From Ulota crispa (taxonomy: Eukaryota > Streptophyta > Bryopsida > Orthotrichales > Orthotrichaceae), in the NCBI GenBank assembly GCA_963920765.1, contig OY987244.1, positions 17,836,358 through 17,900,357 on the forward strand: a stretch of DNA of 64,000 bases. The letters run 5' to 3'. Positions 1-64,000 of this stretch are shown here, in pieces; the first letter of the stretch is position 1; every line of letters begins with the position of its first letter. A model generated the notes under the pieces. The model worked only from the letters and a program-made list of their open reading frames with translations, was not told the DNA's origin and ran no database searches. A program made the translations under genes and the position numbers.

Positions 1-1130
1 TCCTGACGTGCAAGTCGCACTGTAGTTTACTTGTTTTTCTCTTGCTCGAAGGAATGGGCGTTACCGCCTTCGATCACCTGATTGCCTTCAATTTATTTTG
101 CTATTACCACCGCTTATTTCTAAAAGATTTTGCATCATACACTGTTAGTACCCATGCTTTTTTGAATCTGGACTTCTGGAAATGCCTTCGCACTTGCTTT
201 CAAGTATCTACAGTTTTTAGGTTCTAGGATTTAAGTTTTAAAAAACTGATTCATGTAGACTCTTGACTACAATGTACTGTACATAGTTTGAGTATAAGTG
301 TCTCAAGCATACCAAATACCAACACTCCAAACGTCCAGAGTTAAATCATTTGATATCCAAAAAATCACATATTAAAAGGGCGGACGGTTAATACTTCTGC
401 CTAAGTCCTATTGATTTCTCAAATATGTTTTTTTTGAGAGCTTGAAAATGACAATTTCTAGCTTCACAATATATCCAAAATCCCAGGTCACTTAGCGTGA
501 ATGAGGTACAAGTCAAGAAATCAAGTTGGATAAAAACTTTGATCTAGTCTCTATGACACGAATGAAACATGTACAGAATGCATGTTCATGGCTTTCAAAA
601 AAAGTTATGATTAGAGAGTTACATTTATTAGTTTATTTTTTATGTTTTGTTCTCAGTTTCAAAGAAATGCCCTCATTTTCAAAAAAAAAAACCTGACACA
701 CCAAGTTGTATATTGTTTGGATCTCAAATGAATAAGCAATAAATTGTTGATATTTACAAAGGTATGATTCCAAATCCAAGCCTAGATTACGCTTGAACAA
801 TGTAAATGACATCAACGATGTGAGTCAAAGAAGCACCTTCGATGAAACCTAGAAATATCTCATTTCTCACATTGTAACGATGGCACTTGCTTTGAAAATG
901 CGTAACTTTTCAAAACATAGACAAACGAACTTGCAAAGAGCTTCAAAATCTATCATGTATATCAACGACATATTAAAATACATGTTTGACATATTTATGG
1001 CGTCACATGGTTTCCCCGAATTCTACACCTCTGGCTACTAATTCAAGCCGATACTCGAGTTATATTCAAAGATGTCACAGAAATCACAGCAATTACAACG
1101 ATAAACAGTAAGCACGTACTAATCATGAGA
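1..1130. other. Gene-free left flank
   Basis: No convincing coding exon is visible here. The stretch is AT-rich and lies downstream of the CIAO1 stop codon, so its right end is probably CIAO1 3' UTR and terminator. The first 25 bases can be read in one plus frame as a short peptide ending in TAG, which could be the tail of a gene outside the window. That is too short to support. Confidence 0.4.
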
Positions 1131-4100
1131 TTAGCTTGTTGCAGACGAGGCATGAGGAAGTTCTCCTTCCAACTCCCATACTTTCACAGCCCCATCATCA
1201 CCAACTGATGCCAGCAAACGTGGATGCTGCAATCACCAAGTCCAAATTTAAATATCTCAGTTTCTCCAGGTTGATTCAAGCATTGGAAATTCAAAGAATA
1301 TAAACGTCGAGAGGGTTGAAAGACATTAGAATTACCCTAACCCTTGCACCAAAAGCTACAAATTTTGAGGAATGTAGTACACTAAGCTAGATTTTACCTT
1401 GGGATGCCACTGCACACAGTTGATATCAGATGAATGAGCTTTTTCATGTTTGTACACCAACTCATACGATTGGCTTCCTTCGGAAGCGCTCTCTGAAGAT
1501 TCAGCGAAGAGGCGAATACAATCATCTCCTGCTCCGCTAGCAATAAGCCCATTCAATCTGAAAAGTGAATGTATCAGTAACTAGTTATAGTCATAACCTC
1601 GTAGATGTCTCAAAGAGGCAAATCAACCAGAAACTTGTTGAAGAAAGCAGTGAGTATTAAACGATGAAAAAGCACATTTGCAGAACAGCTCTCTTACTTT
1701 GACCAGTGAACTGAAAAAATTGTCCGGTCGTGGTATCCTGATAAGGTAGTTAGATGCTTCCTGCAACAAGATTAAAGAAAAGTCTGAGTGGACTCATTTT
1801 CAAACCTATCAAAGAGCAAACACATCATGGCTTCTTACGTTTAAAAAATGTTGAACAAGGGTTTGAGGTGTACCACTTTGTCGAGTCATCGTCCCCAGTA
1901 AGGTCCGCACTTGTATCCCAGATGATCAATGACAAATCATCACTGCCACACCCAAAAACAACTCACAATGAGGCCAATAGGACAATAGTAAACATTGTAT
2001 TGCCTTTAAGAATAAGAGACGTAGTCAAGAGCGGACGTATGGAATTGAAATACCCAGCATCAAGGGTAATAAACGTCTAAACCGCACCTGCATGTCACCA
2101 TACGGTCGCCGGTGGCATTAAACGAGACACCCCACACAGTCGAAGTATGTCCCCTGCCAAACAAAGCAGAATATACAACAAGTATGATCAGCACAAATCA
2201 ACACTGAAAGTTACTGCAAAAACACCGTTCAATTTCAACTTCTAGAGATCGTGATGAAAAGACAAAGCCACTCTTTTGTGTAACAAAGACGAACCTGCCG
2301 GGAGGTCCCAAGGTTTGGGCGCAACTCCAGTCATCACCATCCCCTTCTTCAGTCCATACCTGCAGAGAATGTAAATTCTAGATTATGGCTTTCCTAGCAG
2401 AACTTCCTCTTACGATACACTTGTGTTATCATCAGTGCCAAGAAACCAAAATCATTGCCCAGAAAATCTGTGGTTGAACAAGTGGACTTATAGGTATGTT
2501 TTGATGTCATGGTACGAATTTAGATTTTGCATATCACTTGTCACGACATTTCTAGTACAAAAGTAATTTCAATTACTGATCCTTGCATTTATAGCACTAC
2601 CTCACACTAATTTAGGTGAATTCTAAGGAGATTATGCTAGATATAATGCTCAACGCTCAACTAGAGAGTGTGTGAAGGATGCCGCTATACAAAAGGCTCT
2701 GCCACCAAGGTGCTACTTGAGGGGCAGCAACAAGTTGAGACAAAAACACTACTTGGAAAACAAGCACAAGAGGCATGCCACATTTCATACTAATTTGGCA
2801 AAATTCACCTAAATGAGTGTGAAGAGGACTTGCACAATTCAAAGTTTTGCACTAATTGAAATAATTTGTGTACAAAAACGTACAATATTCATCCAATTTT
2901 GAGAAACTGTGACCAATAAAATTACCTTGATGGTGTTGTCATAGCTGGTGGAAACCAAGATATCCAACGATGGGTGCCATACAAGCATCTTAACATCCTG
3001 GATATGCCCGTTTAATACTGAGACACACTCAAAATCATGGCCAGGAAGCACCTCCCAAATCCAGACGGACTTGTCTCGACTGCACGATGCCAGCAGAGTG
3101 CCGGCTGCATTCCACGCCACACATTTCACCTCATTTTCATGGCCCTGTCACACCATGAGAGGAGGCATTATTAGATGTGCAACAAAGAAACATGACGCAC
3201 ATTACTCTAACTACAAAAAGACTGTAACAAGAACAAGACTCTAAACTTCCTGAGGTTAATCATCCGTTGTACTTTGACCTACAAACAAAATTCAAGTAGT
3301 TTCAAGAAGCAATAGATATGATGTTTACCTCAAAAGAAGCAATGAAAGAAAACTCTCCGCCAACGTACTCCCACATCCCAATGGTGGCATCGAAACTGGC
3401 AGAGGCGAGCAAGTTTCCAGTTGGTGACCAGGAGACTTGCCGAACCGTGCGACTATGGGATGAGTCCAGGACTGCCTATGCAACAACAGCCTCCAGGTCA
3501 AGAGATAAATACCAAACAATCGCCTCCTTACCCGCAAGGTTTGTAGAATAGTTCCAGAAGCTAACCCTAAACACCCAAGTTAGGCGTAATGTCTTTTTAG
3601 CACTTCTGAGTATATCAAATGGAGACTTTTTTGGTTAAGTACTCTTGCCTTATTACCAAAATATACTACGTTAGTCGCTGATCCTGGTGATGATAATAAA
3701 ATTGGACTTGTCAAAGTTATATTATTCATAACATGATCAATCAGATTAGCCATTTCTGGACCTTTAGAGATTAAGGCACGTCCACCGATAAAAGCAGATT
3801 TCAGGACAACCTCATTTTATCCTCATGGATGTACAGCCCAAAAGTTGAGATTGTCAATGAAGTTTTGGATATGAGTAAAACCTCGATATGTATGTAAAAT
3901 TTAAGAGAGGAAATAAAGAAGAAGAGACCTTGCAAGCCCAAGTTGCCGAAGACGGTGAGCTCCCAGCAGATTGTTCCCAAACGCGGATGGTTTTATCACC
4001 ACTACATGACGCTAATACTGACGATCCTCCGCATGGTCTCCACGCAACACCCCAAGCTCTGCCATTCAAACAAAGCTTCACAAAATGAGCAAAAAATCTC

Positions 4101-4492
4101 AGCAAAGAGTGAGCGGAACTACGTCAAAATCACAACACTTGCAAATCGGATCAAAAGACTCCAGTCGTGGTCAGAGCTTGTCACCTTTCATCATGTCCCT
4201 CTAACTCTTGTACCAATCGCAACGAAATACCTGCAACTCACTCACGTCAAACCAGGAAATAGAACCAAAAACCACGACATACTTCGCATCGGCATTCCTC
4301 GTTTCAAACAGTAAACCCTAATTTTCAAATCCTCTAACCATTCAACAAAATTCGCAAAACCCTAAACCCTAGGTTTCAAAAATTTCGGAAAAAGCCCAAA
4401 GTCGCGTTACCCGAGGGTGCAGCAGCAGCAGACAAAGCCTCGTTGGCTTCAGAGGTTTCCTTGCCCTTGGCGGCATCCGGCCCTGCCTCCAT
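1131..4492 (-). CDS. CIAO1: CIAO1-like WD40 protein, cytosolic Fe-S cluster assembly
   Basis: This is a seven-bladed WD40 protein. In other eukaryotes CIAO1 works in the cytosolic targeting complex with MMS19 and the FAM96B/AE7 protein, handing Fe-S clusters to apoproteins. Eleven exons on the minus strand close in frame to 380 residues: 4492-4411, 4230-4185, 4058-3929, 3475-3329, 3144-2926, 2359-2295, 2153-2088, 1942-1874, 1760-1698, 1557-1398 and 1226-1131 (TAA). Recognisable blocks in order are [107 protein letters not shown] and [10 protein letters not shown]. These follow plant and human CIAO1 order throughout. Residues 1-30 are an Ala/Glu-rich leader not typical of the family. The ATG at 4492 is the first that joins exon 2 in frame. 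All introns are GT-AG. Length is slightly above the usual 340-355 residues because of the leader. Confidence 0.95.
2600..2828. mobile_element. Small inverted-repeat element inside a CIAO1 intron
   Basis: The ends form an inverted repeat: CACACTAATTTAGGTGAATT on the left pairs with an AATTCACCTAAATGAGTGTG block on the right. The element is about 229 bp and sits in the 566-bp intron between exons 5 and 6 (intron 2360-2925), the longest intron of the gene. This fits a MITE. I see no clear target duplication, so the superfamily is undetermined. Confidence 0.5.
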
Positions 4493-4523
4493 CTCTCAAA
4501 TTCACAGCGACGATAAACCCTAA
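4356..4523. promoter_or_regulatory. Telo-box motifs around the CIAO1 start
   Basis: AAACCCTAA-type motifs lie at 4356-4372 (two overlapping units in intron 1) and at 4515-4523 (just upstream of the ATG). A third, AAACCCTAA, lies near 4312. Telo boxes are known in 5' regions of plant housekeeping and translation-related genes. Their role here is inferred from position only. Confidence 0.45.
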
Positions 4524-5059
4524 TGCGTGGAACTAAATCTCTAAGAAAATGTGAAAGTTAAAACTCAAAAAAGCCGATGCAGGTGCGATATATCGGAGCT
4601 TAAATGGTCGAAACTGGCCAAGTGATGAGAGAAACTAGCGCTGTTCCTGCATAGCCAGATTCAACATTACGATGATACCGATGCAACGTTGATTGTGAAA
4701 CGAGGAGCTCATTCAATTTCAATGGCAGTTCAACTCTCCCCCTCCAGTACGGCACTTTGCAGTTTATGATCCTGCAGAATTTGAATTTCGAAGCGAAATC
4801 ATGAAATGCCCCGAACGAGGAGCCGGCTTTGTTGCAGATTAAGTTACAAGGGAGAGAGGCTTTTCGAGCATAGCCTGCCCCTGGCAATGCTTCTTCGCTA
4901 TCGAATCAGAGCAAAGGACCGGTTTGGAACCGAAGCTGGTCCCAACCCTAGTCCCTTGCCTCTCATTGGTCGAATTTTCTGAAATCAATCTCTAGGCATT
5001 TTCTCTGGGAGCCTTGCATAAAATCGCAAAACATTCAAAGATCAAATTAGGTACCGGTA
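4493..5059 (-). promoter_or_regulatory. CIAO1 5' leader and promoter region
   Basis: This stretch is richer in G+C than the DNA beyond 5 kb and lies directly upstream of the CIAO1 ATG. It contains a 95-codon open frame on the same strand (4600-4887) that resembles nothing I know. I treat that frame as a chance open frame in the leader or promoter. Confidence 0.4.
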
Positions 5060-5375
5060 TAAGGTAGCGACACCCATAATCGTCAAACTAAGGGTTTTGA
5101 ACATAATGATGATTAAATCATCTAACAAATTATAGGATCCTATTATCAACAGAAAAAATAATGAGTTTGCACTTTCAAATATATTTTTTGGATACTGTGA
5201 GAATAAGTTGTGAATTTTTAAAGAGCTGGCTGCAATTGCACCTAATACCAACACTAAGGTTTCATGTTCACATGTTGTACATCCTTATATTACATCTATT
5301 CATTTTCACAGATTTTTCAAGATTTTAGAGGTGATGGTTATGGGTACAGTGATGGTTATAGGTGTTACTACCTTA
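5060..5375. mobile_element. TA-flanked foldback MITE, AGGTAGC family, copy 1
   Basis: The left end reads AGGTAGCGACACCCATAA and the right end is its imperfect reverse complement, TTATAGGTGTTACTACCT. The core is 5062-5373, flanked on both sides by TA. Two more copies with the same termini and TA flanks occur in the window (23840-24153, 52668-53120). Copy 2 also shares interior sequence in inverse orientation. A TA target suggests Tc1/mariner-type mobilisation, which is inference. Confidence 0.65.
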
Positions 5376-5507
5376 CAATTGAAGAACAAAAAAATAAAAT
5401 CTTCCTAAGAATACACATGGACGTATTTCATCCATTTCATCAAGCTCTTGTTATAAGTGTTTCAAAACATTTGTTGTCCACCCAAGGAATATTGGCACTC
5501 TTAAAAA

Positions 5508-5587
5508 TTAACCCATTAACAACCAAAGGGTCCCCAAATACACTCAAAATTGACCTCATATTGGTCGCTCAGTCGTTAATGGGTTAA
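5508..5587. mobile_element. Shortest TTAA-flanked element (72-bp core)
   Basis: TTAA is followed by CCCATTAAC, and the other end is GTTAATGGG followed by TTAA. The core is 5512-5583. Its termini fit the TTAA-CCC family described at 7188, but its interior is too short to share sequence with it. It could be an extreme deletion derivative or a coincidental palindrome. Confidence 0.45.
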
Positions 5588-6493
5588 GGCCTAAAGTTAT
5601 TTATTCTTTTGCCACAAACACATAGTTTGTTGGAATTCAAAAACGCAAGAACCTTGTTAAAAAAATAGTTAAAAAGAATTTGATTTTTGAAAGAAAAGTT
5701 CAACCGGTTTTTCACTAATATTGTGTTTTCTCACTTCTCTAGAGACTATTTATGAAAGAAGATATAATCAGTACTGTTTTCAAAACACAAATTCCATTTT
5801 CCTAAAATTCAAAATTTCACATTCCCTTTTTCACAACGTATTCAATTTATTTGTTTTTAACTTCAAGTTAAACCCTTCATTCAATGGCAAAAAAATTAAA
5901 AAAATGCCTTTAAATGATTGCATTTTCATGCAGCCTAGGGACTAAATTCCGGTGTTTAAAAATGTTTTTAAGCTGCACGAGCTAATATCCTTCATTTACT
6001 TTCTTAACCGATTTTCTTATGTTTGCACCAAATATTACCTATGTCTATACCATACAAAGATTTATTTTGAAAATACAGCTACGTTTTATCTCTTTGTATT
6101 TTACTTGTTATCATCTTACATTTTCATCTGCTAACAAAACTCTAATTACTGCTTCTCCCCCTAACATTGGATCAAAGTTATGGTTGGTTTTCAACAAACC
6201 TCTTCATTTACATTGGTCCTCAATCCAAAATTATCCTTCTTTGCCAAAACTGTTCTATTGGAGGCGTGACCACAAGCACCCATTGCAGTGGGTTGTAGTG
6301 CTCCATCAATAGTGGAAATTTGCCTTTGAGCAAATGAGCAGTTTGGTGGTAGGGTACTAGCATTCGTTCTAACATTGTCTCAACAACATTTTAGTGATGT
6401 TTGGTTCCAAACATCACCCTTGACCATTGGATTTACTTTAGCTTTAGATTCTTTTTCGTTGAACGTCAATCATTTAATAATTCCTATTATTAT
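5588..6493. other. AT-rich intergenic DNA
   Basis: I see no gene and no clear repeat boundary. The short open frames here have no recognisable motifs. Confidence 0.4.
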
Positions 6494-6885
6494 TTGATAC
6501 ATGCACACCGGGGTTGATATTTGCACAGCCCCTCGAGTAAGTTTTAGATTTCTACCATCATAAAAGCTGAATTTGAGAAATTTGAATTCAGATTTGGACT
6601 TAAAGACCATGGTTTAGTCTAAAACCATACAAAAAGTTGTAATTCAACAACACCCAATGGAAAAGTTTAACTAGGGGGAAAAATGTCACTTTTACTTTTG
6701 TTTATAAAAGTGATAAGCTTTTTCATTGGGTGTTGTTGAATTGCAACTTTTTTTATGGTTCTAGACAAAATCATGGTCTCTAAGTCCAAATCTAAATTCA
6801 AAATTCTCAAATTTAGCTTTATGATGGTAGAAATCTAAAACTTACCCCGAGGGTGTGCAAATATCAACCCCTTGGTGTGCATCAA
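6494..6885. mobile_element. MULE-like foldback MITE, copy A
   Basis: This is a nearly full-length palindrome. The arms start with a TTGATACATGCACACC-type end and carry the family blocks CATCAAAAATTGAATTTGAG, a 'TTTAGTCTAGAACCAT' block and 'CAACACCCAATG'. A short loop lies between them, with a run resembling TTTTACTTTTGTTTATAAAA. Related copies lie at 13021, 32590 and 55725. The 9-bp target duplications seen at two of those copies suggest a Mutator-like origin. This copy shows no clear target duplication. Confidence 0.65.
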
Positions 6886-7187
6886 TAAATTTCCTAAAAG
6901 AGTGTATTTGGTGAAGTTGTTCACTATGATTGGCTAAGAGAGTGTTGTGGTGCAACTTCCATTGACCCGTTTGTCCTTTTAGCAAAGAATCAATGTGGAA
7001 AAAAAGGTATATGCGTAAAGTGGTTCACACTGAGTTCTTTTAGCAGAGGACCAATAGAAGAGAGGAGTACATGCTTAAAGTGATTTACTTTGAGTCCTTT
7101 TAACAAAGGATCAACAAGGGAGAAAAAGGCACATGGGTAAATTGTTTTCAATAAAGCTCTACTTTTTATCTAGTTGACTTTTGACAG

Positions 7188-8722
7188 TTAACCCCTAAAG
7201 GACCACTTGTCCCTATGGGGGACAAATAGGATTTTGGGCATGTACTTATGCTCGGGGAGGTCACTCTCCAATTTTTAGTAAACTATGTGAGATAAAAATA
7301 GGGTCAATTTCATTCATTGGAGGTAAACTTTATATTTATATTAGAAATACCATAGCACCAAAAATATGTCTACTACTTCATTATATGTAAAATAGGGTGG
7401 TGAATAATGCCTTCGTTTTAGAATTTCTTAGAAAAAAAAAGGGTAGGAAACATAGGATCCTCTAGAAAGTGTTTAGTAGGATAAGTTTGATTATTATTGT
7501 TTGACAAGTTTTAATGAAAAATTAAGTATGTTATGTCCAAGTTTTGAAAAGAATGGAGGGAAATTTGGTCAAAATTACTTTGACTACTAGGTTGGAGCAT
7601 GCAAGCTTGTGTGTGATGTGGAATTGCGATAGGTTCTTTGCTTAGGCTTTTGTGTGGTGGGGGAGTGTAATTAATTGTTTGCATAAAATTGTGCGTAGTG
7701 TGGGAGTGATTGGTTGATTGTTTTAGCTTCATGTTTCTTGCTACTTTTTCTCATTCAAAGGTGCTTTTTGTAATTCAAATGCTTGTAAGGGCCAAAGTCA
7801 ATTATAAATCCATTATATACACATAATTTTTTCTTAAGGTACTTTTATGTTGGTAAATAAAATAGGGTTTGAAAAATTATGTCATATAACCATTTAGAAA
7901 TAAGCATAGGGTACCCTAAAATACATTAAAGTAGCTTTTTATCTAAAGAAAGGGAGGAAAAATTTACTTTAAAAAATCTAAATACCCCCCATTTAATTAC
8001 CCCATTATTGTAGGTGGTATCCAATTGTAAAAGGGTGTGACCCCCTAAGTACTTATGGCTAAACTACTTTGTGTAATTTTTGGAAACTTTTATGGAAGAT
8101 GGGGAATTCAAAGATTTGCGTGGGCATCTATTTTTTTCTTCATTTTGACATTTTTTGAATTAGTTAAAAATGAATTTATGAGAAATTTAGTTCAACAAGC
8201 AGCCCAAAAACTTCTTTAAAATTTGCATTTTTTTAAACTAAAAATTTGAGGATAGTTCTTTAGACTTATGTATATGTGGGAAGCTTTGAATTATTCAATT
8301 CTAATTGATGAGATAAAAGTTATGAGAAGTTTTAGTTTGAGTGTAGGCATAGTTTTGAGATTTTCCACACCTACCCAAAAACTAAAACTTCTCATAACTT
8401 TTATCTCATCAATTAGAATTGAATAATTCAAAGCTTCCCACATATACATAAGTCTAAAGAACTATCCTCAAATTTTTATTTTAAAAAATGCAATTTTTAA
8501 AGAAGCTTTTGGGCTGCTTGCAGAAACAAAAATTCTCATAAATTTATTTTTAACTTCTTCTATAAATGTCGGAATGAGGAAAAAAGTAGATGCCCACACA
8601 GATCTTTAAATTCCCCATCTTCCATAAAAATTTCAAAAAATTATACAAAGTAGATTAGCCATAAGTACATGCCCGAAATCCCATTTATCCCCCATAGGGA
8701 CACTTGATCCTTTAGAGGTTAA
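7188..8722. mobile_element. TTAA-flanked foldback element with nested insertion
   Basis: TTAA-CCCCTAAAGGACCACTTG on the left matches the reverse complement of the right end (CAAGTGATCCTTTAGAGG-TTAA upstream strand order reversed), with the matching continuing for over 300 bp into each arm. Arms meet near 8360. The core is 7192-8718. The left arm is interrupted by a separate insertion at 7251-8049. Eight elements in the window share TTAA flanks and CCC-starting ends. TTAA target sites with C-rich tips are characteristic of the piggyBac superfamily, so that assignment is plausible but unproven. There is no transposase frame. Confidence 0.7.
7251..8049. mobile_element. hAT-like non-autonomous insertion nested in the left arm
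   Basis: The ends CTCGGGGAGGTCAC and (reverse complement) CTTAGGGGGTCAC form a short TIR. The insertion is flanked by the 8-bp direct repeat TACTTATG at 7243-7250 and 8050-8057; the repeat extends to 9 bp if one end base is assigned to it. The right arm of the host palindrome carries the uninterrupted site near 8660. Eight bases is the hAT target length and nine would be MULE-like. The interior is AT-rich and non-coding. Confidence 0.7.
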
Positions 8723-9423
8723 TCAGTCACACATGATCTAAATATTTAAATTGGCCACATTTTGTGATAAAATTACTACTGCAGAATTTGCTAGTTGCAA
8801 GGATATTTTTGTTGCTTCCGGTAATTCAACGGATACCTAAACTCGTACGAAATATTAAAAAAAAAATTGGTGTGACCACATATACGTAGAGCTTGTAAAG
8901 ATACTATTGAGATGTTGATGTCAAACCGCCAAGTATTTGTTGGTATGACCACTTGACCAGGACTCGAGGGTGAGAGCTTTTTAGGGATTTCCGACAGGCA
9001 CTTGACCCTCTCCCAGATGGTGACTTCCGTACCAGTTTCAAGATTTCATCCGTCAAATTCATCCATGATATTCCATCCTACAGCTCCAGCCAAGTTTTTA
9101 CCACCAACAGTATACGAGCTGCTGGGAGCCTGGAACCAATGCAACTGGGGCTACAATAAATAGTGCATTCAGGTTGCCCCACACTCATTTCTCTACATTT
9201 ATACTGTATAAATATTTAATGATATCACAATAGTTTTCATCAATGAACAAATTGTAATGACAGTAAGGGCTTGGTAACAACAACAACTCTATAAAAAAAA
9301 GTAAACTAGTGTCATTCAATCCAAAAATCTTATGAAGTCCTAATATTTAAAGAGTCGCATATATTTCCAAGTGGTCAAGCATTGAGTCATGAGGTAACTT
9401 TTTAGGGTAAGATGACCTATTTG
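8723..9423. repeat. Intergenic DNA with a dispersed repeat (9142-9415)
   Basis: No gene is seen. From about 9142 to 9415 the sequence resembles 29995-30250 in the same orientation. Shared features are a TTGCCCCA block, a TATAAATATTTA block, CAATGAACAAA, GGCAACAACAA-like and AGTCATGAGGTAACTTT. It is an unclassified dispersed repeat of about 260 bp. Confidence 0.5.
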
Positions 9424-10361
9424 TTAACCCGTAAAGGATCAAGCCCTTTTTTTGGCCAAAATCACTAAAAATTACCACTTCTAAGAGGTTTAAAAAAAAT
9501 GTGTTTCATGTTTTGATTTTGGGAAATCCAACCGTAGGATCTTGCCTCGGATTGGAAGAGGTACTTGTGGGAAAAAAATCAGCTCGTTCCAAATGGAGAG
9601 GAGTGAGATGTTTACATCTAAAATGAAAAAAAAAAGTTTTTTCCATGCTGCCCAAAAATTTTAGAAGCCTTTGACCACTCTTATAACAAAAAAACTGCTC
9701 TACCCAAAGTTGCACTTTATTTTTTCCATGTAGGAGATCAAGTTAGGAATGTGTGGGAGAATTTTCAAATTGACTGGAACTACACAACACATGGGAAAAA
9801 ATAGTAAGTAAAAAGAAGTAGAGAATGAGTCAAATCACTAAATTGTTCAAAATTTAATTATGGAAATGAAAAATGCAAATTCCAACAGTGATAATGTTGA
9901 GATAAACAACCTACTTCATTTGATTAAATTTTTCTTCCAAAATATTGAAAATTAAGTAAAATAAAGAACTTCAAAGTTTATTTTAGAGTAGAGATTCCAT
10001 AACTACTTGCAAACAAAACTCCTCATAACTTTCATGTCATTGATTGAAATTGAATGATTCAAAGCTTCTTGTGAATAAAAATATCTAAAGAACCAATTTC
10101 AAATTTCTATTTTTTTAAAAATGAATTTTTATAGAAGTTTTTGGGCTGCCCGGACGGGTAGTCCTCCCCAAATTTTCATGAATTCATGCATAACTTCTTT
10201 GTCAAATGTTGGAATGAAGAAAAAAGTAGATGCCCACATAGATCTTTGAATTCCCTATCTTCAATAAAAGTTTCAGAAAATCACACAAAGTAGTCTAACC
10301 ATAGGTACATGCCCAAAGTCCAACCGGTCCCCCGAAGGAACAATGATCCTTTAGGAGTTAA
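9424..10361. mobile_element. TTAA-flanked element, 930-bp core, orientation 1
   Basis: The ends are TTAA-CCCGTAAAGGATCAAG and the inverse of CAATGATCCTTTAGGAG-TTAA. The core is 9428-10357. Interior blocks such as GTAAGTAAAAAGAAGTAGAG and AACTTCAAAGTTTATTTTAG recur inverted in the neighbouring element at 10671-11591. The part near 10000-10330 matches the arms of the element at 7188. I see no coding capacity. Confidence 0.7.
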
Positions 10362-10670
10362 GGCAACGCAAATGCACTACTTAGTGTACCTAATATCACT
10401 GCCCTCATTTGTAGTCCCATGATTTATTTATTTATTGCTAAAAACTGTTACATAGAAACGTAAAAAATACAGGGTAAAATTGGAACTTTTTATTTCATTT
10501 AGGCTATTTAGCAGTAGTTTTATACCACAAAAATAAAGGACTGGTAAAATCGTGAAAAATCGTACCGATGACTTTTGCAAACTTTAAGGACGTTTAGCAA
10601 TGTTATAAGCAAAAAAAATTTGCTAGACAAGTTTTTGCCACGATCTTACCTCCTTTATACACTAACTATC

Positions 10671-11591
10671 TTAACTCCTAAAGGACCAGATCCCATTTTC
10701 AGAAACATAGCAATTTTGGGCACGTACCTGTGATTGGAGCTTTTTATATTTTAGGCTGAAATTTTAATATAATGTAGGGATGAGGTTTATCTTTCATATG
10801 CATTAAATTTCATGACATTTGGAATTATGAATACAAAGTTATGGTCTAATATGTTGTTTTTTACGTTCGTTGGGCAGCCTAGGTAGATTTTTAAAAATTG
10901 CTCTTTTCATAAACAAAAATTTCAAATGGGTTTAGGAGATTTATGTGAATATAGGAAGCTTTGAATCATTCCATTTGGATCAACGAGATGAAAGTTATGA
11001 GGATTTTTTGTTTGCGGTCAATTATGGATCCTCTATTCCAAAATAAACTTTGAAGTCCTTTATTTTGCTCAATTTTCAACATTTTGGAAAAAGAACAAAA
11101 CCAAAGGATGAATATTGTTTATGAAAACATTATGACCATTGGGATTGGCATTTTTCATTTCCATAATTAAATTCTTAACAATTTTGTGTTTTGAATCATT
11201 CTCTACTTCTTTTTACTTACTAATTTTTTTCTATATTTTATACAACTTTAAATGATTTGAAACTTTTTTGACATGTACTTTACTTAGGTGGAATAAGGAA
11301 TTTAGAGAAGCACCACCCACATGGCATTTTTTCCTTAGGAATTTTACCTTCTGAAGGGTAGCTGCTTGGTTTTTTACAAGACATTTTTGAATATTCAAAC
11401 CATACTAACTTCCAATCCACGCAGTGGAAAACTCTGAATTTTTTTCCACATCTTTTGAAATTATTCTTCTACAAGATCCTACGGTCACATATGCATAAAA
11501 TTGTTTTTGTTTTCAAATTTGGTTGATGCTCTAAAAATGGCAATTTTGAAGAGTTTTTGGTGAAAACTTTGCTTGGTCCTTTAGGGGTTAA
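10671..11591. mobile_element. TTAA-flanked element, 913-bp core, opposite orientation
   Basis: The ends are TTAA-CTCCTAAAGGACCAG and CTTGGTCCTTTAGGGG-TTAA. The core is 10675-11587. It is a diverged, inverted copy of 9424-10361, separated from it by about 310 bp that carries no recognised feature. No open frame of interest is present. Confidence 0.7.
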
Positions 11592-11976
11592 GAGTAAAAA
11601 CAGTGGATGAAAAAATGGAGGAAACTGCCAAATCACTCTCTAAATAACACAAGGTTCACCAAATTTAGAATGAGTTGTATTAATATTAGTAGGATTTATG
11701 GATGAACATGTACACATAGATGAATCTATCCATTTTTTTCTCCTTTGCTTGCGTTATTCAACCAATGAAAAAACAAAAAAACGTTCCATTGTCTGTAGGG
11801 GTGTAAATTATTCATGAGAATTTCATTTCGCACCATAATCCAACAGCAATGATCCCAAATAAAATTATAATATTTATTGTAAGTGCCCTAGAAACGTTTC
11901 TAATCGCCCTAGACAATGTTTTGGAAAAATTGGATATATCAACACATAGTCAACTTGTTGAAACAACCAAAAAGAA

Positions 11977-11978
<2 letters not shown>
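11592..11978. other. AT-rich spacer
   Basis: I see no gene or repeat here. Confidence 0.4.

Positions 11979-12034
<56 letters not shown>
11979..12034. repeat. (AT)28 microsatellite
   Basis: An uninterrupted run of alternating A and T of about 56 bases abuts the left end of the foldback element at 12032. The overlapping Ile/Tyr-rich open frames it creates are artefacts. Confidence 0.95.
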
Positions 12035-12036
<2 letters not shown>

Positions 12037-12397
12037 TCCTTTTTGACTATTCTATCACACTTATCAATATCTATAATATTAAAGTAGGTGTGAATCATGG
12101 GAAGAACATCAATAATTTGAAAATACTACTCAACTTAATAGTTGCTACTTTAAATTTGTTTTTTAGCTTTGGATCCCACTCATAGTATCAAATAAAAATC
12201 CAAATTTTGCTTAATTTAATTTATAATATTTTTAATTGATACAATGAGCAAGATTAGGAGTTAAAAAAAATTACAACTTCTATTTCAAGTTGAATTTTAG
12301 AATTAGTGAAGTTTTGCTTGTGGTTCACACCTACTTTAATATTGTGAATATTGGCCATATATAGTAGGTGTGGTAGAATAGTCAGAAAGGGGTGATA
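12032..12397. mobile_element. Foldback MITE next to the AT microsatellite
   Basis: TATCATCCTTTTTGACTATT on the left pairs with the right end, AATAGTCAGAAAGGGGTGATA. A second paired block is TAATATTAAAGTAGGTGTGAA and its inverse near 12325. The arms are imperfect and the right one has about 20 extra bases. The family is unassigned. The outer GGGGTGATACAT resembles termini of the MULE-like foldbacks, so the two may be related. Confidence 0.55.
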
Positions 12398-13020
12398 CAT
12401 GTATCCATTCCCAAAAATTGTTGGAATTTGAAACATCTTGCTCAAATACCTGCTAAATTTGGGGGAAAAAACTAATCATAATACATGAGAATATAAAGAT
12501 AGGGAAACACTTGATACATGCTTGTGAAAAATTGATTGAAACCGAGAAGAAATGCCAAATTTTAGCTGACAAAGCTAAAATTCCATCCCAAACTTTTAGG
12601 ACTCTCAAAAGTTCAAATTTATCCATTGGTGTTTTTACATATGTTATGGCTGTTGAAATGTAAACAAATAATTGATGGAAGTTTGCTAAGATTAGCTACA
12701 TTTGGGAACTCGGGCTTCCACGTCATCATGGATAGAATGTTCAGTTGCATTGCATACAGAGACTGTCTGTGGAATCAAACACTCATGTGGGCCATGTGCT
12801 TGAAACAGCCGGATTAAAGTAGATTCTGTGAGGACTTGCGAAAGTTGGGGGTGCTTAAAAAAGTGTTTCTTTTAAACCTTACGGTTGCTTTACAGTAGGT
12901 TTTGGGACTTGTGCATTAGAGTTAATTGGGAGTTGAACTTTTTGCATCCTCCTCCATTTTTTCAAGAATCAAGTGCGAACTTCTATGTTGGTCCCAAAAA
13001 CAACAAACAGTTCGTTATTG
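12398..13020. other. Intergenic DNA
   Basis: A 63-codon open frame (12626-12817) has no recognisable motif and no splice context. I see no other feature. Confidence 0.35.
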
Positions 13021-13431
13021 GGAATTGATATGTGTACCACACCCTTTCATTTGCTGTACCACACCCTGGGGTAAATTTTAGATTTTTACCATCAGAAAAC
13101 TGAATTTGAGAATTTGAAAATCAAATTTGGATTTAGAAACCGTGATTTAGTCTAAAACCACAAAAAAAAGTTGCAATTCAACAACATCCAATGAAAAAGC
13201 TTATCTTTTTTGCAAACAAAAGTAAAAGTAACACTTTCCTCCCTAGCTAAACTTTTTCATTGGGTGTTGTTGAATTGCAACTTTTTTTTATAGTTCTAAA
13301 CTAAATCATGGTCTCTAAGTCCAAATCTGAATTTCAAATTCTCAAATTCAACTTTTTGATGGTAGAAATCTAAAATGTACTATGAGGTGTGGTATAGTAG
13401 TTGAAAGAGTTTGGTACACATATCAATTCTC
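13021..13431. mobile_element. MULE-like foldback MITE, copy B, with 9-bp target duplication
   Basis: The ends are GGAATTGATATGTGTACC and GGTACACATATCAATTC. Interior arms match copies A, C and D. Flanks are TTCGTTATT on the left and TTTGTTATT on the right, eight of nine bases identical. That is the 9-bp duplication expected for Mutator-like transposition. Confidence 0.7.
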
Positions 13432-16089
13432 TTTGTTATTGCAAACTTATTTTTAATTTTCAAGTTTTATGATTCTAAAGTAGTACGGAAGTTTGGTTCA
13501 AGTATGTTGACCCAAGATGAAAAAGTTTAAATGTTCCATGGAGGAGGATGCCAAGGAAAAGTTAGATGTCAACCACCAAAATATCACATTTTGAAGTTTT
13601 TGAAATTGAATTTAGATTTGGAGACTTTGATTTTGATGATAGTTGCATAAGGACATAAATTGACCAATTCCAATTTCAAATATAAGGGCAAATTCTCATT
13701 TTTTCTTCTTGTTCATTAAAAAGTTGGAGCCTTTCCACCTATTGTAAAGAAGGGGGTTCTTGAAAAAGATGGAGGTAGGCCATAGGCATTAAGAGCCTCA
13801 GCTCATGATTAACTCTAAAACTTGCTAGATTTTGGAGCGCAAGCTTGTCTCAATCTACGCCTACTAGATTTTGGAAATCAACTTCAAATCCTTTACATCC
13901 TAAATACAAAGTAAACTTTGAAAATATATTAAAATTAGTGGGTTGTTTGAAAGGTAACATTTGACACAATTCAAACTTAACAAATCGATTTCACCTTGAA
14001 ATGAAAGGTCAATTTTGAAGTTTTGAGGTTGATGTTAAAGCTAGCATAAAATAGTCATTCTAACACAACGGTGCTTGGTTAGCATCAACACTTTGGGTTA
14101 GTAAAAAGTGTTGATCTTATCCAAGCATTGATCATAAACAAACACTCCATTTGTATTACTTTCCCTAGTTATAAGGGTAGCAATTTTGGAGGTGCTTTTC
14201 CACCCATGTTTTTGGTACACTAACCAAGCGCCTTTCTAACTAAGGAGTCAAAATGGGAATTGATGAAATGAAAACATTGACCATATGCAAGCACTTGACC
14301 TTAACCAAGCTCATAATACATACTTTTGAGCAAAAAGGGAGTGAAGTTGTGAGCTTATCCAATTGTTGTTTTTACAAATATTGACTCTAACCAAACACCA
14401 CTGCATCAAATAATAACTTTTGATACTTTACACAACAACATGGAACTAGCCCTATTTCGCTTCCACAATCCTCTTCTTTCAATTTTTCAAACCTTGGGAT
14501 TAATATAGCCTCAACATTTTGCCCTCCATTTCTTTACTATAAGAGAAAAGGCTTTTATTCTAATTGTCTTCTGATTAATACTTGAAGTTATTATATGGCA
14601 CAACATGGGCTAGAATTTTGGTTTAAACGGCCCTAAGATTGGTGGCTTGGATTCTTGAGTGCAAATCGACCCTTAATTCCTTGAAGACCTTGAACCTTAT
14701 GCATATTTTGAACACTGAACAAATGTAAGCAAGTTCCATGGTTGTCGGAATTTTATTTATTTACTTCTCCGATGTTATTAGATTTTTGTGTTGATTTTTA
14801 CCATTTATGAAAAATGTCCAAACAAAAGAAAGACTTTAACAATATTCAATGTATCAATTACTACACGTATGTTTCACTTCGTCAGTAAAGTTGTCCCCTG
14901 AGACCACTTTCGTCATTGCATACACTTAGGTCCATTGGACTATATCAAAAAAGAATACCATAAACTACAATTTGAAGAACATTTCAATGCTTGCTGATAA
15001 ATTCAATAAAATAAAATGTATGCTGTTACAAATGGTCAAGACAGAAACATATGGGACATATAGGTTTGAAAAGAGGAGCTGCAAGCCGCTTTTCAATTAT
15101 TGCGCAGTTGAAGGGCCGACATCTTTGAATGTGAATAAAACCATCAGTTGTGTGAAATTTGTCCAAAATCTGGAAACCCAAGAATTTCTCTTACACAAAT
15201 GGTGAATACATTCTTAGTAATTCTAACTCCAAGTTCATATTTTTTGCAAAATTTCCCACCAATTGCAAATTCAAAATGTAAAATCAAGACTCATATTGTG
15301 GTAGATGAGTCCAAAAGTAGACAAATCTTCTCATTCATTGATCAAATAATTTGCAATAAAGAACCTAAACTATGGGTACACACGTATATACAGTATATAA
15401 ACATGTGTGTATATATGTGTATGTAGACTATATATATAAGTATATTGCAATGCTTTGATACGTGTGACTTTTCTATGTTAGTTTATACCCACTCTTTCCC
15501 TACCCTTTCCTCTCCCTCCCCCTTCCCTCCCAATGCTATAAGAGTTTCAAACTTATAATGCTTTCAAATATTGAATTTGAAAATCTAATGAATTTACACA
15601 ACTCCAATGATTTTTCACCCTATAATTGGGCGCCTTTTCCTCTCCCTTTGTGACGTTTCATCCTCCCTTTTGATGCCTTTTCTTCTTCTTTTCTCTTTTT
15701 CTATTATAACTTGTGGTGTTAATAGAGAATTATGGCATGACACTCATGATATCATGAGACAAACATCATAATATGAGACAGACACACCGGGCTTTATAGT
15801 ATAGATGTATATGTATAATTCATGTCACTTTTTGTATCATAAATTCCATTTTTGGAGGGTGCATCAATTGAATCTTAGGTCTACATATATCACTCTTGTT
15901 GCCTCCTGCAACCTCTCTACGGACGGATCACCGTGGCTTGCCCTGCTTATAGCAGTCTACAGTGTTTTGCACATGAACACCACTAGTATTGCTTCAAAAA
16001 ATTGGAAAAGTCAATAGTGCATGGTGCCCTCATGAAAATTGTAAGAAGGGCAGCTTGCACAGGTAAAAATCAACGTTGTATATGATTGC
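13432..16089. other. 2.7 kb of AT-rich intergenic DNA
   Basis: I find no supportable gene. Local features are a TA/GT-rich microsatellite-like stretch at 15370-15445 and C/T-rich DNA at 15485-15700. A slightly GC-richer 100 bp near 15895-15990 is open in one frame but has no recognisable product. Confidence 0.4.
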
Positions 16090-16449
16090 TACAAATGGCT
16101 AAAAAATGAGTCATTTCTTCCTGAATGACTGTATCATGACTAGTCTCATTTGGTTGCAATTTAGTCATTATTTAGTTGTTTAATAGTCTTTGTCATTTAG
16201 TCATTTAGGACATTACAGTATCTCATCCTTTACGTCATGCGGGCTTTGTCTTTATCGGGGAGAAAGAATTGTTCTCTCTTTCAAGAATCCAGCTACACAT
16301 TCTTTCCTAAAAGCATTTAAATTTTCCCAATTCCCAATGGTGCCATTATGTTTCCATTGATAGAATCAAACTATCCTGTGCAACGTGTCTTGATATGAGT
16401 AATTGTTTTATAAAATCCACATTTGTTATCACAACATCAATCCACATAC

Positions 16450-16585
16450 AATAACGGATAAGTGATAACATAGTTCTCATTTAGTCATATATTAGTAATG
16501 GATAAGTGGCCACATAATTCTCATTTAGTCATGTATCAATAACGGATAAATGAGCACATAGTTTTCATTAGTCATGTATTAGTTG
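16450..16585 (+). repeat. About 45-bp unit, three imperfect copies
   Basis: The unit runs roughly AATAACGGATAAGTG followed by a CACATAGTTCTCATTTAGTC block and ATGTATTAG. The three copies differ at several positions each. Confidence 0.6.
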
Positions 16586-17195
16586 TTTGTTAGTTTTGAA
16601 TCAAGGTGCCATGGCTTCAATGAGCACATACATTCATTTTGTAGTGCTTGGTTAGTCGTTTTCTAATTGTATTATACTATTTGGATTTAGAAAATAGTAA
16701 GTTATGCTAAACTAACATAGTCGTTTGCACATTCCACTTAGTCATATTTTAATTGTCACTTAGTCATATTTTAGTTGTTCTTAAACTGATTACTGTTTGG
16801 TTTTGGATATTTAGGATTTGGGATAACTGCTTGTTGTGTAGAAATAGTGCAGTTTAGTTGTAATGGTAGCAGGTAGTTCTATATTAGTCACCACATAGTC
16901 GTCATTTTTATTTCCAATGTTGACAATTTAATTATTATAAAGTAGTCTCATCCCAGTCACTATAGAGTGGAGTTGAAGCAACTTGAAGTGACGACATAGT
17001 TGTCATATAGTCACACAAGGTTTGGAGTTCATAATGCAATAACTCCTCAAATAGAATACAATCACCAACCATTCACAAAAGCATACAAAATTCAGTCACA
17101 AACTAGTCACAAATGCAGACATCATTTAGACATAACAATGTTACAATGTAGTCTAACCACACAATGAAACAGATGTTAACATTATAATCACAATA

Positions 17196-17261
17196 CAGTC
17201 ATTATACATTCCATATGAAGTCCCATTACAGTCATTATACATTCCATATGAAGTCCCATTA
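17196..17261 (+). repeat. 33-bp direct duplication
   Basis: Two adjacent copies of a unit starting CAGTCATTATACATTCCAT and ending AAGTCCCATTA are essentially identical. Confidence 0.8.
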
Positions 17262-17565
17262 CAGTCACGATATAATCACAATTTGGTTGCAATGCAGTTT
17301 AGCAATAGTCGCCATGCAATCACGATCTAGTTGATTCACGGTTGCTATTCAGTTACAATTCAGTGCAGACTCTATATAAAATTTAGATATATGGTTCAAG
17401 GTTTTCAAAACCTCAAAGTGTATCCACTGCTTATTTAGCACTCACAAACTATCCTACACACTGCTTTTAAACCCAGTTAACATCATTTGCACATGCTTGC
17501 AATTTCAGCAATTTCAAATAAAAAATGAAAGCACAACCTAAAAATGAGTTACAATGTTGTAGCGG

Positions 17566-18025
17566 GCAAAGCCAACAAACCTTGAAGTGTGCAAAGCAAA
17601 CAAACCTTGAAGTGTGCAAAGCAAACAAACCTTGAAGTGTGCAAAGCAAACAAACCTTGACAAGTGCGCAAAGCAAACAAACCTTGAAGTGTGCAAAGCA
17701 AACAAACCTTGACAAGTGCGCAAAGCAAACAAACTTGCAAAGAACATAGAGCCAACAAAACCAGAGAAGTGCACAAAGCCAACAAACCTTAACAAGTGTG
17801 CAAAGCCAACAAACTTTGACAAGTGCGCAAAGCAAATAAACTTGAGAAAAGTGCGGAGCAAGCAAATTTAAGGAAAAGTGAAGAGCAAACAAACCTGAGA
17901 TTGAAGAGCGTGAAGCAAGCAAACCTAAGAAAAGTGAGGAGTAAGCAAACCTAAGAAGAGCAAAAAAGCCAACAAACCTTAACAAGTGTACATTGTCAAC
18001 AAACTCTCTAAAGAGCACAGAGCCA
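17566..18025. repeat. Minisatellite with units of about 25 bp
   Basis: The unit is GCAAACAAACCTTGAAGTGT plus GCAAA, nearly perfect at the left (17570-17720) and increasingly diverged to the right. Unit lengths run from about 24 to 27 bases. Because 25 is not a multiple of three, the array is open in all three minus frames, producing Cys/Leu/Phe-rich open frames of up to 183 codons. I regard these as non-coding. Confidence 0.85.
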
Positions 18026-18885
18026 GCAAATCAAGTCCACAAGACTAAACCCTAAACTTAAAGGTGGCGGTTGCATCTTCACCTTACAAACTATCAACCC
18101 TAATCTCAATCAAGGGTCCAAACTGACTCGAAAACTACAACTTGATTTTTGGAGTGAATACTATTAAAACTTAGAAAAATTATTTTTTTTGCAAATTTAA
18201 CATTCACAATGTGTTTGAAACATAAATTTGCTTCAAAATGAACTATTTACATGCTAAAATTATTGTAAAGCATTAGAAACAATTTTTTTTGCAAATTTTA
18301 AAGTTTTAAATTCTAATATTTGAATGTAATATTATTATTACTATTTAATTGATATCTTTTTAATTTTTTTTTACTTCTATCTTTAAAAAATAATAAAATT
18401 CATGATAAAAATTATATATGTATTTATGAAACATTATTTTTTAAGCTTTCAAAGAGCTTTAATTATAGTTTTTAAATTGTTGATTATTATTATTATAATC
18501 ATAATAACAATAACATTAATAATAATAATTTATTGAATGTATGACTCAAATACAACTAATATATGACTAACACATGTTTGGAGAAGATTATAGTGATCTA
18601 ACTACAACTCTTGTAAAACTAGAATACGACTAAACTCCTAAACTTACAATTTAATGAGCTAACCAAACTACAACCCTTTCAAATAGTTGGTTGGAATTGA
18701 AATATGTAGAGCAAGACCTTTCTAGTTTTGAAAACCACAATAAGTGGGCCCAAAAAGAAAATTGCACCATAAATCCCCAAATTAATTTGCTCAAATTATA
18801 TTCTAATAATAATAGTAGAAGAAAAAAAAACCCATGAACTTCTAAGTGACAACAAATACATGACTATAATTGGGTTCTTCTGTAA

Positions 18886-19116
18886 TGTAATCAATATGTA
18901 GTCATTTTGTAGTCATTATGTAATCATTTTGTAATCATTTTGTAGTCATTTTGTAGTCATTATGTAGTCATTTTATAGTCAGTTTGTAGTCCTTTTGTAG
19001 TCATTTTGTAGTCCTTGTGTAGTCCTTTTGTAGTCATTTTGTAGTCATTTTGTAGTCCTTTTGTAGTCCTTTTGTAGTCCTTTTGTAGTCATTATGTACT
19101 TATTATGTAGTCATTT
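18886..19116 (+). repeat. 11-bp tandem array, TAGTCATTTTG
   Basis: About 21 units, with the commonest variants TAGTCATTTTG, TAGTCATTATG and TAGTCCTTTTG. The unit is the same motif that is scattered through the surrounding tract, so the array probably arose by local amplification of it. Confidence 0.9.
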
Positions 19117-20548
19117 AAATGATGTGGCGACATATTGTCTATGACCACTTTTCTTTAACTCCCATTAAATCCAAAACCCCTAGACCCTAAATCCTAAATC
19201 CTAGAACATTCCTTGCTCCTCACCCATGACCCATGAAATAAGATCAAATCCTAATTAGGAAATTAATGCAATAGAAAGAACAATATTAACTTAGCACAAG
19301 AGGCAAAACCATATAGAAGTCATTTATTAATCTTCAATTAGTTGTACATAAAAATCACATGAAAGTCATTTATTAGTCATGGATTAGTCACACATTAGTA
19401 AGTATAGAACTAGTACCTAGCAACGTCCAACCCTACGCTGTTTATTCCCCTAACAACTTCATTAACCTACTTACTCAAAACCAATTTAATTATAGAAGTC
19501 ATATCCTAGTAGTAGACTAGTAGTACCACAAAACGTGCTAAACAACTAAAAAATGATTGCTGCAATAGTGTGTGTTCACATAGTCTCAAGAAAACAAGAA
19601 AGAGCTAAAAATAATGCTACCGGGCAGTCCCAAAATTTTGAGAGAGAATTGTGAAAGAAATGTTTCTGCATGAAAATGATGTGGAATGAAAGTTGTAACT
19701 CTTTAGTAGTTCATTAGTAACACCTTAGTAGTACTATTGACTCATGTTTTGGGCATACAACTAAACCACAACCCTAGCTAAAAGATGCCAGACACAACAA
19801 CAACCTCATCCGCTTATGGATGTGAATGTACTTACAAATTTAGGAGAATACAATTTTGTGGAGAGTTTTAGATGAATTGTTCAAAAGAATGACTAAAGAA
19901 CAACTATCTCAATGTCAGTCATTTTTTTGTCATATCATAATTGTTTTACAGTCATTTAGGACACCCAGTCATAAAACAGGCGGTCGTATAGGACAATATT
20001 TTTTACCTGTGTTGGGAGCTAACGCCATGTTTCTAAATCTTATTACAATTTGGGCTACAAAAAAAATGCATTTCAAGAGGTAATTTTTTGTCTTCCATGA
20101 TGGACCATGTATTTATGATCACTTCTGAAAACAATAAGATAAAAAACGACTTTTTTCTGAATCACAATATCTTTTTTCAGAACCGGAGGACGGGGTTAAA
20201 GATTCCACTTGCATTTGTTTCATAAGAATTTGCCAAAATACAAATATAATTGTTTATTTCGTCTTGCATGGCACAAGAGCCAATAGATGTTTAGTTCACT
20301 AATCTTAGTACAACCATCCAATCATGAGTGTCCCAATTTGCATTACTTACCTTGCCACCAAATGTTGGACATCTTGCCTGGAACCGCGAGCTACATTATG
20401 TATAGGACAGCAACATGCAATAAGGAAATCATGACTTTCACTTAATTTAATTTTTCTTCTCTTCCCGAGCTTTTAAACTACCCGTACTTTGTGGTATCTC
20501 TATTCCTCCATATGTGAGCAAAATTGGCAAAATCGCGCACTAAGGTAG

Positions 20549-20678
20549 GTATACCCATTCCCAACCATGTATTTGATTTCATCACTATACATGTGTTTAA
20601 AGTGGTCATTTCAATTCTAAAATGATCACCTTGGATACATAGTGATGAAATTGAGTATATGGTTGGGAAGGGGTATAC
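20549..20678. mobile_element. 130-bp foldback MITE
   Basis: GTATACCCATTCCCAACCAT on the left is the reverse complement, with few mismatches, of ATGGTTGGGAAGGGGTATAC on the right. A second pairing block contains CATCACTAT and ATAGTGATG. The family is unassigned. Confidence 0.65.
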
Positions 20679-20835
20679 ATATCTTTAAAGACAATCCAAC
20701 GGTGATTTTTTTAGTGAATACAAGGCAAGTTATTTGAAGGAAATTAAGGGATTTGAAAAGATAGAGACAAGCTTTTATGTATAGTACTTGAGAAATCCAC
20801 TTTGGCAGTACTTCTAGTGCCTGAGTCCAAAAAAG

Positions 20836-21751
20836 TTAACCCTTTAAGGACCACGCGACCATATTTTGGTCGCTAGGAGTGGTTTTTGGCCTGTAGGTTG
20901 AAATTGCTCAAAAATTTGGAATTTGGTCTTAAAGAACACATGTGATCACAAGAATCTTGTGTCAATCTAAAAAAATAACAATGCAATTGGGTATGTGAGT
21001 TGACAAATAATGATGTTTATACATGATGGCTTCAAAATATGTATCCATTTTTTTGTCAAAGATGGATCAAAGCAACAACACAATACATCAAACATCCAAG
21101 AAGAATGTCAAATTTCAATTGCACATTTCTAAAAAAAATTCAAGCTGCGTAAGAATATGCTTGTATTGTTTTCATATATGGTAGTAGTATAAATGTAGTA
21201 TTTGAAGATCTACTGAAATAGTGTTGTCATTTTGGCTTTAAAATTTGTCATCTTACATTTAAGGCCAATTCTTGATTGTTTTCACCAATCAGATTTTCCA
21301 TAACAATTATCAGACTTCTTGTAGAATTGTTTTAGGGTAGCAAAGAAAATGGGATTTTTGACCCTTTTTGTCCACTTAGCTATACTTTGTGATTGCTATT
21401 TTTGTCTATTTTGTGTGAAACTAGTATTGTTGGAAAGGTGGGAAACCTTCCTTTCTAGAAATGTAAGGTACTTTTCAATCAAAGCTTGCATGAAGCACTA
21501 ACATTCAAAACCACACAAGCATGAAACACTAAAGATTTTCAACATACGGCTTGCTCAATCATTATAATGTTTCACCTCCAACGATAGATCTAGCTAAAAT
21601 TTTGGTGCTTTAAAGTGAACAAGGTGTACTTCTCATTTGTACGGTTAGATGACTAAAAATGGATCCATATTTGAGTTAGTTACACATCTAAGCTTACAGC
21701 CCCTGTTTTTAGTGGATTTTGTGAAAATGGGTGTGGTCCTTGAAGGGTTGA
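20836..21751. mobile_element. TTAA-flanked element, 908-bp core
   Basis: The left end is TTAA-CCCTTTAAGGACCACG. The right end is GTGGTCCTTGAAGGG followed by TTGA, one base off the expected TTAA. The core is 20840-21747. It is AT-rich and non-coding, and it sits about 145 bp from the next family member. Confidence 0.65.
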
Positions 21752-21896
21752 CATAATTATTAAACCGAGACTATTTGAGCAACAGAATTTACTTTTATTG
21801 GTATCTTGCAACTTATGTTTCTCACAATGTGACTAGTATTTTGTATAAATACTCTTTTTGGAAATGCCTTGGTTAAAGAATTATACTTATCAAGCA

Positions 21897-22707
21897 TTAA
21901 CCCTTGAGTGCCCAAGGTTTCCAAATAAGACAGGTATGGGTGATTGCAAGAAGCACTTCACAATTTTGTCTCAAACACCAATAGCACTCGTAGTACTAGT
22001 AGTACTACCAAGCTTTTGGAATAATTTTTTTTAAATAAAATAAAATATGGACAATTTGTAAAGCACTTAAAATAGCATACTCATGAAAATTGAGACCTAT
22101 AAATTTTTTATTCTAAAAGTTAGGCGCAAAACAAAGTCACCAACAAAAAGTCAATTTCTTTCTTTCTTTTTAGAAAATAGTGAAATTGTTCAAAAAAATA
22201 AAATAAAAATTGGCCATTTGAGAACCTATTAAACACATTGACATGGTACAATTGCTTTGCTGAGGAACTTCTTTGTATTTTGCCAACAAAGGGGGATAGG
22301 ATGCCCACTTTGAGACAATGTAGATGCCATGGAATTTATAATTTTGCAAAACCCTTCTACAAATGCGTGTAAGCATGCTCCATAAACAACATCCTTGATT
22401 TGTAACCCTAGAAAAGCTTTTTTGGACCCAAAATAGTACTAAAAACCTCCGTAATGGCCAAGGTACACACCTATTTGGGGGCTGTTTAAAAATAGTAAAA
22501 TAATTTAAAAAAAATTGCAAAAATTACTAAAGGTTTGTTACTATGATATGTACCCTCTTCTAAAATTTCAGCTCAAAAGAACTTGCTGTGCAAAAGTTAC
22601 AAGCCAAAAAGCACTTGTGAGGTGAAGGGGACAAAAAATAGTACAAGCGTTTCTTGCAATCACCTGTATTGAGACCATTTTGATTTGCTTGGGCACTTAG
22701 GGGTTAA
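21897..22707. mobile_element. TTAA-flanked element, 803-bp core, TGCCCAAG subtype
   Basis: The ends are TTAA-CCCTTGAGTGCCCAAG and CTTGGGCACTTAGGGG-TTAA. The core is 21901-22703. The subterminal TGCCCAAG replaces the GGACCA of the 7-11 kb copies and recurs at 30673 and, as TGCCCAA, at 53173, defining a second subtype. Minus-strand open frames inside (22120-22520) have no recognisable product. Confidence 0.7.
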
Positions 22708-22770
22708 GGAGTTTAGATTACAAACACCTCCTACAAATAGTAAGTCACATTGCTCACACAGCTTCTCTAA

Positions 22771-23788
22771 TGTATAGTACCCTAAAGAAAGCATATGTGA
22801 TTCCTCTCATGGCTTTAAAGAAGTTTGTATAACAAACACTACAATTGGGATTTTATTCTCATGCTATTATTATCTCATCCTCATGCAATCCCAATCAAGC
22901 ATGCCATATTACAGCTACCAAAAATCAAAATCCTACTTTTGGTGAATTATTTTAATTAAAATTATTTGTTTTACATAATAATTGGTTAAAAAATAAATGT
23001 GATGAATTTTTGAGATTTGACTGCATAGATGTGTAGGAAACATTCATATCACTAGAAGAAATCTTGCAATAAACGATTGGTTCACCACAACTGTAAATGT
23101 CCTAAACAACTGTAATTGAGTTATTGTATAGTTGTTTAGGACATTGCAGTCGTTGTGAATCAGTTGTTTGGGACAACTTTTTCTTCTAGTGTATGCACAT
23201 CTTTCTTTTTAAATAACATCCTCAAAAAGTTTCAAAATTTATTCTATAGTGATTTTAATGCTAGGGTGAGCTGGACCAAATTTAGTAAAATAGATACTTC
23301 TATTTTTTAATTAGCTTTTGGCATTGTAAATAGACTCTCATGCTCAAAGATATAAACTTAGTCACAATATATGAGTCAAATAGAAAAATCTAATTACCAT
23401 AAAAAAAATTACATCTTACTAAATTTGGTCAAGTTCACCCTAGCATTAAAATCACTATAGAATAAATTTTGAAACTTTTTGAAGATGTTGGTTAAAAGGA
23501 AAGATGTGCATATGGATGTTTCCTACATATCCATGTAGTCAAATCTCAAATATTCATCACATTTGTTTTTTAATCAATTATTATGTAAAACATTAAATTT
23601 TAATTAAAATAATTCACCAAAAGTAGGATTTTGATTTTGGTAGCCGTAATTTGGTATGCTTGATTGGGATTGCATGAGGATGAGATAATGATAACATGAG
23701 AATAAAATGCCAATTGTAGTGTTTGTTATACAAACTTCTTTGAAAGCCATGAGAGGGATTACATATGCTTTTTTTAGGGTACTATACA
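22771..23788. mobile_element. Long palindromic transposon, about 1 kb
   Basis: TGTATAGTACCCTAAA on the left matches the inverse of the right end at 23777-23788, and the arms stay complementary for about 280 bp and beyond (blocks CAATCCCAATCAAGCATGCC and ATGTGTAGGAAACAT). Copies of the same family lie at 33150-33815 and, more distantly, 33821-34652. The left arm contains the nested 142-bp element at 23050. The superfamily is unassigned. Confidence 0.65.
23050..23191. mobile_element. CACTA-type MITE, 142 bp, with TAT target duplication
   Basis: The termini CACTAGAAGAAA and TTCTTCTAGTG are exact inverse over 11 bases and begin with CACTA. TAT flanks both sides (23047-23049, 23192-23194), the 3-bp duplication expected for CACTA elements. 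An internal inverted repeat carries the GTCCTAAACAACTG motif and its inverse. The opposite arm of the host palindrome holds the intact empty site near 23505. Confidence 0.85.
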
Positions 23789-23837
23789 ATATTGTACATG
23801 GGAGGCAAAAATAACCTTGCGGCAATGTTGCAGCTTT

Positions 23838-24155
23838 TAAGGTAGCAACACCCATAGCCATCATTGTACCCATAACCATCACCTCAAAAATCTTGAAAAA
23901 TTTGTGGAAGTGAATAGATGTAATTACAAGGATGTACTACATGTGAACATGAAACCTTAATGTTGGTATTAGGTGCAATTGCAAATGGCTCTTTAAAAAT
24001 TCACAACTTGTTTTTGCAATACCCAAATGATACATTCATAAGTGAAAACTCATCATTTTTCTCTTGCTAATAAGATCCTGTAATTTGCTAGATGTTCATT
24101 AATAATCATCATGTTCACAACCCTTAATTTGACAATTATGGGTGCTACTACCTTA
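23838..24155. mobile_element. TA-flanked foldback MITE, AGGTAGC family, copy 2
   Basis: The ends are AGGTAGCAACACCCATAG and TTATGGGTGCTACTACCT with TA on each side. The core is 23840-24153. The interior is the inverse of copy 1 at 5062, with shared blocks ACATGTGAACATGAAACC and ATTAGGTGCAATTGCAA. Confidence 0.7.
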
Positions 24156-24293
24156 TTGCAAAATCTAGCAATTCGCTTCTCAAACTTTCAAGATTGTCAA
24201 AGCATTGCCACCATCAAGGGCTCAACTCCTCACAATAGGACTTTGCTGCAAAGAATGGAGCAAGGAAGAAGAGGTCGGGCTAAGGTAGAAGGC

Positions 24294-24613
24294 TCAGAGC
24301 ATCTCCACCGGTGACTCCAACACGCTGAAATTGGATGAAATATGCTGAGGCCCCTCTCAAAACCCTCTCTTGACACTGGGTCCTGTTGTGTCTAGCAAAA
24401 GGCCTTCAAGCCACTATTCATTCACTATTCATCCTAAGTTTAGTGAGCTTTATCCTCTACTTTCCTTGATAAGTGGTCAACTGCTTATTTATAGGGCGTG
24501 TTGGAGTGCGAGACCACCTTTTCAAAGAGCATGGGTGGAGATCAAGGGGCTTGAGGCCTCGCTGAAACAGATGGAAAAGTTTGAAAGAGCCCGGACCGGT
24601 GGAGATGCTCTCA
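24294..24613. mobile_element. GAGCATCTCCAC element with TCA duplication
   Basis: The core, 24297-24610, starts GAGCATCTCCACCGG and ends CCGGTGGAGATGCTC. TCA flanks both sides. The three-base duplication suggests a PIF/Harbinger- or CACTA-type transposase source. The interior is GC-richer than its surroundings and open in several frames, without a recognisable product. Confidence 0.7.
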
Positions 24614-24789
24614 TGAATAGAGCATGTAAGGGCTGAAAGTGAAATTTTGGGGAGGTGAAACTTCTTAAAATATATTTCAATAACTCTTTCTTGAAAGAAT
24701 GAGGAATTGGCATCTTATCCAAGTTGTTTCATATTTTTTTGGAGCTTTGTGAAACTAGTTATAAAATTTTGAAGTGAAAAGGTCATGGG

Positions 24790-24902
24790 GCTCTAAAATG
24801 GTGTACCTCCTCAAACTGTACATTACATGTACATTGTTGAAGGGTTATGAAAAACAACATGTACAAACAAGGTCCATTTGAGGAAGTGCACCATTTTAGA
24901 GC
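24790..24902. mobile_element. 113-bp hairpin element
   Basis: GCTCTAAAATGGTGTACCTC pairs with the inverse block at 24874-24902, GAGGAAGTGCACCATTTTAG plus AGC. The loop includes an ACATGTAC palindrome. It is small enough to be a MITE remnant or a folded RNA locus. No target duplication is evident. Confidence 0.6.
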
Positions 24903-25232
24903 TTGCATGCTTTTAGAACCTCCTACCTTGATTGTGAGCCCATTTTGGCTCAATACCCTTGCTTGTCAAGAGAATAGGTGGTGCCCTAAAGGTATCTCTA
25001 CCCAATCTTAAAAACTTCATCATTAGGAAACACAATGTTTCTTGTTTCTAGTGTTGACTATTGATCACTAGTTTCTCCCACCTGTCCAATTAGTTAAATT
25101 AATGTTCATCCAATCACAAGTCTGCAAAAGCAAACAAAATCTTCATCATTGATAACTCAACGTACTTTTGCAAAAGATAAGGTGATATTTGAAAAAGTTA
25201 TTGTGCAGAGGAAACTGAAATTTTTGCCTTGC

Positions 25233-25581
25233 TAAGAGCATCTCCACTTGTATGGTGAAACACCATGTTGGTTACACTTTCAGATTAAAAGAAGGTAGTT
25301 CATGCTCAAACTCTGCCAAAAGACTCTTCCTTACAATGCAAAATCTACCGTTTCCTAGTGCAAGACAACTCCCCTAACACTAGTTTTTTTATTATCAATT
25401 AATAGGTTAAGTAAGCAATGATGAAAATTCTATCTACTTTTTCAAGCAAGAAGCCTTGTTATTGGTTGAGCACTATTTTGTCTAGTTGCATGAGTGGGAG
25501 AAATTGCAATGCAACACCGGAAAAAAAACTCATGGCGTTTCCCTGAGATGAAAAACTACTGATGTGGTGGAGATGCTCTAA
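25233..25581. mobile_element. GAGCATCTCCAC element with TAA duplication
   Basis: The core, 25236-25578, starts GAGCATCTCCAC and ends GTGGAGATGCTC, flanked by TAA on both sides. It shares only termini with the copy at 24297. TAA is a typical PIF/Harbinger target, which favours that superfamily for both. Confidence 0.7.
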
Positions 25582-26254
25582 TGGGAATATTTTGACTGGT
25601 CCATACATTACTTACTTCCTTTTCATCCAAAAGTCTGTCCAGTCCGATGTCTGGGTTTTGTAGGGACTGCCTTCCCTGATTTCCTCATCTCCAGCTTGAG
25701 TTACAGACACCCTCGGTTCTGCCAAACGTGATTTTTTTTACGTATTCCGTACTGACTGAAACCACCCCAAAATGTGCCAAAGATTCAAGTTCTACACTGG
25801 TGATATTATGATTTTTCGAAAACTGTATCAAAACCTAGTAAAAAATTTGCTAAGGTTAGTATACTTTAAGAAAAAGACTGGGCAACATGAAATTGGGGGT
25901 CTCCAACAGCGTTTAGTTTTTTGGCAAAAAATTGCCTAAATCTTACCTCAAAACCTAAGTGGCAAAAGTAACACTTAATAAAATCCTGAAAAAATTGGAT
26001 GAATTTGTCAAATCCCTTCCCACATTTGCACTAGATTTGTCAACTTTTGAATGAAAGTTACTAATATTAATAGATTTTTTGGATGAATGTACCCATTCGT
26101 TGATTTTGTCCAACTCTATCCAAATTTTCCTTACTTGCCAGCATGGTGGGGTGCGTGTCGCTTTACCAAGGAAAAACTAAAAATTAAACACTAGTCTCCA
26201 AACATACGGTGAATCTCAAGAGCCCTGGATCTCACGCTAAATTGGAGTACTCAT
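25582..26254. other. Intergenic DNA
   Basis: I see no gene or repeat boundary here. Confidence 0.4.
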
Positions 26255-26695
26255 TAGGGGGTTTCAAACTTAAAATCTGGCCTACGAGTTTCTCACCTCA
26301 CAAGAATTTTGGTCACTAGTGAATTGTTTTTGTTCACTCACATGCCAAAAGTCTCAAACACCCGTGAGTTTGCATGAGTTTGAGTTTAGGGTTCTACTTT
26401 TGCAACAACAATGCTGCAAGAGCAAGCCCAACACAAGCACAAGCAGCACAAGTACAAGGAGCAGCAGGAGTGGAAGCATGATGGGTTGGTGGCGACCTCC
26501 GTCAGCATTCACAGTTGTGTCCAAAGTGGTGCTCACCAAAGCCACAAAGGTGCATTTTTGGAGTTCACTCCTAAGGTGAATCAAGTTAGGAGTGAACTTT
26601 AGAGGTATATATGTCACCTCCTTATTCACTAGTGAATCCATGGAAGTGAACGACAATGTGGGTCACCTGAAATTTTTTAAGTTTGAAGCCCCCTA
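26255..26695. mobile_element. TA-flanked element with CAA/AGC-rich cargo
   Basis: The core is 26257-26693. GGGGGTTTCAAACTTAAAA pairs with the right end, TTTTTTAAGTTTGAAGCCCCC. An inner TTCACTAGTGAA pair occurs on both sides. The middle (26405-26560) is a GC-richer, CAA/GCA-repeat segment unlike the AT-rich arms and is open in three frames. This may be captured DNA, or a simple-sequence expansion. Confidence 0.55.
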
Positions 26696-26883
26696 TTTCC
26701 CTCGTACACTGATTTCATTCTCACTTCTTTTTAATGTATTTGCTTTTAACCCCTTGCATGTTCGTTTATTGCATTGAAAGCAGGGATGATATTGGAATTA
26801 CAAGTCAGCCAACAGAGCCAGGGTGAATTGACCCCCTCATTGCCCTTTTCCCAAATGAATGAAGCCGGGACCTCAGTCAACTA

Positions 26884-27461
26884 CTCCCTTAGTCCCATTA
26901 TAAAGCTCCAAAAAACTTTTCCACAAGGGATGGACTGTATTTTTAGTCATTATGCTAGTGACAAATGCATTCTATAATCAATGTACCACCTACCAAATAT
27001 TTGCAAAATCACAAGCTTTTATGTTGCCGTTTAGACACCAAAATTCCATGCTAAAAGTACCAAATTTGTGCATAGTTTGTGAAGGCTGCCGGCTCCTCAT
27101 TATTTTAGTCTTTGTACTACTGACACATGCATTCTAGAATCAATATATTATCTACCAAATGTGTGCAAAATCTCCAACTTTGATGTTGCTGTTGTGCACC
27201 CAAATTCCATGCAAAAGTACCATATTTGTACATGTTGCTAGCTTCTCATTATTGATGATTTAAAGATCAATAGCAACAATGGTACCTATATGGAAAAGGC
27301 CAAGCTTATTATGAGAGGAATGCTCTTTAATTGTTTAACTTGCCCCCATGAGATCATTGGACATGACAAAGGCTTTCTCAGCAACTAAAATTACCAAAAA
27401 GGAGTTTTTAGTGGGATAAGAACTATGCCTAATTTGGAGCTTTATATTGGGATAGAGGGAG
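26884..27461. mobile_element. Stowaway-like MITE with internal duplication
   Basis: The ends CTCCCTTAGTCCCATTATAAAG and the inverse GGAGCTTTATATTGGGATAG-AGGGAG match the Stowaway terminal consensus, and the element is flanked by TA. A block of about 155 bp beginning AGTCAT-TATGCTAGTGACAA is present twice in tandem, whereas the copy at 28664 has it once. Confidence 0.85.
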
Positions 27462-27929
27462 TATTTTAGAAGGTTGTAGGTCTAGGATGAAAAAGCTCTG
27501 CTTTTTCACATTTCAGAAATTTTGCGATTTTGGAAATTTATCATGAGGGGATTGAATTTGAAAGATTTAGTTTCATATCTAGATTCAAAAACCTTGATTT
27601 AATCTAGAACCCAAGAGAAATACAATAGTACATGGCTAAGTTTAACCCTTGTAAGAAATATGATTTGCTAAAATTACTGTCTCAGCCTAGCATCTCACTA
27701 ACTTAACTCAAAGTAGCCCTACAATTAGCTAAGATTAATGCTTTCCTAAGGTAGACTCTTTTTCTGTCTGGAGAGGTTAATCGTAGCCAGGCACTACTGT
27801 ATATGATCAAACACAATAAAAATAGAGGACACAATATTACCTTTATTGTGCTTACATTTTATAGAGCTTTTCCTCCCTAGCAAAAAAAAAGTAGATGTGT
27901 GGTGGACAGAGCCCCCACTGCCCCCATTC
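27462..27929. other. Intergenic DNA
   Basis: A decayed fragment near 27540-27620 resembles one arm of the MULE-like foldback family (GATTGAATTTGAAAGATTTAG-like). Nothing else is recognised. Confidence 0.35.
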
Positions 27930-29545
27930 TAAGGGCCGCTTTACATATGGGGGCCGGGCCAATTTGGCTAGGGGCCGATTGCCTCAAATTTCAACCCATA
28001 TTTTGCTTAAGGCTGGCCTCTACTACTAATTAAAATAAGATTATAGTGGGGGCCAATTGTCTCATATGTAAAGGCTTGAGGCCAAGGAGTCAGGCCAATT
28101 CAATAAAGTTAAGCCATCTTTATACTAGAGGTGAGTAGTTGTAACAAAAATCTCTTATGGACCATGGCTTGTTTTCAAAAAGTTAGCATTTGGAGATAGT
28201 GGCTTCTTGGCAATGTAAAGTGAAAATAGGCCACAATTTTTTTTAAATAATTAATTTTTTTATTTTTTATTTTTTATTTTGAAACAATGACATGATGATA
28301 GATACCAAAAAATAGAGTTGGACAGAGGGGGACATTGCCAAAATGTGCACGAACCCTAAACATGAAGTTTGAAACAAACTCTTAAGTTCTTTGTTTACCT
28401 TATCAAGGTATATTATACCAACTGCCTTTATTATTTTCTTTTTATCAACCACAAAGCATTTATAATATTTTTGCATACTAATTTGTTCTTCCATAAATCA
28501 AGTTTTATGCAGACAGTATCTAGCATGATATATACTATGAATTATGGATCATCAAGAGTATCTTGCATAAAAGATCATTGAAAAAGAAATCAACATATCA
28601 AAATATGCAAGGTTGAAAACTTCATGAGAAGCATAGAAGGAAAAAATGGTTTGCAAATAGATACTCCCTTTGTCCTATTATAAAACTCCAAGAAACTTCT
28701 CCATGAGGGATTAACTGCATTTTTAGTCATTACGCTAGTGACAAATGCATTCTAGGATCAATATACCACCTACCAAATGTTTGAAAAATCTCCAATTTTT
28801 ATGTTGCATTTAGACACCTAAATTCCATGCAAAAAGTATCAAATTTATACATGTTGCTAGCTCCTCATTATTGATGGTTTAAAGATTAGTAGCAACAATG
28901 GTACCTCATATGGGCAAGGCCAAGCTTGTTAGGAGAGGAATGCTCTTTAATTGCTTAAGTTACCTCCATGAGATCACTGGACATGACAAACACTTTTTCA
29001 ACAATTGAAATTAGCAAAAAGGAGTTTTTAGTGGGACAAGAACTATGCCTAATTTGGAGCTTTATATTGGGATGGAGGGAGTACAAAATATACAAGCCTA
29101 CACAAGTAATTAGTAAACTCGTTTAGCAAGCTAAATGCCCTATGCCCCCCATGCCATCCCCTCCCTCTCCCCATGTCATCCCCCTCATCCCCCATGCCAT
29201 CCTCCATCCCCTGGCTTCTCTCTCATGCCACAAGGCTTTTGATTTAATGGATTCTATTGGAGAAAAAACAATATTTTATGAATTTTTTTTTTTTTTTTTA
29301 ATGAAACTTGACATTGGCCCCAAGGCCAAGAATTGGCCTCCCATTTTTGGTGCACCCAATTCAAAGAGCTCGAGCCATGTCAGATCTTGTTTTTGTTAAA
29401 TAAAAAATTCATTCCACCAAATTGGCCCTGTCTCTAGGTGTAAGGGCCTTGGGGCTGATTTCAGCTATTTGTCCAATTAGAAAGCCGGATTAGTGGCCTT
29501 TGACGCAATCAGATGGCTTGGCCCGCGGGTGTAAAGCGCCCCTAA
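27930..29545. mobile_element. PIF/Harbinger-like element with TAA duplication, 1.6 kb
   Basis: The core is 27933-29542. GGGCCGCTTTACATATGGG on the left matches the inverse of GGGTGTAAAGCGCCCC on the right, and TAA flanks both ends. The G-rich tip and the 3-bp TWA target fit PIF/Harbinger (Tourist) elements. No transposase is visible. A Stowaway-like element has inserted at 28664-29081. Confidence 0.7.
28664..29081. mobile_element. Stowaway-like MITE nested in the Harbinger-like element
   Basis: CTCCCTTTGTCCTATTATAAA and the inverse of TTTATATTGGGATGGAGGGAG form the termini, with TA flanks at 28662-28663 and 29082-29083. It is 418 bp and colinear with the copy at 26884 apart from that copy's internal duplication. 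Confidence 0.85.
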
Positions 29546-30672
29546 GCAGGGCACAATGAGGGGGTTTGTTCACCCTTGGCAAGAAATAGGGCTTGGATTA
29601 GGCATTGGTTCCAAAATTTACTGCTATTTATTATGTAGTTACAGGCTTGAACTAAAAGTATAAAGAGGAACATTCTTTATTTTGTTTATTTTTATCAAGT
29701 GAATCACGGTCCATTGCAAAAGAAGTTTAAATACAAAAACCTTAGCGGAAATCAGCATAATTTTAGATCTCAAATCTAGGCAAGTTCTAGTTAGTTTATT
29801 TTCTGTGTCACAAAAAACAAGTTATCTATTACTTGCCTAGATTTGAGATATGAAATGTATAAACAATGTTCATATGCGCCACATTAGGTTCATGCTCTAG
29901 ATTGGGTATGCCTATCTTAAGGAGTTTAAATTCAACCAACACATCTCATGGATGTAAAAGTGCCTTGTCATCACCAACCACCCCACAAGTATAACACCTA
30001 CACTAAATATTGCATTTAAGTTGCCCCATACCAAATTCTTGTATAAATATTTATGGTTATTACAATAATTTTTATCAATAATTATTGCAATGAACAAAAC
30101 TTGAAGGGCCTGGCAACAACAAGGACATTGCAAAAAGACAAGGTAGCATCACTCAAACCATAAACCATACGTGAAATCCTAATATCTAGAGAGTTGCATG
30201 TGCGTTTAGGTGACCAAGCATAAAGTCATGAGGTAACTTTCTAAAATGAGGTAACTTTCTAAGATGAGGGAACTCGAATGCAATATCAGGTGTAATGAAC
30301 TTGGAAAAGCAAAACTAATTTTTGTACTTGATTTAATCTAACTTCGTTTGTCTTCCATACTTGAGTTCTTTTGCTTTGCAATGTTGACATTGTCTCACTC
30401 CATACCCCCATAGTCAATTAGTCCTACCCAAATCCATGGCACCAACTCAAAGCAAGACCAAATAGTAGTGTTAAAAGCTATGTCATTTTGTTCAAATTTA
30501 CAAGGCCTTGAAGATCACAAAGTTGGTTGCCATCCAAGTTTACCAAAATCTCAATATCCAGTTGGTCGAGAGTAGGTTGGGGCTCGGCAATTCAAACTAT
30601 ATCTCGATTTTCACATCCCCATACACTGCATTTTGCTAGCAAGGATGGTAATACTTTTAAAAAGCTTTGACA
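29546..30672. repeat. Intergenic DNA with a hairpin and a dispersed repeat
   Basis: A hairpin at 29766-29850 pairs GATCTCAAATCTAGGCAAGT with its near-perfect inverse. At 29995-30250 lies the second copy of the dispersed repeat also found at 9142-9415. No gene is seen. Confidence 0.55.
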
Positions 30673-31324
30673 TTAACCCCTAAATGCCCAAGCCACCAGA
30701 TTTGGGTTGCAACAAAATTTTGAAGATGAATAAAATCTTATCAAATCACTTTTTTCAGTATTTTTTTTTCAATATAAGTTGGTTTTGAAGTCTATTTTCA
30801 ACATAAAAAATCTGATTTTGAAAATGAAAATTGATAATTTTTCTACTCAAGAATTTGTACAAGGGTATCCACTGCAATCTTGAGTTTTCTAGTGTTGGAA
30901 GATCTTGAAAATGAGCTCAAATACACTAGAGCTTGGACAAAAAATCACATTAGAAATCCATTCAAAAAAAATACAAGAGTAGATTTTGAAAGCCATAAAT
31001 TGATTAAAGTTAAGCATGTAATGACCTTAAACCTCATATTGTTTTGGTAACCAACTTTTTAGATTTGACATGTGAAATGAGGATTATAAAACTATAAGTC
31101 ACTTTTGCAGTTTTAACACCCTCATGTTCAAACATTATAATCTTTCAAACTATAAGTGATATTGTTTTATTTTCTTTTCCCATGTATTCTCCAACATGTT
31201 TAGTTTAAGTTTGTATGGTTACAATTGAAAAAAGCTTGATGAAATTTTTGAAAATGTTGGTTGATAGTTCTATTTTATGAAAATTCTAAGAAGCTCAAAT
31301 AGGGCTTGGGCATGTAGGGGTTAA
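30673..31324. mobile_element. TTAA-flanked element, 644-bp core, TGCCCAAG subtype
   Basis: The ends are TTAA-CCCCTAAATGCCCAAGCC and GGGCTTGGGCATGTAGGGG-TTAA. The core is 30677-31320. It is AT-rich and non-coding. Confidence 0.75.
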
Positions 31325-31614
31325 GAAAGTGGAATTGCACTCCAAATTTGAACTAAATATTTTGCTCAACCCAACTTTCAGATTAAATCCCAACAATATT
31401 TTTATATAAAACATTCATAAGTTTCTTTAATAATCCTTTATGTTTTTAATAACCCAACATGGTTTTGCTTTGAAGTAGAAGTAAAGAACTTACAAATATG
31501 ACGTGGGACGTAGTGTGAACCTCCTTTATAGTAGGTTATCCCCTCAAACTTTTATTACAATGAGTGCAAGTGACCAAATTTTGATGACCTAGACGTAAAT
31601 CCGACATGACTAAT

Positions 31615-31734
31615 GGTATGTTCACACTTGGTGTTAGGAGGGGTATTAGCAATATGAATGTAGTCTAAAGATGTGTCTAATACATATAATTTTCCCTTGG
31701 TACTACCCCTCTTAACACCAAGTGTGAACATACC
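31615..31734. mobile_element. 120-bp near-perfect hairpin MITE
   Basis: GGTATGTTCACACTTGGTGT on the left is matched exactly by ACACCAAGTGTGAACATACC on the right, and the pairing continues inward through an AAGAGGGGTA-type block. The high arm identity suggests recent activity or conversion between arms. The family is unassigned. Confidence 0.75.
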
Positions 31735-32589
31735 TTTAAGTCAAGTTTGTTGAGCACCAGCAGGCAGTTGCCATTCACTATAAAGGCCAGAAGGACTTTA
31801 GTTTACCCGATTTTGCAACTTTATTTTGACTAATCAACAGTAATTCCTATGCTTCCCTTGACTGTCTGTAGCCTATACTTTGAAACGTGATCGTTCGATT
31901 GCTTGCTTTCTGAAAATACTTACACTTGTAAATGAAAACACAAACAATAATTTACACGCTAAAAGAGGCCTCGTTCATGAAGCATTGGTTTGTTTTTTGA
32001 GTAAGGCATATACGCTAACTTTTTCAATGTAGCTTCTTTAGATGCAAGGCCTCCTCATGTGCAATTCAAAGCCAAAAAAAAAGAAGATCATCAAGCATCT
32101 TCGCATTGTCTTCCAACCGAGATGTTCCCCAAACATCATAGTGCGGGGACATCAAAATTAAGAAATAAAAAACCCATGTATCATGCGAACTTTATTAAAG
32201 AAATTATGTTGCTTCTCAAGTGATAAAACAACTCAATAGTTTGATTTGACATTAAAGTCAAATTTCCTCACTTACAGTAGGCAAAGATAAATCGCTAGCT
32301 AAAAGTTGCAAGCATCATAACATTCAATAGCACTCAGCAGGCATGTCCTCCCTTCAACTGAAAAGTGTGGAATATTCCACACCCCTCAATAGCTAAGAGG
32401 ACACTTAGCTAAATTTGTCAAAGATTTTATGAATGAGAGGCTTAGTTTAGTGCACACCTAAAGAGAGGAAAGGGAGCCTCTCTTCAGGCTACTGAATGTT
32501 ATGATATTTTGTAATGCTCAATTTTTTGATTTCCACATCAAACTTTGTTTTATCATAATACAATCTCAAATAGGGGGTGGGCAATGTGG
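31735..32589. other. Intergenic DNA
   Basis: I see no gene. A short inverted pair AAGTGTGGAATATTCCACAC lies near 32363. Confidence 0.4.
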
Positions 32590-33014
32590 TAGTGATATGT
32601 GTACACCTGAGGTTTGATATATGCACTCCCTCAAGCACCCCCCTCCCTGCGGGATAAAGATTTGTACCATCAAAAAGTTGAATTTGAAAAATTTTGAATT
32701 TAGATTTAGACTTAGAGACCTTCATTTAGTCTAGAACCATAAAGGAGGTTACAATTGAACAACACCCAATGAGAAAGCTTAGCTAGGGGGAAAACTATTA
32801 CTTTTACCTTTGTTTGTAAAAAGAAGTTAAGGTTTTTCATTAGTTGTTCGATTGTAACTTGCTTTGTGGCTCTAGACAAAATCAAGGTCTCTAAGTCTAA
32901 ATTTGAATTCAAACTTTTCAAATTCATGTTTTTGGTAAAAATCTAAAATATACCCTGTAGGAAAGGGGGGGAGGTATGCATATATCAAACCCCAAGTGTG
33001 CACATATCAATCCC
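32590..33014. mobile_element. MULE-like foldback MITE, copy C
   Basis: The arms match copies A, B and D, with the CATCAAAAAGTTGAATTTGA block, the CAACACCCAATG block and its partial inverse. The right end, GTGTGCACATATCAAT, is well conserved; the left end is diverged. No target duplication is apparent. Confidence 0.6.
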
Positions 33015-33149
33015 CTTATAAAATCTAGCCAATTGATTATCTATAGTACCAATTAATAAAAATAGGTAGTTACCTATTTTGCAAGTCAAAGAGTTTGCTC
33101 AATATAGAGTATAGTTGACATTTTCTTGTTTTAGCATCCTAGTTTTGTA

Positions 33150-33815
33150 ATTCTTACGCAATCCTAATCAAGCATACCAAATTGTAGTTCCAAAAAACAT
33201 AAATTCACGCATAAATCCCATTTTTTTGATGAATTATTTTGTATTAAGTTCATGGCTTTACATGATAAATGATTGACAAACATTGGTGATGAGTTTTTAA
33301 GATTTAATTGCATGGGTATGTAGGAAACATCCGTATGCGCATCTTTTCTTCTTACAAACATCTTCAAAAGTTTTGAAATTCTTTCAATAGCAGTTCTAAT
33401 ATTGGGGGTGATCATGACCAAATTTAGAAAAACAAATATCTCTTTATATTTTACTAAATTTGGGTATGATCATACCACCATTAAAACCTCTATAGAAAGG
33501 ATTTTGAAACTTTCATAAGATTTTAGTTAAAAGGAAAGATATGTGTATGGATGTTTCCTACACATCCATGCAATCAAACCCCCAAAAATCATCACCACTA
33601 TTTTTTGATCAATTATTATGTAAAGCCATGAATTTCAATTAAAACAATTCACCAAAAAATAGGATTTTGATTACTAGGATATTTGGTATGCTTGATTGGG
33701 ATTGCACAAGGATCATATACAAAAAATATGAGGACAAAACATCAATTATATTATATGTTATACCAACTATTTTGAATGCAAAAAATGGACTTACGTATAC
33801 TTTCTTTAGGGTACC
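33150..33815. mobile_element. Truncated palindromic element of the 22771 family
   Basis: The right arm matches the 22771-23788 element out to the TTTAGGGTAC tip. The left arm starts internally at a CAATCCTAATCAAGCATACC block, so about 100 bp of its outer end is missing. Confidence 0.55.
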
Positions 33816-33820
33816 GTATT

Positions 33821-34652
33821 GTAGTATAGTTACGTAATGCATGTTTTGGCATTCCCAACAAGTTTGTATAACAAAAAATATATAAATGGTATTATAATCT
33901 CATATTGTCGGTATATGATTCTCATGCAATCCCAATCAACCATACCAAATTTTGGTTACTAAAAATAAAAATTCTATTTTTGGTAAATATTTTGTGTCAA
34001 AATCATGGTTGTACAAGAAAGTTGATTAAAAATGATTGGTGATGAATTTTTGAGATTTGATTGCATGGATGTGTTGGAGATCTCTGTGTGCACATCTTTC
34101 CTTCTAACAAACATTTTCAAAACATTTAAAAATGAGACTTGAATGTTGGAGTGATCATGACCACATTTAGTAAAATAAACATTTCTTTATGGTAATTAGA
34201 TTGTGCTATTTGACTCATACATTATGATTGAGCTTGTACCTTTGAGCACAATGATATGTTTATTTTGCCAAAAGTTATTCAAAAATTTGAGATAGTTATT
34301 TTACTAAATTTGGTCATGATTACACCAACAATCAAGTCTCCATTGAAGGAATTTTGAACTTTTGAAGATGTTTGTTAGAAGGAAAGATGTGCACATGGAT
34401 GTCTCCTACACATTCATGCAATCAAATCTCAAAAATTCCTCACCAATAATTTTTAATCAACTTTCTTGTACAACCATGATTTTGACACAAAATAATTTAC
34501 CAAAACTATAAATTTTATTTTTAGTAACCAAAATTTGGTATGGTTGATTGGGATTGCATGAGAATCATATATCAACAATATGAGATTATAATACCATTTT
34601 TTTATACAAACTTGTTGGAAATGCCAAAACATGCATTACTTAACTATACTAC
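33821..34652. mobile_element. 832-bp palindromic transposon
   Basis: GTAGTATAGTTACGTAATGC at the left is the inverse of the right end GCATTACTTAACTATACTAC with one mismatch. The complementarity continues for about 300 bp through TGTTTTGGCATT and CAATCCCAATCAACCATACC. It lies directly beside the truncated relative at 33150. The superfamily is undetermined. Confidence 0.65.
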
Positions 34653-36600
34653 CTGTTACTATACAATAGTAGTAGTTTTGATTTGTTTGTTATGCTATTT
34701 CAACCAGCTAAATTTGTATAGATGGGCAGTTTTGCCCGAACATTGACATGGAGAACAAATGGAACATGGTGGAAAATCAAGGAAATCCCCGGAGAACGTG
34801 TAAGAGTAACCTAAGTAAGGTAGGAATACCATAAACGGTTACTCACCTCTACTTGGAGAAGTAGGTTGTTCTGAAACCAACAATAGCTAGATTTGAAAAA
34901 GATTCTAAAAGATTCTAAAAAGATGCTATTTCATTGCATTTGACTGGTTCAAACTTGTTTTGGAACAAGGTTTAGAGGTAGCTGTTTAAGGTGCACTTAC
35001 GAAACGAGAATTGGTCCAAACCCTAAATCCACATTTACATTGCATAAAATATTCATTCTTGAGTAAATTTTTTTTGCACTCTTCTTTATCCTTATTTATA
35101 CAAATATTGAGCTTAATTTATCAAGAAATCCCCATATCTTACAGACTAAAGTGGCTTATTTGAACCGTTTATAATATTTGTACCTTAGCCCTTAAACACC
35201 GACGGGGATGAAAATCGTCCCCTGCAAATACACTGAGCCCTTGTATTCATGACAATAGGCCCCGGGCGCTCAAGGGAGGGCGGAAGGAGCAGGCCACCAG
35301 GGCCCAGGTGGAGAGGGAGGGTGGTTTTTCGAGGTCAACCCAAATTAGCCGGGAACAATTCAAGCGGTTCAAGACTCCAAGAGTCCAAGCATCTTACCAC
35401 CAAGGACTCCACCACACCCTCCTCCTCCTCCTCCGGAAGAAAGGAAGCAAGCAAAAGGAATGGCCGGACAAGGGTACACAGCTGCACGGGCACAGCTGCA
35501 CGGCAACCACCTCGGACAGTCTGCTTGCCACAAGCGGAACCGCTTCGAGCACCACTGCCCCAACTCTCCAAACTCTCCAAAGTCTCCAAAGTGTACTGGT
35601 GTGAGGAGGATGCCGCAGCACCGGATTTACCGACTGTCTCCGCCCTTTGCTCGCATCGAGGCACACGAGGACGAACTTTAGACGTCGAGCTCCCTCTCAT
35701 TCCGCCTGCCTGGTGACACACACTCTCTCACATCCTGACATCCCCCTTTGGCCCTTTCACTTTCTACGCATGCAACTTGACACCACCACCACCACCAGCA
35801 CACTCTCTCTCTCACTCAAACCCGCCCAACTTGCCCACACAACAGAACCTCGGGATAAGTTACCTCCCACATGCCACCCACCCTCTGAAAAAAGTACACT
35901 ACTCACTCACTCTGTTATTGCAGATCTTCCGTCCCTGGGGGATGATTCCCTCCTCACTCCTCTGCTCGGCCACCCTCCCTGTCCCTGGTGTCACACCTTC
36001 CTAGCTTCGTCGAAGCCGTGTGTCGGTAAACTAGAGCGATTTCCTACCCCTCCCACATCCCCAATTGCCCAGGTCAGAGCCTTCGGTATCTGGGATTCAA
36101 GAATCGGACCATTTCGGAAAGCTCCGGAACACCGGGACAAGATGATTCCTTTTTGGATGCGGGGTGGACGCAGATGAAGAGGCTCTCTCTCTCTGGTAGT
36201 AGTAGTAAGCTTAGTGAAGATCCGGGGTGCCTCATGGCTGCAACGAGGAACGGGGGTTTGCGTACCATTCAGATGCATCCCGAGGAGGAGATGCTTGGCA
36301 AGCCGGAGTCAGGGTTGAAGCAGACGTGGTTCTTTACGTCTCAGAGCCGATCTTACATGTCTTCCAGCTCCTCACCGCCTCCCTAGAATTCGTACAAGGC
36401 TCTCGTCCGTCACATGGCTTCGTCACTCCATGGGCCATGGCTCGTCCACTGCATGAATTTTCTTGCCAACCTCGGAACCGCCCCTGCATGGACGTTGCAA
36501 AGCTTTGGAGCTTGTCTCTTTGAAGACCATTGAAAACCTTGCAAGCCTTGTCTCCTTTTCTCTCTTTTTCTGTGTTTTTCTGCCTTTGTAGTGGCGTTAG
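34653..36600 (+). promoter_or_regulatory. PRT6 upstream region and GC-rich leader
   Basis: At about 35240 the sequence changes abruptly from AT-rich to GC-rich and stays so until the PRT6 first coding exon. Several overlapping open frames on both strands (to 176 codons) have no recognisable domains and are typical of GC-rich leaders. A T/C-rich stretch ending TTTGTAG at 36590 looks like the 3' end of an intron, so a 5' UTR intron is likely. A solo TTAG-CCCTTAAAC motif at 35187 resembles a TTAA-family terminus. Confidence 0.45.
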
Positions 36601-36601
36601 T

Positions 36602-36640
36602 ATGCGTGGTGGTCGTGGTGGGTGGAGTCGGACGCCATGA
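36602..36640 (+). promoter_or_regulatory. 12-codon uORF overlapping the PRT6 start
   Basis: ATG at 36602 opens a 12-codon frame ending in TGA at 36638-36640. That stop shares three bases with the PRT6 ATG (36637-36639) in the string ATGA. If the transcript includes 36602, the arrangement would permit termination-coupled reinitiation or repress the main frame. Whether it does depends on where the leader splices. Confidence 0.45.
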
Positions 36641-39600
36641 GCTTCTCCTCGTGGTGGCAATGGTTCATTCCCGAGGAGGCCAAGGAGAGGGTGCGCATTC
36701 ACGAGCGCCTCATGTGCCCCCTTCACGTGTCGTTCCCGCAGTACTTGGAAGCGTTGCAATCCCGTGGGCAGGCGCAGTGCACGACTGTGTGGACCAGAGG
36801 CACTGTGGCGTACCGCTGCCGAACATGCCAGTTCAACGATTCCAGGTCTCTCTCTTCTCTGCACTAATCCTCTCTTTTTTCTGGTGTTTTTTTAACCAAA
36901 ACTAGCTGGGGATTTCATATTGTGAAAACCGAGGTTTCTCGGATTGCACCAATCTTCTCTTTCTGGTGTTTTTTTGAACTAAAACTAGCTAGGAATTTCA
37001 TATTGTGAAAACTGAGGTTTCTCGGATTATACCAATCCTCTCTTTTTATGGAGTTTTTTGAACCAAAACTAGCTGAAACTATCATATTGTGAAACTGAGG
37101 TTTTTCGGATTGAAACAGAGAGTCTGGATTGCCTTCACATTTTGATGCTCTCTTGTCCGAACCAGCTCTTCAATACACTGTCATGCCTTAAGCCAATGGG
37201 CAAAGCCGTTTCAATAAACTGCTACTGGAATGTGTATAGATGCCAGCTCGAATGATAGGTTACAACGAGTTTCAATTTTCTCAACTTTTTAGGGCTGTTT
37301 AGGTAGAAGGGCATCGTCCATTTCCTCTGCTTTGAGCTCAGGGAAAAAGAAGCCGAATGCGTGGCTATAATGGTGGAATTTCGTCAAGGACTGTAATGTA
37401 ATTTTTGTTCTGACAATATTAATTGCTGTGCAGTGCCATTTGTGTGGATTGTTTTGTGAGGGGTCAGCATAGAGAGCATGATTATGGTAAGTTTCTCGTG
37501 ACATGGGGTTCAAAATGATAACACGGTTTTCATGATTCTTTTTAGAGTGGAAAGATGTGGACAGAATCAAGGGCCTAGTTTCTCATTCGTTGACACAATT
37601 TTTGTGAATGCAGTGATGTATCACAGTGAGTCAGGCGGGTGTTGTGACTGTGGAGACCCAGAGGCTTGGAAAGAAAAAGGGTAATCACAACATTCGTAGT
37701 TCCTTTGGAAACATGTGTGTTCTGAAAAGCTCTGTATTTGGTGGTTTGAAAGATTTTCAGGCATTCTCCACTGTTGTTCTGATTATGATACTCAGTTTTT
37801 GAATGTAACTCTTGTGTTCAACCTATGGCATTTTCAAGGAGAAAAAAACGCTAGCAAGCTTGGTTTCGACATTCACATGAGGTGGCTTGTTTTTGAACAG
37901 GTTTTGCAGTGCACACCGTAGCGTGGATCTTCAGGAACTCTCTGTACCGCCATCGCTTGAGGGTCCTACGAAAGATTCAGGTTGGAATCTGGTCCTGTTC
38001 TGGAAGAACCATGAATGGAGTTTGTTCGTTTGTGATTTTATGGGACATTTACGGTACCTGGTGTCTTCATGTGTATGAGAGCTGACCTTTGTCTTTTCTA
38101 AAGAAATGACTGGTGATAAGAAAGACAAAAGATTTTTTTGTTGCTTATTTTGATAATAACTCCGAGTAGCTTGCTACAAATTTGGCTTAATTCTTTGCTT
38201 TGATGGTGACCTCCATCTGGTGTGAACATGTTATTGTGTCACTCTTGTAAGTGCACGAATTTTTGATACAATATGCTTTATAAAGTACAAATTGTGAAGT
38301 TCGCATGAAAAACATCTTATTGCTGATGAGTTCTTTTTTTGTTTTTTTGTGATTTTTGGTGCACCAGTGAGCACTGTTTTGGGCATGCTTTCGTGCATCA
38401 TCAGTTACATCCCTGAAGTGAAGGGAGGACCTCCAGTTTCTGAGAAGAAAAAGCTAGAGACGGCCATGATTTTCCTCGATTGGCTTAAAAAGGTATGTCT
38501 TGGGGATTATTACTAGTCCCTTACTTTTGTTTGAGGGTTTGAAGCTTATCAGTAATTTTGACTTCCATGCTATTAGTGGAAATATCTCTCAAAAGTTGGT
38601 CGATAGGGTGCTGCATGTCTATTGTGATTGAAAACGGAAACTACGTGTACCTGATGTTTAACATGTTTTCTTCCATGCATCGCTGATTTCTCTCGTCTTG
38701 CATGATTTTTTATTTAGTTTTGTATTATGTTTGTCCAGTTGTGCTCCGTGGATGCTTTTCGCAAGATTGTGTGTTCGGAAGTTGTCCGGATGACTGCGAA
38801 GGACATCTTTACAAACGAGGTACCTTGCTCCGTCTAAATTTTTACCTTGTAAATCTCATAATTAATGTTGATATTTGGTTAGAATTTTGTTGCTGCTTTG
38901 TCTTATAATAGTGGCATGCTAGATTTGAAGTTGGCAATTGTATATCTAACCAAGTACATTAAATACCAGGGTCTTTTACATGCTTGCACTCTGCACCTTT
39001 CAAGGGCCTTCCAAGTGCTACTTGAGAATGCTGTTGCACTAATGTGCTTCTTTATTATTTGCAGTCAAAAACACCGTTACAGATTCTATTAAAGACTTTC
39101 GCTAGCATGCCAGAAGAGATCATGGAAGGGGTAAATGTTTTGAAAAATTTACACCGTTGGCCTGTTCTTGTGTGGCTCTTGCACTTGTAATAACTACGAC
39201 TGTAGAATTTTATACCTTGGTTTTTATGTATGCCTTGATGAGATGCTGAGCTTCTGCAATCTTCAGATTGTTTTGATATTGACAGCATGTGTTTTACTCA
39301 TTCTCTGTTTTGTCTGTAATTCAACTGCCTTGTAAATTTTGCAGGAAACGACCTTGTTTTTACAGATGCTTTATAATCCAATCTTTAAGCAGCAATATTC
39401 CGAGGAGCTCATGAATCACTATCAAACCATGATTGAGACCGTGGTTGATAGGAACATTCGAGCACCGTTAGATCCTGTTATTAAGCAGTTCAAAGCTCTT
39501 GACTCAAGTCTGGAGAGAGGTACATCAATAAGAAACTGAGATCTTCTTTTCCAATTTCAAAGAGGAGGTCTTTTACAGAAAGTTGCCCATGATAATCTCT

Positions 39601-42600
39601 ATGTTGGCTTAATCTGATTGCGCACTTTTGTTGGTTGCAGTTATGGTACAAATTTTTAATGTTCCTAACATGGAGTTGATCAAAGGCAAAGACTTGCTGA
39701 AATTATTCGTACTGAGTTTTCATAGAATCTTAATGCGCTGCGTGACGAGGTATTGGCCAAATCACCTACCGACAAACTCCTTTATGCTTATATGACAAAG
39801 TCCTTATACTGAAGTATCTGTTTTGTTTATCTCAGACTTGCAATCTATTTTAAGAAAGTAATTTTTGGTGTAAATGTTGGATTTTTACTTGTGCTCTTCA
39901 CCAGGGCTGACAGCGACACTAACGTAGTGGACGTTCGAGATCCAAGGATTTTATACAAGGTTAGTGAATGAAAAGCTTATCTTCAAATAGAGTTATTTTC
40001 ATTCGTTTCCAGGTTTTTAATGTTGCTCTGCTAATATATAGGCTTTGCTACAAACCTTGGAAACTCTTGATGTTTCATATATATGCCTGGGTTAGCTTCG
40101 ATACTAGTGGTTTTGTAGGAGACGATCTTTACGGTGCATGTGTGTTGTAGATGTACGTGAGGCCTCAAGGAGACTTGCGCTTGATTGTTGCTCATCAATC
40201 TGTTGCTCAACTGTTGCTTGAAGAGCAGCCTGATGTCTTCAGGAGTATTTTGGATGCACTTGTCCTACTCCAGGTTTGCGTTTAACCACTTTCATTATTT
40301 CACTTGTAGAACCTCCCCTACCTAAGGCTATTTTACAAAGCCTAAGCATGTTAAATTATGCCAATTGGAACGTAGATATATTACCCAAGATTACTTTAGG
40401 GAGTAGGTTTTCTTGTTAGTGTGGCCTTTTCAGCGTTTGCAGAATCTCTTTTGTGTTGCTTTTGTGTTTGACATCTTCTTTTTTCATCACATGTTGATTA
40501 AATGTTTGAGTTAATATTGTAAATTATTATGTATAGACATTTAAACTGGTGCTGAGAGGCTTTCAATGTTCTACTCTCAACTTTGGTTTGGACATCCTGC
40601 ATGTGACAATTCTCCTTTTTCTATGCAGTGGATGAACCCTTATCGGTCAACCAAACTTGTTGATTTTGAGTCGCAGAACGAGTGGACGTTAGCCATCCAA
40701 TTGGAGGTTTGTAGTTTTCAATACTTGTTCTTGCCATCAATATGTCCTCAAAGAATCTTATTGCTCATGTTCGATCGCGAAAAAAAGAGAGCAGGTTTTT
40801 CAGCTCCTTTGAGAGTTTTTGATTTTTGCATTTGTTTGTATTAGAAAAATCAACTGCTTTGCAAGGCCCTGTTGAGATTTCAATGCGGTAGTATGAGATT
40901 GTCGTGACATAATTTTGTTTGTGGTTGTTGCAGATGAACACAATGGCCATTGTATTTCAGATTGTTTCCAGATGCTTTACAATCTATAACCCTGAATTGG
41001 AAGATCCAACGGAAATATCTAGGAAAACACTACTATCAGCAGCTTCTTGTACTTTGGAAGGGTTACAGAAATACCTAAAGAAGGTTTGTACTTTTAGCTG
41101 TTTCTGTGAACCTTTTTGTCAAATTCATAACGTTTGTATCAGTTTATGTATGGCTAAGTGAAAGGTATAGTGATGGAAATGTATGTTTTTTTCCTTGACC
41201 TTTGGAAGACCAAGCAATCATCGTTCTAATATGTCCAGTCAGATTGCTTATATAGTAGAAAAAAACAATTAAACAAAAAGAAGGTTTCCATTGTGACGTT
41301 TCTTCCTTATGATGTGCAGGAATCAATGTTAAGGTTTTTGAGTGATACATCGTCCAACACTCCTATGTCACTCCACATTCCTTTACATAGGACACTGAGT
41401 GCCATATTGGCAAAACTTGTGCTCTTACCGTGGAAAGACTCGAAGGATGGGTTTCTTTCCAGCTTGAATTTCGGCTATTCAGAGAAAGAAGTATGTTGCA
41501 AGTATTTTTTTTGCTATTCAATCCTTTTATATCCTTAGGAGGAATGAGCTTTGACTACTTTAAAAGCTGCACCGCTGAAATCTGATAACTCGGCTTGATG
41601 GAATCAGTTCTTTTAAATCCTTGCTTTTGCATTAGAAATAGACTACTTCCACTTCATTCATAAGATCTGTTTTTCTTATTATTTGTCTCAATACGTTGCT
41701 TTGATCAGGTGCTTGCATTGATGGAGCATCCCTTACGTATTATGGTCTGGATGGCGCAGGTAATTTTTTTAGTTTATATTTGAAAGTAGTGTATAATACC
41801 AATAGTGATCTTCAGTCCTTGCAATTAACCTTAGGCAGTGGTGGAATTTCAAGCTTTTCTTGTAACCTGATATAGGATTGTGTGTCATTTAATGAGATTC
41901 TACAAGAGTTTTGAAACTATTGCTAGATTTGTCAGCATGGCTGTGACTCTTTTGTGACCTTTTCTTGCTGTTTTTGTAGATTCGAGCAAATCGATGGGTT
42001 TATGCTTCAGAGGACTTCAGCCGTTTGGAGCTTATATATAGAGGAAGTTTTTGGCACGATCAGTAAGTTTTTGCTGCAACACGGTTTTAAACCAGTACAT
42101 CCAATTTGAGTTTACTCATGCATGTTTTTGGGAGATCTCTATTCGTAATCGTTGGTTTTGCTTTGGAGCTAATGAAAATAAAAGAAAATTTATTGCACCA
42201 TCCTTTGCAGCTGCTAAGAAATCTTTCTCCAAATCTTGCAGATCCATGGACATGGATATATTGTTGTTGCAATTCTGTGCTGTGGCTCGAGAAAACATGG
42301 AGCATGCAGTTTTCATGCGAATGGCAGAGCGTTATGAGGTAAATATACAAGATTTTGCGAGGAGCTATTTCTGAAACTCTATTGAAACTAAGTGATCCAC
42401 ATTAATGCTTTCAGTTTGCAAAGTTTTGTAAAGTTTTGTAAAGCTTCTTAAGAATCTACAGACACTGCCTATTTCCTCGGTCTTGTGGTTTAATGTTACT
42501 TTTGTCACTGGCAGCTGAAGGACTTGGTTTCATCTCCCCAGTTTGAGCACGAAAAGCTTGTAGGAGACAAAATTTCGTTGTTGCAGGATTTCATCCGATT

Positions 42601-45600
42601 AGTTTTGCTGGTAAATTTTTGAAACTACCAATCTTTCTAAGTGATGTACTTTGAGTTGCTTGGCTTGGTTCTACATTAGCTATTTCAGGAATGCACCAGT
42701 TGTTGGTATTCATATTCATGACAAATACATAGAAATAGAAAGCTAATGTATGTCTTGTTCTTCAGGTTGTTCGCGAACGTCGTAACACAGGAATGAAGGA
42801 GGTGAGATTAGTTTTTTCTTTTATCTTCATTTTGTGATAAACAACCATGGTTCATACCTGCAATTAAATCTACATAATTTAATTATAGATATCTGCGTCA
42901 TCTCTAACACATATTCTTTTATCAATTGGCTGAAATTTCTCACATCCACTAATGAGCAAAAACAACATTCTGTCTTGGCAATGTTCTTTTCTTTTATGAT
43001 TTTGACTTGTTTGTGCTTTTCGTTTTATGCAATTTCTGAATTTTGAAATCCATTGCTGTAGGAGGAATGTCTGCGTTACGATGTCATCCAGTGGCTTTGT
43101 GTCAAGAATCAAACATATTCCCAGGTGAGATAGTAATTCTCTCTTGTTTAGTAAACCTCAAATTTTGACTTGGACTGTTTGTTTCGGGGTTTTTATTCCT
43201 AACATTTTTCTGTGATCTTCATCTCAGCTCTGCCGTGCCCTCAGCGCAGTTCCAGTGGATCATGAAAAACTGACTAGAACGCTTGAAGTTGTAGCCCAAT
43301 TCCATGATCCCAAGGTAATTGTTTTTATCAGTATGTACTTACAATGTTTTTTGAAAACAGTTGTTGAAGCATACTTGCTACAAATCATAACTTTCTCAGC
43401 CTGGATTTGCTTACTTCTGGGATTTTTCATAGTTTTACTGATATTCTTCGTTCTGAGATCAGGTTCAAGAGCGAGGTTACTATCAGTTGAAAGCGGAGTG
43501 CTGGCAGGAGTTTGATCCGTTGTTTGCTCACTTTTACTCAAATGAATTAGTAGAGGCCCAGGTAAGAGACCTTTTCAATTAGATTCTTACAAAGTAGCAG
43601 CAGCAGCCCAGTTTCTTAGAATATTACATGTTGCATGAAAAAGTAGTTTATTGCAAAGTTTCTTTAGTTGAAATGTATGAGCAAAATTTAGTAAGTGTGA
43701 CACCAAACCTCAAGCATTCTTTTTTATTTGAATGTCAAACGTGGTCTTATTGCTCTATAACTTAAAAACACAGTTTTTCCGGACGTTAATAATTTTATAA
43801 GACTTCTACAGGAGAGAGCAGGCCACGTTGGAAAGCTTCCACACTATTGGCGAATAAAGTCCTCTGGGGTTTTGAAAGAGCCTTACAATCGTCTCATCAA
43901 CCTTCTTCATACAGAGGTACTAGCTCATGTATTCTCTTTGCAAGATTAAGGGTTCAGAAAGATTCCGTTTTTTAATATTTATACTTTAATGCTTCTGAGG
44001 TTGTATGCATAGTTTCCACCTATGAATAATTTTGGTGAAGTACTAAATTTCTTTCGTGGATTTGCAGGAATGTCATCAGTTTTTGTGGAACGTGTTGAAC
44101 TACGTGAGTGCTCTGGTAATGAACGATTCTACAGCTACTGCTTGTGAATCACTTGGTGTTATAGCTTTGCAAATGATGGGACTTGCACTTCAGGATCGAA
44201 GGTATTAACGCTTTACATGTTCGAGTTTTGTTGATAAATGCCAAAGTGCCTGAGTCTCTTGTAATTCCAAGCTTTTTTTATATTCTTTTGCTGATTAGGT
44301 GCTGTAAGTATCGAAAAATTAGTGCTATAGCAAAAGAGGTTGTTGCTGTGTTTCGTTTTAAATGCTTAAAAGGATGTTCTTGTTGTAGGGATAATCCAGA
44401 AAGGTTTCCTGCATCCTCAGAGGCTTTTCAACCACTTCCCGTCTCTTCCAACGACATCTTTTATAATGTGCATTGTAGACCTCAATTCAATCAGAGCACA
44501 AGGAGTGCGAAGTGGGGAATCTATCAATCTGAGTCCCCGAGTATTTTGGATTTGCTTCGCAAGTTGCAAGATGTGACAAATGCTCCTCGTAAGTTGGCTT
44601 TTCTGATTTCTTTTCTTTACTTCTAAAGAAACTTTGTTTTTGGAACAGATTCTAATATGATTTTCTCAATGCTCAGGATTGGTTGACTCTGTGCACTTTG
44701 TGATGCATCTCCTGATGGCATCTCCGTATACCTTAACACCTGGAGCTTCACCAACGGATATAGAGTTGGTCCTTTCACCCAAATTGCATGTAAAGTTTCT
44801 CAACTCAGGTTGCACTTTTCTCCTGCAACTTTTATGACATAATTTTCTGAAACTTTCGTGTAAGCATCGTGCAGATCTGAGCAAATTCTCGTAATATTTA
44901 GTTATATTTTCTTATTTGTGAACTATAGAGATATTGTGGAACGGCCATACTGAATTGTATAATCGTTATCTACCTTTCCCAGGCTCGAGTTCATGCTACA
45001 GAAGATGACGAACGTCTACAGAAGAAACAGCGGCAGGAGGCAATTATGGCTCAATTCAAAGCCAAGTATGATTAATCTTAGTGGCTTTTTCTTAACCGTC
45101 TTGACTTAATGCTCTAATAATCCTATCTATACGATGGATTTATTGCTACTGCATCTTTACTACTTTTGATATTAACAACACTTTTGATTTTTGTATTTCC
45201 TTTTCTATGACACTCAAGGTAATTTGACCTTTTAGCACATCAGACAACACTTATGGGGTTTCTCTAAATTAAGGGTATGAAGTTCTCAGAGTATTGTCCT
45301 GGTTTGTTGAGGCAGGCAGAATGCATTTCTGGAGCAGTTTGAAGTCAGCGATGACGAAGAAAGTAGCACCACAAGTAATGTGGATAGTAAGTTGGGAGCA
45401 GGGAATGGCGTTGAAGATCCTTTATCTGAAGTTTCAAGCGTCGTTGCTGGAGGTACAAAAGCTTCAGTGGGAAGAATTGAAGCTCACGAGTGTGCTCTCT
45501 GTCGAAGCGAGGTATATTCTTTTAAATCTCAAATTTTAACACAAGTTTTGCAAAAACAGGGATTGTTGCGAACCCTGCAGTTGAATTCTCAACAGATAAT

Positions 45601-48600
45601 CCTCTCCACTTGTATAGCATTTATCTCAATGTTTAACTCCTAAAGGACCAAGATACTCAGTTTTGGCCTCTTTTGAGGAAGTCGTATTGGGACCAATTTT
45701 AACAAAAAATATTGACCAACACAGGCTGTAGTCTTCGCTGGTTCTGTTCCCGTATAAAACTTAACCTTGTCTGAATCATACCTTTCAACGTTTTGGTCAT
45801 TTTAAAACCGTAAAAATTTGGTCATTTAGTATTATTTGGCTTGCTTCATGTAATATTCAGTTCCTGGTTCCTGACTAAACAGTGACACCTTTTTTTGCCA
45901 TGCTCTCTTTGCAGTGCCGTGGTAACGACAAATCAACAGGCTGGATTGCATTTGTACAACGTTATAATATGCCAAAGCACGTCATAGAGAAGAGAGAAAT
46001 AGTAAACAGCAAAGAGTCTGCTGAGACTGTTGTAAAGATGGCAAGTACGACACAGAGCACGGAGTTACTTAGTGATGCCAAGCAGTTGGTTGTTTATACG
46101 GGAGAGAACGCCGTCGACCATGTACCGACAGAGCATGTCCGTTGTTGTGGCCATCAGGTATTTTTACTTCTCTTGCAACACATCTGAGCTGCAATGGATT
46201 CTAAATTCAACTCATTCTATCTTTTGATTTATTGTTAAAATCTATCCATTAAATAGATACCTCTGCCCCCTACCCTTTTTTTTTCTGTAAATGGATAACA
46301 TATGAGGATTATGTGAGGATATTTATAATAAATTTGCTGCAAATCGCTGATTTGTTTATGGTTTGTGCTCGCAGATGCATCAGGAGTGTTTTCAAAATTA
46401 TCACTCTTCTCTTCTGAAAAGCCACATCGACCATACTCTCTACGAAGGTAGTGTTTTGAATACATGACAGGTTTCATGCCATTTTCAGATGCTTCATGCT
46501 GTGCTAACTTTTGATTTTAGTTGCAGGAATCTGATTAATTAAAAGATATTTGTTATTTGTACCAAATTTTGCGTTCCGTTAGTATTGAGGTTTTGTTGCA
46601 AACCTAATTCAGTTTAATGACTTTGGAATGCTTACTTGTTTGGGTTACTAGGTAAAGGTATCATTGAAATTGACAAGATAGAGTTCCTGTGCCCAATTTG
46701 CCGTCGATTGGCAAATGCACTGCTGCCTGTTGTGCATCAAGCTAGTCTGTCAAGAATGGTGCAAGCTTGCGTGAATGACGATCTGGAGAATCAACGACAG
46801 TATTGGGAGAAATTCTGGGACAAATGCAAAAGCCTGCCCGGAACCCTGGATCAGTTTGCTTCTCAAGTAAAACTTAATCACACCTTTTCCTCATCTTTTT
46901 CTTCTAATAACTGTTTTGTAACTCCCTGTTTTGGTTCACATCATTGGCTCAAGGACGCAGTGTTTTTATAGCGAAAGTTTTATTGTGAAAGTGAATGTAC
47001 TTTTTTTAAAGGAGGTGGTCTTTGTTGCAGATTCTAAATGTGAGGAGCAATTACCGGTGTTTGAAAATAGAGGAAGCAAAGGAGTTACCAATGTGCTCTG
47101 TAAGTAATCACAATCTGATGCGAGATAGACATGTTGTAATTGCAACTCTTTATGGTTATTTACCAGTATCTAGAGAGTGGTTTGTTGATTCTGTTTTGCA
47201 ATTTGTTCTCTTTTTTTCTATCCTAAGCTTTTGGAAGACTATTAGGATAAAAATATTCATGATAATTGAGTGGTTTCCCTGATACTGAGCAGCAGCAACT
47301 CTTGTTATTGACATTGTTTCATGGGGATGTTTTCAGCCTTCTCCGAATGACATTGCAGCTTTTGCAGGTACTCTGGAAAGCTTTAGCTGCAAACATTATT
47401 CATTGCGAGGTGGAGACAAGAGAGGAGCTGCAGGAGGTTTCGACAGCCTCGCACCAGCCAAGTAACCAGCGCGTGTGGGGTGGCGAAACAGGACACTGGA
47501 TTGCTATCCAGGAGCTTGGAAAGCTAGCTATGGTCTCCAACACTCTTGACAACGGTACATTTTTCTTGTCTAACATTTTGACTGCACCTTAAGGAATTTA
47601 TGCTAAAAAATGAGAACTTAAAACCACACTGCTCATAAAACCTTTTCACAACATTATAAAGAGAACCTCCCCTTTTTATGTGTCGTCTCTTCTAACACTG
47701 TCCAAAAGTTCCTGAAACACACTAGTTCTGCTGAAAAGCCTTTCATTACACTATTGATATGAGTTGTGTTTTTGCTTTTTTATTTATAGGACAAGAGATG
47801 GCGACGAAGAAAGAGAAGATGAACACCATGCTGACCAAAATCTCACAATTCACGCAAAACAGAGAACTTGCTACGCAGAATAAGGATTTGCAAAACCTTT
47901 TCACTGTGGTACACGAAGCACTCTTGAGGTTTCAGAGCTCTGTGAAGGAAACTCGGCCACTGGAAATGTTGAAGAACAACAAAGGAAAGGAGGAGGACAT
48001 CTGCCAGAAGGTGGAGGTGTTGCGGAGGCCATTTTCCAGTGGATCTGTCCCTGCAGTGCTTGGATTCAGGGACTTCGATGCTCCGCAGCAAATGGATCCT
48101 CCCCTTTGGACAAGCTCTGATCCTCCTATGCCAGGATTTTATGATGCAAGAGGGATGCCTCCAGGGATGATGCCAGTCGCTGCTGCTGAAGAGCAATGGT
48201 CAGGGAAAGATACTGACATGAAGGGAACAGACGACTGCATTCCCACACAAGCCTCCTCTTACAGAACTGAATATCTTCGCAAACTTGAGCCTATGCAAAC
48301 TGACGTGGAGTGGAGCTCCACTTTACAAGACTGTGGTTTATTTGACGCCGACCCCTTTCGACTTCTTATTGTGCTACTGAGCGTGAGTTTACAGTCCTTT
48401 TTCTTTGGCACAACTTTTGCAGAGATTGTATAATTTCTCCTCATTTGGTGTCTTTTTTTTCATGAATCAGAAGAATTTTTTGGAGTTGTGTGTTGATTAT
48501 ACCCCCTTTTTCTCTTTTTGTGTGTGCAGGCTTTTCCAGGTTGGCCTAAAGTGGAAGAAATTTTGCTCCTGGTGAAGTTTGCGTACGTGGTGGCCTTGAC

Positions 48601-51600
48601 GCAGGTTTTACTGGCCTGTTCTAGATTGCAGAGTAGTCTGCATAACCTGGAAAGAGACTGGGGTGCTGTGGTTAGATATGCGTGCCTCCCTTTCTTGCGA
48701 AGAGCAGCTTTGCTGGTATTTGTTTATCTCCTTCATTGAATAACTCGCTTTTTCTTGAAACTTTGTCATTATTTTCCGGTACAAGTAGATCAACTGCTTT
48801 TTTTTTGGTTTTTTGTTGTTTTTCTCATGTGATTGTTGTTGCCTCAGATTTCAAGTTAAGCGTATTTTTGTATATCAATGCGCATCTGAAGTCGTGTTGT
48901 TTTATCGAGTCTTGACTGCACCTATATTGAGAGTTTTTTATTGAAGAAAGTTTAAGGAGAAGTTTGCTTGTACTGTAGTAGAATGTAGTGTTCACAAATG
49001 TAGCTAAATTTAGAAAAAGTCCTACGAGTATTTCTTTTAGTGCTACCAAAAATGTCAATACTGTTGTGTTATTTGAGTTTTAATCACATTTAGTAGTGCT
49101 TTTAGCCTCTCGAGCTAATTATGAAAATCTCACTTGGGATCACTGGTGGAATGGCACGTTGTTAGTAACAAGCTGAAACTGATTAATTGAAGTTGCATGG
49201 GCCAATTTCATTGATTGACATCTGATGTATCTGTAGGTGCAAATTATTACTGGTGAGGGTTGCAAGCAAAAACATACCGGCTCAGGTAACAAAACAAAAG
49301 TTTCCGTTGAAGAATAAACATTTTGGTAGACAGCAGTGTTACCATGTACCCCTAACAAACGTTAAGATTTGTCTTTTTGTGTGCTTCCTGTTTTGTAATA
49401 CTGGAAAACCTTTCTAGATGGGACACTCTTAATAGTTTTGTGATTGTATTTCAATGTTTGATTTATTTTGTTTTTTCCGTTGCAGGCAGAAAGGTTATGG
49501 ATGCTTCGTACCTGCAACAGGAGTTAGGGCTTGAAGATGCTTACAGAATTTTTATTAAAACATCAGGTTTTCATCTCTTGTTACGATCTGGGAATTTTTT
49601 TCAAGCTATACTGCAGAATTCCCTGTTATTAGCATTCTTCTACTTCTCCTTTGCCGGTGCTTTTTGTTTTACTGACTACAAGGCTTGTTGTCTTTTGTAT
49701 AGTAGGGGTTGACGATGCGGAATCCTTTGATGTAAATTCGCTATTACAACGCCTACGTCTTGATAATGTAAGTGAGAAATTCTTTTTTTGTGGATCTTAT
49801 GTGTGTGTAATGTGCATATACAGAGTTTGATTCTGATCAATTCAACAATATAATATAAGCTTTGATGCTTAAAATGCTGCACATTGCACTTCTGAATTGA
49901 ACATGTCAAGGAGTTATTTGTAACAAGGGGATTTTTATGTCTGTTTGTAATTACCAGAGGCTTCTGAACAAGGATTCGAGCTTTACCCTGATGGAAGTTC
50001 CCAGAGAATTACATTTTGTATTGTTACCCTTGGTGTACCAGGTCAGATTCTAATCTCTCACACTTGTTGAGATATTCGAACTTTGTAAAACCCTTTTAAA
50101 TAACCCTGTGCACAATAATAAATGTTTGTAACAAGTATGGTTTAGTTAACTTACACATTTTGAGAATTTGTTGACAACATTCTAAAGAAAATTACTCCCG
50201 TAGGAAGATTTCAGGAAGATGCCTTTGATCTATTTTTCTGAAAGTCCTTCAAGATGAACTAGTTTTACTGAAACTCTGAATTTTTCTTTGATTCTCTCAA
50301 TTATCCATAGCTTGAACAACTCATGGATTGTAGCTTCTTAATTGTGAGTTGGTGGATTTCTGCTTTATCAGGAACTTCTGCTTCGGAGTATAACCGACAA
50401 ATGCAAAAAATGTAACAAAGAATTACAGTAAGTTTCCACTTGAAAGCAGCTTGTTGTATCTAGAGCAATCTGAGGTAGATATATTTCTTAGATTATGTTC
50501 ATTTTGTCGGTAAGTTGGTGAGAATTCGTAAAAGAAGATTCCTCTTTGGGAGCCACTGAGAACGAGATTGTGATTTTTATTTGATTTTCTCTCACTTGTG
50601 CAGAGACCCGGCAATTTGTCTTGTTTGCGGTGATATCTTCTGCTGTGGTGCTGAATGCTCTATAAAGGACAACACGTCTGAATGCTTACGCCATGCTGAA
50701 TCTGGTAATGACCTCTTATTTTAGCTCAGTAGGCTTTTGTTTCGTGTTTTGTTAGATAGCTGTAATCAAATTCCATGGTTGGATACAAACATGCTTAGAA
50801 ATAATATGGTTTTTTGCACTTTTTGCTTGATTGCAGTTAGGTCGAACTAACCAATAACCACTCTTTGTTTTTCAATGTGATGTTTCAGAGGGTTCTGGAA
50901 TTGGGATTTTCTTACACATGCACTCAACACAACTGGTGCTCATTCGCGGAGACCGCGTCTGCCTGGCACCATCACTATACTTGGATCAGCATGGAGAGGT
51001 TGGTTCTTCAATACCTACATAGAAAATCTAAAGTAGCTATAAATGTTTTTCCTCTCATCTTTTTTTTGTTTTTTTGTTTTTTTTTGTTTTTTTCACCATC
51101 TGTGTGTGTGACTTTGTCAGAGTGTTGGGAATCACATTCCGGTAGTACTTCTGTTGAAAGTGTGTGTTTTGCAAATTCCAAGGGGCATCAGTAGAGTATG
51201 AGTATAGCTGAGTTTCTGTTGCCACTAGGGTGCGTGTGGAGAGCGGCAAGACGAAACGGACTCTGATGAATCTGATGAGCCAGTATGTCTTTTACTCCTC
51301 CATGTCCCCGACCCACTCTACCCCACTTTTCTCCCCCTTTCTCCCCCTTTTTTTTCCATTTCCATTTGCTGGGCTTTATGATCTATCATTGGTAGTGGCA
51401 GGAAGACACCTTTTTGCGACGCAGTCAGCTGCTGCACCTCAGTAATCTCCGCTTGAATGAGGTGAGCAATAAACAAGTAGTACTAGTTCTATAACCCATA
51501 CTCTACCTAAACCCTACTATTTTTTTCAGTCCCTTTCATTCAGCTTCTCAATTGCTCACTACCAAGTTGGTCAAAAAGTAATCTTGGTTCAACTTTCCTT

Positions 51601-52156
51601 TAGAATAGCCTAGACCCTAAACTACTTCAAACTCGTAGATTTTGAGAAGTGAAAATTTTCTGAGCTAAGACTACTTGAAACCCTAAACTTATAGATCTTA
51701 AGGAAAAGAACCTCCTCTGCTAAGACTACTTGATATTCTACATGAATTTTTTTTATAATCTTAACCAAAGAACTTTCTTCGAAGTTGAGCTTTTTCATAG
51801 ATTTTCAAGCACCATTCTCAATCCAAGTTGTGCATCGAACCCCACTCGTTTTTTAAAATTCTCTTGAGAGTTTTGTATTGCAACTAGAACTTTGTGTTAG
51901 TGTGGTAGTTTTTTTGAAGGATTTTGTTGTAAAGGTTTAAGATTCTGATAGTGTTGTATACTAACTTGGGATTGAGTTTCAAACCTGCCAAGTCGGTGCA
52001 AAGTTATCGCAATGTGGACATGTTTTTTGTGTGTGGCATTTTAATGCTGAATGAGAAAATGCACAGGTGAGGCGCTTGTGGTTGACAGCAGCTTTTGACT
52101 TCGACACACACATTCTACACAACTCTCGAATCTCTCCCGGAGCTTTCTGGCTCTAA
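36637..52156 (+). CDS. PRT6: PRT6-like N-recognin, E3 ubiquitin ligase (UBR family)
   Basis: Forty-five exons join in frame to 1758 residues ending in TAA. PRT6 recognises basic N-terminal residues and ubiquitinates the protein for proteasomal decay. In Arabidopsis this controls group VII ERF factors, seed oil use and low-oxygen responses. Domains: UBR box (48-116), long helical middle, a Glu/Lys/Gln-rich helix (about 903-945) just before a split RING-H2 (989-1117), and a C-terminal Cys-rich autoinhibitory region (about 1603-1758). Introns are all GT-AG and mostly 80-400 bp. Arabidopsis PRT6 is about 2006 residues, so this model is short. About 80 residues that normally precede the UBR box are missing. 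An in-frame TAG at 36598 limits upstream extension, unless the acceptor TTAG at 36600 is used and links to an unidentified upstream exon. The least certain junction is the exon 33 acceptor (47359 or 47368). Confidence 0.95.
36778..37945 (+). other. PRT6: PRT6 exons 1-15; UBR box in exons 1-4
   Basis: The UBR box shows Cys48, YRCRTC (59-64), AICVDCF (71-77), GQHREHDY (80-87), GGCCDCGD (95-102) and GFCSAH (110-115). These are the zinc ligands and acidic residues that bind a basic N-terminus. Exon 4 must start at 37901 to give the GFC; the nearer AG at 37909 would lose it. Exons: 36637-36845, 37434-37486, 37614-37680, 37901-37980, 38368-38492, 38739-38819, 39065-39130, 39345-39519, 39641-39749, 39905-39959, 40151-40273, 40629-40706, 40934-41083, 41320-41490, 41709-41759. 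Confidence 0.9.
41980..47099 (+). other. PRT6: PRT6 exons 16-32; RING-H2 in exons 28-31
   Basis: The RING is split over four exons: CALC (989-992), then about 80 residues, then CCGH (1072-1075), MHQEC (1077-1081) and CPIC (1114-1117). This supplies C-C-C-H-H-C-C-C zinc ligands, with the wide central spacing typical of UBR ligases. Exons: 41980-42062, 42242-42338, 42515-42610, 42766-42801, 43062-43124, 43228-43314, 43463-43561, 43812-43916, 44068-44201, 44389-44588, 44677-44789, 44983-45065, 45316-45511, 45915-46157, 46375-46447, 46652-46866, 47031-47099. Confidence 0.9.
45633..45672 (+). repeat. Solo TTAA-family terminus in a PRT6 intron
   Basis: TTAA-CTCCTAAAGGACCAAG in the intron between exons 28 and 29 matches the left ends of the 7-11 kb elements. 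I find no matching right end within the intron, so it is probably a truncated remnant. Confidence 0.5.
47359..52156 (+). other. PRT6: PRT6 exons 33-45; C-terminal Cys-rich region and a 16-nt microexon
   Basis: Cys pairs lie in KCKKC (1612-1616), CLVCGD (1626-1631) and CCGAEC (1634-1639). They are followed by GSGIGIFLHMHSTQLVLIRG and LYLDQHGE, as in UBR autoinhibitory domains. Exon 36 (49237-49252) is only 16 nt, encoding VQIIT plus one base, and it keeps phase. Exons: 47359-47554, 47790-48382, 48530-48715, 49237-49252, 49486-49566, 49703-49767, 49958-50041, 50372-50427, 50604-50704, 50889-50998, 51229-51282, 51402-51461, 52067-52156. The last intron is 605 bp. Confidence 0.85.
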
Positions 52157-52600
52157 GTTTCTTCTTTTTTTCTTTTGTTTTTTTTGTTACAAGCACATGT
52201 CACCGACAGATTGCCTCATTATTATGTACAACAAGGGTGTGGCTTAAGATGGCTAGAAAAAAAAACTGCCTCCTTGGCTCTTAGCCTTTTCAATCAAAAC
52301 TATTATTTTGTTCACTTGGGTGCTCTTGTCAAGTGGAGCAGCAGCAGCAGCAGCAGCGTAGTTGGGGAGGAAAAAGTACAGGAATATTGTGTTGAGAAAC
52401 AGACCCCACTTGAAGGAGAAGATGATTAGATTTTGTACAGTTTTAGTAGACTTCTGTTAGAATTCTGTACAGGACTAAAAAGAAAAACTCAATTTTGACC
52501 TTCAGATGTAGTGAGGTACATTAGCTATATTTTTAATAGGCTAGTCTGTTATCTTGAAATTGATGAAAAATAAATTAATTCCCAGTGGGAAAGAGGCTTT
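52157..52600 (+). other. PRT6 3' UTR
   Basis: This non-coding tail includes a short GCA/AGC trinucleotide run near 52337-52356 and an AATAAA at 52569-52574 that could serve as polyadenylation signal. An 84-codon open frame here (52175-52429) is in the UTR and has no recognisable motif. Confidence 0.55.
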
Positions 52601-52665
52601 CGTGAAGCCTTTGTTGAAGTGCGACATTTTGCCTGGGGTTTCTCTTGTAAATGCTATTGAAATGT

Positions 52666-53122
52666 TAAGGTAGCAGCATCCATAAGCGTTGCGTCTCCAT
52701 GCCCGTCACCTGACAGTGGCGGGGCTAATCAATGAAAAAACAAATGGTTGTGGGTGGTTGAGTGATGGTTATGTGTGGCTGAGTGATGGTTATGGGTGAT
52801 GAAGTGATGATTATGGGTGATGAAGTGATGATTATGGGTGATGAAGTGATGGTTGTGGGTGACTAGCATGAGGTTTTGAGTACCCATCTCACTATTTAAG
52901 AACTAACAAGCCTTGTGATTAGCATCTCCTACACATTGTTCTTACAATTTCAGTGATTTTGGACTTCAAAAGATCTTTGTGAACAAATGCTTGCAATTGG
53001 AACCTTGAAATTGATGCCAATATTTTTGGTTTCCATTTCCTAACAATATTTTTTCAAAATTAGGCAATTGTTTTACCTACTCTAAAACCCTTATTTCCAC
53101 GCTTATGGGTGCACCTACCTTA
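52666..53122. mobile_element. TA-flanked foldback MITE, AGGTAGC family, copy 3, with tandem array
   Basis: The core, 52668-53120, starts AGGTAGCAGCATCCATAAG and ends CTTATGGGTGCACCTACCT, with TA on each side. A tandem array at about 52744-52866 repeats GATGATTATGGGTGATGAAG-T (21 bp, about six units). The array appears to be an expansion of the internal GTGATGGTTATGGG motif seen in copy 1. Confidence 0.7.
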
Positions 53123-53172
53123 ATGACATACTTGATTGAAGCTAAATTGTTTTGTGCTAGGATGAGCTTATC

Positions 53173-54105
53173 TTAACCCCTAAGTGCCCAACATACATCT
53201 TTGATGCAATGCATCTAGGCCATTTGGATGATTCACAAGATGTGACCTTTTGAAGATAGTGGGATGCCTACTTAGAAAGTGGCTTGCAAAATTTGGGAAC
53301 AATTAATTGTGGGAGGAGAGATTATAACATTTGATCAATCAATATGTGATGGCAAACTCTCATTTTTTGGCAAGTAGTTGTTGTTAGTTGATTTCTAATT
53401 TTTTTTTGTAGGCCCCTACTTCACGTTAAGTTTTGTGAGTAATAAGATTAGACGTGAATGCACACATTTGCAAATTAGTGAAGGCCATAATTTTTTTATT
53501 GCTAAGTTTTGGGGGTTTGAAGTGATGCTACATAGAAAATGGTGATTGGCATAATTGGTAAGGGTTGACATGACAAAGGTTTGCTAGTTCACAAAAGTTG
53601 ATTCTCACCACACATTTGGCTCCAAGCATACAATTAACCACAATATTCTTGTCATCTTTGACATTGCCCAATTTTGTTGCGCCAAGATTCCCAAAAAAGT
53701 TTTGCACACTACCTTATCCTTCCTTGCGCATCTCATCTCAAGCACACAACATTCTAGAGTAACAAACCACCTCTTTGCAATGAGCAAGAGTATGCTTGAA
53801 CTCGTGTCTACCAATCTCTTGCCACCACAAAGTACACTAAGTAAGCTTGCAATGGATAGTGACCACTTGCAACTTGTAAGACAGTGTTTGCCACCCCATC
53901 CCAAACAGTGTTTTACCCAATTGAGGCTCTCCATGCACTTGTATGACATCAAGCTCACCTTGTCATTACCTCACTTACATGAATCACTTGAATGCCTTGA
54001 TAATTGTACTTCACTGCAAGATCAAAAAATAATATTTGGTGCCTCAAAGTAGCTTGCAATATTATGTAAGGACACTTTTGGTCCTCTTAGGCATTTAGGG
54101 ATTAA
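53173..54105. mobile_element. TTAA-flanked element, 925-bp core
   Basis: The ends are TTAA-CCCCTAAGTGCCCAA and CCTCTTAGGCATTTAGGGA-TTAA. The core is 53177-54101. The right end is the most diverged of the family. Opposed open frames inside (53605-54052) have no recognisable domain and overlap each other, so I do not call a gene. Confidence 0.65.
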
Positions 54106-54650
54106 GGTAAGTAGCATGAATTGCGGTCCCTCTTGTCAAATGCGTCCCATAGGTAGCTAAAGAATGGATATGAGTGATTCTTAAATGGACCCTCCTTAGT
54201 CATAAAAGAAAAAGGTGTATTCTATTGCAAGAGCCAATCATACTCCTTGATTTCACCTCATCTCTTTACAAGTTGCAAGGGAATAGTTTATGGAAGACCT
54301 AGAATCACAATTAAATGCCTACTACAAAAAACTTTGAAAATTCATCAACAATTCAATAATGCTTCATAAAATAAAAATAAAAATATGTTACATTTGACAT
54401 CCATTTCTCTTTATCTAAAAATTAGACAAAAACATTCTTGTCTCAAAATGCACATGGAAAGACAGATCGGCCCTTAAAGTGTCGCTTTTTGAGCTACCTA
54501 CCTTAAACCTACCTGATATCTAGAGCTTGAAGGCTTTGGATGGCAGGGAGGAGGCTTTGTATTGAGAAAAGTAAACTTGAATTATTCATATGGTGAATAA
54601 ATAGGAGTAACTGACCTAATTCAATTACCTAAGCCAAAGGCGGCCAGGGC
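54106..54650. other. Intergenic DNA
   Basis: I see no gene or repeat here. Confidence 0.4.
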
Positions 54651-55226
54651 TTAGGGCGGTTGCACACTATGGCCAAAGGTCGAGAGGCCGTCGATCTGCG
54701 CCAATCAGATTGCAAGAAACCAAGAGTCCAGCCACTCAATCCTTCACACCAAAGGCCAAACTCCAAAGGCCGTCATCCTCCAAATGTCTACATGGCACCA
54801 CTTTATCATCCAAGGTTGACGGCCTCTCGGCAATAGTTTGGGTCAAGCAAAAATGGAGACTCAAACTATGGTTGAGAGGCCGTCACATTGTTTTCATAAA
54901 ATAAACAAAAGCTTACAAGATCATGACCATTGGATTTGGAAGGTCTAATAAATGCTATGGTTTTGGACTTTGGGCTTGGCCTTTGAAGGCTTCACACTAT
55001 GGCCATTCAAGTTGAGAGTCCGTGGAAGCTCATTGCCAAGAGTTTGGCCTTTGGACTTGGCCGTTGGACTTGGCCGTTGGAGGCTTCACACTAAGGGTGG
55101 CCAAAGGTGTCAAAAACAATAATTTAATACCTATTTTCAGCCCATTTTATTGGCCTCTCACCAAAGTTTGGCCACTCAATCCCACGGCCTCTCGACTTGG
55201 CCGGTCATAGTGTGAAGTGGCCCTTA
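54651..55226. mobile_element. PIF/Harbinger-like element 1, TTA duplication
   Basis: The core, 54654-55223, has GGGCGGTTGCACACTATGGCC at the left and the inverse of GGTCATAGTGTGAAGTGGCCC at the right, with TTA on both sides. The GAGAGGCCGT and CTTCACACTA motifs recur several times inside, giving a self-similar interior. It is related to the element at 59782 in opposite orientation. Confidence 0.8.
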
Positions 55227-55724
55227 TTCATACAATTTAACCCTTAAACGTTGCGGGAGCCGTTTTGTGGCTTTTGGATGACTGAAAAGTGCTCTAACAA
55301 TGAGATAACATGTTTTTCATCTAAGATTCTGTTGGGATATGAATAGTGTTAATCTAAAGCATGGAGATAGATAGCTTTTGCATGCATAATGTTCACAAAA
55401 GGGTCCCACTTGCCAATTGAGTGGTAAAGATGCCCCACCGTGTAGTGTATTTTGAATTTTGAGGATCTTTTTACCAAAACTCAATATGAGTTATTAAAAT
55501 TATGTGTTTTAGTTTGAGCATAACAAGCTATAGAAATTTTACCAACTCTAGTTTCTCCTTGTACTTTAAGAATTTGAAAAAATTAAGTTTTGAAACTTTT
55601 ATTTATAGTCACAAGTTGAGTACCTATTACCACGGAATGGTTAATTTTTCTAATTTTACCAACATGATAAGAAAAAATCCATCATGATGATCTTCATCAT
55701 GATTCACATTCACGGTAAAAAAAT
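55227..55724. other. Intergenic DNA with a solo TTAA-family end
   Basis: TTAA-CCCTTAAACGTTGCGGG at 55237 resembles a left terminus of the TTAA family, but no partner was found. I see no gene. Confidence 0.4.
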
Positions 55725-56127
55725 GGAATTGATATGTGCACACCGGGGGGTTGATATTTGCACACCCTCCTGGAGATAAATTGTGGGTTTCTACCATCAA
55801 AAATTTGAATTTGAGAATTTTGAATTCAGATTTGGATTTAAAGACCATGGTACTCTAGAACCATTAAAAAAAGTTTAAGTAACACTTAGTGAAAAAGCTT
55901 AGTTAGTGGAAAAAGTATTACTCTTACTTTTGTTTGTAAAAAAGATAAACTTTTTCATTGGTTGTTGTTCAATTGCAAACATTTTTATGGTTCTAGAGTA
56001 AACCATGGTCTCTAAGTCCAAATCTGAATTCAAAATTCTCAAATTCAAATTTTTGATGGTAGAAATTTACAATTTACCTCTCAGGGGGTGTGCAAATATC
56101 AACCCCGGTGTGCACATATCAATTCCT
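55725..56127. mobile_element. MULE-like foldback MITE, copy D, best-preserved ends
   Basis: GGAATTGATATGTGCACACC at the left is exactly matched by GGTGTGCACATATCAATTCC at the right, followed by an inner GGGTTGATATTTGCACACC pair. TAAAAAAAT flanks both sides (9 bp), consistent with Mutator-like target duplication, although the low complexity weakens this. The arms match copies A to C. Confidence 0.75.
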
Positions 56128-56429
56128 TAAAAAAATTGGCATAATTGAATACATTTTATTATTAATATGAATTTCTTTAAACATTTGCTTCAAAAAATTA
56201 CAATAATTTCAAATTTTCCCCAAAATTTATGAACATTTTTTTACTACTAAAATTAAAATTATAATGTTGAATTTTGATATTAATTACATTGCCAAAATAA
56301 CTACTAAAGATGATTGCAATTCCATGGAAAATCCATGGCCGTAGGCCCGTCCTTTAAATGTTAAGGGGGGCTGCCAGTAACTCAGAGTCACTCTAATCAC
56401 GGTTAACTTAGCGCTAACCAAGTTTAGCG
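56128..56429. other. AT-rich DNA downstream of the UGT stop
   Basis: This contains the presumed 3' UTR of the UGT. No other feature is seen. Confidence 0.4.
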
Positions 56430-58583
56430 CTAATCCAGACTTCCGCAGCGCCGAACGCTGGAGCGTGATTCCCAAAGCCAGAGCTCCGCGAGGAAGTCTG
56501 CCAAATTGCGCTCCACGGACCCGCCCTCGCGCACGGCCTCCATCGCCATCGTCTGCAGCTTGCGCACATTGTTGCGCACGCTGCTCGCTTGCCTCATGAA
56601 GAATCGCACGGCGTCGCCAATGCGCTCCTTCGTCACGAACTCGTCCGTCACTTTGCACACTTCAATCCCGGCCTTCACATCGTCCACGATGAACCTGGCA
56701 CCAAGCTCTCCGACTCAGGTTTTGTTTTCTCATAATGCCTTTTGGGCCTAAACTAGGAACATCGATTTCAGCTCCCCTTTCCTGTTAACTCTTTCGCTTT
56801 TTGCATCCAACACTGAACTATTAGATGTCTACATTTATATTATGATGTTCTAGTTAGCTAATGAAAGAGGGATATCTGCACCCGCTCCGAAAAATGAGAC
56901 ATTTCAGTAAGGTGTGCAAGAATTTTGAAAGTGATGGTCTAAAAACTGTCACTTTAAATTATGTTTTTGATAGGCTGTATCCTCTTGAACCCTCTTAAGC
57001 AATTTGTGTTCATGTTTAAGTTTTTAGGATGGCGGTTTTTGGATCAATGGCAATCTTAGATGTTCCGACCTTCGGATTTGGTTTTTAGGGTTTGATGATC
57101 GTGCATGGCTTGTTGTGCTTGGATCAGGCATATGAGCCGAAGCCATGGCATTCTCTCGTTTTCAGTTCTTTTTTTTGCACTTTTTCCTCCATTTTATATC
57201 TCGATTATTGACCTAGAATGTGATGTTAGGGGGGTGGAGGTTGATCATTACCTGGCGTTCATGGCTTGTTCGGCTTGAATGGGCCAAGCGAGCATGGCCA
57301 CGCCGCGGCAAATGCTTTCTATGGTTGAGTTCCAGCCGCAATGCGTGAGAAAGCCTCCTACGGCGCGGTGCGAGAGCACCTTGAGCTGCGGCGCCCAGGC
57401 TATTTGCAGAATTCCTCGGTCTCTAGTCCGTTCTTCAAAGCCTTGAGGGAGTGGCATCGGTGCATTCTCATCGGGGTTGCGCAGGACTAACAGGAAGCGC
57501 TCGCCGCTCGCTTCCAAGCCGAGCGCGAGCTCATGGATTTGCTTGCTTGACAGCACAGCCACACTGCCGAAGGCGACGTACAGAACCGAGGATTCAGGCT
57601 GCGTGTCCAACCATTGAAGACACGGATCCCTCTCGTTTGAATGAGTTGAGATTTGCTGAGGTTCGAAGTACTCCTTGGGCAACAGAGGTCCAACGGGGAG
57701 AATACTTATCCGGTGACCAGTGCCATACTTGGTTTGGCGGAGCGCTTCGATGCAAGCAGGCTCCAGCTCGTAGAACGAGTTGACCAGGACACCGGTGGCG
57801 CCGTGCATCTGCTCACTGTTCCGTGCGTAGAACTCGTAGAGGTAGTCGTCGGGGTCGTGCATTAGCGATGGCAGGTCGGCTAGTCGCGTTGGCGGCACAC
57901 CGGGGATGTCACACACGAGCTCCTCTCGCTTCGAGCGCTCTATTGGGAGGCGGCCCTGCCTCACGAGCTCTGGTCTATGCAGAAAGGTCGCTAATGCAGA
58001 TGTGGGGGACACAAACAAGACATACCTCGGGATGTTGAACTTGTTTGCAACAACCTGCACAGACAATATTCATGCGAGGTCAGGAATATTCTTCTTTGCC
58101 AACCATATTGCCCTTCTCGGTGGAACTTTGCCGTAACATATTCAAACTTGTGTCATAGTGACAAAGTTAGAAGTTGTAAAGAGGTTTGAGAGTATATGCC
58201 TGTGTCCATCCTAAAAACATGTCACTGATGATGCAGGCAGGAGGAGTATCAGGGTGTTTAGCAAAGAGTTGTTCCACTAGAAGCTCTGCTTCTGGTACGA
58301 GCTCATCCACATGCCCCGCATGTGGCAAGCAAGCCTCTCCTTCTGGCTGTGGTTTTCCAAGCGGTACCACTCGCATGCTGCTGCTGTCCAGGCCATGGAG
58401 CTTCTTGAAATGCTCGCTGCTCAGATGGTTGTATGGGTTGACGAAGGTGACAACGACGCACATGGATTGGAGTCGCTTGGCGAAGTGGACGAAAGGAATG
58501 CTGTGGCCTTTGGCTGGGTATGGCAGCACCACTGCATGCAGCTGCTGCTTTGGTTCACAGTGTTGCTCTCGGGAGATCGTCAT
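56430..58583 (-). CDS. UDP-glycosyltransferase (family 1, plant UGT)
   Basis: Three exons (58583-58200, 58054-57252, 56694-56430) give 483 residues, a normal UGT length. UGTs move a sugar from a UDP-sugar to small acceptors in the cytosol. The catalytic His is His27 in PYPAKGHSIPF. SVLYVAFGSVAVLSSKQI marks the C-terminal Rossmann fold. The PSPG box is 348-391, with WAPQ, HCGWNS (366-371), E374 and the closing EQ (390-391). The final Gln suggests UDP-glucose, which is inference. The box has GVA where most plant UGTs have GVP. The first intron is GC-AG; the second (56695-57251) is GT-AG. ATG at 58583 is the only ATG before the PYP motif in this frame. The acceptor and subfamily cannot be told. 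The last 18 or so residues (ELWLWESRSSVRRCGSLD) are not family-conserved. Confidence 0.93.
58055..58199 (-). other. GC-AG intron of the UGT
   Basis: Exon 1 ends GGATGGACACAG and the intron starts GCATAT; it ends TGTGCAG. Joining at this GC gives DMFLGWTQ-VVANKFNIPR, the usual UGT order. No GT nearby keeps both the GWTQ motif and the phase. The intron is 145 bp. Confidence 0.75.
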
Positions 58584-59778
58584 ACTGTGAGACACTAAAT
58601 ACTCGTTACAATGTCAAGATGGAGCCAGGTATGCTGATCAATGTCTACTTGCAAGCTCTCTGCAAACTTGTCACTCTATATTTACCACTAGTGACGCCAG
58701 ATACAACTCACTGAAGGTGCCGTGTAAATGATGAATTGTAGTGATCTTTGCTACACGCTCATGAGATGAAAACCGGTGCAAAAAGCAACCAAAGACTAAA
58801 AGAATTGACACTTTCAGTGAGATCGAGGCAGCTTCATGCGCATGAATTAAAATCCTCTTCAAAAAGGAACTATCTGCTTGAAGCAGGACTCTTGCACTGA
58901 GAATGATTCACCTACTCTTACGGAAAAATCTTCGATTGCTTCTATCTGAGGGCAGTCAGCTTAGTTGATTGCAGGTCAGACGTGTGCCTAAAGGTGTACT
59001 CTACTTGGAGATTTTTAGCAGGAGCTTTGATGGAGGTTACGCAGTGTCCTCTAAATCGACTTTGACAGCATTTTGGACTGGAGAAGAGCTGCGGTATATC
59101 CAGGAGAGGTTGAAACTTTTTAGGCAGAGAGCTGACTAGGCTAAGTACGTATGAAGCATTGGAATGCTATGTGCTTGTACGTTACTGAGGTAGTTATGTG
59201 TTCAGTTTAGGGGAAACTGAAGCTATGGTGAGAGGAAGTACAGTTGGATTTTTGTACTCTTCTCTGGTCACTCACGCAGGAGGCGTGGGTGATTCCCGAG
59301 GTAGGTGGAAATTCAGAGGACAGCTTGGATTGTTTCTCAAGTTGAGTACCTGCCAACTCTATCGCACTATCATCGTTTGCAGCAATTAGAACTATTTGCA
59401 GTTTTGTATATAGAAACCGCTAAGTTTTCGTGACCCAAAACTGTTAATTTTTCGACCTATTCATTGCCAACATGCCTCTCCCTCTCCAACTATCTTTTGT
59501 CTTTTGTTTCTTTTTTGCTACGTAGACCAAGTGTTTTTGTAACTTTTGTTTGTATGTGTATGTAGTTCTATTTTTTCTGCTCTTGTTTGTAAGTATATCT
59601 AGCACAATTTTTTCGTAGTGGAGGAATATAGTGTGGGCAATGAGCATTCTCAATCTCAAGGAGGACAAGAATGGTTTTAAATTTGTAAGTGGATGACTAG
59701 AATTGTTGTTTTGCAAAATAGTTGGTTGTTACAGGGGTTTTCACATCACATCATGTACTGTGCACAATCCAAATATGC
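58584..59778 (-). promoter_or_regulatory. UGT upstream region
   Basis: This is non-coding on both strands as far as I can see. It presumably holds the UGT promoter and leader. I recognise no specific element. Confidence 0.35.
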
Positions 59779-60473
59779 TTAGGGCCGCTTCACACTGACC
59801 GGCCAAATTGAGAGGCTGTGGGATTAAGTGGCCAAACTTTGGTGGGAGCCCAATGAAATGGGTTGAAATGGGAGCCCAATGAAATGGGTTGAAATGGGAG
59901 CCCAATGAAATGGGTTGAAATGGGAGCCCAATGAAATGGGTTGAAATGGGAGCCCAATGAAATGAGTTGAAAACAGGTAATAAAATATTGCTTTTGACTC
60001 CTTTGGCTGTCTTAGTGTGAAGCCTTCAAAGGTCAAGTCCAAAGTCTAAATTCTTGGCAATGAGCTTCTATTGCCTCTCATTTGAATTGCCATAGTGTGT
60101 AACCTCCAAAGGTCAAGTCTAAAGTCCAAAGTCATAACATTTATTAGACCTTCCAAATCTAATGGCCAAACTCGACGTCTCTAGGCGCATCGGGTTTATT
60201 CCCTGAGATCTTGTAGGCTTTTTATTATTTTATGAAAACAATGTGATGGCCTCTCAACCATAGTTTGGGTCTCCATTTTTGCTTGACCCAAACTATTACC
60301 GAGAGATTATCAACCTTGGATGATATAGTGTTGTAGATATTTGGAGGATGAAGGCCTTTGGAGTTTGGTGTCTAGTGTGAAGGGTTGAGAGGCCAAATTC
60401 TTGATCTCTTGTAATCTAATTGGTGGAAACCAACGGCCTCTCGACCTTTGGCCATAGTGTGAAGTTGCCCTTA
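59779..60473. mobile_element. PIF/Harbinger-like element 2, TTA duplication, with 26-bp array
   Basis: The core, 59782-60470, starts GGGCCGCTTCACACTGACC and ends GGCCATAGTGTGAAGTTGCCC, flanked by TTA. The interior is an inverse, diverged copy of element 1. At 59843-59972 five tandem copies of a 26-bp unit (TGGGAGCCCAATGAAATGGG plus TTGAAA) are present; element 1 has a single equivalent segment. Confidence 0.8.
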
Positions 60474-63400
60474 GATTGTGTGAAATTGCATTACAAGGGT
60501 ATTGTATACCTTTATATGCAAGACTCTTGTACACAATGTTGAAGACCAAAAATAGAAAGACATTTGACAAGATACAAACATAACTTGTGCGGTAGAATTC
60601 ATAGAAGTAAGAGAAGGAAGATCAAAATTGAGCTAGGCTAGGATGAAAATGTTGTAATTGTATAGTCAAAGGATATTGAAGTACAAACCCTTACAAATAG
60701 TTTACCCTATTATCATTCCACTCCTATTATCACTTTTCTATCTTCAAAAATTCATATTTTTTAGGGTTTAGTTTCAAATTCAATTTTACAAGTATCGCAA
60801 GAAAGGTCTTAGAGTCCTTTACTAATGGTGCAATTTTTGTTCCATTTGACCTAAATTTGCAAAAGATATAGCGTATTAGCTATGAAGACCTTAGTTAGAT
60901 ATACAATTTATTGCCCCTGCGCCTTAGCTATAGCAATGTTAGTTGCAAAATACCAAAATAAATGAAAATTGTCAACTAAGTTAGCACTTATGGATGACCA
61001 TAGAGGTCAAGGAAAGGAGGAAGAAGTTCAAAGATGGAAATAACAAAATAATATCATGTACAACAATGCTAACCTCTAAGGAAGTGAAAAGGAAGTGATA
61101 ATAGGGCAATTTCAAATTTGAGCTGAACCTTGACCTTACCTCATTTAAACCTGCTAACTAACTCATACTTCACTCGTTTAGAAATTTGGAACTTGACACA
61201 AAACCTTGACTTGATTATCTTTTAGATGAGACTATAACTAGGTCAAGGTCATTTGATATGTTATAACTATTTTTTATTAATTTTTTGTCTGAGATCCAAT
61301 GATAATAGGGTAAAATACCTGTATAGCAATCAGGAAAATAGAAGAAGGTTCAAAACAAGAAGTAAGATATGGTAGCCAATGAAAACACTCAATGTCTTTT
61401 CGGCACTTGAATTTAATTATTTTTTTGCAAAATGACAAAATTTCAATTTGCCGTTTCATCATTTGCAAGTATTTTGAGCCTCAAATAGACGCTATATTAT
61501 GGCCTTTAAAAGCCTTGGCTTGAGTGACTAGGCCTAAAGTTCCCTACCTCAAACAAAAGCCTTAAACACACAATTGGTAACCCTCATACTAAGTACTTAT
61601 GATTGATTCCTTGCTTATCTTTTCTTTTTGTAGATTGACTTTCACCTCACCCCAATCTAAATTTGGCCAAAATATTTCTTTTGTGTTATACGTAAACCAC
61701 GCAACACTATAAAATTATAAACAACATGATTTTTTTCATAAAATGTTTGGTTAGTTCATTGTAATTCTCCATATCTCCTTCAACGTGCCAATGCAACACT
61801 TATCTATGTTGGAAATTGAAGAAAACATTAATTAAAAAATATTGGGATAATTCCTTCTTTTTGTCCTTTAAATAAGCAACACATTCAAGATATAACAAGT
61901 GAATTGCATCATATATCAATTTGTACAGCATACACATTCTTTCTAGAAATAATCTTTCTACCTTTGTTGTTCAAACACATACCAATCATTGAGGCTACTA
62001 GCCCTTAACAAAATTGTATAATTTGCAATTCACATCAACGATACCCTCTAAAACTGTTGAACAAAAAGGCTTACAACAATAATAACCCCTGTCCTCCTTT
62101 ATTATAAGAGCAAAATTTAAAGATGAAACCATCTATCTTATTTTTATAATAGTCTTGATTCTATTAGTTGGGTAGTTGGGTAGTTGGGTGTATGTGCTAC
62201 AAGAAGATTAAATGGCGGTTATGGTCGACCTTGGGGATAGGGTATACATAGGGATAGGGGGTGGCCGCGGGAGAAGGAGGCAAACCGCTTAAACTTTCTT
62301 GCACGATAGCCTTCTGTCGGAATAGCGGGTGCATGAGTTCACTAGTTGCAACTATTATGTATAGGATTTCATATTAAATTAAGATTTAGAAGTCAAAGTC
62401 ATCACATATAACTTGTTAGGAATTTGTATCAAATTCCTCCTAAGGTGTTTTTAACTGTCTTAGAATTTAAAGAGCCATCCCTTTGATAACCCCATATACC
62501 TCTCTATAAGTAACATCTCATTTTGTGTATACAATCTACACAGAAACATGGCAATCCAAGTTTTAATAAAAGTAACATGCAAATTATTCCAGTTAGTGCA
62601 AGACTTTGAATAGTGCTAAACTCCTTACACCACTTTGAGTGAATTTTGCGTAATTAGTATAAAAAACATGGCATACCTTCTTACCCTTGTTTTCCCACAT
62701 AAGGGTTTGGCCACAATCTTTTGCTGTCCCTCACATAGCAACTTGGTAATAGAGGTTCCTTAATGCAACATTTTTCACACACTCTTTAGTTGAGTTGCAT
62801 GCTAACAAAATCTCCTTAGATGTTTGGCCAAAAGGTTCACACTATTTGAGATAGTATTAAAATATTATTACCCACAATCAATGTGTGGGAAAAATCGGCT
62901 GTTAGTTCATTGTTAACTGGTGGAATTAGGAAAAAAAACAAGTTGCATTTTGAAATTGCCGGCAAAAAGCCAGTTAGATTTTACTAAAAACCCTAAAAAT
63001 AGTATATTACTATGTAAATTTAGAAAAATATCCGGCACAATCTGGCAAAAAACCGGTTGAGTACAAAGAATGCTAGTTTTAGCTGATGAAATCCAAAAAA
63101 TTTCCCAAACACTTGCCCACAATATATTGAATTATCTTGAATCATTGTAAACTATTTTTTTAGTTGTTGTGCTTAGCAAATTCACTTGTTTCTTAAATTA
63201 GTGCAAGTTGGCACTAATTACTGCAAGTTTGCACTAGTAGTAGTGCAGGGCACAATAATTGAAGTGTTATTTGCAATGTCCAGTTCTTCTAAAAGAGACC
63301 AAATCTATATCTATAAAAGAATCCCATGGGTTGTTTTGGATGAAAAGTAAAGAGTTTGAGTGCAACTATGAGTTGCATTCCATGCATGTAAGTTGCGCCT

Positions 63401-63619
63401 TTTACATTTTCTTTATTTAACAAGTTGCACCTTTTATGTTTTCTATTATTGCACCTTTTCCATTTCCTATAATAATCAACCCGTTGGTACAACGAGTGAG
63501 TAAACTAATTTCTTATAAAGAAATCTAAACATAATCTGAGTCTTTGATCACAGACAACTTCTTTGCTGGAACGTTTTCCTTGTAAAGTAATTCAACAAAA
63601 ACAATCCATACACTAATAT
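60474..63619. other. 3.1 kb of AT-rich intergenic DNA
   Basis: I find no gene. Minor features are a short GTTGGGTA tandem run near 62167-62190, a GC-richer patch at 62210-62300, a repeated AGTTGCACCTTTTA-like motif at 63390-63450, and a GTGCAAGTTGGCACTA/GCAAGTTTGCACTAG pair near 63203-63236. Confidence 0.4.
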
Positions 63620-63657
63620 TGTCAAGCATGACTCTAGAATGTTTCACTTTCCACATT

Positions 63658-64000
63658 TCATACTCCCACACAAAACACTACAAAATGGGAGAAATATATA
63701 TGCTCTATACAAACTATGGTAATTTTAGATTCTCCTTTCCAGCACAGAGCAAATCTTCCTTTCCACCAGCCAATAAATTCAAAACTCAATTCAAAGCTCA
63801 GTCTCGTCGTAGAAGCATGGATCCAGGAATAACATCCATATCCGGATCGCCATCCACTGCATGCAGCACACTTACGAAGCGACATATCATCCAAAAACAC
63901 AAATTCCATCCGAAAAGAATCTGCGAAACTGAAAGTAATCTGGATATAGATATTCATTCAGGCAAATGAATGAAACCGAGTGAAGATGAATGCCGTCCAG
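63658..64000 (-). other. Possible terminal exon of a minus-strand gene (edge)
   Basis: After TTTCGCAG (a possible acceptor near 63913) a minus-strand frame reads through VSVLHAVDGDPDMDVIPGSM and ends RRD-TGA near 63811. It is followed by sequence resembling a 3' UTR. A competing frame is open from the window edge and contains a strong donor-like GTAAGT. With no family match and no upstream exons in view, this is only a candidate. Confidence 0.2.

Follow-up and report, generated by a model that had tools for sequence, protein, structure and literature searches.

The 64,000-nt window, which is the whole stretch of moss DNA (Ulota crispa) analyzed here, contains units that begin with TTAA followed by a C-rich tip, and they raise the question to which transposon superfamily they belong and which enzyme moved them. 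One protein marks the host as a moss-like land plant. The piggyBac group, which is best known from animals, had been proposed in an earlier note, with a PIF/Harbinger family as the alternative. Our results support the piggyBac proposal: with a probability of about 95%, these short, non-coding units belong to this superfamily as non-autonomous (MITE-type) members and were mobilized by the transposase of longer elements. The evidence is direct for the subtype with the inner tip GGACCA, while for the TGCCCAAG subtype it consists of tip likeness only.

TTAA-bounded units in the window

All eight proposed units were present with TTAA and a C-rich tip at their left ends, and inverse tips closed them at the right ends (Table 1). 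Seven of the left tips began with CCC, the exception being the CTC of 10671, and three right tips began with CCT, CTC or TCC. All eight units had short terminal inverted repeats starting with CCC or a similar sequence, and the two inner-tip subtypes turned out to be real. The terminal repeats comprised 16–22 bp in 5508, 9424, 10671, 30673 and 53173, and about 75 bp (69% identity) in 21897; for 20836 the search, in which the right end had been set 5 bp short, listed none. The left boundaries and the paired tips described in the earlier note were confirmed, but its label "foldback" applied only to 7188–8722.

Table 1. Features of the window (positions in the 64,000-nt stretch)
Feature	Position	Strand	Evidence
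Unpaired right tip, GGACCA subtype	3757–3774	-	3 mismatches in 14
80-bp TTAA-bounded micro-element	5508–5587		16-bp terminal repeats, tip CCCATTAACRAC
Foldback element, GGACCA subtype	7188–8722		5′-end sequence of a transposase-bearing element found in both arms
Nested 798-bp insert inside 7188–8722	7251–8048		9-bp flanking repeat; missing from relative in L002
Non-autonomous element, GGACCA subtype	9424–10361		ends match transposase-bearing elements; empty sites
Non-autonomous element, GGACCA subtype, left tip CTCC	10671–11591		39 long copies
Non-autonomous element, tip CCCTTTAAGGACCACG	20836–21751		40 other copies
~83-bp TTAA element, TGCCCAAG subtype, split by nested repeat	21897–22707		tips
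Nested high-copy repeat (728 bp) inside 21897–22707, different in kind	21937–22664		genome copies
Non-autonomous element, TGCCCAAG subtype	30673–31324		22-bp terminal repeats, 95%
Unpaired left tip, GGACCA subtype	45633–45650	+	1 mismatch in 14
Non-autonomous element, TGCCCAAG subtype, older	53173–54105		diverged relatives

The arms of the foldback element comprised 63 bp (89%), and its self-complementary stretch 627 bp (88%). It matched positions 2027–2205 of C5 at 83–90%, and an insert-free relative was found in L002 (562–1284). The nested insert is flanked by the 9-bp repeat GTACTTATG (7242–7250 and 8049–8057), which suggests that it is Mutator-like. Because this repeat belongs to the nested insert, it is no sign of a MULE origin of the TTAA units.

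Genome copies of several units ended at the predicted boundaries. For 10671, the 39 copies were 89–91% identical; 32 started at query positions 99–101 and 32 ended at 1021–1022, which are the TTAAs. The copies of 20836 were 80–92% identical, and 29 of the 40 started at the left TTAA, while 24 ended at 21749. The claim of a TTAA at both ends of this element held for the left end, but the right end reads TTGA (21748–21751), a decayed TTAA. Further copies lay in L060 (1229–2132) and in L002, where the copy extends to the end of the locus, and a tip pair in L060 was taken as false, since 1229–2137 looks like a 20836 copy. Unit 5508 represents a separate 80-bp family with different inner tips and shared TTAA boundaries; according to a hand count with a tolerance of one base, 30 of its 39 other copies (77–89% identity) began at the left TTAA and 27 stopped at the right one.

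The copies of the 21897 interior stopped about 40 bp before each tip. This nested repeat yielded 1,730 first-look candidates and 40 other scored matches (39 at 89–92%, one at 73%), and TTAACCC occurred near its start at only seven genome sites, two of which are the ends of the 21897 element itself. A full-length copy of 30673 was found in L054 (75–735, 77%). The relatives of 53173 were 66–81% identical and, among the matches listed, mostly covered query positions 118–510 and 720–1035, short of the TTAAs.

The target duplication and the ends of element 9424

The TTAA was quantified as a candidate target duplication with an empty-site test on 16 tip pairs, at least one of which was false (20836 with 22707); nine overlapping loci were left out. 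Three element-free copies of the 9424 host repeat (L007, L060, and L049) each retained a single TTAA, showing that TTAA is indeed the target duplication of this element. In three other spanning copies (two for an element in L006, one for 30673) and in a fourth copy of the 9424 host repeat (30100–30320), the target had changed, and these decide neither way. A duplication of the MULE (8–11 bp) or hAT (8 bp) length was not found at the 9424 empty sites, where it was only 4 bp.

The left end of 9424 matched the 3′ end of transposase-bearing elements in all four extended loci (347–360 bp, 72–78%), and its right end matched their 5′ end in the three loci having one (191–217 bp, 77–83%). Both alignments ran from the TTAA inward, and 9424 has its TTAA ends in common with the transposase-bearing elements of 8.3–8.8 kb.

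Long transposase-bearing elements

The earlier note had suggested looking for longer relatives that encode a DDD/DDE transposase, and this search yielded piggyBac. In three GGACCA-type loci, the piggyBac transposase domain PF13843 was located between paired TTAA-CCCCTAAAGGACC tips that were 8,530, 8,829, and 8,255 bp apart, so that the end-sharing full-length relatives of the GGACCA subtype carry a DDE_Tnp_1_7 transposase; for the other subtypes the relation consists of tip likeness. The fourth extended locus (C6, L042+L044) lacked a good 5′ tip and was rejected as a full element, its sole 5′ partner having 6 mismatches in 16; a second transposase copy was found there at 3413–4552, among the matches listed. 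Tips were also found in further lineages, i.e., L047 (5,027 bp), L049 (6,010 bp), L050 (5,360 bp), and L051 (5,586 bp), and their tip likeness was equalled by 0, 0, 1, and 0 of 200 simulated sequences, respectively. Two 5.03-kb copies with TTAA ends were 90.5% identical and had unrelated flanks; one left end had mutated to TTCA. In total, terminal tips were judged credible in 7 of 13 transposase loci, and no tip pairs were found in L058, L059, and L061. A search within 1.5 kb of the transposase domain had failed to find the ends because the elements are longer.

Several long elements contained an upstream ORF besides the transposase, among the matches listed, and its domain around WRYLFYRQIAKLLGW was conserved in several lineages. 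This domain matched no Pfam family above the cut-off, and the one protein searched had no PDB relative.

PF13843 matched the genome 120 times (best E 1.3e-73, spread over C1–C11) and none of 14 control genomes. A Pfam scan of 11 ORFs yielded three matches to PF13843, including L047, and no other transposase above the cut-off. The catalytic aspartates of piggyBac are D268, D346, and D447, and D450 is conserved. The PDB comparison covered one PF13843 protein, a 389-aa stretch from L061 (P0001), and only piggyBat (9c0f) and piggyBac (6x67) matched. The VDE, TDNFFTS, and GVDIVDQ of this protein aligned with the IDE, CDNWFTS, and GVDTLDQ of piggyBac, and the catalytic aspartates were present in the alignment to 6x67. 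A scan of viral contigs found no relatives of P0001. In L048 the stretch CQRCKCCKQKQSRICVACGTMFMCAEPC was noticed by eye as a candidate for the C-terminal Cys-rich domain of piggyBac; it had no Pfam match.

An intact transposase was not found among the 120 matches: 110 contained in-frame stops, and none of the 10 stop-free matches spanned the whole domain (best 2–340 of 349). The four extended loci behind six of the stop-free matches were split into several frames, among the matches listed.

Alternative explanations

Both TTAA and CCC occur frequently, the window alone holding 394 TTAA, so that the tip pairs might be coincidental. The window contained 21 TTAA tips with at most 5 mismatches to the two tips, whereas 50 simulated windows averaged 2.0 such tips and never exceeded 8. 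As these tips had been drawn from the window itself, this test is biased, and the genome count is the less biased one. The proposed genome search (at most 2 mismatches) yielded 33,777 (16,847+16,930) and 8,919 (4,423+4,496) sites for the two tips, but only 12 (6+6) and 0 (0+0) for the reversed controls. These numbers, and the termination of the 10671, 20836, and 5508 copies at TTAAs, make coincidence practically inconceivable. A Tourist-like PIF/Harbinger family, with a 3-bp TTA/TAA target, a DDE_Tnp_4 transposase, and a Myb-like helper, would fit the short terminal repeats, the AT-rich target, and the plant host, and the upstream ORF could be regarded as the helper gene. However, a 3-bp TWA duplication was not observed at 9424, and a Harbinger-type TTA target is excluded there because the three empty sites keep one full TTAA; moreover, TTA on the left and TAA on the right form no direct repeat. 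The examined parents also spoke against this family, since the domain between the matching tips is PF13843 and the scanned upstream ORFs had no Myb match. Among the 11 ORFs scanned against Pfam, which cover some of the frames of the 8-kb elements, no DDE_Tnp_4 (PF13359) transposase was found above the cut-off. We therefore regard a Harbinger origin as very improbable.

It is somewhat less improbable, but still unlikely, that only the GGACCA subtype belongs to piggyBac and that a different enzyme directed to TTAA serves the TGCCCAAG subtype and the 80-bp family. The searches revealed no inner sequence that the TGCCCAAG elements have in common with a transposase-bearing element, and no match beyond the tips was found for this subtype, for 20836, or for 5508 (the latter without a separate blast). 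Nevertheless, TTAA and the C-rich start are common to the subtypes, the PF13843 locus L049 has the tips CTCCTAAGCGCCCCAC and CCCCTAAGCACCCAGC, which are near CCCCTAAGTGCCCAAG, and the tip CCCTTTAATGACCATG of the PF13843 locus L051 is near the 20836 tip. Judged by their tips, the TGCCCAAG subtype, 20836, and the 80-bp family probably use related enzymes.

Proposed mechanism

For the piggyBac reading we propose that a transposase from longer elements elsewhere in the genome (5.0–8.8 kb) would have recognized the CCC-starting tips, excised the element, and inserted it at a TTAA target, so that one TTAA flanked it at either end. Copies that were shortened but retained both ends, as well as foldback copies with the same end twice, would have been moved and multiplied by the same enzyme, and the window units were presumably moved by the PF13843 enzyme. 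The examined parents and copies have decayed since, and because of this decay the system looks dormant. The decay may have followed DNA methylation; transitions, counted regardless of direction, dominated in the one copy pair measured.

At somewhat less than even odds, we propose that these elements represent a plant lineage of piggyBac with an architecture of its own, which would form a separate branch of the superfamily that arose in or before mosses and is not a recent arrival from animals. It would comprise elements of 5–9 kb with the upstream WRYLFYRQIAKLLGW domain and the transposase conserved across divergent lineages, and one of the largest TTAA MITE amplifications, about 7–10% of the genome.

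Comparison with known systems

The plant repeat pipeline EDTA is built around the CACTA, hAT, Harbinger, Mutator, and Mariner classes, and pipelines of such classes could mislabel piggyBac units. In the available text of a moss paper using EDTA and RepeatModeler2, TIR elements made up 29.13%, with CACTA as the largest share (PMC11704416). The earlier statement that piggyBac is little described in land plants holds in degree, but the superfamily is already known and tabulated in print: it is among those found in all groups studied (PMC4438587, Table 2), and a plant review names it among plant superfamilies (PMC10794571). In the available parts of both sources, neither the structure nor the copy number of an element is given, nor is a moss case mentioned. 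Among the papers listed in the literature searches, which covered few subscription papers, none dealt with piggyBac elements native to a moss. PMC10619864 was rejected as a source because it contains only the word "piggybacking". The scale, the diversity, and the conserved upstream ORF look new. In the available text of PMC5505980, piggyBac is a tool of animal origin that is applied to plants. This picture of an imported tool is altered by a land plant that harbors a large and varied piggyBac fauna itself, and such a plant offers a natural setting for studying the spread of piggyBac MITEs.

The short terminal repeats of the Trichoplusia ni piggyBac begin with CCC, piggyBat is an active bat element, and insect piggyBac-type MITEs are non-autonomous TTAA elements with matching tips. 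To our knowledge, the tip number reported here exceeds that of any piggyBac-type MITE case. The TTAA target is common to the moss elements and T. ni piggyBac (6x67/6x68), and the alignment with its DDD transposase covers residues 170–515 of the chain. The best solved match was piggyBat (9c0f; E 2.6e-24, query residues 10–349); in contrast to this active element, no intact copy was found in the moss. The T. ni element is 2,472 bp long and contains a single ORF of 594 aa, according to the available text of PMC10140906, whereas the moss elements comprise 5.0–8.8 kb and, in several lineages, carry an upstream ORF that is conserved. Unlike the insect piggyBac-type MITEs, the units described here reside in a plant.

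TTAA-bounded units and their tips

The window (C3:17836358-17900357; genome of 274.8 Mb in 157 contigs) has 36.9% GC and contains 394 TTAA motifs in its 64,000 bases. The earlier note had placed a TTAA with a C-rich tip at 5508, 7188, 9424, 10671, 20836, 21897, 30673 and 53173, and all eight positions were confirmed, each with an inverse partner. Tips with up to five mismatches occurred 21 times in the window, against a mean of 2.0 and a maximum of 8 in 50 simulated windows with a comparable dinucleotide composition. The eight units, named by their left coordinates, together comprise 6,786 bases, or 10.6% of the window, and about 8.2% once two nested inserts are subtracted.

In the searches for copies, about the 40 best were scored from candidate lists that ran up to thousands, and hence the copies do not form a random sample. 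Among these best copies, 10671-11591, queried together with 100 bases of flank, had 39 other long copies at 89-91%, starting at the left TTAA in 32 cases and ending at the right TTAA in 32, together with two short fragments. For 20836, the left TTAA was the start of 29 of the 40 other copies scored; 24 stopped at 21749, within a TTGA (21748-21751), and eight stopped 8 bases earlier. The 80-bp unit 5508-5587 had 39 other copies, of which 30 started and 27 ended within one base of the TTAAs (hand count). The relatives found for 53173-54105 were all older (66-81%), most of them ending before the TTAAs.

Target site and transposase

The unit 9424-10361 is inserted in an older inverted-repeat element (9152-10388), relatives of which were found at 29999-30297 and at the genomic loci L007, L047, L049 and L060. 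The proposed TTAA target was borne out for this unit: three copies of the host repeat without the element (L007, L060 and L049) contain exactly one TTAA, with matching flanks. In a fourth copy (30100-30320), the target is altered. The empty-site test covered 16 joined sites and yielded spanning matches for three; the other two (the L006 element with two rows, 30673 with one) have altered targets and decide nothing.

A genome search with the profile of the piggyBac transposase domain, PF13843, gave at least 120 matches (best E 1.3e-73; 116 of 528 candidates scored), and none of 14 control genomes gave a match. In-frame stops were present in 110 of 120 rows. A longer relative with a DDD/DDE transposase was sought and found, with a PF13843 domain between TTAA tips and ends in common with 9424. 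In all four extended loci of one lineage, a TTAA tip lies 1.6-1.8 kb past the domain, and the left end of 9424 matches these tips from the TTAA inward across 347-360 bases at 72-78% (one match begins 1 base earlier). The opposite tip is present in three of the four, giving elements of 8,530, 8,829 and 8,255 bp (the start of the last could be 80 bases earlier), and the right end of 9424 aligns to their 5′ ends across 191-217 bases at 77-83%. Because its two ends match those of the long elements, 9424 is a shortened element that has kept both.

One transposase sequence, a stop-free stretch of 389 aa from locus L061, was compared with the PDB. Its only matches there were to piggyBat (E 2.6e-24) and piggyBac (E 7.6e-20), with the catalytic motifs aligned; in Pfam it matched PF13843 (4.1e-67). 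The stretch is not intact, as the start of the domain sits in another frame.

Diversity and abundance

When grouped at a minimum identity of about 55%, thirty domain translations formed 13 groups; their median pairwise identity was 35%. Tip pairs were found in nine of the 13 transposase loci examined, and their likeness was equalled by 0 of 200 simulated sequences for seven loci and by 1 of 200 for two. The tip pairs of L060 and of locus C6 (L042+L044), two of the nine, were not trusted. L047 and L048 contain copies that are 90.5% identical across 5.03 kb (417 transitions, 60 transversions, K2P 0.104); their homology ends at the TTAAs, of which one has mutated to TTCA, and their flanks are unlike.

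In the loci L060, L061, L047, L048 and L050, ORFs located some 1.1-1.5 kb upstream of the frame that encodes the transposase share a segment resembling WRYLFYRQIAKLLGW, and the proline-rich start of this segment, as found in L060, recurs in L051 and L059. The upstream ORFs of L061, L060, L047, L050 and L051 gave no Pfam family above the cut-off, and that of L060 gave no match in the PDB. The ORF may be an initial exon, or it may be a second gene.

Genome-wide, TTAACCCCTAAAGGACCA with up to two mismatches occurred at 16,847 forward and 16,930 reverse sites (reversed-pattern control: 6 and 6), and TTAACCCCTAAGTGCCCAAG at 4,423 and 4,496 (control: 0 and 0); some sites may be counted twice, since the patterns differ at just 3 shared positions. 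With two tips per element, this would correspond to roughly 20,000 elements, which at about 0.9 kb each would make up some 7% of the genome.

Features of the window and transposase loci with credible tip pairs
Feature	Position or length	Strand	Remarks
728-bp repeat	21937-22664		starts GGGTGATTGCAAGAA; 1,730 candidates at first look; top copies at 89-92%
UDPGT (UDP-glycosyltransferase) match	57248-58069	-	E 1.2e-17
ORF	58167-58613	-	by appearance, first part of UDPGT gene (57248-58613); no Pfam match
L047	5,027 bp		CCCCTCATCGCC; credible tip pair
L049	6,010 bp		CTCCTAAGCGCC; credible tip pair
L050	5,360 bp		CCCCAAAACGTC; credible tip pair
L051	5,586 bp		CCCTTTAGGGAC; credible tip pair

Composite units and foldbacks

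The description of the units as foldbacks held in part, namely for 7188-8722, which contains a 798-bp insert flanked by two GTACTTATG. A relative at locus L002 is without this insert, and both arms of 7188 align to the 5′ end of transposase-bearing elements. In 21897-22707, copies of the inner part end about 40 bases before each tip. One exact variant of its tip joined to the core start had no site genome-wide, and TTAACCC lies 18-46 bases ahead of the core start at only seven sites, two of which are the unit's own ends. As inner copies stop short and tip-core junctions are rare, the core is a separate repeat inside a small TTAA element.

A second family consists of true foldbacks (6494-6898, 13016-13433, 32593-33020 and 55717-56129), self-complementary at 72-84% across 391-447 bp; the tip scan of the window found no TTAA tip of either listed kind in them. 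Copies of this family also occur inside or adjoining piggyBac transposase loci. The segments 22771-23789 and 33159-34626 match an 876-bp insert, 95% self-complementary, in the transposase locus L041 (5043-5917).

Host genes

The chlorophyll a/b-binding family had 56 matches in the genome. One such protein matched, in the PDB, a longer multi-domain chain (9vfj) first, and then best 8htu and 7xqp, both Physcomitrium patens structures. The host is thus a land plant, moss-like by this one protein. A PF00504 light-harvesting cluster at C4:21391382-21771811 has eight stop-free matches in 380 kb, and a chlorophyll a/b-binding match begins about 1.5 kb past the right end of the window.

Relation to known elements

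The view that piggyBac is little described in land plants needs to be narrowed. Table 2 of PMC4438587 gives PiggyBac among the superfamilies present in all groups studied, a passage of PMC10140906 places it in plants, fungi and animals, and one of PMC10794571 names it as a plant superfamily. Among the papers listed in the literature searches, none dealt with native piggyBac elements of a moss. Since the superfamily is already recorded for plants, the kind of element is known, and what appears new is its scale and diversity here.
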